Shown in pieces: positions 1 through 64,000 of a stretch of DNA of 64,000 nt. The DNA comes from Meloidogyne chitwoodi (Eukaryota > Nematoda > Chromadorea > Rhabditida > Meloidogynidae). The notes beneath the pieces are model-generated. The model ran no database searches, was not told where the DNA came from, and saw only the letters and a program-made list of their open reading frames with translations. Both the position numbers and the translations under genes were made by a program. Within the stretch, counting starts at the first letter, position 1, and each line of letters opens with the position of its first letter. The DNA lies in NCBI GenBank assembly GCA_015183035.1, contig JACZZP010000004.1, positions 372,001-436,000 of the forward strand, read 5' to 3'.

Positions 1-446
1 TTAATTTCCAGTTTTTTGAAGAAAACCAAGAATTCGGTCACAGTTCGATCCCGATTTTCTTAAAAACTGGAAATGGGACAGTGAAATTGGATCGGGCTCC
101 GTTCCTGTAATCAATTAAATGAGAATTTAATTTCTTATCAAAACTCGTTTTGACTCATAAAATTAGATAGGTAAGAATCAAAGTTTGATTGGTGATTAAG
201 GTTTTGTTGAGATTGTTCTACACCTTTGAGGCAATTAAAAAGATTTCTTTTTTATTTTTCGATTATTTTTTGTTATACTTCAATTTTTTGTTGCATTGAA
301 AAGCTGAAATTACCGCGGCTGCTAGTCTTTTATTCGGAAAGAAAAAGTTCAAAGATGTTAAAATAAGGTATATAAGCTTAAAAAGTTAAGCTTTGAGCCA
401 TTCAAACTTTCCAATGCTTAATGTTTCTAGGTATTTTTATAATAAA
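1..446. other. AT-rich non-coding stretch with an 18S-like scrap
   Basis: No open frame or splice-linked exon is convincing here. Positions 303-326 read like the complement of the universal SSU rRNA 530-loop (core ATTACCGCGGCTGC at 309-322). I match about 22 of 24 bases to the conserved eukaryotic sequence from memory; the flanks do not continue into rRNA. The same core occurs inside the MITE copies at 27.7 and 54.1 kb, so this may be a remnant of that family. Confidence 0.4.
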
Positions 447-606
447 ACTAGTGAAAGCGTGCACTACTCAGTAGTGCAGTACATGGGATGTTAAGATTAC
501 ATGGGAAACATAAAAAAGTTGGAAAGTTAAAAAAATTTTGGGTAAAATTATTTTTGTGTTTTAAAAAGCCCTAACGGGCTTTGGGGCGCGCTTCGCGCGC
601 TGCTAG
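447..606 (+). repeat. ~160-bp element ending in GC hairpin plus CTAG, copy 1
   Basis: Begins ACTAGTG, followed by the palindrome GCACTACT-C-AGTAGTGC. Near the right end a hairpin AAAGCCC-TAAC-GGGCTTT is followed at once by GCGCGC-TTC-GCGCGC and then TGCTAG. A GC-rich hairpin a few bases before a CTRR terminus is the hallmark of Helitron 3' ends, so a short non-autonomous Helitron is the best guess. No canonical 5' TC end is obvious. Near-identical copies lie at 6,265-6,426 and 10,240-10,403. Confidence 0.5.
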
Positions 607-883
607 AATTTTAGAATGCTTATGTTAAATCTGTGGGGGTCCCATGCATGTTACACCTCGGGCCTTCGGGTCTCGCACATTTATAATAGTCGATTTCCCA
701 TTATCCCCAAGAAAACACGCCTTTTTTAAATTTATTTGGCCGTTTCAGTGCCACACTCAATTTGGGCAACAAAATGACCATGTCCATTGAATTCTCCATA
801 CTCGATTACCTATTATTCAATTAAATCCCGTATTATTTTTAAATATTTTTTTTATTAGGCTGTTTCATTGCCAGTAAGGATGG
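607..883. repeat. 118-bp satellite unit remnants, copy set 1
   Basis: Contains a unit starting near 739 (GTTTCAGTGCCACACTCAA, then ATGACCATGTCCATTGAATT, then CTCGATTACC) and the beginning of the next at about 858. The same unit is tandem at 10.53-10.98 kb and partly at 6.55-6.89 kb. A single GGCCTTCGG hairpin at about 660 links it to the 42-bp arrays. No coding evidence. Confidence 0.6.
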
Positions 884-2276
884 TTCACCTCGGGCTTTCG
901 CCCGAGTTTCTTCAGTACTGATGGATCACTCGGGCCTTCGGCCCTCGTTTTACAAATGGATCACTTCGGGCCTTGGGCCCTCGTTTCTTTATTACAGATG
1001 GATCACGGCTCTCGTTTCTTCATTATAGATGGATAAGCTCAGGCCTTCGGCCCTCAGTTTTTTAATACAGATGGATCAGCTCGGGCCTTTGGCCCTTGGT
1101 TCTTTAATACAGATGGATCACTCGGGCCTTCGGCCCTCGTTTCTTTATTATAGATGGATCACTCGGGCATCGGCCCTCGTTTCTTCACTATAGATGGATC
1201 ACCGCTGGCCTTCGGCTCTCGTTTCTTCACTATAGATGGGTCAACTCTGGTCTTCGGCTCTTGTTTCTTCATTGTAGATGGATCACCTCATAATCCCAAA
1301 TCTTGTGGATTACCTCAGGCCTTCGGCCCTCGGTTCTTTAATACAGATGGATCACCTAAGGCCTTCGGCCCTCGGTTCTTTAATACAGATGGATCACCTC
1401 AGGCCTTCGGCCCTCGCTTCTTTAATACAGATGGATCACCTCAGGCCTTCGGCCCTCGCTTCTTTAATACAGATGGATCACATCAGGCCTTCGGCCCTCG
1501 GTTCTTTAATACAGATGAATCAGGCCTTCGGCTCACGGTTCTTCATTGCAGATGGATGTCACTCCTCGGGTCTTCGGCCCTCGGTTCATCATTGAAGATG
1601 GGTGTCTCACCTTGGGCCTTATGCCCTCGGTTCTTTAGTACAGATGGATCACTCAGGCCTTCGGCCCTCGGTTCTTTAATACAGATGGATCACTTCAGGC
1701 CTTCGGTCCGCGGTTCTTTAATACAGATGGATGTCACACCTTGGGCCTTCGGCCCTCGTTTCTTCATTACAGATGGATCACTCAGGCCTTCGGCCCTCGG
1801 TTCTTTAAAACAGATGGATCACCTCAGGACTTCAGCCCTCGGTTCTATAATACAGATGGATCACCTCAGGCCTTCGGCCCTCGGTTCTTTAATACAGATG
1901 GTTCACTCAAGACTTCGGCCCTCGTTTCTTCATTACAGATGGATCACTCGGGCCTTCGGCCATCGTTTCTTTAATACAGATGGATCAGGCCTTCGGCTCT
2001 CGGTTCATCATTGAAGATGGGTGTCTCACCTTGGGCCTTCGGCCCTCGGTTCTTTAATACAGATGGATCACCTCAGCCTTCGGCCCTCGGCTCTTTAATA
2101 CAGATGGATTACCTTGGGCCTTCGGCCCTCGGTTCTTTAATACAGATGGATTACCTCAGGCCTTCGGCCCTCGTTTCTTTATTAAAGATGGATCACCTCG
2201 GGTCTTCTTCCCTCGTTTCTTCATTATATATGGATCACCGCTGGCCTTCGGCTCTCGTTTCTTCATTACATATGGG
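884..2276. repeat. 42-bp hairpin tandem array 1
   Basis: About 33 degenerate copies of a 42-bp unit built on GGGCCTTCGGCCC (5-bp stem, TTC loop) followed by TCGGTTCTTTAATACAGATG and GATCACCTC. Some units vary by a few bases. Because 42 is a multiple of three, all three forward frames stay open for long stretches and encode 14-residue repeats such as AFGPRFFNTDGSPQ. That explains the 286-codon frame here, which I do not regard as a gene. Region 1,505-2,070 recurs almost exactly at 3,839-4,655 with about 210 bp extra. Confidence 0.85.
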
Positions 2277-3380
2277 CGTCAGTAAAAAAATTCCAGAGAA
2301 TTCATTGGACTCTAACTATATGAGACTCAAGTGTACCCGAACATGTGATATATTTTTCGAACCGTCATTGGATGCTCTAAAACATAATCTGTTAAAATAC
2401 AATTTATTGACTCGATTAATACACCCCACCCCGTGAACCCCAAAGGAAACAAAATGTCGACTTGACTCAACTTTGTCAAAATTGACCCGAAAAATTTACA
2501 AAAAATATTTTTAGAATCAGCTCATCAAGGGCTTTCAAATGATATATCATTTGCCAATATTACATTAATTTTTATGTTTGCCATTTTTGGCTTCAAAATT
2601 TTGGATGAGATTTTATGACCAAAACTTAAAAAAATCATAACTTTTTCAAAAGGAACCTTTTTTAAAAATTTTAAAATACTATTAGGTGTTAAAAATTATG
2701 CTTCATTTTATAAAAATACTTTCAACCTGATCCCATGGCAAAAAACCTCAAATTTTTTCAAAAAACCGAAAAATTTAAAATTTTCAAAAAATCGACCCTA
2801 ACTACCCCTAACCTCAAAATTTTTCAACTTTTTCTTCACTCAAAAAATAACTAATTTTTTGCTTTATTTAATAAACTTATTTTATTAGGATCAGAATTAA
2901 ACTCATCAAGATAAGGTCAATTGAAAATTTCCGAAAATATAGCAAAAGGGGTACCCCTTTGGAAAAATAATGTCAAAATTTTTATTCCGATTTTTTTGAA
3001 AAAAATATCTTTTATGGGGTAAAAACACATGCTGAACACGAATCCATAATCAAAAAAAATTTTAAAAAATTTCCCCGCAAAGTTAAGGTCAAATAACTGT
3101 TAAAATCCCCATTTCAAGACTCATATCTCCCCAAATCTTAATCCAAGCCTCAAATGTCTCACAAACATTTTGTAACTACATCTCTTGGCTACAAATACTT
3201 CAACTACCTCCAAATCCCCCAGATTCATTCTCGCACTGAAAAATCCAATTTAAAACTTCAAGCGAACATTTCAGTGCCACACTCAAACTTGGAAACAAAA
3301 TAACCATGCTGAAAAAATTCTCCATACTCGATTCCCATTGAATTCCCCATACTCGATAACCTAATATCCCAATGTTTTAT
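2273..3380. repeat. Long AT-rich dispersed module, copy 1
   Basis: A ~0.9-1.1-kb module carrying landmarks such as ATCAGCTCATCAAGGGCTTT, ATGATATATCATTTGCC, CATAACTTTTTCAAAAGGAA and GGGGTACCCCTTTGG. Other copies are at about 4.87-5.56, 7.65-8.52, 8.83-9.69 and 23.69-24.56 kb. The leader at 2,273-2,470 recurs at 23,490-23,690. No transposase, long frame or clear terminal repeats are visible. It looks like satellite or a non-autonomous element body. Confidence 0.7.
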
Positions 3381-3382
3381 TC

Positions 3383-4866
3383 TGATGGATGGATCACTCG
3401 GGCCTTCGGCCCTCGTTTCTTTATTAAAGATGGATGTCACACCTTGGGCTTTCGGCTCTCGGTTCATAATTGCAGATGGGTGTCAGACCTCGGACCTTCG
3501 GCCCTCCGTTCAACTCGGGTCTTCGGCCCTCGTTATTTTATTACAAATGGATCACCTCGGGCCTTCGGCCCTCATTTATTTATTACAGATGGGTGTTGCT
3601 CGGGCCTTCGGCCCTCGTTCTTCATTGCAGATGGATGTCACTCCTCGGGCCTTCGGCCCTCGGTTCATCATTGAAGATGGGTGTTCACCTTGGGCCTTAT
3701 GCCCTCGGTTCTTTAATACAGATGGATCACCTCAGACCTTCGATCCTCGGTTCTATAATACAGATGGATCACCTCAGACCTTCGATCCTCGTTGCTTTAA
3801 TACAGATGGATCACTCGGGCCTTCGGCCCTCGGTTCTTTAATACAGATGAATCAGGCCTTCGGCTCACGGTTCTTCATTGCAGATGGATGTCACTCCTCG
3901 GGTCTTCGGCCCTCGGTTCATCATTGAAGATGGGTGTCTCACCTTGGGCCTTATGCCCTCGGTTCTTTAGTACAGATGGATCACTCAGGCCTTCGGCCCT
4001 CGGTTCTTTAATACAGATGGATCACTTCAGGCCTTCGGTCCGCGGTTCTTTAATACAGATGGATCACTTCAGGCCTTCGGCTCTCGGTTCTTTATTACAG
4101 ATGGATCACTATGGCTTTCGGCTCTCGTTTCTTCACTATAGATGGATCAACTCGGGCCTTCGGCCCTCGGTTCATAATTGCAGATGGGTGTCACACCTCG
4201 GGCCTTCGGCCCTCGTTCATCATTTCAGATGTGTGTTGCTCGGGCCTTCGGCCCTCATTTCTTTATTACAGATGGATGTCACACCTTGGGCCTTCGGCCC
4301 TCGTTTCTTCATTACAGATGGATCACTCAGGCCTTCGGCCCTCGGTTCTTTAAAACAGATGGATCACCTCAGGACTTCAGCCCTCGGTTCTATAATACAG
4401 ATGGATCACCTCAGGCCTTCGGCCCTCGGTTCTTTAATACAGATGGATCACCTCTGGCCTTCGGCCCTCGGTTCTTTAATACAGATGGATCACTCAAGAC
4501 TTCGGCCCTCGTTTCTTCATTACAGATGGATCACTCGGGCCTTCGGCCATCGTTTCTTTAATACAGATGGATCAGGCCTTCGGCTCTCGGTTCATCATTG
4601 AAGATGGGTGTCTCACCTTGGGCCTTCGGCCCTCGGTTCTTTAATACAGATGGATCACCTCAGCCTTCGGCCCTCGGTTCTATAATACAGATGGATCACT
4701 TCAGGCCTTCGGTCCGTGGTTCTTTAATACAGATGGATCAGGCCTTCGGCTCTCGGTTCTTCATTATATATGGATCACCTCGGGCCTTCGGCCCTTGTTT
4801 CTTCATTAAAGATGGAACACCTCAGGCCTTCGGCCCTTGTTTCTTCATTATAGATGGATCACCTCA
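3383..4866. repeat. 42-bp hairpin tandem array 2
   Basis: Second large array of the GGCCTTCGGCC unit, about 35 copies. It shares a long block with array 1 (3,839-4,655 versus 1,505-2,070), so the arrays grew by block duplication as well as unit by unit. Frames of 100-237 codons are open only because the period is divisible by three; they overlap in all three frames and carry no splice or start evidence. Confidence 0.85.
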
Positions 4867-5560
4867 TAACTCAAATTTTGACCAACCGTAACTTGGTCAA
4901 AATTGACCCGAAAAATTTACAAAAAATATTTTTAGAATCAGCTCATCAAGGGCTTTCAAATGATATATCATTTGCCCATATTACATTAATTTGGTGTATG
5001 CCATTTTTGGGCTCAAAATTTTTGATTAGATTTTATGCCCAAAACTTTAAAAAATCATAACTTTTTCAAAAGGAACCTTTTTTGAAAATTTTAAAATGCT
5101 ATTAAGTGTTAAAAATTATGCTTAATTTTATAAAAATACTTTCAATCTGATCACATGTCAAAAATTCCAAAATTTTTTCGTAAAACCGAAAAATTTCAAA
5201 TTTTCATAAATTCGACCCTAACTACACCCAACCATAAATTTTTTCAACTTTTTCTTCACTCAAAAAATAACTAATTTTTTGCTTTATTTAATAAGATTTG
5301 TTTCATTCAAATCCAATTAAAACTCGTAAAGTTAAGGTCAATTGAAAATTTCAGAAAATATTGCAAAAGGTGTACCCCTATGGAAAAATTTCAATAAATT
5401 AATTTAAATATTTTTTTCGTAAAAAAACAACTTTTATAGGGTAAAAATAATCCCAAACCTCGAATCCGTTCACAGAAAAATTTAAAAAAATTTATCTGTA
5501 AAGTTAGGGTCAAAAAACCCTTTTATTCGCGAAACTTTTTTGACTCTAACTTCCCCAGAC
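4867..5560. repeat. Long AT-rich dispersed module, copy 2 (shortened)
   Basis: Same landmarks as 2,470-3,380 (AACTTGGTCAAAATTGACCC at the left, CAAAAGGAACCTTTTTTGAA in the middle) but ending about 200 bp earlier. It directly follows array 2 just as copy 1 follows array 1, so array plus module forms a higher-order unit of roughly 2.5 kb. Confidence 0.7.
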
Positions 5561-6264
5561 TCAAGTGAATCCCCAGCATGTTATATATATTCTTGACTCT
5601 CATTGCATCCCCTATCATCTTACCTATATGGCACTCAAAAAGCATGCACCGAACTACCCAGTCAACCCACTTCAGTGTTATTTTCTGACTCTAACTCCAT
5701 CAGACTCAAGTGGACCCCCATCATGTTATATATATTCTTAACTCTCATTGCATTCCCTATTATCTTAACTATATGGCACTCAAAAAGAAGGCACCGAACT
5801 ATCCCGCAATCCGTTTCAGTGCCAATTTTGAGTGCCACCCAAATTTTAGTTCTAAAAAAACATTCTTCCTTGAATGATACATTTATGCCCAAAATTTGGT
5901 CCCAATATATCAATTCCGCATCAAGTTAAGGCTCGGCGAATATATGGGGCGTCTGCGAACTCACCTGTACCGGGTCCCCCGTTGCAATTTTTCAAAATTT
6001 TTTTTTTCCATTAACATCCACTAATCGTGAACCGCGTCCCTCGAAGCAAGACCTTGACCCCTTTCTATTGAATTTTTTCGAGATAACGAAAGTGCCATGG
6101 TCGTTTCGGTGCCTTGCGACACTCGCACCAAAAAGTCTATAGTTTTCCTGAATGCACCTCAAAAAGTACCCCCCGACAGATAAAACTTTCACGGGGCTCC
6201 CGGTATTTTAAAATCAGTTATGAGTTTTGAAAGCCCACTTCACACTAAATTATATTTAAGAGTA
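5561..6264. repeat. Intermediate satellite modules
   Basis: Two adjacent partial copies of a block with GACTCTAACT, AGACTCAAGTG and CATGTTATATATATTCTT (about 5,545-5,800), then GGCGAATATATGGGGCG at about 5,935. A second block (5,990-6,240) contains ACCTTGACCCCTTTCTATTG and AAAAAGTCTATAGTTTTCCT. Relatives are at 7.38-7.65 and 23.2-23.5 kb (first block) and at 9.96-10.23 and 24.9-25.19 kb (second block). Short open frames look incidental. Confidence 0.6.
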
Positions 6265-6426
6265 ACTAGTGGAAGCGTGCTCTACTCAGTAGTGCAGTAC
6301 ATGGGATATTAAGATAACATGGGAAACATAAAAAATTTGGAAAGTTAAAAAAATTTTGGGTAAAAAAATATTTATGGGTATTGAAAAGCCCTAACGGGCT
6401 TTGGGGCGCGCTTCGCGCGCTGCTAG
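6265..6426 (+). repeat. ~160-bp element ending in GC hairpin plus CTAG, copy 2
   Basis: Matches the copy at 447-606 over its full length, with small changes in the AT-rich middle and at the first palindrome (GCTCTACT in place of GCACTACT). The flanks after CTAG differ from copies 1 and 3 only moderately, so mobility is not proven; the copies may have spread with the satellite. Confidence 0.5.
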
Positions 6427-6990
6427 AAGTTTTAAATATTCTTGTTAAATGTGCGGGGGTCCCAATGTTTGTTACACCTCGGGCCTTCGGCCCTCGCACC
6501 TTCATAATAGTCGATTTCCCATTATCCCCATGAAATCACGACTTTTTTAAATTTATTTGGCCATTTCAGTGCCACACTCAATTTCGGCACCAAAATGACC
6601 ATGCCCATTGAATTCACCATACTCGATTACCTATTATTCCCTTAAATTCCGTATTATTTTTAAATATTTTTTTATTAGGCTGTTTCATTGCGACATACAA
6701 CTCTGGCACCATAATAACCTGTCCCAAAAAATTCCCCATAGTCGATTATGATTATCTCCAATAAATCTCACATTATTTTTGAATAAATATTTAATAGGTC
6801 GTTTCAAGGCCACACTCAATTTGGGCACGAAAATGACCATGTCCATTGAATTCTCCATACTCGATTATCCATTGTCCCAATGTTTTATCATTCTGATGTT
6901 ATCAACTCGGGACTTCGGCCCTCAGTTACAACTTTGCAGATGGATGTCACATCTCGGACCTTCGGCCCTCGGTTCATCATTGCAGATGGC
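6427..6990. repeat. 118-bp satellite units plus a short 42-bp-array scrap
   Basis: Three units of the ~118-bp satellite (GCCACACTCAA ... AAAATGACCATG ... ATACTCGATTA) lie at about 6,550-6,890. Two or three degenerate GGACTTCGGCCC units follow at 6,900-6,990. No gene. Confidence 0.65.
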
Positions 6991-7107
6991 TTGAGTCAAA
7001 CTTGAGCCACTGAGCCAAACTTGAGCCAAACCTGAGCCAAACTTGAGCCAAACTTGAGTCAAACTTGATCAAACCTGAGCCAAACATGAGCCAAACCTGA
7101 GCCAAAC
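6989..7107. repeat. 11-bp tandem repeat
   Basis: About ten copies of GAGCCAAACTT with single-base variants (GAGTCAAACTT, GAGCCAAACCT). It abuts the satellite array on its left. Simple tandem repeat without coding potential that I can support. Confidence 0.85.
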
Positions 7108-8540
7108 TCTTTTCCCTTAAATAAAAAAAGTAAAAAAAAATAAATAATAATCGCGCCAGTTAATTGAAGGTGCAGGCAAGAAGAATGAATGAGAGTGAAG
7201 AAAAGTGGCTGCTTTTATACTATTAATTTCAACTAAAAATTCTTGAAAAAATTTTTTTCGTAAAAAATGTCTTATATGGGGTAAAAATAGCCCCTGAATT
7301 CAAATCCAAAGTCAGAAAAATTTTCAAAAATTTCCTCTCAAAGTTAAAGTCAAAAAACCCATTTAGTCGCGAAACATTTAAAGACTAACTCCCCCAGACT
7401 CTAATAAATCAACAACATGTTATATATATTCTTAAATCTCATTTAATGTTTTATCAAATGGCATATTTGACACTCAACATTTTGGCACTGAACTGTCCCG
7501 TCAACCCATTTCAGTGCCAGATTTGTGTGTCATCCTACTATAAAATATAAAGATTACTTTTTCATCGAATGATGCATACATGTAGAAAATTTGGACTTAA
7601 TAGATCAAATGCCCATGAAGTTATGGCTCGGCGAATATATGGGGCGCCCACTCAACTTGGTCAATATTGACCCAAAAAATTAACAAAAAATTTTTTTGGA
7701 ATCAGCTCGTCAATGGCTTCCAAATAATACCTTATTTACTCAAATTACATAATTTTTGTGGATGGCTATTGTTGACCTCAAAATTTTTGATTAAATTTTA
7801 TACCCAAATTTTTAAAAATTCATAACTTTTTTAAAAGTAACCTTTTTTGAATATTTTAAAATTTTAATAGGTGTCAAAAAATATTTTTAATTTTTTAAAA
7901 ATACATTGAGTTCAATCCTATGGCAAAACCCCGAAAAATTTTCAAAAAACCGAAAATTTTTGAATTTTCAGAAATTCAACCATAACTACACCAATCTATA
8001 AAATTTTTCAATTTTTTCTTCACTGAAAAAATAAATAATTTTTTGCTTTATTTCATGAAATTCATTTCATTCCAATCAGACCGAAATTCACAAAGTTAAG
8101 GTAAATTGAAGTTTAACCAAAATATTCCAACAGGGGTACCCCTTTGGCAAAATTTTGTTAAATTTTTTTAAATATTTTATTATAAAAAATCGTCTTTTAA
8201 GGGGTAAAATTACACCTTGATCACGAATACATACTCAGGAAAATTTTAAAATTTTTTCAAAAAGTTTGGGTCAAAAAATATTTTGAGTTCTCAATTTCTG
8301 ACTTATATCTCCCAAAATTTTAACCCGAGACTCAAGTGGCCAACAAACTTTTTATAGCCGCAACTCATGGCCACAAATTTCTCAACTGCACCAAAAACCC
8401 CCGACTTTAATTTCCCATTAAAAAATGCATTTTAAATCTTCATCCGGCCATTTCAGTTCCACACTCAAACTTGACACCAAAATGACCATCCTATTGTACT
8501 CTCCATAGTCGATAACCTAATATCCCAATGTTTTATTCAG
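7108..8540. repeat. Satellite modules including long AT-rich module copy 3
   Basis: 7,220-7,650 repeats the block seen at 5,545-5,960, including GGCGAATATATGGGGCG near 7,630. 7,650-8,520 is a more diverged copy of the long AT-rich module (GACCCAAAAAATTAACAAAA, GGGGTACCCCTTTGGC). No coding evidence. Confidence 0.65.
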
Positions 8541-8542
8541 AT

Positions 8543-8812
8543 GGATGGAACCTCGGATCTTCGGCCCCGAATAATCATTGCAGATTGGTGTCTCACCTCA
8601 AACCTTCGGCCCCATTTCTTTATACAGATGGATCACCTCGGGCCTTCGGCCCTCGTTTCTTCACTATAGATGGATCACTTCGGGACTTCTGCCCTCGTTT
8701 CTTCATTATATATGGATCACCTCGGGCCTTCGGCCCTCGGTTCTTTATTACAGATGGATCACCTCGGGCATTCGGCCTTTGTTTCTCATTATAGATGGAT
8801 CACCTCATAATC
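8543..8812. repeat. 42-bp hairpin tandem array 3 (short)
   Basis: About six copies of the GGCCTTCGGCC unit, again placed directly before a copy of the long AT-rich module. The order module, array, module is the same as at 2.3-5.5 kb. Confidence 0.85.
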
Positions 8813-9690
8813 CCAAATGTTGACCAACCGTAACTTGGTCAAAAATGGCTCAAGAATTTAAATAAAAATATTTTTAGACTCAGCTTTATGAGGGCTTTCA
8901 AATGATATATCATTTGCCAATATTACATTAATTTTTATGTTGGCCATTTTTGGCTTCAAAATTTTAGATGAGATTTTATGACCAAAACTTAAAAAAATCA
9001 TAACTTTTTCAAAAGGAACCTTTTTTGAAAATTTTAAAATACTAATAGGTGTTAAAAATTATGCTTCATTTTATAAAAATACTTTCAATCTGATCCCATG
9101 GCAAAAATTCCAAAATTTTTTCGAAAAACCGAAAGATTTCAAATTTTCAAAAAATCGACCCTAACTGCCCCTAACCTCAAAATTTTTCAACTTTTTCTTT
9201 ATTCAAAAAATAACTAATTTTTTGCTTTATTTAATAAAATTTGTTTCATTCAAATCCAATTAAAACTCGCAAAGTTAAGGTCAATTGAAAATTTCCGAAA
9301 ATATAGCAAAAGGGTTACCCCTTTGGAAAAATAATGTCAAAATTTTTATTCCGATTTTTTTGAAAAAAATATCTTTTATGAGGTAAAAACACATGCTGAA
9401 CACGAATAAAATATCAGAAAAATTAAAAAAAATTTGCCCGCAAAGTTAAGGTCAAATAACTGTTAAAATCCCCATTTCAAGACTCATATCTCCCAAAATC
9501 TTAATCCAAGACTCAAATGTCTCACAAACATTTTGTAACTACATCTCTCGGCTACAAATACTTCAATTACCTCCAAATCCCCCAGATTCATTCTCGCACT
9601 CAAAAATCCAATTTAAAACTTCAACCGGCCATTTCAGTGCCGCACTCAAACTCTGCACCAAAGTGACCCATCCCAGACATTTTCTCATAC
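8813..9690. repeat. Long AT-rich dispersed module, copy 4
   Basis: Close match to copy 1 from about 8,835 (CAACCGTAACTTGGTCAAAA) to 9,690, including GGGGTAAAAACACATGCTGA-like and CTCATATCTCCC landmarks. Non-coding. Confidence 0.7.
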
Positions 9691-10239
9691 TCCAATACTA
9701 TTTATAAAAAAATAAAAAAATTTTTATATAAAGGCATCAAAAAATCGTATTGTTCAGTACCACACTCATCTCGGGCACCGAAATAACCCTTCCCAAAAAA
9801 TTCTCCGTATCCATTTACCCATTATCCCTCCCAACCATTTTTCCCTATAACCCCCCATTCTCTAAATAGCATTTGCAAGATTTGGTCACTGAACTAATTT
9901 TACGACAAAATGCCAGCATTTAAAAAGGGTTGAGAAGGCACTTCGACCCTTAGAATTGAAATTAAAAAAAAATTTTTTTTTCCAAAAAAATCCACTAATC
10001 GTGGGCCATGATCCTACCAGCAAGACCTTAACCCCTTTCTATTGAACTTTTTCGAGATAGCAAAAGTGCTATGGTCGTTTTAGTGCCTTGCTACGCCCGC
10101 ACCAAAAAGTCTATATTTTTCCTATATGCGCCCCAAAAAGTACCCCCCGACATGTGCAACTTTCAAGGAGCTCCCACTTTTTAAAAATCACTTATGAGTT
10201 TTGAAAGGGTCACTTTGGGTAAAATTATATAATATATAC
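9691..10239. repeat. Satellite module with CAAGACCTTAACCCC block
   Basis: Repeats the block at 5,990-6,240 (GTGCCTTGC, AAAAAGTCTATA, AAAGTACCCCCCGAC) and leads directly into the 160-bp hairpin element, exactly as at 5.99-6.26 kb. This supports a shared higher-order unit. Confidence 0.6.
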
Positions 10240-10403
10240 ACTAGTGGAAGCGTGCTCTACTCAGTAGTGCAGTACATGGGGAATATTAAATAACATTAAT
10301 ATATTTAAAAATTTGGAAAGTTAAAAAAAATTTTGGGTAAAAATTATTTTTTGGGTTTTAAAAAGCCCTAACGGGCTTTGGGGCGCGCTTCGCGCGCTGC
10401 TAG
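10240..10403 (+). repeat. ~160-bp element ending in GC hairpin plus CTAG, copy 3
   Basis: Third copy: ACTAGTGGAAGCGTGC at the left, hairpins AAGCCC-TAAC-GGGCTT and GCGCGC-TTC-GCGCGC at the right, terminating TGCTAG. About 85-90 percent like the others by eye, with the AT-rich middle diverging most and both terminal hairpins conserved. Confidence 0.5.
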
Positions 10404-10529
10404 AATTTTTAGATACTCTTGTTAAATTTACTTGGGTCCCAATGTATGTTACACCTCAGGCCTTCGGCCTCGCACCTTCATAATAATCGATTTTTCATTA
10501 TCACCACGACACAACTTTTTTTTAAAATT

Positions 10530-10985
10530 TATTAGTTATTTGGCTATTTCAATGCCACACACAAACTTGGCACCAAAATGACCATTCCCATTGAATTTCT
10601 CATACTCGATTACATATTATCCCCTTAAATTCCGTATTATTTTCAATTTATTTTTATTAGGCTGTTTCAGTGCCGCACTCAAACTTGACACCAAAATGAC
10701 CCTTCCCATTGAATTCCCCATACTCGATTACATATTATCCCCTTAAATTCCGTATTATTTTCAATTTATTTTTATTAGGCTGTTTCAGTGCCGTACTCAA
10801 ACTTGACACCAAAATGACCCTTCCCATTGAATTCCCCATACTCGATTACATATTATCCCCTTAAATTCCGTATTATTTTCAATTTTTTTATTAGGCCATT
10901 TCAGTGCCACACTCAATTTAGACAACAAAATGACCCTTACCATTGAATTCCTCATACTCGATTACCTATTATCTCCTAAAAAGTT
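10530..10985. repeat. 118-bp tandem satellite
   Basis: Nearly four head-to-tail units; GCTGTTTCAG starts at 10,661 and 10,779 and its variant GCCATTTCAG at 10,895 (spacings 118 and 116). Inner landmarks are CACTCAAACTTGACACCAAA and CCATACTCGATTAC. The two central units are almost identical, suggesting recent amplification. Confidence 0.9.
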
Positions 10986-11039
10986 GCTCGAAATGTCTTT
11001 ATGTTTTAATAACAAAATTAGCTTTAAAAGAAAATAATT

Positions 11040-11580
11040 TTTTTTTGGATGATAAAAATATTTTTATTTCCTAAATGTTTGTGAATAATTTTTGAATGTT
11101 TGTGAAAATATATTAATTTTGAATGAATATTAATGAATTTATTTTAAGTATGTTTGTGAAAATATTTATGGAATGTTAAAAAAATAGTTTAATTTTAAAA
11201 AATGCTTGTGAAATTATTTCCTAAATGGTTGTAAAAAAGTTTAATTTTCATAAATATTGTAAAAGTATTTGAGAAATGTTTGTAAAAAATATTTAATATT
11301 TCTGGAATGTGTGTGGAAGTATTTTAATGATTCCGGAATGTTTAACAATTTTTTCGTAATGTTTGTGAAAATCTTATGTTTCCGGGATGTTTGTAAAAAT
11401 ATTTCCGGAATGTTTGTGAAAGCATTTTAATATTTCCGGAATGTTTGTGAAATTATTTCCGGAATAGTTATAAAAATATTTTATATTTCCTGAATAGTTG
11501 TAAAATTATTTCCGGAATGTTTATAAAAATAATTTAATGTTTCCAGAATGATTGTGTATATTTTATAATATTATCTAAAT
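11040..11580. repeat. Short tandem repeat of TTTCCGGAATGTTTGTGAAA
   Basis: About 13 degenerate units of 35-45 bp built on the palindrome TTTCCGGAA followed by TGTTTGTGAAAATAT. Units at the left lack the CCGG centre; the best ones are 11,390-11,470. Non-coding. Confidence 0.8.
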
Positions 11581-12182
11581 TACCTTTGCTTCACTTATGT
11601 GATATGTTATTTTTTAAATGAGGAATTGAGTTATATTCAAAAATTTAAAAATTTAGTACTTTTTCAAAATGAACTTTTTTATATTTTAAAATGTTAATTG
11701 GTGTTAAAAAGTATAATTGCTTTATTTTATTTAAAAAAAACTTTTATTCAAATTAGATTAAAAAAAAACTAAAAAAAATAGAAAAAATGGAAAAATTTGT
11801 TAACATGTCTTTTCAGTGCCACACTAAAACTAAGCAAAATAAAAAAATCTGACTGGTCATTATGTAGCGCCTTGAATTATGATTTTAAAACAAAAGATTT
11901 CGTTTAATTTACTTTAACCGTTATCAAGTTATTATCGAGTAAGTGACGCAGTTCCAAACAAAAATTAAAATAAGCATGACAAAACTTTAAATAAAAAAAT
12001 AATTAGTTAAAATAAACTATAAATATCGTAATTTTAATTAAAATATAAAAAATTCCATAAAAATTAATAGAATTTTAACCAATGTTTAAATTTTTTATTA
12101 GTCTGATATTTCTATTTTTAACCGTGCTTAGCCAGTATTTTATAACAGTTTTGTAATTCCAAAAACATGTTATAAATTACTG
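11581..12182. other. AT-rich non-coding, downstream of the Helitron
   Basis: No gene seen. One satellite scrap (TTTTCAGTGCCACACTAAAA) at about 11,810. The 3' end of the minus-strand Helitron should lie in or left of this stretch, but I cannot find an unambiguous hairpin plus CTRR end. Confidence 0.4.
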
Positions 12183-12313
12183 CCCAGAGTACACCACGTG
12201 GAGGTGCACGGAGGTTAACAGTAAACCTTGTACTCCTGGGAGGAATGGATTACAAGTGCGTTATTTTTGTCCCATTTTTTGTTAATTATTATTTTAAGCA
12301 CAGAGGAAAAACT
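12183..12313 (+). repeat. Two covarying-hairpin units (relatives of the 20.6-kb array)
   Basis: Stem CCCAGAGTAC (12,183-12,192) pairs with GTACTCCTGGG (12,230-12,240), with a one-base bulge. It is followed by GGAGGAATGGATTACAAG. A second stem GTGC (12,256-12,259) pairs with GCAC (12,298-12,301), followed by AGAGGAAAA. Inside the first loop CCACGTGG and a GGTT/AACC stem could form further helices. Same punctuation as the array at 20.62-21.45 kb. Confidence 0.55.
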
Positions 12314-12406
12314 GCTAAAATATAAAAAATCTATTTAAATTTATTTTTTAATATATAAGACTAATACAAATGGTTAAATCATAATAATGGTTGGAAATAT
12401 GTAAAA

Positions 12407-15400
12407 TTAATCAAAGGAAATCCCATTTGCTACAACATTACGAATTGAGATATTACCTTGTTGGTCAACTTTTTTTCCGGGTGCATAAATTCTTATAAAT
12501 TGGCTACTTCGAGCACGGGAAAGGGCTGTATATAATTGACCATGGGCAAAAGGTTCATCACTAAAATCGATACCAAGACGTTCACAAGTTTGGCCTTGAG
12601 CTTTTGTAATGGTCATACAAAAGGCTACTCTAACTGGAAATTGGAACCTTTCAAAACTTACACCGTCAGGACGAGGATCGGTATAATTATTTCTTACTCG
12701 GCAAATACCCACAATTACTCCACGATCTGAACCACTATTAATAGTTTCAGCTTGGATAAGATTTGGATGTAATTGTCTAACAATTAATCTTGTACCATTA
12801 CAAAGAGCTTTTTGGGTATTTAAATTTACGAGCAAAACTATTATTGCGCCAATTTTAAGTTTTATATTATGTGCTGGCATTCCAGTTGGGGTAAGCCTAT
12901 TTAATTGTGCAACGTCATAATCAGCTGCATTATAAGCAAGGGGATTTTCACTTGTTGGATTATCAATAGAAAAGTACTCTTGAATTGGGGAATCAATCAT
13001 ATCAATTATTTCAGAATTAATTAAATCAACCATTCTATTGGTAGGGGAAAGAATTAACCTTTTAAGCAATTCACTACTTGTTATAGCAAAGCCTTGGTCG
13101 AAAACAAAGGTATATAATTCTTGACGGGAGTTTACAAGTAAATTGGGTGAAATTTGGACAGAATCACCAATACTACCTGTTCCAATTGTATAAAGCCAGT
13201 CTTTAAATTGAATTTCGGAGGGTATTACTCGCATATTTTGTAAGAGTCTAATTTTTTGAAAACGTGGGTATAAATTTGAGGATTGAATGGAAGCAGCTAC
13301 TTGGGCATAAGTAGAGGAATTTTCAATTATTACGGGTAAGGATTGCTTCCAATCTCCTGAAAGTATTATAATTTTTCCTCCAAAAGGAAGATGTTTATTA
13401 TGGGGAATTAAAGTCCGGCATATGAGATCAACATTTTCAAATATTATTTTATTTAACATTGTGATTTCATCAATTATTAATACATCAGCTTGGATAATTC
13501 GCCTACCAAAATAACTATCTAATTGGATGGGTGGGACAAATCCTATTTGATTATTAATACCAAGTCTAAAAGCTGAATGTACTGTCATTCCACCAGCATA
13601 AAATTTTGTTGCTGCAATACCTGTGGAAGCTGTTGGTAAAAGTTTGAGACCCAACCGTCTAAGTTGGTAAAGGATAAAATTTAAGAGGAAGGTTTTTCCG
13701 GTACCACCATCTCCTGATAAATAAAACAATTTATTTTGGGATTGGGAATCAAAAGCTGAATTACGAATTAAAAGGAAAAAATTATTTTGTTCGGCAGTAA
13801 GTCGGGCTCTTTCAAAGGTGGAAGTATCGATAGACTCATCCATTTCTTCATCATTAACATGAGATGGGAAGAAAAATTCGTCTAAAGCCCTGTCAGGATC
13901 ATTTATAATGGGATTTTGTGGAGAAGGAAGGTCAAATTCATTCATGGAGCGACCCTGACCTAATAAAATTCTCTCAATTATAGCGAGTGCTCTGTCAATA
14001 CGCCTCGGTTTTTCGGCATCAGAACAACGATGGTCATACATGTGGTTTATAAATAATTCCCAAAGGTGAGCACCATTTATTACACATCTTTCAGTACCGC
14101 CAAATACAAGGATATTAGCAAATAATTGGCGCATTTGGGAAGGGTTAAGCGAATTGGAACCTTCTCTGAGTGTTCTTTCCCAAACGGTATTATCTTCAAA
14201 TAGACCACGTAATCGTGCAGCGTCGGAAAAGGAATCACATACTTGTCCATTCACATTTTTCAAATGATCGGGATCACCGGGGAAATGTTTAATAAGTATA
14301 TATAAGGCAAATTTTTCAGGTTCACGAGGGGAGACGGGTAAAATTCTGCCCATAACGGGTTTACGGCTAGTATTTTTTTCGGAAACTCTTCTTTTATTCC
14401 ACACTTTATTTCTCTTATCAAAGGAATAAGTTTCGGGTAATTGTTCAAATAAAATATTTTTAGCATTAGGATCATTTAACCAAAGTCTCCAATAAGCGGT
14501 AAGTGGGGTCTCTGGAAGTATACCTGCTTGAATATTGGCAAGACTTTGTTCTCTATTATTTGGGGCAAAATATATTTTTTGTTGACCTGGTAAATGGATT
14601 TGTAATGGAATTACGCGGTGGGAAGTAAATCCATATTTATAACCCATTATACGTGTGTATGCTTCAGTGGGACTTCGATAAAGCATTCGAGCGTATTGTG
14701 CGGGTTCATCAACATTTACAAGACCATTAACAGTACTTTTAACATATGAAAAACTTGCTCCTTTAAATGGGTATTTCAGGGCATATTTTAAATTGTCAGA
14801 TTGTCCATAAGCAAATTCTAGATTATGATGTGATTGAAACATTACAAGAATAAGAGGGTTATAAGGAACAACTCTTGAATTATCATATATGATGATGGAT
14901 TTACCTCTTCTTTTAAAATTAAGAACTTCACCACCATTTTGAGGGCTAGGTCTAAAATATTCTGCAGGTTTATTTTCATGTAAAATTGTAAAATTATTAA
15001 AAGCTTTAGGAAATCCCTTTTTACATTTTCCATTACTATCACGACAATATTCAGAACAATCGTGTAATTGATATAGAGGTAAAAGTTCCCTAACTTTACG
15101 GATAAAATTATACCAGGGTGAGTTATCATCTTTAGGGGGTTCTGAAGGAATATGCGCCCAAATTAAATTTTCTACATTTTCAGGTGTTGCAGGAATATCG
15201 GTACAATAAACTCTATGTAAATGGGGGCCACCTATTCTTTTTTGGAACTCACGACTTTCAGCTGATCCTAAAATTTTTCCAAAAATATATTTTTTATCGA
15301 TTAGATAATGGATTTTTCGCAGTTTATCTTCATAAATTCTGCAAATAATATCAAATCGATTTACTACTTTTTGTTTATTAGAAAATAGATTTCTTTTAAT

Positions 15401-18136
15401 CTCTGGCCAACGGGGATTACAGGTAAAGGTGAACATAAAGGATGCATGTCCAGGTTTTTTAGTGCGAGCAAATATTGTGGTAGCATCGTAAAACATATCC
15501 TGAAACCATGGTCGGGTACCTGGGTGGTATTTTCTAAACATAACAATACTACCAAGTTGTTCAACTGACTCTAAATTAGCTTGTCTGGCTAACCATCTAA
15601 GAGCATTTTCGGGTAAAGTAGCTCTTATATCCATTTCTTTTTTTCTTAGAAAATTAGCAACATCGGAATCTGTTCTAGCGGCATAATCAAGGGTATATTT
15701 CTGGGACAAACCACCACCAGAATTCCAAATATTATGGTAATCCTCATTTTTTCTAATTGCTAAACGGAAACGGATATAATCACGGGTGGAAATAAAATTT
15801 CGGTGGGAAATTTGTACAGAATGGGCTACAGAATGATCTGAATCACTATCACTTGACTCATTCTCTTTATCGGTATTATTTTTATTAACGGGAATTTTTT
15901 TATGGTAGCCATCATCACCGCAAGGGAAAAGAAGGGGATAACAAAGAGTATCGGTTTGTGGGTGGTAAGGAGGAAAAGTAAATAAACGACCTTCTTCATC
16001 CGTGATACAAATACCTTTAACTTGGGGAGGTTCATCAGACTCTGTCCATACTGCAAATAAGGTTTCCTCAGTTGGTAGGTTAACTTGCCTTGTATGTAGG
16101 GAAGGATCTATTACATTTGTGGGAGTATCTCTTGCTTCAATTAATACCAGACGGAAATTTCTGACTGAATCGGGTCCATCAGTCTGAATTTTTTGTGTAT
16201 ATTGGGTATGGAAATTTCTATAAACATTTGCAAAGGGATGAATATTACGGAGTAAAATATCTAAATTTCTTAAGGTTGTCGGATCGACTCTATCACCACC
16301 ATAAGCACAATTATTAACCCGATGTTCAAAGGCTGTGTTGGCATCTAAAATATATAATTGAGAAAAGGAGGGACTATCATTACCAGCTATCATTGAACTC
16401 ATTTTTCTTACAAACTCACCGTTTAACATATAACAAATACCACCATCAAAAGTGTTTTCTCTATGACCAACATATATTGAGGCAAATGCAAGTAAAGAAT
16501 TGTATATATTATGGTGTTTTAAAAATTCTAAAGAGGTTTGTGAATTTCCATTTGTTAAGTTTTTTAATAATTGAGGATGTGGATTAAATGGGGGAAGGGA
16601 TACTGAACCACAACGACAACAAAAGGAAGAGGTAATTTTTTTATATTTTTTATGAGTTATATTTATTTCGGAATTTAATAATAAGGCATTACAATCCTCA
16701 CAAATAATATCTCCAAAATTACCTGAATCATAATAGGAAACAGAATGTTGTGACCTAACATCTGCACAGGGAAAGCCTCTATGGCGACGGGTACAATAAG
16801 AAGTAATTTCAGTAAATAAATTTGGAGGAGGGGTAAACGTTGGAATTAAATTAATAGCTTTAATTCTCTCGGTCTTTCTAAGATTTACAGAGGGCGGATC
16901 TGGCTCAATATTTAAAATTGGATAGGAATTTATAACATTATTATCATTAACAACTGAATCCACATTTATGTTATAAACTTCATTTTGGGAGACATTTTCA
17001 TTAATTTCAAGTCCAATATAATCAATTTCATTTGCTAATGCTAACTGGGAAAGATTCCAAAGTATACGCTTTCTTTCATAATTAATATTTAAATTGGGGA
17101 AAATCAATGAGCAATTATTAAAAAGGTACGATTCAGAATATAAGCAAACAAAAAACCCACAATTAATTCCATCTGTTTGCTCAGTAAATTGTGAACGTGT
17201 TAAGGTTTGGATTTGAATATCATCTTCATTAATATTGGGTGTTAACGCACAAATTCCACGTTTGATCAAATCAATACGCCTAAGATCATATCCGGGATAT
17301 GAGACATTGAACAATCTATCAATATCGGGCAGGGAATCAATAAAGATACATTGTTTATTATTACGAACAGATCTATCATAAATTACAAGAGTAAAATGAT
17401 GTGGAAAACTTATAGTCATTAATAAAATATCATAATCAGGAGAATGATTATAACAATATTCTATTGCATTAAGAGGATCAATATTGGGGTTATATTGTAA
17501 CTCAATATTAGAATATAATGGATCTAAAACAACTACACGTTTTTGTGTAATTGTGGATAAATATTTTTGGAAAGAATAAATATAATCTTCTTGTAACCAA
17601 GAAGTTGAATTGGACCAAAGTTCATTGAAAAAATCTCTTGACAAATTAAGATTTACAGGAAATATACGATTATCATATTGTAAAACTGGGCCAAGGGGAA
17701 TTTCTAATGTTTCAATGGACAAAGGATTGATTAAATTATTATTAGGAATATTGATAAATTGACCATGAATATTTCTTTTTCTTGGTCTTCCACTTTTTTG
17801 AATTTTTTTAGGTCTACCACCTTTATTTAATGAAACGATACTATTAGGGGACATACTACGCGAACCCTTAGAACTCAAACTCTCACAAAAAAACTCATTT
17901 TCACTAACAACACTACAATTAAAACCATCATGACCAGGGGAATTAATCCCCAACACATTCAAATTGTCTGGTAACCCAGACCCATCTACCAATGAACCTT
18001 CATACATATTACTTTCAGCGGAACCTTCACCTACAACACTACTACTCTCTAAACTACCATCAACCAACTTACCTCCGACCGCGATTTCATATGATTGTCG
18101 GTTCTTCATTCTTTTCTTATAATTTTTTGAAGGCAT
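12407..18136 (-). CDS. Helitron Rep/helicase with N-terminal Ulp1-like protease
   Basis: Uninterrupted 1,909-codon frame encoding the rolling-circle replication protein of a Helitron transposon. In order: two AT-hook-like motifs (GRPKK, SGRPRKR; about 107-121). A C48/Ulp1-like cysteine protease region follows (170-370) with H246/H247, D267, Q320 and C326 (TDGINCGFF). A cysteine-rich zinc-binding region is at 448-509. The Helitron N-like region carries FTFTCNPRWPEI at 903-913. The HUH Rep motif is PHLHR (H972, H974) and the paired tyrosines are in KYALKY (Y1118, Y1122). A CxxxCxxxxxxxCKKGFPK segment lies at 1,027-1,043. The Pif1-type SF1 helicase has Walker A GDGGTGKT (1475-1482), DE at 1556-1557, GDWKQ at 1594-1598 and a C-terminal TKAQGQT...LYTALSRA. 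All catalytic residues are present, so it may be functional. The start at 18,136 is the first ATG of the open frame. Fusion to a Ulp1-like domain is the unusual feature. Element termini are not identified. Confidence 0.93.
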   Translation of the reverse strand: MPSKNYKKRMKNRQSYEIAVGGKLVDGSLESSSVVGEGSAESNMYEGSLVDGSGLPDNLNVLGINSPGHDGFNCSVVSENEFFCESLSSKGSRSMSPNSIVSLNKGGRPKKIQKSGRPRKRNIHGQFINIPNNNLINPLSIETLEIPLGPVLQYDNRIFPVNLNLSRDFFNELWSNSTSWLQEDYIYSFQKYLSTITQKRVVVLDPLYSNIELQYNPNIDPLNAIEYCYNHSPDYDILLMTISFPHHFTLVIYDRSVRNNKQCIFIDSLPDIDRLFNVSYPGYDLRRIDLIKRGICALTPNINEDDIQIQTLTRSQFTEQTDGINCGFFVCLYSESYLFNNCSLIFPNLNINYERKRILWNLSQLALANEIDYIGLEINENVSQNEVYNINVDSVVNDNNVINSYPILNIEPDPPSVNLRKTERIKAINLIPTFTPPPNLFTEITSYCTRRHRGFPCADVRSQHSVSYYDSGNFGDIICEDCNALLLNSEINITHKKYKKITSSFCCRCGSVSLPPFNPHPQLLKNLTNGNSQTSLEFLKHHNIYNSLLAFASIYVGHRENTFDGGICYMLNGEFVRKMSSMIAGNDSPSFSQLYILDANTAFEHRVNNCAYGGDRVDPTTLRNLDILLRNIHPFANVYRNFHTQYTQKIQTDGPDSVRNFRLVLIEARDTPTNVIDPSLHTRQVNLPTEETLFAVWTESDEPPQVKGICITDEEGRLFTFPPYHPQTDTLCYPLLFPCGDDGYHKKIPVNKNNTDKENESSDSDSDHSVAHSVQISHRNFISTRDYIRFRLAIRKNEDYHNIWNSGGGLSQKYTLDYAARTDSDVANFLRKKEMDIRATLPENALRWLARQANLESVEQLGSIVMFRKYHPGTRPWFQDMFYDATTIFARTKKPGHASFMFTFTCNPRWPEIKRNLFSNKQKVVNRFDIICRIYEDKLRKIHYLIDKKYIFGKILGSAESREFQKRIGGPHLHRVYCTDIPATPENVENLIWAHIPSEPPKDDNSPWYNFIRKVRELLPLYQLHDCSEYCRDSNGKCKKGFPKAFNNFTILHENKPAEYFRPSPQNGGEVLNFKRRGKSIIIYDNSRVVPYNPLILVMFQSHHNLEFAYGQSDNLKYALKYPFKGASFSYVKSTVNGLVNVDEPAQYARMLYRSPTEAYTRIMGYKYGFTSHRVIPLQIHLPGQQKIYFAPNNREQSLANIQAGILPETPLTAYWRLWLNDPNAKNILFEQLPETYSFDKRNKVWNKRRVSEKNTSRKPVMGRILPVSPREPEKFALYILIKHFPGDPDHLKNVNGQVCDSFSDAARLRGLFEDNTVWERTLREGSNSLNPSQMRQLFANILVFGGTERCVINGAHLWELFINHMYDHRCSDAEKPRRIDRALAIIERILLGQGRSMNEFDLPSPQNPIINDPDRALDEFFFPSHVNDEEMDESIDTSTFERARLTAEQNNFFLLIRNSAFDSQSQNKLFYLSGDGGTGKTFLLNFILYQLRRLGLKLLPTASTGIAATKFYAGGMTVHSAFRLGINNQIGFVPPIQLDSYFGRRIIQADVLIIDEITMLNKIIFENVDLICRTLIPHNKHLPFGGKIIILSGDWKQSLPVIIENSSTYAQVAASIQSSNLYPRFQKIRLLQNMRVIPSEIQFKDWLYTIGTGSIGDSVQISPNLLVNSRQELYTFVFDQGFAITSSELLKRLILSPTNRMVDLINSEIIDMIDSPIQEYFSIDNPTSENPLAYNAADYDVAQLNRLTPTGMPAHNIKLKIGAIIVLLVNLNTQKALCNGTRLIVRQLHPNLIQAETINSGSDRGVIVGICRVRNNYTDPRPDGVSFERFQFPVRVAFCMTITKAQGQTCERLGIDFSDEPFAHGQLYTALSRARSSQFIRIYAPGKKVDQQGNISIRNVVANGISFD

Positions 18137-18305
18137 TATAAATATTACTAATTAATAATAATTATAATCTGAAAAAGAAAATAAAAATAAAAATTAATAA
18201 ATAAATAATACGCGAACAAAAAATACATAAGAAAATTAAATACGCGAATAATATTAATGAAAAACGCGACAAATAAATTATATGAAATGATAAATAAAAT
18301 GTTAA
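18137..18305. promoter_or_regulatory. Divergent spacer between Helitron and broken copy
   Basis: About 170 bp of AT-rich DNA between the start codon of the minus-strand Helitron and the inverted remnant copy. It should hold the Helitron promoter or 5' leader. No specific site recognised. Confidence 0.3.
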
Positions 18306-18935
18306 TAAATTATTATTTAATGTTGATGGTAGTTTAGAGGGTGGCAGATTTGTAGGTGATGGTTCCTCGGAAAGTAATATGAATGAAGGTTCATTGGTAG
18401 ATGGGTATGAATTATCAGACAAGTAGAATGTGTTGGGGATTAATTCTCCTGGGGATGATGGTTTTAATTGTAGTTGTGTTAGTGAAGATGATTTTTCCTG
18501 TGAAAGTTTGAGTTCGAAGGGATCTTGTAGTATTTCTCCTAGTAGTAATGTTTCATTAAGTAAGCGTGGAAGACCCAAAAAATTTAAAAGAAGTGGAAGG
18601 CCAAGAAAAAGAAATATTCACGGCCAAATTGTTAATATTCCCAATAATCAACCCGATCTCTTATCAATAGAAACATTAGAAATCCCCTTTGGCCAAGTTT
18701 TACTATATGATAATAGTATCTTTCCTGTAAACTTTAATTTGTCAAGAGATTATTTCAATAAACTTTGGTCCAATTCAACTTCTTGGTTACAAGAAGATTA
18801 TATTTATTCTTACCAAAAATATTTATCCACAATTACACAAAAGTGTAGTTGTTTTAGATCCATTATATTCCAATATTGAGTCTCAGTATAGCCCCAATGT
18901 TGATCCTCTTAATCCATTAGATCATTGTTATATAA
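18306..18935 (+). pseudogene. Truncated Helitron N-terminal fragment
   Basis: On the plus strand, head to head with the intact copy. The translation follows residues ~25-230 of the Helitron protein: acidic/serine-rich leader, both AT hooks (RGRPKKF, SGRPRKRN) and the first part of the protease region (SNSTSWLQEDYIYS). It is broken by an in-frame TAG at 18,424-18,426 and by a one-base deletion near 18,842, after which the VVLDPLYSN-like segment continues in another frame. Homology stops at about 18,935, before the protease catalytic residues. Protein similarity is high, so the duplication and truncation are fairly recent. Confidence 0.85.
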
Positions 18936-19233
18936 ATTCGGCAATTGGTCGCAATTTTTATTTTTTAATATTTTTCAAACATAATTTAGTGACATTTTTT
19001 AGATAAATATCACAACATCACATTATCAATTTATATAAAATCACATTCAGTTAAATCTTTTTTCAGTTACTCATCTATACTAGTTCCCAAAAATTGATCA
19101 GCAATAATACATTTGAAAATAGGTCAATGAAGAAACATTACAAAACATCATAAATACAAAAATACATAGAAACAAAATTACAAAGAAATACAATTTTTAT
19201 AAGTTTTTAATGTATTTTTATATGTATTATTTC
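18936..19233. other. AT-rich non-coding
   Basis: Nothing recognisable apart from scattered AT-rich simple sequence. Confidence 0.5.
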
Positions 19234-19642
19234 AGCTTTATTACACAATATGCGTCCAATCAATTTTTATATGTCCAAACTACTTTTGTACGTCCAATGA
19301 AACTTTTATGCGTCAAATTATTAAGGTCCGATTTAAGTGATTACGGAAAAGGGTCCATGTCCAATTTTTCCATTTTCTAGTTTTTTTGACGAAAACAAAG
19401 ATGAAACCGAAAACAACCTAAACTTTAGTCTTTCATTTAAAATAATTTAAAAGAGAACCGAAAATGAGACGAACCATTTCCAGTAAATCCCTTAACTTAA
19501 ATTAACTATTAAAATTCGATTGGACGTATAAAAATTTGATTGCACATATAGACTTTGGTTGGACGTATAAAAATTCGATCTGAAGCACAAAAGTCGATTT
19601 CACAAATAAAAATTGATTAGACGCACATTATGTAATAGAGCC
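19234..19642. mobile_element. Inverted-repeat element with internal TGCGTCCAATCAA repeats
   Basis: Left end GCTTTATTACACAATATGCG pairs with the complement of the right end (CGCACATTATGTAATAGAGC). Each arm holds several ~26-bp copies of TATGCGTCCAATCAATTTT, in opposite orientation in the two arms. The centre (19,340-19,500) carries no gene. A foldback or MITE-like element; no target-site duplication is clear. Similar GCGTCCCATCA motifs recur at 60.98-61.26 kb. Confidence 0.6.
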
Positions 19643-19667
19643 ATTTTTTCTTCATTGAATTAAAGAA

Positions 19668-19828
19668 GTTTAGGTCACACGCCATTTATTCTCAGGAAAT
19701 AAAATTAAATAAAGGAAAAAATTAGAGAACTTATATATATCCTAACTTATTCAAAATAAAATATTTGACACTCGAAAATTAAAAATATTTTCTTGTGAAT
19801 AAATGGGGTGTGTACCTAAACTACATAA
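19668..19828. mobile_element. MITE with AGGTAAACACCCCATTTATT-type ends
   Basis: Left AGTTTAGGTCACACGCCATT and right AATAAATGGGGTGTGTACCT plus AAACT are imperfect inverted repeats of about 30 bp around an AT-rich centre. Single ends or pairs of the same sequence recur at 28.16, 29.76, 44.0-44.1, 47.29, 49.43, 51.81 and 62.77 kb. Confidence 0.6.
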
Positions 19829-19916
19829 GCTCCTTTCAGTGACCTATTTTCCAATGTATATTTTCACTAACCTTGTTTCATGAGCCAGTATAGATATGAC
19901 TAAAAAATTTTATTAA

Positions 19917-20545
19917 CTGAATGTGGCATCAAATAAATCTAAAATATATTATTAATCTGAAAAAAATTATTAATATTAAGTTTAAAAAATATTAAAAAAC
20001 AAAATCCGCGACAAAATTGCCTCACTCAGTAATTATTCTCCTGAAAATAATATTTTATTAATTAATAAACATGAAATAAAAAATTGATTAGCTGAATGTG
20101 GTATCAAATAAATCTAAAATATATTATTAATCTGAAAAAATTATTAATATTAATTTTAAAAAATAGTAAAACAAAATTTGCTTCCAAACTGCCTTACAAT
20201 ATAATTATTCTCCTGAAAATATAATTTTATTAATTAATAGATACGAACTAAAAATTTGATTAGCTGAATGTGACATCAGATAGATCTAAAATGTATTATT
20301 AATCTGAAAAAATTATCAATATTAATTTTAAAAAATAGTAAAAAACAAAATCTGCACCAAAATTGCCTCACTCTGTAATTATTTTCCTGAAAATTTTATT
20401 AAGTATAATATCAAACAAACTGCAATGAGTTGTGATTCTAAATTAATAAAATTATGATTTTTATTTAAATTAAAAAAATTATTAAAAACCAAAATCTGCG
20501 CCAAATTTACACTCTGTAATTATTCTCCTGAAAATGAACTTAATG
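19917..20545. repeat. ~173-bp tandem repeat, about 3.7 copies
   Basis: Head-to-tail units start at CTGAATGTG (about 19,917, 20,092 and 20,264; a partial unit follows from about 20,440). Each holds AAATATATTATTAATCTGAA, a CAAAATCTGC-like stretch and TAATTATTCTCCTGAAAAT. Non-coding. Confidence 0.85.
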
Positions 20546-20621
20546 ATAATATGTTTTGTTCAAAATTTTGCTTTTATAATTTATAATAAATCATTAAAAA
20601 TAATAAATAATGTATGTGGAA

Positions 20622-21452
20622 GATGGGGTTACAAGTGCGTTGTTTTTGTCCCAACCCAACTTTTATTTATTTATTTATTTATTTACGCACAGGGGAGGAG
20701 CGGGTACAAGTGCTTTAATTTATTTATATTTATTTAATTTATTATTTTTTATTTGCACAGGGGAGGAAATTCCTACAAGTGTGTCTCTACTCTGAAATCC
20801 TATTTTTAAGTGAGACACACAGGGGACTAACTATCTTTATAATTGAAAGAAACTTATAATTATTTTAAAAAATCTTAACTATAAAAAAGTGAAATATTGC
20901 AAGTGTTCCACACAGGCAACACAGGGGAGGAAAGGGTACAAGTATGCTATACCGGGCATATTTATTTTAATTATTTCTATTTTTATTTATGTATAGCATA
21001 CAGGGAGATAAGAGATACAAGTGTGTGCCCGTTTTATTTTTTCACACAGGGGTGGAAATTCCTACAAGTGTGCCAATTCTGAGAGAGGCTACACAGGGGA
21101 TTAACTTAAAGGCCTTTTTTATTTATTTATTTGTTTTTTTATTTATTAGGCCTTGATTGGAAAGGATAAAAATAAAAATCTTAAAAAAAGAAAAATCTAA
21201 AATGACAAAATTGCAAGTGCACCAGGCCGTGCACAGGGGTGGAAAGGACTACAATTGTACCAGTGAGGTTACAAAGGGGAGGAAATGATTACAAGTATGT
21301 CATTTTTTATTTTTTATTATTTAGATAACAGTTATATGACATACAGGGAGAACCCTTTAAGATATGCTGACTTATTGGACGGAAGGTTCCTACAAGTGTG
21401 TCTCTACTGGGCCTGTTTTATTTATTTATTTATTAAGTGAGACACACAGGGG
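20622..21452 (+). repeat. Array of covarying hairpins: ACAAG-stem-loop-stem-AGGGGAGG
   Basis: Eleven units share ACAAG before and AGGGGAGGAAA (or close variants) after a hairpin whose stem differs in sequence but keeps pairing. Left and right stem arms: GTGCGT 20,635/20,685; GTGC 20,710/20,755; GTGTGTCTC 20,779/20,812; GTGTT 20,903/20,918; GTATGCTATAC 20,942/20,991; GTGTGTG 21,021/21,043; GTGTGCC 21,068/21,087; GTGCAC 21,217/21,229; TTGTACC 21,255/21,267; GTATGTCAT 21,295/21,336; GTGTGTCTC 21,396/21,439. Loops run from 6 to about 45 nt and are unrelated. Several linkers (GGAAATTCC, GGAAGGTTCC) are themselves palindromic. Structural conservation is seen directly; function is unknown. Confidence 0.8.
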
Positions 21453-22009
21453 AAAAATATTAAAATAAAAAAATCTATGAAATTTAAATATAATTTGTAA
21501 TATAATTATTCAAAATTTTTGTGAAAATAAAACTAAAAAAATATAAATATTTCAAAATTTTTGAATCTAAAAGTAAAAAAATATAATTATTTTTAAATTT
21601 TTGTGAAAATAAAACTAAAAAAATATAAATATTTTAAAATTTTTGGATCGAAAGTAAAAAAATATATAATTATTTTAAAATTTTTTTGAAAATATGAAAT
21701 TAAAAAAAAATTATTTTAAACACAAAGGGGGAAATCTCAAAATAAAAAATCTAAGACATTTAAATTTAATTTTTAATTTAATTAATTTAATTTTTTTAAA
21801 CCTAAAACTAAAAAAATAATTATTTAAAATTTTTGGGAATCTAAACTTAAAAAAAAATAAAATTATTTTAAATTTTTTGGGAAACTAAAATAAAAAAAAA
21901 TAAAATATTTTGATTCTAAAATAAAAATAAAATTATTTTAAAATTTTTGAACCTGAAATTTAAAAAAATAAAAACAATTAAGATTAAAAAAAATTAAAAA
22001 AATTTTACT
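21453..22009. other. Very AT-rich non-coding stretch
   Basis: Repeated phrases such as AAATTTTTGTGAAAATAAAAC and AAAAAATATAATTATTTT at ~60-70-bp spacing suggest a decayed tandem repeat. No gene seen. Confidence 0.5.
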
Positions 22010-22904
22010 CTCCAAAATTCCAACTGCCAAACCATTTTCTTCATCAGGACCAAAAGCACTAAGCATTTTGAAGCCATCATCATTGTTTATGTCCAAGCAA
22101 TTTGTTCATCTGTAATAAAATTTAAATATATTGTAAAAGTTAAAAAAAATTTTGGCGTGACCCCTCAACACATGAGGAGACGAAAAAAAAATTTTCAAAA
22201 TTTTTCAAGCAAAACAAAACTTTTAAAATAAATAAAATTAAATAAAACCAACCATATTAATGTTGTTGTTGATCAGCCAGTTTATCATCGATCATCTGAA
22301 AAAGAAAAACAATTAATAAAAAATACTTATAAAAAATTAAACTAAAAAAACCCACCAAATTATGTTGATAATGAAGAGCAACCTGAAAATAAAAAAAATT
22401 AAATTTTATTTAATAAAATAATTTAAAAAATTTAAAATTAAAAAAACAAACCAAAAAGTTGTTGTTGAACAGTTTTTGTTGTTGTAGAATAGTTGTTGTT
22501 GTTGTAAAACATTTGTTGTTGTTGTTGAACAGTTGTTGTTGAGCATGTTTTGTTGTGGTGGAGCATGTGATACTGATTGCCATCTTAAAAAGACTTTAAA
22601 AACAATTTAAAAAATTAAATTTAGAAAAAACATGCGTCATCCACTTGCAGGGCCTTCAAATCTTTCTGAGTTGCTCCGAGCAACTTCGGGAAAAAATATT
22701 AAATCAAAAAATTTAAATCAAAGAAAACCTGTTAACTTGTTGAATAATTTCATTTTCTTCTTCATTAACTGTAAAATAAAAAATAATTAAATTTTATTTT
22801 ATACTGAAAAAATTTAATTTTAATCTTTAAAAATATATAAATTATATATTACCATTTTGTTGATCAGTTGATGAATTAAAAAAAGATTGCAAAAATCCGA
22901 ACAT
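22010..22904 (-). CDS. Doubtful small Q/N-rich multi-exon gene
   Basis: Plausible exons on the minus strand: 22,904-22,853 (MFGFLQSFFNSSTDQQN), 22,768-22,729 (VNEEENEIIQQVN, phase-compatible, CAG acceptor), a CAA/AAC-rich exon at about 22,582-22,450 and further pieces near 22,370, 22,300 and 22,080-22,010. The first junction is clean; the later ones need stop codons or frame changes, and the CAACAA tract could be simple repeat. It could be a decayed gene or a low-complexity repeat. I do not recognise the product. Confidence 0.3.
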
Positions 22905-22910
22905 TTTTGA

Positions 22911-23217
22911 AAAAATTTATTTGTTGTTGAATAAATAATTTAAATTTAAAAGAAGAGAAATTTGTTGTTTTTTTGAAGTTTAAATATTTTGAAGAAAAAC
23001 GCCCAAAATAACAGCAGTCATTAAAAAATAATTAAATAATAAAATTATGAATAAAATAGAAATTAAAAACAATTTAAACAAAATATAGTCGCGTCAAATA
23101 AAAGAAAAAGTAGTTAATTTACAAAAAATAAAGAATTCAAAAGAAAAAATAAAAAAGTGCAGATTAAGAAAATAAAAAAATATCAAACGGACAAAATGGG
23201 CAACCCATATAATCGCG
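22911..23217. other. AT-rich non-coding
   Basis: Nothing recognisable; likely 5' flank of the doubtful gene to the left. Confidence 0.4.
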
Positions 23218-25200
23218 AAACATTTTAAGTCTCTAACTTCGCTAGACTCAAATGTACCCCCAACATGATATATATTCTTGAGTATTCTTAGACCCTGCAT
23301 CATCTGAGGTATATGGCACTCAAAATTTTGGCACTGAACTATCCCGTCAACCCACTTCAGTGCCACCTTTGAGTGCCACCCTACTTTTAGTTATGAAATA
23401 ACATTCTTCATTGAATGATACACCTATGTTCAAAATTTGGTCCAAAAACTCCCAATGAACATCAAGTAATAACTGCAAATATATATGGCGTCAGTGAAAA
23501 AATTCCAGAGAAGTCATTAGACTCTAACTATATGAGACTCTAGTGTACCCCAACATGTGATATAATTTTCGAACCGTCATTGGATGCTTTAAAACATAAG
23601 CTTTTAAAATACAATTAATTAACTCGATTAATACATCCCACCCCGTGAACACCAGGGAAACAAAATTTCGACCTCCCGTAATTTGGTCATATTTGATCCA
23701 AAAAATTTACAAAAAATATTTTTAGAATCAGCTCATCAAGGGCTTTCAAATGATATATCATTTGCCCATATTACATTAATTTTTATGTTTGCCATTTTTG
23801 GCTTCAAAATTTTGGATGAGATTTTATGACCAAAACTTAAAAAAATCATAACTTTTTCAAAAGGAACCTTTTTAGAAAATTTTAAAATAATATTAGGTGT
23901 TAAAAATTATGCTACATTTTATAAAAATACTTTATCTGATCCCATGGCAAAAATTCCAAAATTTTTTTGAAAAACCGAAAATTTTTGAATTTTCAAAAAA
24001 TCGACCATAACTACCCCTAACCTCAAAATTTTTCAACTTTTTCTTGACTCAAAAAATAACTAATTTTTTACTTTATTTAATAACCTTTGATTCATTAAAA
24101 TCTAATTAAAACTCGTAAAGTTAAGGTCAATTGAAAATTTCAGAAAATATGGCAAAAGGGGTACCCCTTTGGAAAAATAATGTCAACATTTTTATTCCGA
24201 TTTTTTGAAAAAAACATCTTATATGGGGTAAAAACATATGCTGAACACGAATAAAATATTAGAAAAATTAAAAAAAAAAGTTCCAAAAAGTTAGGGTCTA
24301 AGAACTGTTCAAATCCCCATTTCAAGACTCATATCTCCCCAAATCTTATCCCAAGACTCAAGTGTCTCACAAACTTTTTGTAGCCGCATCTCATTTCTTC
24401 AAATAAATTAACTATAATCAAATGCTCTACCTTCATTTTCACACTGAAAAATCCAATTTAAAACTTCAAGCGACCATTTCAGTGCCACACTGAAACTTGG
24501 CAACAAAGTAACCATGCTTAAAAAATTCTCCATACTCGATTACACATTATCCAAAACTTTCAACACTCTTTCTTTAAAACTCTTTAAAAAGTCCATTTCA
24601 GTGCCGCACTCAAACTTGACACCAAAGTGACCCATCCCAAACATTTTCTCATACCCCATAATATACTATCAAAAAATAAAAAAATTGTTATTTCAATGCA
24701 TTAAAAAAATTGTATTGTTCAGTGCTGCACTCAACCTTGGCACCGAAATAAACTGTCCCAAAAAATTTAAAATATCCAACTACATATTATCCCTCCCAGA
24801 CATTTTTCTCTATACCCAACCATTCTCTTAATAGCATTTACAATATTTGGTCACTGGGCATTTTTCCGGACAAAATGCCATCCTTTAAAAAGGGTTAAGA
24901 AGGCACTTCGACACTTAAAATTGAAATTTTTGAAAATTTTTTTTTTTCAAAAAATTCCATTAGTAGTCACGCAGATTCCTCCAAGCAAGACCTTGACCCC
25001 TTTCTATTGAACTTTTTCGAGATAGCGAAGTGACTGCGGTCATTTCGGTGCCATGGGACTCCCGCACCCAAAAGTCTATAGTTTTCCTGAATGGCACCCA
25101 AAAAGTTCCCCCCAACATGTTCCACTTTTAAAACCCTAAGCATGCCCAAAAACCCGTAGGACTTTTTTTCCTGTCACTTTGGGTAAAATTATATTATATA
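23218..25200. repeat. Second satellite cluster, including long module copy 5
   Basis: 23,218-23,490 repeats the 5.55-5.96-kb block. 23,490-24,560 is a nearly complete copy of 2,273-3,360, leader included. 24,590-24,880 holds diverged 118-bp-type units and 24,895-25,190 repeats the 5.99-6.24-kb block. The order equals that of the left satellite region but without the 42-bp arrays and without the 160-bp hairpin element. Confidence 0.7.
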
Positions 25201-25221
25201 GTAACGATATCCATTATTTAA

Positions 25222-25612
25222 ATGAAAAATATTTATTATTTGAATTGGATAATTATATAAATATATTTTAATGGCTTTAACTAGATCCCCAGTGTTTTGC
25301 TATTTCAGTATTATTTTTGGGAGCTTAGTTTGCCTAAGCTAAAAAATTTTTCTTAAAATTCAAAGCTTAAAAGTATGGAAACGCGGTTTATTTTAGAGGT
25401 ACGCACATCAATTTATGTTTATTTTTTAATGGTTTACCTTCAATTACAAATTAAAAAATTTCGTGGTTTTTGGATTTACCCTACACAAAAGAATAATGTC
25501 TATTGTTTCAATTAGATAATTATTTAATTTATTTTAATTTTGTTCTTATTGCTTCGTTTTTTGTGCGTTTGTTATTATTTTTGGCAGCTTTTTAATAAGC
25601 TAAAAAATTAGA
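25222..25612 (+). repeat. Two variable-core units
   Basis: Unit 1 (25,222-25,343) has ATTATTTGAATTGGATAATT upstream, a core around 25,275-25,310 (ACTAGATCCCCAGTGTTTTG) and TATTTTTGGGAGC with stem CTTAG-TTTGC-CTAAG. Unit 2 (25,490-25,612) has TTGTTTCAATTAGATAATTA upstream, a core around 25,541-25,573 (TTCTTATTGCTTCGTTTTTT) and TTTTTGGCAGCTT...AAGCT. The cores are unrelated to each other. Confidence 0.65.
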
Positions 25613-25883
25613 GAATTAAAAAATATGAGCTTTATTTATAAACTTATGATTCAATTAAATTTTTTTATTGAATTACAAAGTTATCACTGTTTAAAAAAGT
25701 TTATTATTTTTAGTGTCAGAATTATAACCATTTTCCTTATTTTTTATTAATAAATATTGAATGCAAATTTTTAGAATAAGCTAGATTATTTTGATGAGTC
25801 ATATGGTTATTTAACTTTTTATTTTAGAATAAATAAATGTAAATGTTTTAATAAAATATGAAAATAATTATGAAAATATTAAT

Positions 25884-26185
25884 TCCTCACTTTTCAATGC
25901 CTAGTCATTTAACCTGCGCCGATATGTCTCACAAACTTCTTTTTGATTTAGTACCTCATTTGTCAGGGTAACGTTTCTTAATTAAAATTAATTTTTATTT
26001 ATTGAATTTTATCAACATTTTTAAATTAAAAATAGGACAAATATTTGGCTATTCAATCAACTCATTTCTTTTTTTTTTTAAGTTCAGAATTTATAATGAA
26101 TTTTTAAATTCTTTAGCACAACTTTTCTGTCCTTTAATTTCCTTAAATTATTTAACAAATACAAACTTTAACAAAAAAATTAAAT
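25884..26185 (+). pseudogene. Possible exon remnant of an unidentified gene
   Basis: An ATG at about 25,898 opens a short, codon-like segment (MPSHLTCADMSHKLLFDLVP) ending at a GT donor near 25,969. A TAG acceptor at about 26,035 resumes in phase but reaches a stop within ~16 codons. A different frame then looks coding (FRIYNEFLNSLAQLF). Either a broken gene or a chance frame; product not recognised. Confidence 0.25.
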
Positions 26186-27213
26186 AATTATAATTTAAAA
26201 TTAATATTTTTAAAAACATTTTTGTATTTTATTAAATTTATATTTTAAATAAAAAAATTCCAAAGGGTGGTATCCAGTTGGGTGTGCTACTACTATAATG
26301 AGGTGATGCAAGATCGCGATCTGAAGATAACCTCATTAAATTATTTAATTTTATATTTTTAATTTTCTTTTTGTCAATTTTACATCTCCTAATATTTATA
26401 AATAAATAGTAATTCCTTTTTTTACCCTTTTTTAGTTTCCAAAATAAAATATTTAACTGACCCTTTGTGTGTGTTTTCATTTGTCACGTCTATATTTTGT
26501 ATAAAAAATTAAAAATTTCATAATGTCGAAAAACAATAAAATATAAAATGGTCAAAACGCCAAAAAAAGATCAAAATGTCTACTCTGCCAAAAATGTTTT
26601 TTAGACTTTTGCCATTTTGACAAAAGGCCACACACTGGTCTTTGATCATTTAATAAACCTTTTCCTTATAATAAATTAATTGAATATATTTTAAATACAA
26701 AAGAGAGTAATATAAAAACAACATTTTGAGAGCAGTCGACATTTTGTGTGATGAGACACGTAATACATTCAAATAAATAATTATATTTCTGCTCAAATAA
26801 ATAAATGCCCTTTTCCTCAAAATAAAAGAGGTATTATTTAACATAATTATATTTATTTTATACCTTTTAATTTAATTTCATTTACCAAATCTTTTTTTAT
26901 TTCTCAAATCATAGTATATAAACGGAGATGAAATTTTTTGATTTTAGAGAGAAATGCAACGCCTTCCCTCAACAATTTTTAACTTTAAATTGCTTGTGCT
27001 TCCTTTTTTTAATATTTACTTGACATTTTATTGTAATACATCTTTTTATGTTTTTATGTGTTTTATTCTTTTTATTTAACTTTATTTTTCTTCCCAATAT
27101 TTTTATTTTTTTTTAATATTCTCGTTTTAATTAAAAATATTTTTAAATTATTTTTTTCTTCTAGAAATCCTTGAAATTAATAATTATAAATATTTCACAG
27201 TTTTATTAATAAA
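26186..27213. other. AT-rich spacer with a small palindrome
   Basis: Contains the hairpin AATGAGGT ... ACCTCATT with centre AGATCGCGATCT (about 26,298-26,340). The rest is AT-rich and probably holds the promoter of the gene starting at 27,214. A TTTCACAG acceptor-like site ends about 15 bp before its ATG, so trans-splicing of a leader or an upstream untranslated exon is possible. Confidence 0.4.
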
Positions 27214-30200
27214 ATGGAAAATAAAAAACTTGCTTTAATTGACAATAATAACACTGAAAATGATAAGGAAGACATTCTCACAACTTTTAGAAAAATTGTT
27301 GCTTCAGCTCAATTTATTAATAAATCAATGGCTCAACAACAACCTCAAATTAATTATTTTGATAATTTCAAAGCAAATCAAATTGGAGAAGTACAAAAAA
27401 ATAACAATTATAATTTTAGGCAATGTAAGTGTTTTTTTTAATATTTATTCTTACTTTTTATTTAAAAAATCTTTATGTAATGTCAGTCCTAAAATAAGTA
27501 GGGAGCCTTTAGAATTTGGGCTGTACTATAGTATACCGGACGCAAAATTTTGTATAAAAAGACATACCATTCGATTCGTCTCGACGAGCTGAGTCGAATG
27601 GTACTACTCTCATGATGCGGAAATGCCTAAAAGTCGAGATACAAGCCCCTAAAATTCGAAAACCCAAAGGGGGGAGTAAGCTCTACAAAGTGATTACCGC
27701 GGCTGCATCTAAATTATTTTCATTGAATTAATTATTTTGTTGTAATTTGCGCCGTAGAATAACGCATGTACCAAAAAGCCAACGAGAGATGGGCTCCCAA
27801 ATCAAGAAGTCATAAAACACTCCCTATAGGTCCATGTTTGTCGTGCTTCAAGCAACTTCGATCCGTCATAACTTTGTTAATAATCGTTCAATCAAACTGA
27901 TTTTGGTTTCATTCGATAGGTCTCGAAGAGACCTATCGAATGAGCTATCATACTCCTATTTGAATTTTTACCCTCAAAAAGAGCTTACTCCCCCCTTTGG
28001 GTTTTCGAATTTTAGGGGCTTGTATCTCGACTTTTAGGCATTTCCGCATCATGAGAGTAGTACCATTCGACTCAGCTCGTCGAGACGAATCGAATGGTAT
28101 GTTTTTTGATACAAAATTTTGCGTCCGGTATACTATAGTATATCCAGAATTTGTATATTTTAGGTAAACACCCCATATATTCGCAAAATATAAAAAATAA
28201 AATTATTAAAACATTGGATATTATTTGCTCACAAAACTTAAAAATCCCTAATTGACATTTCTCCTTAAAACCAAATTTATCAGAGTTTGCCTAAAAATAA
28301 GAATTTTTGAAAAATTTTAATTTTTTTAATCTTTACTAAATTTACTAAAAGAATTTTAGCTTAGGTAAACCTAAGCTCCCAAAAATATAAATGCGACTAC
28401 GTAGAAAGTGATAAGAAAAATAAAATTATAATTACTATATAAGTTTTTATCCTTTAAAATAACACATACTTTTCATTTAATTAATTTGATAAAGTGAATT
28501 AAAAAATTCACAATTTCACTATGCATAATTACGGACACCAAAATTAAAAGAAACCCAATTTGTTCCTAAAATCGCGTTTTAGAGGTGGATGCTTAAAAAT
28601 AAAAATTTATGAATAATTTTAATTCTATTTTAACTAAATTTACTAAAAAAAATTTAGCTTAGGTAAACCTAAGCTCCCAAAAATAATAAATAAATTTAAA
28701 CAAGATGCGCAGAGAACAAAATTATAATTATACCTATTTGTTTATCCAATTGAAATAATAAATACTTTTTATTTAACTTAATAGATAACTACAAAAAACC
28801 ACAAAATTCAAAAAATACTTTGACCTTTCTCCCAAAAAATCGTGTTTATTAGATAGAATTCTCCTAAAAATAAAAAAAGTTAAAAAAGATTATACTTCTT
28901 TTAATCGTCTCCAAATTTACTAAAAAAAATTTTTAGCTTAGGTAAGCCTAAACTCGCAAAAATATTAACTGTATAAAAGAAATCAGAAGTCCAAAAAATA
29001 GTTAAAATTAAATTAGATATAATTATTTAATTGAAATAATACATACTTTTTATTTATAATAATTTTTTTCTTTTTCTCTCCAAAATTGAGTTTACTTAAA
29101 ATAATGGACAAAACAGACAAGTTATAAAGATTTTAATTCTCTAAAAAATTTTTAGCTTAGGTAAACTAAGCTCCCAAAAATATTAACTCGATGAACCGTC
29201 AACAAAATACGAACATTAATTTGACAATTAAATTATATATAATTATTTAATTGAAATAATATTTGCTTTTCATTTAATTTAGTATGGGAGGACATTAGCG
29301 AAATTTCTCAATCCGTAATTGCAGGAAAAACAAGAAATTGGTTTCCTATAAATTGAACTTTTCTCTTAATCTTTTTTTTAGCCTAGGCAAACTAAGCTCA
29401 CAAAAATACACAACAAATACAAGCCAACGGGAAAATGACTAATAAAACTAATTAAAATTATGCATATCTAATTATTTAATTGAAATAATATTTATTTTTC
29501 ATTTAATTGTGTGTTTGGGTAACTAACATGGATGGGTAAAATCAGAAAATAAAAACCAAAATTATAAATAAATATGGTCTAAAAATCCGAAACTTGTTCA
29601 AAATTTAAAAAAATTCAAAATTACAAAAAATTTTAGAAAATTTAGGATTTTATCCCGAAACCCGAAACTTGCCCTTCCTGGAACTAACTTTATAAGCTCT
29701 AGTTTAAAACAGTCAAAAATTTATAAATGAACATTTCAAAATCGGTACTTTTATACCTTAAGTAAATAAACACCCCATTTTTGCAAAAAATATAAAAAAT
29801 AAACAAAATAATAAAATATTTTTTAAAGAATAAATTGAGTTTTTACCTAAAATATAAAAGATCCGAGCCTTTTAACTTAAATTATCAATTTCTTAAAATT
29901 AAATAAATTTTAGGTCGTGAAAAAAGAAAATTTACTTCTGAGGTATCCGATTTTCTTGTAGAAGAAGTTTTGAAGAGAAAAACACTTTTAGTTGAAAACA
30001 ACACTAGTCGGGTATTTTAAAAATTAAAAAAATAAATTTATTTTTAATTTTTTAAAAAAGGATTTAACCTTTTCTGAAAAGAAAAGAAATGCTTGGAATG
30101 AAGTCCGCTCACTCCTTTCAACACATTTTTTAGGTTTTGATCAAAATATTGAAGCAATTAAATCTCATTGGCGTTATAGGAAGAGAAAAGTGACTGATGC

Positions 30201-32740
30201 GTATGGAGAATTTAATTGGTTATTTTTTATTTTATTTTTTTATTAAAATATTTTTTAAAATTAGAAACATTATTTTTCCTCACTTGAATGTCAAAAATGA
30301 ATATAAAGGGCCAAAATTCAATCTTAAATTTTAATGAAAAATATTCTTAGGGACTTTTCTTTCTGTTGACAAAGTACGCAAGTTATAATATTTATTTTCG
30401 CAGAGAATTTTTTATTTTTTTAAAATACATATACATATATACCAGGGATGGGCAACTTTCGTATTCGTCTTTCGTATTTTTAGACCAATTTTATTTCGTA
30501 TTTTTGGACGAAATACGAAATTTTTGAAATTATGAAATTTTTAAAATTTCGGAATAAAAAAAATTTTTTGGGGTAGTTTCGTATTTTGATTTTTGTTACT
30601 TTCGTAATTTCGTATTATTTCGTTTTTTGAGCCTTTTTTATTTCGTATTTCGTCTTTCGCTTTTTATTTTCCGATTTTGCCCATCCCTGTACATATGTAT
30701 AAGGAAGCAAAAGGTAGAGGAATATAAAAAATTCAAATTTTACAAATATTGTAACAATTTAAAAATTGTTTTGTGAAATCCCTGACGAAACACACATGCG
30801 CACTCTTTGTAAAAAATAAATATTATAATTTGCGGACAATAACTTGCGGACATTCGTAAACAGAAAAGAAAACTCATACTCATAAAATAGTATTATGGAA
30901 ATTATTTTTTGCACTAATTTTAAAATATTTTTAAAGAATATTTAAAGCAGAATAATATATATTTTATTATTTATTTTTTATTATATGTTATTTTATTTAT
31001 TTTTTCGTGTATTTTTTCGCAGGAGATTTTTGTGTATTTTTGGGAAGTTAAAGCTTTTTTGCTTTAACTTAATTATTTTTTTAACATTCGTATTCTCGTA
31101 TTTTTTCAAGTTTTTTTAAAAGATTTTAAGAAAAAAATTTTTTAATTAGTTTTTTTTAATTAGTTTTTTTTAATTAATTAATTTTTTCAAGTGCTCCAAA
31201 CTTGGAAAATAAATTAAAAGAAAAATTTTCTCCAATTGATAAACAAATATTTGAAGAACTGAAAGATTCAAATATGCTTCAACAATCTATGGAAATTGAT
31301 AATAAATCTATTGTAAGATTTTTTAAATAATTATTGACAAAAAATATTTAAAATTCGTCTCATGCTCTAAATTCTCTAAAAAAGGTTTAAAAGGAAATAA
31401 ATAAATAATAAGTCCTTTAAATATTTTATAGAATTTATTGCGTTATTTTAATCCTTGAGATATACTTAGAACATTTATATTTAATTTTTTATTTAATTAA
31501 ATTAGGCATATAAAAAATATATTTTTTAATTAAAAAATATATAATTTAAAATATTTTTTAATTTTATTTTTTTTTTTAATTTTATTTTTTTTTTAATTTT
31601 ATTATTATTTTTTAACCTTTTTAGAGCGAAACAAGTGACGAAACAGCACCAACTTTTACAGAAAATAATTCTTCAATGTCTGCTTCAAGTTCTTTTGTTG
31701 TTTCTCAAAATTTAAATTCACCAGACAAAAAACAAAATATTCAAAATAATTCTTCTTCAATAAATTGTCCTACAACAAATAATATACAATTTATTTTAAC
31801 TCAATTAATTGCTAAAAAATATGCTCAACAACAACAGGGAATTAATAATAAAAATGAAGAAGTAAATTATTTATTTGGCGACAATAAGGCTGATATTAAA
31901 GAGGTAATATTTTTTGAATATTTTGAGTCTCAGTTACTCACTCCTTGTTTTTGGGGTTTTCGCTATTTAATCCAATGTTTTTTAAATTACAAAATTTTAC
32001 TTTTCGTTTTTTAATTTTAGTTTTGTATAATATTAAATATTTGAACTTTACATTGTATATTATTTAATAGAAGTATTCGATAAAATTGTCCACAGTGTTG
32101 GGATGATGAGATATTTTTGTAAGCCAAGATATTGTTGGCTAATTTTAATCTCAACTAGATTGATTTTAAAAGATTCTCCCTATCTGAATATTTTTGCCAA
32201 GTTAGAAACAAGTTTTTAAGGAAAATGTAAGAAAAATAAAACATACATTTTTGACCATAATTTTAGATATACAGAGCCAAAAATTTTTTAAGTTATCTTC
32301 CCACTTTAATTTAAGTTTCTCCCCAATTGAGTCACCATTTTCACCAGCACATTTTACGTGATTTTTTAATTTTAACATTTTTCCCTTTAGAATCATTATA
32401 ATTCTCCAACTATAGAAGAAAAAGATTTATTAGTTGATAATCTACAAAAAATGAGAGGAAAAAAGCGAATTATGCAAATTAAATCTGATGATGATTTAAT
32501 TGAAGTAAAAGAAGAAATTAATAAGGAAAGTGAAGAAAGTTTAGAATCTCTTCAAAGAAAGGCTTTACAGGTGCTTTTTAAATTAAATTTTATTAAAAAA
32601 ATTTTTTTAATTTTTAGGCACAGATTTTAGCATTTGAAGAATTCAGAAATAGTTCACAAATTGTTTATAACACAGCAATTGAATTGCAGAAATTATTACC
32701 TCAATTGTCCGCTTTTTTAAATAAATCTCTTAATGACTAA
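27214..32740 (+). CDS. Zeste/Myb-SANT-like DNA-binding protein, 7 exons
   Basis: Exons 27,214-27,424; 29,914-30,011; 30,061-30,218; 31,192-31,312; 31,625-31,903; 32,391-32,570; 32,618-32,740 join with matching phase at every GT-AG junction to give 389 residues and a natural stop. Residues 71-150 (REKRKFTSEVSDFLVEEVLK, W115, then IKSHWRYRKRK with W140) have the spacing of the zeste-type Myb/SANT-like DNA-binding domain: basic start, three helices, two tryptophans. The rest is Q/N/S-rich with an acidic stretch (residues ~310-345) and a helical C-terminus; such proteins often oligomerise. Expected to be nuclear. No signal peptide. Intron 1 is 2.5 kb and filled with a MITE and five variable-core units; intron 3 holds nested inverted-repeat elements. 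Exact partner or target genes cannot be read from sequence. Confidence 0.8.
27519..28145. mobile_element. Long-TIR MITE, 627 bp, 8-bp TSD (intronic)
   Basis: Exact duplication AGAATTTG at 27,511-27,518 and 28,146-28,153. Arms of about 170 bp are near-perfect inverted repeats (GTACTATAGTATACCGGACG at the left). The interior holds GAGACCTATCGAATGA-type palindromes, an ATTACCGCGGCTGC motif and AACTTTGTTAATAATCGTTC. It shares the interior with 53,644-54,314 and fragments with 36,814-37,077, so all three are one family with GG...CC ends and 8-bp TSDs. It encodes no transposase. Confidence 0.9.
28355..29510 (-). repeat. Five variable-core units in tandem
   Basis: Hairpins at 28,358, 28,656, 28,934, 29,153 and 29,379 (plus-strand AGCTTAGG-TAAA-CCTAAGCT and variants), spaced 220-300 bp. 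On the minus strand each unit reads: AGTATATATTATTTCAATT block, unique core, TATTTTTGGGAGC, stem-loop, GCTAAA. Core positions on the plus strand are about 28,392-28,420, 28,690-28,716, 28,965-28,997, 29,183-29,218 and 29,408-29,440. Cores share no similarity although the ~200 bp on both sides do. Confidence 0.75.
30350..30873. mobile_element. CCGCAAGT-type TIR element, interrupted
   Basis: Left GGGACTTTTCTTTCTGTTGA followed by CGCAAGTTATAATATTTATT pairs with the right complement (AATATTATAATTTGCGGACA ... CAGAAAAGAAAACT). It is related to 43,308-43,676, a fragment at 33,775-33,845 and 48,398-48,590. Another element (30,443-30,689) sits inside it. Confidence 0.65.
30443..30689. mobile_element. 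hAT-like MITE with TTTCGTATT subterminal repeats
   Basis: Ends CAGGGATGGGCAA and TTTGCCCATCCCTG are perfect inverted repeats with the CAGGG start typical of hAT elements. Inner flanks are short repeats of TTTCGTATTTCGTA in inverted orientation. The 8-bp flanks (ATATATAC, TACATATG) do not match, so no TSD is claimed. No coding capacity. Confidence 0.75.
32020..32146 (+). repeat. Variable-core unit with CCAA/TTGG stem
   Basis: Core at about 32,085-32,111 (AATTGTCCACAGTGTTGGGA...), then ATATTTTTGTAAGCCAA, loop GATATTG, TTGGCTAA. The stem differs from all other units but pairs perfectly. It lies in intron 5 of the zeste-like gene. Confidence 0.6.
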
Positions 32741-33451
32741 TTTATTTTCACAAATTTTAAATTTTTTATAAAACATTTTTAAAATAATAAAAAAATCTTT
32801 TTTAAACGTTAAATAAACTTTAAATAATATTTTTAATTTTATTTTTACTAAATAAAATTGTACTGCTTATAAAAAATCCTCAAAAGTAAGATTTTTTATT
32901 TTTTTAAATTTAAGATTTTCAAAATTTTTAAAAGAAAAATAAAATGTATTTAAAATTTTGACTAAAAAGAATTGCTGTTTCACACAACATAATCAACAAA
33001 ATTAAATATTGAAGTTTTCAAGCTTTCCCTATAAAAAAGAAAGCAATTCCAAAATTTTCCAAGCCGCCACTCTCTCGAGAGCAAGAAGTTAATACAAACC
33101 TCAAACTTGGGTAATTAAACCGAATATTAAGAATAAACCAAAATATATAAGCAAAAGTAAATTAAAATTTCAAACGCGAAGTAAAAGAGAAACATTTTAT
33201 GTTAGTTAAAGAATAAAAGATAAATAAATTAACTACTCTCTCTTTTTCTTATTTCTCTAACACAAAGGAAATTGTTCAGTGAGACTAAAAATGTCAAATA
33301 GAGAAAATAAACAAAACATCTAATTCTCTCTTAAATTTAAAAATGTTCATAAAGGTAAGTTATTTAAAATTGTCACGCATCAATTATTATTAAAATTTAT
33401 TTATTAGATTATTTTTGAAGAATTTTTTCATAAAATTGTAAAAATGTTTTG
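32741..33451. other. AT-rich intergenic
   Basis: 3' flank of the zeste-like gene followed by a somewhat less AT-rich patch (33,050-33,300) with repeated CTCTCTTTTTCTTATTTCTC-like sequence. No gene supported. Confidence 0.4.
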
Positions 33452-33735
33452 ATGAAGAATCGACCGCTTGATAGACATTATAGCGCTATAACTCGCGAAT
33501 TAACATTATTAGATGACGAAAAAGATAAAACAAATATTGAAAACGCTATAATTACTGCAAAGGTTTAATTATAAAAATTTAAATTAATAATTTATAAATT
33601 AGGAAGCTGAAATACTTAGATGTAAATTTGCAAAATACAAAAGATAGATTAAATACTGAAATTACTAAAAATAATGAATAGAAAATGATTTTGAAATTGC
33701 TAATGATTTATATAATGAAGCAATCATCTTCTACA
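33452..33735 (+). pseudogene. Small broken gene fragment, unidentified
   Basis: Begins MKNRPLDRHYSAITREL and runs to a GT donor at about 33,563. After a TTAG acceptor near 33,602 it continues EAEILRCKFAKYKR and stops at TAG. Beyond the stop a shifted frame still looks coding (ENDFEIANDLYNEAIIFY), so a frameshifted remnant, possibly of a retroelement gag-like or host gene, is likely. No family recognised. Confidence 0.35.
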
Positions 33736-34078
33736 CAAAATGAACTAAGGCTCACGTAATTTTAAAAAAATAATCTGTGAAAAATAAATATTATAACTTG
33801 CGGACAATAACTTGCGGACATTTGTTAACAGAAAGGAAAAGTACCGGCGAAAAGTATGAAATTATTTCTTAATTTTATTTTAATTTTTTTACTTTTATGA
33901 TTAAATAAATTTAAACTTTTACTAAAGTGCATTCTCTTAATAAATAATTATGTAATATCAGACATGATTTAGCCAAAAAGTACATTTAAAAGAAAACAAA
34001 TATTTTTAAATTTTTATTTAAATTAACAAATAAATAAAGGTAAAGCAAAGTCAGATTATCATTAAAAAAATTTAAAAA
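33736..34078. repeat. Intergenic with CCGCAAG-family fragment
   Basis: 33,775-33,845 matches one arm of the element at 30,350-30,873 (TAACTTGCGGACAATAACTT, ACAGAAAGGAAAAGTACC). The remainder is AT-rich 5' flank of the next gene. Confidence 0.55.
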
Positions 34079-35794
34079 ATGAAATTTACATTGTTATTTA
34101 TTTTTTTCATTTTTATTTCTTTAATAAATTTAAATGTCTCAGTAATTTCCAATGCGAATATTAATGGAGGTAAGAGAGATTTATCCTTCGATAAATATAA
34201 ATATTAAATTTAAAAGTGCCCACAAACGCTCCATTAAATGCTAACAAAATTAATGCAAAATCAACACCTCATTTTGGGAATTCTAGCAATTTTTTAAGTT
34301 TAAATTTACTTAATTTTTTATTATTTTTTAAATTTTAGATTTATCAAAAAGAATGTTTACGAGTTTTAAGCATTCCTCAATGCCTTTAACTTCAATTTCT
34401 TCTAAAGGAAAAAATGGTAATTTTATTTTTAAAATTTAATTATTTATTTATTTTAGTAATTCCACATGCAATTGCTGAAAATGGAGTAAATAAAGATCTT
34501 CTTCCATGGCAATTAACATTCGGTTATGAATGTTTAAAGACACTTGCGCTTGGATATGATTTGATTTTTAACTTTTCTGTAGAGGATGGAGAACTTGAAA
34601 TGTATAAAAAAGCTGGAAGCTCCTTAGATAAAGGAAGAAGGAAATTATTTTTAAAATATTTACACTCAAGCAATGGGTTAATAATTTAATTAATTTTAAA
34701 TATGCATCGACCAAACTAAAATTAATTTTTAAAAATTCTTCAAACAGCCATATCTTTATAAATTTTACTTTAAATAATTCCTTAAAATATTAATTTAGAA
34801 CTCATCCAACTATGACAGATCAAATCATTAAAATCTTTAATATTATCAGCAATAAAGACATTGAATCAGATATTGGAATTGATGAGACAAAATATCCAAA
34901 AGTCGTTTCTCATCTTTGTTGTTGGGCTATGACAATATATTTAGCAAATACTTTATTTTCTCTTAGTAAAAATGATAAAAATGCAGAAATTAATATTGTT
35001 AACACTGTATTACTGCTTAAAATGATAACTATTGAGTAAGTGCGATTTAAATAAATTTAATTTGTATTCCTGGCACTGCGCCAAATTAGTAAATACATAA
35101 TTAAATTTAATTTTGATATTTTTAGAAAAAAAAATTTAAATAAGAATTTAAAAATATTTTAAAACATTGCCATATGTCCTCTGAAAAAAGCTAGTATTTC
35201 TTTTAATCTTTAAAAAGTATGTATATTAAATTTTGAAGATTTCAGATTTTTAAATTCTTTAAAGAGTTTTTAGCTTAGGTAAACCTAAGCTCACAAAAAT
35301 ATAAGTATAAAGCAATCGATTTAAATGATCATAAACATAAAATAAAATAATTATTATATTTATTTAAATAATTGAAATAATACATACTTTTCATTTAATT
35401 ATTTTGTTGTAAAGATCAAAAAACATAATTTATGACAAAGTTGGGGCTTTTATAATATATGAAAAGGAATGTGAGCTTTTATAGAAAAGTTTGCAACTTG
35501 AAAATATAAACTTGAACTAAAATAGACTTAAACTTAAAAATAAACTTTAAATTAAAGTTTTAACTTAAATAATGAATCAAGTTTAATCTTAAAACTTGAA
35601 ATACTTTTTACTATTTAAGTAAACAAAATGAAGATATAATACCACAAATTAAAAAAACTGGACTTTTTGTTATAAAATATATGAAAGAAATTTTTCCTTT
35701 TCAAAATTTTTATGATGGTGAATTTTTAAAGGCAATTAATGAGAGTGAAAAAAATATTAAAGAATGTTTTGATGATGAATGTATTGACGATTAA
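34079..35794 (+). CDS. Secreted orphan protein, 293 aa, 6 exons
   Basis: Exons 34,079-34,169; 34,217-34,297; 34,339-34,416; 34,457-34,676; 34,799-35,035; 35,620-35,794 join in phase to a natural TAA. The N-terminus MKFTLLFIFFIFISLI is a strong hydrophobic signal peptide, with likely cleavage near residue 25 (VISNA). The mature part is predicted soluble, mostly helical, with a double cysteine (HLCCWAM), a conserved-looking LPWQLTFGYECLKTLALGYD segment and an acidic tail with two cysteines (ECFDDECIDD). The first introns are tiny (40-47 bp), typical of nematodes. I recognise no family. In a plant-parasitic nematode such secreted orphans are effector candidates, but that is inference. Confidence 0.72.
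35265..35405 (-). repeat. Variable-core unit (intronic)
   Basis: Lies in intron 5 of the secreted orphan gene. Plus-strand hairpin AGCTTAGG-TAAA-CCTAAGCT at 35,271-35,290, CACAAAAATA, core about 35,302-35,332 (AGTATAAAGCAATCGATTTA...), then AATTGAAATAATACATACTT. Confidence 0.7.
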
Positions 35795-36333
35795 TTAAAA
35801 TTAAATATTTTAAAGTTTAAAATTTTTTATTTAAATTATTAGGTTAATTATTAAATTGCTATAGACAAAGAAAATTCATAAATAAATGAAAAAAAATTAT
35901 TAAAAAAAATTTAGTCAAATAATTTTTAATTTTTTTTGAAGGATGAAATGTCTGAGTTAATAATTAATTAAAAATAATTATTAAAATTTTTTTTTAAATT
36001 TCTAATGCACAAAATTTCAATATTAAATGTAGTCATAATTATAGATAAATTTTTAATTAAATTTATTTAAAATATTTTTATTTTTTGTGTTATTTTACTC
36101 ATACTTAGATTTAAAAAAATAGAAAAAAATCATTATAATTTTACTAAAATTTATTTAAATTTTACTATTATATGTACATACAAAAATAATAAAATAACGT
36201 ATTTCCAAAATAAAGCCCTTAGTAGGCAACCTCTTAGAATGAAATTTTGAGGATAATTGAAAAATAGAGCCCCGAGGCTATATTTTTAGAAAATACATTA
36301 TTTAAATCGAAATATAAAATTTATTTAATATAT

Positions 36334-48281
<11,948 letters not shown>

Positions 48282-49611
48282 AATGTTTTTATTTTTTCTA
48301 AAATTTAATTAAATATTAATTTTTTGATTTTATTATCTAATTGACTAATCTTTTAAATCTAAATATTTTTTAAATTGGGTGTTAAAGATTTAAGGGCATT
48401 TTACATCTGTTTTGTAGGCAAAGTCCGCAAAGTTTTATCCGCAATTTTCTTAAAATTAATTTTGGAAAGACTTTCAAAACTTTTCTTTTTCTCCATTCTA
48501 TAAAATAATTTAAAAAAAAAAGAAATGTAAAAGTTGCGGATAAAACTTGCGGACAAATACCAGTAAAAAGTACATTTACGGTAAAATAATATCAAAAGGA
48601 ATTTTTAAAAAATTAAAAAAACAATTTTAAGACAATTTATAAACTTGTAAAAAAACAATTAAAAATTAATAAAAATGTAAATAAATTAAAAATATAATTT
48701 CTTTAAATAAACTCTTTAAATAAATTATTTTTTTTAATTTATTTATTTATCACTTTTCATATTTAGATTTAAAAATAATTTAAATAAAAATATTTTCTTT
48801 TTTTAGGCATCTATACAATTTTTAATATTTTGTTATTTTAGCGGCTCATTAGTATTAAAGAATGGAGCACACGCACACACAACAAATGTTTGGCAATTAG
48901 CAAAAAAAAGATAAATAATAATAATTTGCTTCCTATTCAGGGAAAGGTAAAAAATGTGTTGAGGCTCTGTCCCTTGCGTGTCAGAGCTATTTTATGAATA
49001 ATAGATTTATTTACAAGAAGAAAAGTGGAAAATCTGGATTGCGCTTCATCACGGCACACATTTTTACCTGCTGGGCAGGAAATTACGATTTCGCTTATCA
49101 ACTAGCAAAATAACGGGAAAGTGGAGGTTTTAAGGTAAAACTCTGGTGGCTCTGCGCGACTATTCCTTTTATTTTTCCACTAATGGCATCCCAAATGAAA
49201 AGCATAAATAAATAAATATGCGGAAGAGCAGTCCCCTCGAGAATTTATTTTTTTTCTAAAAGTGTCGTGCCAACGGATGAATGGCAAAAAATGAAAAAAG
49301 GAATAAAATAAAACTTCCTGATGCTTACAGACAATAAATTGTTTTATTAATTTGTTTTAGTTAAAATATGATTTGAAGGTATATTGCTTAAAAACTGATT
49401 TAACTAAAGTAATTTGTATAAATTAGGTAAACACCCCATTTATTCGCAAATTATAACAATATAAAATTTTAATTTTACACAAAAAACGATTAAAAATTAA
49501 TTTTGATAAATCATCTTAAATAAATTAAATTTTGAAGATTTTCAAAATTTTAAATCAAAATTTATCCAGTATTTTAATTCTTTTAAATATTTTCTTAATT
49601 AAATAGAAAAA
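48282..49611. promoter_or_regulatory. Upstream region of the zinc-finger gene
   Basis: Includes a small inverted-repeat element (48,398-48,590, CCGCAAAGTTTTATCCGCAA and its inverse). A stretch at 48,840-49,290 is clearly less AT-rich than the surroundings (GAGGCTCTGTCCCTTGCGTG, CTTCATCACGGCACACATTT). It has no long frame and lies 0.6-1 kb before the gene start, so promoter or enhancer DNA is the natural guess. One AAACACCCCATTTATTCGC motif is at 49,430. Confidence 0.4.
48398..48590. mobile_element. Short CCGCAAG-family inverted-repeat element
   Basis: Left arm CAAAGTCCGCAAAGTTTTAT pairs with the right arm ATAAAACTTGCGGACAAATA; the centre is AT-rich. Outer ends are only loosely paired (TTTTACATCTG / CCAGTAAAA). 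Confidence 0.6.
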
Positions 49612-50312
49612 GTTTTAGCTTAGGCAAAACTAAGCTCCCAAAAAATTATAGTCAAATATCGAAGTCAAAGGTAATCAAAGCTAAAATTATATAATTATTT
49701 ATGTTTTTTAATTGAAATAATATTTACTTTTCTTTTTTATTTTGGGAAATTAAAAAATCCCTAATTTAACATTTTTTTCCTAAATTTGAGTTTATTAGAG
49801 GGTTGCTTAAAAATAAAAATTTATGAAATATTTTAATTATTTTTAAAATCTTTTCTAAATTCACCTAAAAAAAATGTTTTTTTTAGCTTAGGTAAACCAA
49901 AGCTCACAAAAATATCAATGGTAACTGTACAACATTGCCAAAAAATAATAAAAAAATTTAATTATATAATAATTAAATTTAAATAATATATATTTTTTAC
50001 TAAATTGTGTGATGGTAAATTTAAAAAAACGCAAAATTTCTCAACAGTAAATACAGAAATACAAATCAAAAAATGAATTAGTGTGCCCATTACATTTTTC
50101 TCTAAAATTGTATTTATTAAAGATATTGCATAAAATAGAAAATTTAGCTCGAATTTTAATTTTTTTAAAATGTCGAAATAACTTTTAGCTTAAACAAATT
50201 AAGCTTTCAAAAATATAATGGATCAGGACCAACCAAGAAAATCACCAAAACAACTAAAATATTTTCATTTATTAATTTTTCAATTGAAATAATATATACT
50301 TTTCTTTTAATT
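49612..50312 (-). repeat. Three variable-core units
   Basis: Plus-strand hairpins at 49,615 (AGCTTAGG...ACTAAGCT), 49,886 and 50,188 (AGCTTAAA...TTAAGCT). Cores about 49,646-49,672 (GTCAAATATCGAAGTCAAAG...), 49,917-49,942 (ATGGTAACTGTACAACATTG...) and 50,219-50,252 (TGGATCAGGACCAACCAAGA...). AATTGAAATAATATTTACTT-type blocks follow each. Confidence 0.7.
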
Positions 50313-50373
50313 TTTTGAATGGATAAAGTAGTATAAAAGGTTTTAGTTTGAGACAAAGGGTTTAGTAAAGGTG

Positions 50374-50594
50374 ACCGGAAAATTCCTCTTCATCGAAAAA
50401 TTCCGCTCCAAACATAAATATTCTCTCTGTAAAATACCTCTTTTAACAGAAAAATCTTACCTAAATAATTATTTATTTTGGATCACTTAAAAAATAGTAC
50501 TATGTTAGAATAATCTTATTAAAATTAACTAAAATAACTTTAAAATTTCAAAAAATTTTACTAGGAGAGGAATTATTCAGAGGAATTTTCCGGT
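50374..50594. mobile_element. 221-bp MITE with ACCGGAAAATTCCTCT ends
   Basis: Perfect 16-bp inverted repeats ACCGGAAAATTCCTCT / AGAGGAATTTTCCGGT. The centre holds a second GAAAAATTCCGCTCC-like copy. No target duplication visible and no coding capacity. Confidence 0.75.
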
Positions 50595-52920
50595 AATAGT
50601 TTCAAGCAGTTAACGATAAAAATAAATAAATAAATAAATATATGTTAACAAATTAAAATTAAAAAATATAAAATTATGAAAAATTAAAAAAAAATTCTAA
50701 ATAAAGCAAAGAAGGAATTAAAAGAAAATGATAAATATTTAAGGATTTAATGAAGGTGGAGTGTTTTTTAAAATTAGTTATGACATCAAAAGCATTAATA
50801 TATTAAGTTTTATTTTTATTAAAGGAATTTGTTTGAAATAAAAAAATTTTTTTTTAATATTAAATAAATATACATATATGTAGAAATTTTAAAATAAATT
50901 AAATAAAAAATAAATAAATAAAAAATAAATTAAAAAATAAATTAATTAAAAAATGAATAAAATAAATAAATAAAATATAATTTATTTTAGTTGTATTCTG
51001 TAATTTAAGGTGAAGAAAAGGAAAAGGAAAAAAAAAAGAAATGCTCAAATATCAACAGAAGAAAGAGGTTTAAATACTATTTTATTTTATTTTTATCTTC
51101 TTTTTCTTCTAAAAATAAAACAATTTTAAATTTACCGTAAATTCTTTTTTAAAATATTTTTTAAAAATAGGAGAAAAATAATTTGCTTAAAATTTTCTTT
51201 AAAAAAAAAATTATTTTTCCTTTGCTTTAAATTAAAAAATTTATTTCTAAAAAGCTTTTCCTGTTTTAACTAAATATGCACAGCGCATTTTCTCATTAAC
51301 CATTCAAAAGCATTGTTCTGTCAGCCATTCATTGGTATTGTTTTGGAAAAAATTTTTCTTTTTTTTCAAAGCTTTCTTTTGTTATTTGGAATGGAAAATA
51401 TATTATTTGAGTGAATGGAAAGGCAAAAAATAAAATAAAAGAAAAAAGATTTTTGGTGCCTCCTAAGCTTTTTAAGCTCCTCCCCTCTTTTCTTTTTTTC
51501 AAAAAAGAAAAGGAAAAGCGGATCGTTGAAAATTTTTTTTCAAAAATACTACTAAAAATTTTAGTTTTTTCTATTGTTTTTATTAAAGAATTTTTCTAAA
51601 TATTTTTCAATAACTTGGAACTAAAAACAACGTAAAATGGCCACCAGGGAATTTTGGGAAGAAAATGAAAAATTATGTGGAATCGTAAATGACTTTATTT
51701 TAATAAGAGAAGCTTATTTTATTAATAAAATGGAAAGAAATAAAAAATAATAAAATAATTGACTGAGGAAAGGAATATTAAAAGAAATAAAAATTAAAAT
51801 ATTTTTTTGCGAATAAATGGGGTGTTTAATTAAAATATAAACAATTTTAAAAATAACTCTACAAAATAATATGTAAATAAAAAAGTTGAATATAGACAAT
51901 TTTTTTATTTTTAAAATTTTATTTTAAATTATTAAACAAAATTCTGAAGAAAATAAAATTAAAATGAAGACTGCAATAATTTTGAAATTACGCGTGCGCA
52001 AAAAATTTATAAAATTGTAGATTGCGTTTTTAAATTTTTACAATTTTTTTGAATTTTTTTCTCAAACAAAAAATAACGAATTTTAAAAAAATTAAAAAAA
52101 AATTTTTTTTTAATAATAAAAAAAAATTCTGAATAAAAACTAAAATTTATTTGTTCAACGAAATAATTTTTTATTAAATTTCTAAAGTATAAAAATAATT
52201 ATTTAGATAAAAATAAATATATTAACATCATTTAAATTTAATTTTCTTCAACTTTTTATTTAAAAATAAATTTCTATTAAAGAATTTTTTAAATTAATCA
52301 CATCATTTGCCATTTTTGCCCTTAAAAAAATTTAAAAAAAAGACAATTTAATGGGTTTTGTATTTTTTAAAGTGTTTCTTCTATTTTAGAATGTCACAAC
52401 GAGAAAAGTTTTTTTTTTTGCCATTTTTAAAAATAAATATTAAAATATTATTTTTATTTTTTTATGTCTTCTTCTCTGCGCGAAACTTTTCTTATCCTTT
52501 CCATCCTAATCCGATTATTTAAGAATGATGAGATGAAAAGGAAAATTAAAAATATAAGTGATATGAGAAGGGCAATATTTTAATACTAAAATGGATTTCA
52601 AATAAAAATTCTAAAAAAGGAAAAAAATAAAAAATTAATTTTTAAAGGGGAAAGATGATGTTTATTAAATCATTTTCGAAGCCTTAAAAAGTTTAAAATC
52701 TTTTAATGAAAATTAAAAATCGGAGAAAATATTTAATTAATGAGCTAAACGTCATTTTAAATAAGAATTTATTTTAAATTTTAAAAATATTTTTTTTAAA
52801 TTTTATAAAAATTTTAAGGCTAATTAATTAATTTTTTTTAGTGCTTATTTAAATGGAGAAATATTCTAATTAAACGGTAAATAAATTTTCTATTTTTGCA
52901 TTTTGCTTATATTTTATTTA
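50595..52920. other. Gene-poor AT-rich DNA
   Basis: Long AT-rich tracts, purine- or pyrimidine-rich patches (51,000-51,070; 51,470-51,520) and one GCGAATAAATGGGGTGTTTA motif at about 51,810. Short open frames (about 60 codons) lack splice support. I find no gene. Confidence 0.5.
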
Positions 52921-53046
52921 AAAAATATTATTTAATAGGTATTATTTAAATAAATTAATTTTAAATATTTATTTATATTTTTTACATTTATTAATACACA
53001 GCTAGAATATATAGTATTTTTGTAAGCTTTGTTTTTCTAAGCTAAA
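52921..53046 (+). repeat. Variable-core unit (CTTTG/CTAAG type)
   Basis: Upstream ATTAATTTTAAATATTTATT, core about 52,990-53,013 (TAATACACAGCTAGAATATA...), TATTTTTGTAAGCTTTGTTTTTCTAAGCTAAA. Confidence 0.65.
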
Positions 53047-53643
53047 GCTGAAAAAAATTAAGTAAAGTTTTGGACCAGAAGTTTGAGTCCAGAGTAGGGT
53101 TGAGCGGGATCGGGATCCCGACCAACAATCGGGATCGGGATTTTTAAAATTCAATCCCGATCACGATCCCGAGTCGGGATCGGGATTGGCTAAAGTCGGG
53201 ATCGGGATTTCGCATTTTTTATTCGATACCGATCCCGATCCCGGCCCGGGATCGGGATTGAAAATCGGGATCGGGATTTTTCAAAAAATAACCAAAAATT
53301 CTCTTTTTCAGCGCTGCAGGCGAAAATTTTAAGGATTTTTATAATTCTGTTGCTAAAAATTCATATTTTTTAGTATCATTGGCGAAAATTTTGAAAATTT
53401 TCTACAACCCTGTTAAAAAATATTGTTATTTAGCGCCGCAGGCAAAAAATTATTCCACATTAGTTGAAAAAATTCAACTTTTTTGGTGCCGCAGGCGAAA
53501 AATTTTGAATAATTAATCAACATTAGTTGCCTAAATTCGCTTTTTTTGTGCGCAGAAGAAAATTCAAGGACTTTTAATTTATTTAAAACGTTGCAAAACG
53601 AGCGAAAAATAAAGTTCAACGGTAATTAATGTACACAAAATTC

Positions 53644-54314
53644 GGCACTATATGAAAGGAAGTCCCTCATCCAATTTTTTCTACATTCTTAAAAAATGGG
53701 TAATTTTTATATGTCATTCGAAAGAGCTCTTCGAGCTGAGTCGTTGACATATAAACTAGTCCACGGAAACAACTTTGGGCCGAGTTACAGCTCACCGAAA
53801 ATTGAAAAACCATAGGGGGGGGACCAACCTCATTTTTGGGCTGAAAAATTCGAAAATGAGTATGATAGCTCATTCGAAATAGATCTTCAAGACCTATCGA
53901 ATGAAACCAAAATCAGTTTGATTGAACAATTATTAACAAGTTATGACGGATCGAAAGTTGCTTGAAACACGCCAAACTTGGAACTATTGGGAGTGTTTTA
54001 TGACTTCTTCGTTTGGGCGCCCATCTCTGGTTGGCTTTTTGGTACATGCGTTAATCTACAGCTATAATTACAACAAAATAATTAATTCAGTGAAAATAAT
54101 TTAGGAGCAGCCGCGGTAATCACTTAGAAAAGCTTGGTCCCCCTATGGTTTTTCAATTTTCGGTGAGCTGTAACTCGGCCCAAAGTTGTTTCCGTGGACT
54201 AGTTTATATGTCAACGACTCAGCTCGAAGAGCTCTTTCGAATGACATATAAAAATTAGCCATTTTTTAAGAATATAGAAAAAATTGGATGGGGGACTTCC
54301 TTTCATATAGAGCC
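53644..54314. mobile_element. Long-TIR MITE, 671 bp, nested, 8-bp TSD
   Basis: Duplication CAAAATTC at 53,636-53,643 and 54,315-54,322. The related hAT element at 41.8 kb supplies a similar uninterrupted target (AAAATTATTTATCCATC in reverse). Arms of about 185 bp start GGCACTATATGAAAGGAAGT and are inverted at the right. The interior (AACTTGTTAATAATTGTTCA and GCAGCCGCGGTAAT, plus or minus strand) matches the MITE at 27,519-28,145 in opposite orientation. Confidence 0.92.
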
Positions 54315-54324
54315 CAAAATTCTT

Positions 54325-54410
54325 TATCCATCCGTAGGAATCGAACCAAAACCTATTTAACGAAGTAGACTATGCTACTAACCACTCAACCACATTCGCA
54401 CTTAGATAGA
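54325..54410 (-). repeat. tRNA-like segment in the second hAT element
   Basis: On the minus strand: possible A box GTGGTTGAGTGGTT (54,393-54,380) and B box GGTTCGATTCC (54,347-54,337). About 80 percent like 41,726-41,806 by eye. Box sequences are conserved while stems are poor, so a tRNA-derived fragment. Confidence 0.6.
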
Positions 54411-54787
54411 AATCAATTAAATTATTGATAAATTCTTCACTTTAATAATTTACGTTCTTCTCCCGTGCAAGGGAGTCAATGAAGATAAGGAGAATGAAAA
54501 AACAAAAAATATATAAAATTTCATTTTAATATTTTTATAAAAAATCGGGATCGGGATTTTGGAGCTAATCCCGATCCCGATACCGATCCCGACACGGGAT
54601 CGGGATCAGCAAAAACCGGTATCGGGATAATCTCTCGGGATCGGGATTAGCAAAAATCGGGATCGGGATTCAGAAAAGTCGGGATAATCCCGACCGATCC
54701 CGACCGGGATCCCGATCCCGCTCAACCCTAGTCCAGAGTGGTGGTCCGCATGTTTCATCAGCCGTTAAACAATTATAATTGTCAATT

Positions 54788-54910
54788 TTTTAGCCTAGAA
54801 AAACTAAGCTTACAAAAATAATACTAGTTCTGGAGAAGAAATAACTTCAATATTATAGATATATAGGTATTTAAAATTAATTAAATAAAATATTTTATAT
54901 TTAATAATAA
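54788..54910 (-). repeat. Variable-core unit (CCTAG/CTAAG type)
   Basis: Plus-strand TAGCCTAG-AAAAA-CTAAGCTTACAAAAATA, core about 54,822-54,846 (TACTAGTTCTGGAGAAGAAA...), then AT-rich conserved sequence AAAATTAATTAAATAAAATA. Confidence 0.65.
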
Positions 54911-55039
54911 AAGAAAATACACATTTTTATTTTTTAATTTTTAAAAATATATCCTTAAATTTTTATATCACCGTTTCAATAAATCAAATTAAGAAATTTC
55001 TATCTAACCGGAAAAAACTCATTTTAGGTAAATTGTTTT

Positions 55040-56290
55040 TGTATTTGGTTGAATAAATATTTAATATTAAAATTAATTAATTTTAAATGAATTTAATATT
55101 TTATTTCATTATATTGAAATAAATAATGTTTGATTATTTTTGTAAGCTTAGATTTTATAAGCTAAAATAAAAATAATGAATTGAGGAGTTTAATACCCAA
55201 AGAGTGCCAAATATTTCCTTAAAACAAAAGTATAGATCAGTGATGCAAAAGTTCCAAAATTTCCACTGAACTAGTTCCAGTTCCGAAACTGCATTTTTAA
55301 TTTTCATTGTTCCAGTTCGAGTTCCGGAAATAGTTCAGAAACAATTTTCAGTTACAGAACTTTTTTTAGTTCCGTAGTTCCATTTCCGGAACTTAAACTG
55401 GAACTTTTCATTACTGGATAAATGTGTCACTAAAAGTGTTTTTTGCTGAATATTATATCAAACAAATTACTAAAGTGTTTTTACTCTAATAAAAAAAGAA
55501 TAATCAATTTTTATTGAGTTTGAAAGAAGTTATTCAAAAAACAAAACCGGCGCCCTTGAAGCCGCACCGCTATTTTATAGGTATATTTTTAGGTGAATAT
55601 CATTAAATATAAAATATTTTAATTAATTAATTTTAAATGTATTTTTTATATTTTTAATTTATTGAGTTTATACCATTCTTCCTTGTATTTTTGTAAGCCT
55701 AATTTTTCTAGGCTAAAATAAAAAAACTATTTTGATCTAAATAACAGACAAAATAGCAAACAACTGTCAAATGCAAAGACATTGTCACAATCCGTTAATT
55801 TCGAAAATTTTCAAATTCGGTAATTAATATTTAACAAGTCCATTTTTTTTTGATGATAGATTTTTTAATTAATTACAATTTTAAATATGTTAAAAAATTA
55901 AATTAATTTAAATAAAAATATTATTTAATATGTAATATTTTAATTAATTTTATTAAATATGTTTATATTTATTTAAATTATTAAGAAGAGCATTTTCGTC
56001 CACAGCTTTTTATTTTTGTAAGCTTAGTTTTTCTAAGCTAAAAATAGTAAAAAAAATTAGTCATAACTAATTTAAGATAATTATATCGAATTGTGTAACC
56101 TACAAAAATAATTATTGACTTAAATATTTGTCGTATTGTTAAACAACTTAATTGTCAAATTTTTAGCTTAGCAAAACTAAGCTTACAAAAATATTACTGA
56201 CTGTTATAGCAAGAGAAGTAACTTCAATAATATAAAAATACTATAGTATTTAAAATTAATTAATTAGAATATTTTATATTTAATAAAATT
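55040..56290. repeat. Four variable-core units
   Basis: Plus-strand units with hairpins at 55,143 (AGCTTAG...AAGCT), 55,696 (AGCCTAA...TAGGCT) and 56,019 (AGCTTAG...CTAAGCT); a minus-strand unit has its hairpin at 56,162. Cores include about 55,660-55,686 (GAGTTTATACCATTCTTCC), 55,983-56,008 (AGAGCATTTTCGTCCACAGC) and 56,195-56,222 (complement TTACTTCTCTTGCTATAACA...). The upstream block is TTTAATTAATTAATTTTAAA. Confidence 0.65.
55238..55416. mobile_element. hAT-like MITE with GTTCCAG subterminal repeats
   Basis: Ends CAGTGATGCAAAAGTTCC and GGAACTTTTCATTACTG form imperfect inverted repeats of hAT type. The inner part is made of GTTCCAGTTCCG-like repeats in both orientations. Flanking 8-mers (GTATAGAT, GATAAATG) do not match. 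Confidence 0.7.
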
Positions 56291-57404
56291 ATTTAAAAAA
56301 AAATACACATTTATATTTTTTAACTTTTCTAAATCTGTATTTGCTGAATCGTATCCTTTTTCAACTGACTGGGAAAAATAAAATTTTAGTAAAAATTTAA
56401 AAATTAATTTCTACAGATTTTTTAAAATTAAAAAAATTAAAATTTTGGTCTATTCAAAATGCGAAATTTAGTCAATTATTTTTATGAAATGTTTGTATTT
56501 ACATTAAAATCATCTAAACAAATATTACTAAATTTACTTAATACCATAATGTATTTATTTAAATGTAATACACACCTGCACTTTTAATTTTTAAGGCAGG
56601 AAAGACGCTTTCTCTTTTAGCTATTTTCAATTACCGCCTTTTTCTTTTTAAATTAATAAAACATTTTTTGAAAAATTTAAAAAAATTAATTCTTAAAAAA
56701 GAGTAAAAAAGATAATAAAAATTGTATTTTAATTTTTAAAAATATATTTTTAAAACAATTTTTTGAGTCTGAGTAAAAGAATTTAAAAATAAATCATAAA
56801 TCAATATATGATAATAAAATTAGATTGAGTAAAGCGGCTTATCCCACCCAGAAAATAGCAAAACATTGGGTGGGATTGAACCTGAGAGTTCTCGAAACAG
56901 GGCTGTAATCCATTCAATCATCCCACCGCTGATTAAAGGCTTCCCTTTTTCATTTATTAACTAGCTGAAAGAAAACTTAGCCGGCCTTACAATTGATCTT
57001 TCTTTCAGTATTGCCCTTTATGAAACAAGGTCAGAAGAACATTGGTATATTAATTAAATAATCAAAACTTTAAGTTTTTATTGTTGAGGAATTTAAACAA
57101 ATTCCCCATCCAAAAATAAATACTGCATTTCAACAAAAGTTTACGTAATAAAAAATAAATATAAACCTAAAAGAATAAAAAATACAATTAAGCTATATTA
57201 AGCAAATTTAAACAAACATTTAGTATAATTTTTAGTTATTAATTCGGAAAATAAAAATTAAAATTTATAGAACAAAATGAGTGTTGATATTTCTAAAATT
57301 TTGTTTTCATTTTAATTAAAATAATATTTATACAATATAGTATAACCAATATTCTACTTTTTTCAGAATAATTTTAAAAAATAAATTTATTAAAAATAAA
57401 TTTA
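56291..57404. other. AT-rich intergenic with a tRNA-like fragment
   Basis: Only the tRNA-like segment at 56,840-56,940 stands out; the rest is AT-rich without frames or repeats that I can name. Confidence 0.5.
56840..56940 (-). repeat. Second kind of tRNA-like fragment
   Basis: On the minus strand GATGATTGAATGG (A-box-like, near 56,911-56,924) and GGTTCAATCC (56,882-56,873, B-box-like). GGTGGGA upstream and TCCCACC downstream could mimic an acceptor stem, but the T arm does not fold. Probably a SINE or pseudo-tRNA, different from the one inside the hAT elements. Confidence 0.4.
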
Positions 57405-57848
57405 TTTTTTATTTTATTTTAAAAGAAATATTGTTAAATATGTAATATTTTAATTAATTAATTTTAAATGTATTTTTTATATTTATCTTTTAAATTTTAA
57501 ATTAAAAGTTCATACATTTATTTTTTGCAAGCCTAGTATTTCTAGGCTAAAATTAGAAAATCTCTATACAAATAAATTGGTCACTCAGAGTCAATTACAA
57601 AATGTTTGATTTTGGTAATTATTGATGATTTTAGAAAAGCCAATTATTTTAATAAATTATTTGTTGATCAATTTTTCTTTTAAGTAATTTATTTAAAAAA
57701 GTTAAATAATAATTTTTTTTTTAAATATTGTTAAATATGCATTAGTTTAATTATACTTGATTTTAAATATATTTTATTTATTACATTTTTTGGGAACATC
57801 GGTTTGAGAATAGCTATATTTTTGTAAGCTTAGTTTTTCTAAGCTAAA
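57405..57848 (+). repeat. Two variable-core units
   Basis: Hairpins at 57,529 (AGCCTAG-TATTT-CTAGGCT) and 57,828 (AGCTTAG-TTTTT-CTAAGCT). Cores about 57,497-57,518 (AAAAGTTCATACATT) and 57,790-57,815 (GGGAACATCGGTTTGAGAAT...). Upstream AATATGTAATATTTTAATTA and AATTTTAAATGTATTTTTTA. Confidence 0.65.
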
Positions 57849-58644
57849 AAGAAAAACATGAAGCATAATTATAATATTCACATCTGTTAATGTTATCAAA
57901 AAAAGTAACTAACCAAAATAATTATTAAATAATATTTATGTTAAAGTTAAACAATTAAGTAAAGCAAAAAGAATTAAATAAAGGAACTCACATATTTTCT
58001 CTAATTACTACTAATTTTCTATTTCTCTTACACGCGGGAGATTAATCAACGGTGGAGAAATTTAAATAACAAATTTTAAAAATATTTTAAAAAAAGTTAA
58101 TGTTATATTTTTAAAATTAAAATTTCTAATGAAAATCCAAATAAAATAATCCTTAAATTTAAAGCATCACAATCTTCGCAATTTAACTCTAACAGATGTT
58201 GAGTTTCTTAAAATAATTTAATTAAAGGTCGTTCAACTTCTTCTAATTAAATATTAATTTAACTAAAATTAATTAAAAAAAATTAATTTTATTAATTTTA
58301 CAACTCAAAATGCCCTTTTGACAACTCAATAATTTTTTCGGTAAATATTTATAAGAAAAAGGGCATTTTTAATTTTGAAATTATAGTCAGACACTTTCGA
58401 AATAAATAAATAAATTTATTCACTCACTTAAGTGCGCGTCTCTTTACCTCTCTACCTTTTAAAATCAATGCCTAATTGTAAGTGAAATTTATTTTTTATT
58501 TTATTTAAAATTATCCATTATATTCACTCAAAATAAATATTTTTTTTAAATTTAATTTAATTTTTTTATTTATTAGAGTAATACCATTATTTCATTGAAC
58601 ACATGTCTAGAGGCAGTTTTTAGAATTTTAGATTTTGTTCATAC
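57849..58644. other. AT-rich intergenic
   Basis: No gene. Two inverted phrases (TGCCCTTTTGACAACTC and AAAAAGGGCATTTT) around 58,310-58,370 could be another tiny foldback. Confidence 0.4.
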
Positions 58645-58841
58645 ATACCCTGCTAGGAAAATTGGGCAGTGGAAATTGGGAAGTTAAGAAACAATAATAA
58701 AACTTGCAAGAAATACAAAAATACATGAAAAATACAAAAACACTTAAAAAATGATCTGTTATTAATTTATTTTTGTATTTTTCATGTATTTTTATTTTCT
58801 TGCAAATTTTTGACTCTTCACTGCTCAATTTTCCGGGAGCC
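58645..58841. mobile_element. 197-bp inverted-repeat element
   Basis: Flanked by GTTCATAC at 58,637-58,644 and 58,842-58,849. The two halves are long imperfect inverted repeats (AATACATGAAAAATACAAAA near the centre, GGAAAATTG near the ends). Terminal bases pair poorly, so the exact borders are uncertain. Confidence 0.6.
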
Positions 58842-59005
58842 GTTCATACTTATACTTCATACCAGCCATTTTAGACCTTATACTTTACAGGTACTTTTTT
58901 AGACTACGAAATATCAGTATAAAATAAATTTGGTATGACCTTCCAATCACTGCCTAAAGGATAAAGGAATGAAGCATTAAACTATTTTATGTTTTTTAGT
59001 TAAAA

Positions 59006-59975
59006 ATGTATTCTTTTATACATTTTTTATTGTATTTATTTTATTTTATTCAAATTAATGCAAAAAAACCCGAATTAAAAATTGAAGAAAAACAAAATGA
59101 ACTAACTTACGAATATTCGGAAGAAGAACTGAAGCTTTTAGCAATGTACTTTGAATACGTAATAGAACCAAAAAGTGATGAATTTTACAAAGAACTTTCT
59201 CTTTTCTCTTATTATTACAACTGTAAAACATTTATTGATTCATTTTTCGAACCTTTAAAAAATAAAAAGTTTAATTTCGTTTATGAATCAAAGGAAAATG
59301 GAGAAATGGTTTACTTGTCAACAGAATTTTCAAATGAATTTAAAAAATATACTGAAAAATTTATAGAAGTTTCAAATGAATTATCAAAAAATTTAAATAA
59401 TTTTTCTTTAGAAAAAAAGTTTTGTAAACTTTATAGCTTTGTTTATTCATTTTTGACAAACAAGACTCTTTTGGAAAATCAATTGTTGAAAGATAGGATT
59501 AAAAAAGAGAAAAATTTACCAAGCTATGTAAGAATTTTGTATTTATTTTTTTGTTTGGAATAATTTAATATATGTTTTACTGTGCATAAATCTTAACGTC
59601 ACCCCTAACTTTTACTTGTTTAATCCTTGTTTTTTAATCATCTATTATTTTGTGGCCAGAAAGTAAAGAATTTCTAAAATTTCATTTACCTATAATAAAA
59701 AAAATTTATTTAAGGAAGATGATATTTTCGACACTGAAATTAAATGTGAAACAAAAATCGAAATTGAGGAAACAATAAAAAAATGTTTTTCTTCTCCTTC
59801 TTTTATGGAACAACTGCATCATTCACATTTATATTTTATTAATATTATGTTCTCAAATAATGAAAAATCATTTTTAACAATTCAAAAATTAAATGCGTTA
59901 AAGAAATTAATTGGCCCTTTGCTTCTTAATGAATTTGTGATTGAAAAAGATTTGTTTCACTGTTTGTTTTGTTAA
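59006..59975 (+). CDS. Secreted orphan protein, 260 aa, 2 exons
   Basis: Exon 1, 59,006-59,527 (174 codons), ends at TAT|GTAAGA. Exon 2, 59,715-59,975, starts after TTTAAG and ends at TAA; the phase matches. A TTTTTAG acceptor-like site ends about 8 bp before the ATG, suggesting trans-splicing. MYSFIHFLLYLFYFIQINA is a clear signal peptide with cleavage expected around residue 19. The mature protein is highly charged and predicted helical (EEELKLLAMYFEYV, NEFKKYTEKFIEVSNEL), with scattered cysteines and aromatic residues. No family recognised. A phase-1 donor in the last codons could link it to the gene beginning at 60,250, making one larger secreted protein. Effector-like in style; function unknown. 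Confidence 0.68.
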
Positions 59976-60249
59976 ATAAAAGTTTAAGGGAGAAACCCTA
60001 ACTAATTATAAGCTTTAATTTAGTTTTTACTTAAAATCTGAACTTGAAGCTTTGCTTCATTTTTTGCATAAAATTGGAAAGCATTTATTAAATATTTGCT
60101 TAAAAATGTTTCATTTTCCCTTTTTTTATTTGTTTCTTAAAATCTGAAAATGAAGCATTGCTTCTATAGTTTGGAATAGGTCATCTCCATTAAAAACAAA
60201 TTTTAAATTATAAATATAAATTTTTAAAAAATATTAAATTTTAGTAGAA
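59976..60249. other. Short intergenic or intron
   Basis: Holds two copies of an AAAATCTGAA-TGAAGC-TTGCTTC phrase (60,035 and 60,140). It ends in AATTTTAG, an acceptor just before the next ATG. Confidence 0.4.
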
Positions 60250-63200
60250 ATGGAACAATCATTGGATCCCTCAGTTCGTTGGAAATTATATGAAAAAATT
60301 TTTATGTTAAATATTGAAGAAGAAAAAATGCATAATTTATCAGAAGAATATTTTAGTATTGAAGAAAAACAATTAAATATTTCAATTTTATTTAAAAAAA
60401 TTACTGTATTTGAAGGAATAATATTTGGATATTTAGATAATTCAGAAGACAATAAAAAGTTGTTAGATGTTTTTAAATTAATAAAATCTAAATCTTATTA
60501 TTTCTTTAAACAAAATGAATTAAATGACTCAATTTATATGCTTTATTCTCTTTTTAAATTTTTAAATGAAGAAATTAATAATTTTATAAATTTTGCTAAG
60601 GAAGGAAAACCTTTGGAAATTGTTGATAAAATTAATAAAGAAATAGAGAATGTTAACAATTATAATGTAGTTGATTCTCCAATTGATGATGAACTTACTT
60701 ATAATTTTAAAATAAGAGAAATAATGGCAAAAGGTCATTTAAATTATTTAGACCAAATTTTTAAAAATGATCAAAATAAAGTTAATATTTTCAAAAATAA
60801 ACGAGGAACAACATTTTTATTAATGTCTTTCCTTGACGGATGTGATGAAAGAAACCAATTTATTGAAAAGTACAACTTGTTCAGTGACGATGGTTTACAT
60901 TTTTATTTAATTAAAAATAATTAATATTTATTTGACTTTTTTAATTAATTCACTTCCCCAGTTTTTATAATCTACCTTATGACAAGCGTCCCATCAGCTT
61001 ATATGCGTCCCATTAATAAAAATTAGACAAAACAACCCTTCTCTGAAGTTTTATTTGGTAGATCTGTATATTGAGGCCCTTCTATCTATTAAAACACACA
61101 CCACTCTATCAGAACCTTCTCAAGCTCCTCTTCCTTTATTAGAATCCCTTCTCTCTATTAGAATCCCTTCTCTCTATTAGAACATTCTCTCTATTATACA
61201 GACTCAAATATTGTTTTTGGGACGCATATACTTTGATGGGACACATATACATTGATAGGACCAGTGCTTGGGAGGTCATACCAAAATCATACACATATCT
61301 CATACTCATACATCGGTATGATGTATGAGCAAAATCGAAAAGTCCAAGCACTGGATAGGACGGATAGGACTCATGTACTAAGGTAAAGCAATTAATTTAA
61401 TTATTTTAGTATTTCTTAACAATGACCAAATATCCAAAAATTATGAAAATGGATTTATATCGAATATACTTGTTGTGTATGTATCAAATATTCTTATGGC
61501 ACATTTTACTGTTTGGTTTAGAAGTGTCTATTACACAATTTATTCAGAAAATAAAAAAGGACTATGGAAAAGTTTGGAGAAAAAAAAATTGATCATTTAT
61601 GTATTTAATTTAAAAAAAATTTTTTTACATGTAATGTATGAATCATTTTATTTAGCAAGTACAATGGATATTAATAATAAATTTCTTCATATACTGGGAT
61701 TGATGGAAGCGATAAAAATTTGGATTGAAAGAAAAATGGGCGAGGATGATGTAAATAAATTTTGTTTATTTTTCCCAGAAATTTTTTTAATATTTTCCCT
61801 TGACTAATAATAAGGAAAAAATTTAATTTAATGGAATAAATTAGGTTCGTGCGGGGAAGGCTTAATGGGCAACAGGACGAGAAGTATTGCCTAGGAAGAA
61901 AGGGGATGGGGGTGATTATCTTATGCCTATTACAAAATTGTCAGGGCCCATACTGTTATGTCCAAATATTCGAAGAAAGTATATGAGTGAATAAAAATTA
62001 ATCATTTATAGTTGGCGCAGTTTAGCTTTGGCCCTTTCCATGATGATTCAATTCCATTAATCATCCACAAATTTTTCAGCACAAAACATAATACATACTA
62101 TCTAAAATTTTGGAATTACCTATTTTGAACTTTTATTTAGATAATTTATTGACCTTTTTGGAAATTTGTCCATATGTTTAATATGTCATTTATTTAGATT
62201 ATTCAAAATGAAAGCGTTAATCACACAAGCGAAGTTGAAAAGCTTTGCGATGAATGGAATAACATTGTAAATAAACAATATAGCAATGAACAAGTTTCAA
62301 ATGAATTTATGAAATGGATTAGAAATGAAAATTATAATATAATTATGAAATTATTAACTGACAATAGTAATCCTTTGCTTATACATTTGATTAGAATTTT
62401 AGGTTGGATTTATTTATATATTATACCTCAAAATAACACATGCAGTTACCTTTTCGGTAGCAAACTAACATTTTACCATTATCTTCATGAATCTAAAATA
62501 CCGTAAATACTCTAAAAATACCAATAAATTTTTAATAGATAAATGCTTGTAATTATAAAATAAATCGAAGGAGTAAAATGATTTTTTATAAAAATTGTTT
62601 TTAGTGTCTGAAAGAGATTAATATTACCTAACAGGTTTTCAAAAAAAAAATGACGTAATGTGACACTGAGGGATCTAAAACTAAAGATTCTCTTTAACTT
62701 GCACTCCCATTTATGTATTCGCAAAAAATATCAATTTCAAGGCACAATTGTGTGCAAAACATTTTCTTGCGAATAAATGGGGTGTATTAAACAAATTACA
62801 CAAGTTAGGAGAGAATTTTAAGTGATAGATACTATTAATTTTGAATTTAATTTAAAAAAGAGAACAAAACTAAAATACCCTTTTAATAGGTTTATTTATG
62901 TTTTACATATGCTAAAAAATATCATTTTAAGATAATGAAAAAACAAGGTTAGAAGTATTACGAGATAGGCTTAAAGCATTTGTTGAAGAAAATAAAATTG
63001 AAGATATAATTAATGCATTTAAAAAATATGTAATCAAGAAAGAAATTAAAGTCACAACTAAACAAGAAAAGAAAAAAAATAAAAAAGAGAAAGAGAAAGA
63101 GAAAGAGGAAATGAAAAGAAAGGAACTTGAAAAGGAAAGAGAAGAGGAGAAAAAGAAAAGAGAGAAAGAAAGAAAAAATAAAGAAGAGAAAAAGACAAAA

Positions 63201-64000
63201 AATGAAAATGATAGGAAAAAAAAGAAGGAAGAAAAAATTGAAAGAGAAAAGGTAAAAAGAGAAAATAAATTATCTGAGAAAATGAAAGAAGAAGAAAACT
63301 TGACAGTTCGAGGCTATGAGGTAATTATTGGGTTTTTATACTGAATTTATTAAATTAGGAAAATTAAAAAAAAAAGAATTTTTAAATAATTAATATCTTC
63401 TCTAAAATTTTTGTAAAGATTAAAATAAAAAATCTTTTCTTGAAAAAGTCACATAATTATGGGAAGTTCATGGCCGAAGGGAAAAATCATAATAAACCAC
63501 TAAAATTAGAGTAAATTGCCCAAATATAATTTTTAAAAATTTAATAAGATTCTTCAAAAAGACGATAGAAATCAATTAACATCAGAAAAATCAACAGATG
63601 AAGATAAATTATTAAAAATTAAAGAAAATATAAAAATTGAGTATTTTATTGAAGATAAAAATCTTTTTGATAGTTTTAATCAATTTATAAAAGGAAAAAC
63701 AAAAATTGGAATTAATTTGTTAAGCATAGCAATATATTCTAATGAAATTGAAAAGAGAATTAAATTTTTTGAAAATTTAAAAGAAAAACATTTTTTGGTA
63801 TTTTGTATATATTTTAACACATCAAAAAATGGAAAAGAAATATTTTCAGAATTAAAAAATAAATGGGAAAAAATTAAAGAAAAATCTTTATTAGAAATTG
63901 AAGAAAATAAAGTCAAAAAGATTGAATTAAAATTATTTAATTTATTAATTTTATTATTAACTAAAACTGAAAAGAATAATTTTAAAGAAATTGCTGATGA
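60250..64000 (+). CDS. Large helical, K/E-rich orphan protein (partial, 5 exons seen)
   Basis: Exons 60,250-60,892; 61,410-61,750; 62,198-62,402; 62,932-63,320; 63,549 to beyond 64,000 join in phase, about 676 codons so far. Exon 1 alone can also be read to a stop at 60,924 (224 aa), so alternative or separate gene models exist. No known domain. Seen: long amphipathic helices, an extremely lysine/glutamate-rich segment (about residues 440-510, e.g. KEKEKEKEEMKRKELEKERE) likely to be a single alpha-helix or coiled coil, and repeats of an I-K/E-x-x-I-x-x-F pattern also visible in the gene at 59 kb. No signal peptide at this start, but splicing to the upstream secreted gene would supply one. Intron 1 contains a 92-bp hAT MITE. 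Confidence 0.55.
60975..61380. repeat. Inverted GCGTCCCATCA repeats in intron
   Basis: AAGCGTCCCATCAGCTTATA and TATGCGTCCCATTAATAA at the left, GGGACGCATATACTTTGATG and GGGACACATATACATTGATA at the right. Between them CCTTCTCTCTATTAGAA is repeated about four times (61,077-61,195). Similar in design to the element at 19.23-19.64 kb. Confidence 0.55.
61262..61353. mobile_element. 92-bp hAT-like MITE, exact 8-bp TSD
   Basis: Ends CAGTGCTTGG / CCAAGCACTG; duplication GATAGGAC at 61,254-61,261 and 61,354-61,361. The centre has repeated CATACACATATCTCATACTC and a TCATACATCGGTATGATGTA palindrome. It inserted into one arm of the surrounding inverted repeat. Confidence 0.85.

What the first reader, a model, noticed from the sequence alone, without database searches (positions are those of the whole stretch)
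25222..57848. At least 37 'variable-core' units: conserved flanks around unique ~21-35-nt cores
From 25 to 58 kb the same architecture recurs on both strands: an AT-rich block around ATAATATTTCAATTAATTA, 30-45 nt of AT-rich lead, a core that is unique in each copy and visibly richer in G+C than its flanks, then TATTTTTG, (T/G)(A/G)AGC, a hairpin and GCTAA. Ordinary repeats decay evenly; here similarity drops sharply only in the core. The TTTCA-like element about 35-40 nt before the core, plus one unique short sequence per locus, recalls nematode 21U-RNA (piRNA) loci with their upstream GTTTCA motif. The hypothesis is that each unit is a tiny individually transcribed small-RNA gene. Caveat: piRNAs are reported lost in many non-clade-V nematodes, so a different small-RNA class, or a mobile element with a hypervariable segment, must be considered.
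Basis: partly seen in the sequence, partly recalled or inferred. Interest (0 to 1): 0.88.

Follow-up and report, generated by a model that had tools for sequence, protein, structure and literature searches.

The report
snRNA-like genes with hypervariable cores
A plant-parasitic nematode's genome carries hundreds of tiny gene-like units that each seem to encode a short RNA built on the same protein-binding tail but starting with a different roughly 27-letter sequence, which looks like a large set of individually encoded guide RNAs of a kind I could not match to any described class.

Summary
I find 37 units in the stated interval and roughly 300 to 500 genome-wide, redundant copies included, clustered and on both strands, in a nematode genome whose size and contig count match Meloidogyne chitwoodi. 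Each unit has an upstream element (TAATATnnAATATTTCAATTAATT), a sharp G+C step 56 nt after that element's start, an unstructured core (median 27 nt), an AUUUUUG heptad and a co-varying 3' hairpin. That is the anatomy of an Sm-class RNA of about 60 nt, not of a bare 21U-RNA. Cores are at chance identity even in the few duplicates whose outer flanks are still homologous (28 of 561 pairs, outer 0.73, core 0.50), and 40 of 40 tested cores matched only themselves in the genome. No splice-donor signal; SmY and SL1 genes lie apart from the units; papers report no Piwi in root-knot nematodes. Best reading: a hypervariable guide repertoire on an snRNA chassis, with piRNA-like promoters and clustering and a U7-like RNA. 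Transcription, Sm binding and guiding are inferred; no target was found.

The parts
25227..25342 (+). unit: upstream element to 3' hairpin; core 25283-25311, Sm-like site at 25312
25494..25603 (+). unit; core 25550-25575, Sm-like site at 25576
28356..28471 (-). unit; core 28415-28388, Sm-like site at 28387
28654..28767 (-). unit; core 28711-28686, Sm-like site at 28685
28933..29048 (-). unit; core 28992-28965, Sm-like site at 28964
29152..29268 (-). unit; core 29212-29183, Sm-like site at 29182
29378..29497 (-). unit; core 29441-29409, Sm-like site at 29408
30953..31072 (+). probable unit with a divergent hairpin (no AGC..GCTAA); core 31009-31034
   Evidence: weakest of the 37
32028..32142 (+). 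unit; core 32084-32111, Sm-like site at 32112
35270..35389 (-). unit; core 35333-35302, Sm-like site at 35301
36605..36722 (-). unit; core 36666-36639, Sm-like site at 36638
37112..37235 (+). unit; core 37168-37202, Sm-like site at 37203
37391..37506 (+). unit with a shortened site TATTTTG; core 37447-37473
38541..38656 (+). unit; core 38597-38623, Sm-like site at 38624
38842..38953 (+). unit; core 38898-38920, Sm-like site at 38921
39449..39560 (+). unit; core 39505-39529, Sm-like site at 39530
41064..41173 (-). unit; core 41117-41096, Sm-like site at 41095
42583..42695 (-). unit; core 42639-42615, Sm-like site at 42614
42879..42999 (-). unit; core 42943-42910, Sm-like site at 42909
43152..43267 (-). 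unit; core 43211-43183, Sm-like site at 43182
45613..45728 (+). unit; core 45669-45695, Sm-like site at 45696
45899..46018 (+). unit; core 45955-45985, Sm-like site at 45986
46145..46257 (-). unit; core 46201-46179, Sm-like site at 46178
46382..46494 (+). unit; core 46438-46463, Sm-like site at 46464
46586..46704 (+). unit; core 46642-46671, Sm-like site at 46672
47619..47732 (-). unit; core 47676-47647, Sm-like site at 47646
49615..49729 (-). unit with site AATTTTTTG; core 49673-49648
49883..49995 (-). unit; core 49939-49915, Sm-like site at 49914
50185..50301 (-). unit; core 50245-50216, Sm-like site at 50215
52933..53045 (+). unit; core 52989-53014, Sm-like site at 53015
54790..54902 (-). 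unit; core 54846-54821, Sm-like site at 54820
55055..55165 (+). unit; core 55111-55134, Sm-like site at 55135
55605..55716 (+). unit; core 55661-55685, Sm-like site at 55686
55926..56041 (+). unit; core 55982-56010, Sm-like site at 56011
56168..56281 (-). unit; core 56225-56194, Sm-like site at 56193
57436..57550 (+). unit with site TATTTTTTG; core 57492-57518
57733..57847 (+). unit; core 57789-57816, Sm-like site at 57817
41419..41480 (-). 3' half of a further unit (core, Sm-like site at 41449, hairpin; outer ends approximate) with a G+C-rich repeat where the upstream element should be; not counted among the 37

Best explanation
Each unit is a gene for a capped, Pol II-made, Sm-class small RNA of about 56-63 nt. 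A dedicated SNAPc/Ruby-type upstream element fixes the start about 56 nt downstream of its first base. The RNA has three parts: a hypervariable, unstructured 5' segment (median 27 nt), an AUUUUUG heptad that would load an Sm-type ring, and a terminal hairpin that would protect the 3' end. The constant parts make a stable RNP; the variable part is exposed single strand and most likely acts as a base-pairing guide with short or imperfect complementarity, so the few hundred genes together form a guide repertoire, in effect piRNA-like diversity carried on a U7-like RNP. Duplication of units followed by fast replacement or selected change of the core makes new specificities. Shown: anatomy, conservation, co-variation, the fixed step, uniqueness of the tested cores, core turnover in the pairs that can be tested. 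Inferred: transcription, cap, Sm binding, guiding.
For: Upstream element found de novo in 95 units, 12.6 bits, starting 76-93 nt before the Sm-like site in 89 of 95. Composition changes at +56 from the element; anchoring the step on the element fits better than on the Sm site by 16.6 natural-log units (91 units, 4 dropped), as expected if the core's 5' edge is a start site. Core unstructured (mean z +0.07) and 3' hairpin strongly structured (z -4.24) (91 units); stem pair 4 occurs as C-G 53, U-A 22, U-G 11, A-U 3, non-standard 2, and pair 5 as A-U 39, U-A 28, G-C 4, G-U 2, non-standard 18. SL1, U2 and SmY genes of the same genome have similar A-U(4-6)-G sites. Cores are at chance among 87 related pairs (0.51 vs 0.49 shuffled) while the 3' parts, by which units were found, are 0.89 identical. 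In 28 of 561 window pairs with homologous outer flanks (0.73) cores are at chance (0.50). In four same-strand units of a tandem array on C12 promoters are 0.82, Sm/hairpins 0.94, cores 0.49 (shuffled 0.43 +/- 0.06). 40 of 40 cores hit only themselves in the 47.5 Mb genome, and four cores checked as 18- or 22-mers with up to 3 mismatches were single-copy.
Against: No RNA data: transcription is not shown. No target was found: four cores have no second site on either strand within 3 mismatches over 18-22 nt; 110 cores show no excess pairing with one SL1, one U2 and one SmY RNA, and 70 cores no longer exact matches than shuffles in 224 kb of held sequence. The upstream element differs from the promoters of most U2 and SL1 genes in the same genome (18 of 20), so SNAPc use is by analogy. 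The heptad is preceded by U rather than A in nearly all units, partly because I searched with that letter. Outside the few homologous pairs, neighbouring DNA is as diverged as the core, so for most units the core could simply be unconstrained. The match between related units already declines in the AT-rich lead before the core. Stem pairs 7 and 8, read in one register, are often unpaired. The raised G+C of the core may serve Pol II pausing rather than pairing (compare PMC6436959).
Confidence: 0.48

Rival explanations
1. A true small-RNA (piRNA-like) precursor system: the functional product is a 21-27 nt RNA cut from the 5' core and loaded on a worm-specific Argonaute; the Sm site and hairpin only end or stabilise the precursor.
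For: TTTCA element about 40 nt before the core, clustering, both strands, unique cores, core length near the 28-nt capped precursors of C. elegans, and a higher-G+C then AT-rich order like the published pausing signature. Clade IV Strongyloides has 21-22U and 27GA small RNAs said to compensate for lost piRNAs (PMC9203780, passages).
Against: Published surveys find no Piwi-clade Argonaute and no piRNA-like reads in M. incognita J2 (PMC4524723) and no PRG-1 in root-knot nematodes (PMC5934874). A conserved heptad plus co-varying hairpin is not needed for a cut precursor. The Strongyloides classes have no upstream motif. My own Argonaute check was partial (5 of 14 translated exons compared with PDB).
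Confidence: 0.22
2. Sm-class RNAs whose 5' part is irrelevant: the RNA sequesters or recycles Sm proteins or acts in trans-splicing like SmY, and the core is only an unconstrained spacer.
For: Nothing shows a use of the core sequence; SmY RNAs are nematode Sm RNAs acting in SL1 trans-splicing (PMC11229312, passages); outer flanks are mostly as diverged as cores.
Against: Core G+C is well above neighbouring DNA with a sharp edge, and where outer flanks are still alignable the core is not, so there it changes faster than the flanks. A bona fide SmY gene exists elsewhere.
Confidence: 0.15
3. Spliced-leader RNA genes with unique leaders.
For: Nematode, Sm site, 3' hairpin; an SL1-type gene lies inside the cluster at 33121-33022(-).
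Against: No clear positional GT signal in cores; 12 of 93 cores have no GT, shuffles 9.5 +/- 2.5; too short for SL stems I and II; the SL1 promoters do not match the unit element (10 of 10).
Confidence: 0.03
4. A snRNA-derived short mobile element (SINE or MITE) with a hypervariable segment.
For: High copy number, both strands, clustered.
Against: In 8 of the 28 homologous pairs the downstream homology starts within 3 nt of both hairpin ends and runs on for 118-154 columns at 0.69-0.80 identity, as in segmental or tandem duplication rather than insertion. I made no search for terminal repeats or target-site duplications. Units sit at the same places in the C16 and C25 copies (14 of 14), which is weak evidence as these copies are nearly identical.
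Confidence: 0.05

Closest known systems
Type I piRNA (21U-RNA) loci of C. elegans and other nematodes
   Same: One small gene per unique core; GTTTC/CTGTTTCA-type element upstream; clustered in AT-rich DNA; short core with high then low melting order (PMC6436959, PMC9203780, passages)
   Different: Here a constant AUUUUUG heptad and co-varying 3' hairpin follow the core; no Piwi reported in root-knot nematodes; no YRNT start; hundreds, not the >15,000 of C. elegans (abstract in listing)
U7 snRNA
   Same: (recalled) about 60 nt: 5' single-stranded pairing segment, Sm-type site, one 3' hairpin
   Different: (recalled) U7 is one sequence with one target class and a special Sm site; here hundreds of different 5' segments, canonical heptad, no known target
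SmY RNAs
   Same: Nematode Sm-class RNAs, short, stem-loop after the Sm site (PMC11229312, passages)
   Different: SmY has a conserved 5' stem-loop and twelve genes in C. elegans; a separate SmY locus is present here
Spliced-leader RNAs
   Same: Sm site and 3' stem-loop; snRNA-type genes
   Different: No leader, no positional donor site, no stems I/II in the units; SL1 genes are separate
Strongyloides 27GA and 21-22U small RNAs
   Same: Clade IV nematodes without Piwi; 27-nt RNAs with a modified 5' end and clustered 21-22Us (PMC9203780, passages)
   Different: No upstream motif reported; predicted to target TEs by antisense match; known as reads, not as genes with Sm site and hairpin

Membership tests
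Nematode type I piRNA loci | GTTTC-type upstream element at fixed distance from start | tested here: met
   TATTTCAA-type element; compositional step 40 nt after its TTTCA. Similar, not identical: the G of GTTTC is A or T here and the C is present in only 0.46 of units; the start itself is inferred
Nematode type I piRNA loci | Piwi-clade Argonaute in the genome | tested here: inconclusive
   38 Piwi-domain matches; 5 of 14 translated exons compared with PDB: one clear AGO, the rest weak or ambiguous; papers report absence in root-knot nematodes
Nematode type I piRNA loci | YRNT initiator, 5' U of the mature RNA | tested here: not met
   No such signal at the step, 93 and 113 units; start placement uncertain by a few nt, so a blurred signal could be missed
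Nematode type I piRNA loci | 21-nt RNA with 5' U bound to Piwi | not testable with these tools
   no RNA data
Sm-class RNA | A-U(4-6)-G heptad followed by a 3' stem-loop | tested here: met
   AUUUUUG in the pattern-selected units, variants AUUUUG and AUUUUUUG also seen; hairpin z -4.24 and co-varying pairs
Sm-class RNA | binding to Sm proteins, TMG cap | not testable with these tools
   none
U7 snRNA | Rfam-level similarity | tested here: not met
   no Rfam family at gathering score in the window; none of six weak matches in 25000-58200 is U7
SmY RNA | conserved 5' stem-loop / Rfam RF01844 | tested here: not met
   the only SmY match reported in the genome is on C5; cores are unstructured; no SmY match among the units
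Spliced-leader RNA | donor GT after a leader at fixed position | tested here: not met
   no GT dinucleotide position above 0.14 of 93 units
Mobile element | homology ends at element borders | tested here: not met
   in 8 of 561 window pairs downstream homology runs on from within 3 nt of both hairpin ends; most pairs have no outer homology at all and cannot be judged this way
Mobile element | target-site duplications, terminal repeats | not tested
   no dedicated search made

The most novel reading that the evidence does not exclude
A Piwi-less nematode has rebuilt a genome-encoded guide repertoire on spliceosomal-type RNPs: several hundred Sm-class RNAs, each with its own private 5' guide that is replaced soon after gene duplication, working as a piRNA substitute or as a natural, diversified U7-like antisense system.
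Probability: 0.33. Interest if true: 0.96.

Novelty: categorically new. Interest (0 to 1): 0.86.

Why it matters
Nematode piRNA genes are thought to have arisen from snRNA promoters (PMC6436959, passages), and how Piwi-less nematodes police their genomes is open. A family that joins piRNA-type promoters, clustering and unique cores to an Sm-type RNA body would be a missing intermediate or an independent replacement, and would be the first natural case I know of (from recall) of a diversified Sm-RNP guide repertoire. The questions become testable at once with 5'-end RNA sequencing and Sm pull-down.

Tried and rejected
Rfam: nothing at gathering score in the window; six weak matches in 25000-58200, one of them the SL1 gene. 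Spliced leaders: no clear positional GT signal. SmY: separate gene. Cores as hairpins or miRNA-like: no structure. Cores as copies of, or antisense to, something in the genome: 40 cores plus 40 reversed controls gave only the 40 self hits, with a tool whose first look may miss short matches; four cores by exact pattern with 3 mismatches, self only. Pairing with SL1, U2, SmY RNA: none beyond shuffles. Core composition as antisense of coding sequence: T>A fits but G>C does not (coding composition recalled; core composition); not pursued to a statistic. Allelic comparison: C16 and C25 copies are 98.8-100% identical, so uninformative on core turnover. Two cores in viral contigs: no exact match; the unit's 3' pattern matched 5 viral contigs, without the upstream element, 3 of the 5 with the same local sequence, taken as unrelated. 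Literature: searches listed no paper describing such a family (49 and 71 showed 12 of 29 and 12 of 16); only open-access papers are held, two of ten searches were not used, and of the papers I cite I saw passages, or a listing where so marked.

Full report
Where it is. The window is G000:C25:372001-436000 of an assembly of 47,477,280 bases in 30 contigs. The genome carries nematode SL1-type RNA genes (10 matches, all below the Rfam cut-off, but with leader GGTTTAATTACCCAAGTTTAAG in 9 of 10 and GT after it) and U2 genes (9 of 10 matches over the cut-off). A database paper lists Meloidogyne chitwoodi at 47.5 Mb in 30 contigs (PMC10706385, table passage), which fits; the species is therefore inferred, not read from a label.

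The observation. A strict pattern finds 27 units in the window. Genome-wide, TATTTTTGNRAGC..GCTAA occurs 303 times with 0 in the reversed-pattern control and ATTTTTGNNAGY..RCTAA 547 times against 45. The places listed lie mainly on C25 (0.12-0.98 Mb) and C26 (one at 2.03 Mb, the others 2.26-2.59 Mb), with small groups on C12, C1 and C16/C17 (only the first hundred or so places of each search are shown). Of C16, 14 fetched units match C25 at about 608-652 kb at 98.8-100% (three of them over only 182-187 bases), and C17 has hits at nearly the same coordinates as C16, so C16/C17 look redundant and the counts are slightly too high.

Anatomy. I collected 95 units: 35 of the window, chosen by eye from 61 fuzzy matches, and 60 fetched from the lists. 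A de novo motif search upstream finds TAATATnnAATATTTCAATTAATT (12.6 bits) whose start lies 76-93 nt before the Sm-like site in 89 of 95. Two units (41449 in the window and L095) have a G+C-rich repeat in its place. Anchored on this element, G+C rises from 0.18 at +54/+55 to 0.29-0.38 at +56 to +59. A single change point fits best at +56, and the fit is 16.6 natural-log units better than the best change point anchored on the Sm site (91 units; four without a good element were dropped). So the core's left edge is measured from the promoter, as a start site would be, and its right edge is the Sm site. Core length is 27 nt in the median (18-41 in 91 units; 5-95% 22-34 in 113 of 125 units of a larger set). 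The core has no structure (mean z +0.07), the 3' hairpin does (z -4.24). Stem pairs 4, 5 and 6 occur as several alternative Watson-Crick pairs, with 2, 18 and 6 non-standard; pairs 7 and 8, read in one register, are often unpaired. The heptad AUUUUUG with a stem-loop directly after it is the standard make-up of Sm-class RNAs (recalled); SL1, U2 and SmY of the same genome show AAUUUUGG, AAUUUUUGG and AUUUUUUGG sites. Predicted products of five window units are 56-63 nt.

Hypervariability. Among 87 of 4465 pairs with 5' flanks at least 0.80 identical (selected on that), Sm/hairpin identity is 0.89 (inflated, since units were found by this part) and core identity 0.51 against 0.49 for shuffled cores. 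A fair check against me: in two window families the DNA outside the units is on average hardly alignable either (excess over shuffles -0.03 to +0.04, core +0.005 and +0.03), so being non-conserved is not special to the core. The telling subset is the 28 of 561 window pairs whose outer flanks are still homologous: outer identity 0.73 over the best local stretch (so somewhat flattering), core 0.50, mean z +0.48. They involve 24 units and are not independent; in 9 of them the outer match is upstream or does not begin within 9 nt of both hairpin ends, and is weaker evidence. In the 8 pairs where it begins within 3 nt of both hairpin ends it runs for 118-154 columns at 0.69-0.80, and their cores are at 0.41-0.53. 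Examples: 42614/49914 (137 columns at 0.80, core 0.48) and 38921/39530 (118 at 0.80, core 0.43). A tandem array on C12, not used to learn the motif (its element was located by a hand-made pattern), has five units in the fetched stretch; the four on one strand have promoters 0.82, Sm/hairpins 0.94, upstream spacer 0.70, downstream spacer 0.58 against 0.53 shuffled, and cores 0.49 against 0.43 +/- 0.06 shuffled; the predicted start falls on AATG or ATG in three of the four. So a little similarity remains, near the start. Position by position in 62 closely related pairs, without gaps, the match is 0.73-0.99 up to +35, 0.57-0.75 from +36 to +47, 0.37-0.52 from +48 to +57 and, apart from +60, at the composition level (0.21-0.36) from +58 on; it rises again 1-2 nt before the Sm site.

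Uniqueness and targets. Forty cores and forty reversed controls searched together gave exactly 40 matches, all at the cores' own places (the tool's first look may miss short matches). Four cores searched as 18- or 22-mers with up to 3 mismatches on both strands were single-copy with no antisense site. No excess pairing of 110 cores with SL1, U2 or SmY RNA, and no longer exact matches of 70 cores than of shuffles in 224 kb of held sequence. A long near-perfect target inside the nuclear assembly is therefore unlikely for the four; short, mismatched or exon-junction pairing is untested.

What it is not. There is no clear positional GT (at most 0.14 of units at any place before the Sm site), and 12 of 93 cores lack GT altogether (shuffles 9.5 +/- 2.5), so they are not likely spliced-leader donors. 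One SmY locus is found elsewhere. Rfam has no match to the units. In the best duplicates homology crosses the hairpin border, unlike insertions; target-site duplications were not searched for. The upstream element is not the promoter element of most of the genome's U2 and SL1 genes: best scores in 120 nt upstream are at most 1.7 in 18 of 20 loci, against a unit median of 13.1 (5th percentile 3.0); two U2 loci with altered 5' ends reach 9.5 and the SmY locus 8.7, which overlaps the lower range of units.

Relation to piRNA genes. Published work states that nematode piRNA promoters derive from snRNA promoters, that the ancestral motif had GTTTC, that piRNA precursors are 28-nt capped RNAs, and that piRNA loci show a high-melting stretch from the start to about +19 followed by a low-melting one (PMC6436959, passages). 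The units share the TTTCA-type element about 40 nt before the start (the C. elegans spacing is recalled), clustering, unique cores and the high-then-low order. Root-knot nematodes are reported to lack PRG-1, and M. incognita J2 to lack piRNA-like reads (PMC5934874 and PMC4524723, passages). My own check is partial: 38 Piwi-domain matches, 14 loci translated, five compared with PDB: one clear AGO, one nearest to a plant AGO and almost as near to Piwi, the rest weak.

Mechanism. Most likely each unit is transcribed by Pol II from its own element, the RNA gains an Sm-type ring at AUUUUUG and a hairpin-protected 3' end, and the exposed 5' segment pairs with target RNA. The combined repertoire would act like piRNAs or like many U7-like antisense RNAs. 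Confidence: RNA genes about 0.85, Sm-class body about 0.7; all steps jointly as stated 0.48 (set down from 0.55 on checking, because a joint claim cannot exceed its least certain step, guiding, which I put at about 0.5). The main rival is that a 21-27 nt RNA cut from the core is the product; next, that the core is a passive spacer, which its composition edge and its faster change in the testable pairs argue against.

Novelty. I found no description in searches (search listings, partly capped, open-access library only). It fails a tested feature of piRNA loci, U7, SmY and spliced-leader RNAs, so I do not file it in any of them; it meets the sequence features of an Sm-class RNA, whose protein binding could not be tested. 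It works most like a cross of nematode piRNA loci and U7-type RNAs.

Noticed in passing
window 33121-33022 (-): An SL1-type spliced-leader RNA gene (GGTTTAATTACCCAAGTTTGAG followed by GT, Sm site AAAATTTTGG, 3' hairpin) inside the cluster; below the Rfam cut-off (26.5 bits).
   Followed up: partly
window 12407-18151 (-): A long open frame (1913 aa scanned) with Helitron_like_N and PIF1 helicase domains: a Helitron-type element with a long uninterrupted frame.
   Followed up: partly
window about 1154-4891 (+): G+C-richer minisatellite-like region reading as repeats of ...RPSALGSLIQMDHL... in open frames.
   Followed up: no
window 53151-53268: Weak matches to two miRNA precursor models, on both strands; probably an inverted repeat or MITE.
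   Followed up: no
window 41400-41500 (-) and L095: Units with G+C-rich short repeats (CGGGTTTCGGGT..., GGAACCGGAACC...) where the upstream element should be, while core, Sm-like site and hairpin remain.
   Followed up: no
L015, L016, L017: U2 genes with altered 5' ends (ATCAATTCATCC.., ATAAACTTTTGG..) and different upstream sequence from the standard U2 genes.
   Followed up: no
G000:C16, C17 and C25 about 608-652 kb: C16 and C17 (153 kb each) look like redundant, nearly identical copies of part of C25, opposite in strand to C25; C17 judged from hit coordinates only.
   Followed up: partly
L156-L160: Five viral contigs match the unit's 3' pattern by letters but lack the upstream element; 3 of the 5 share the same local sequence.
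   Followed up: partly
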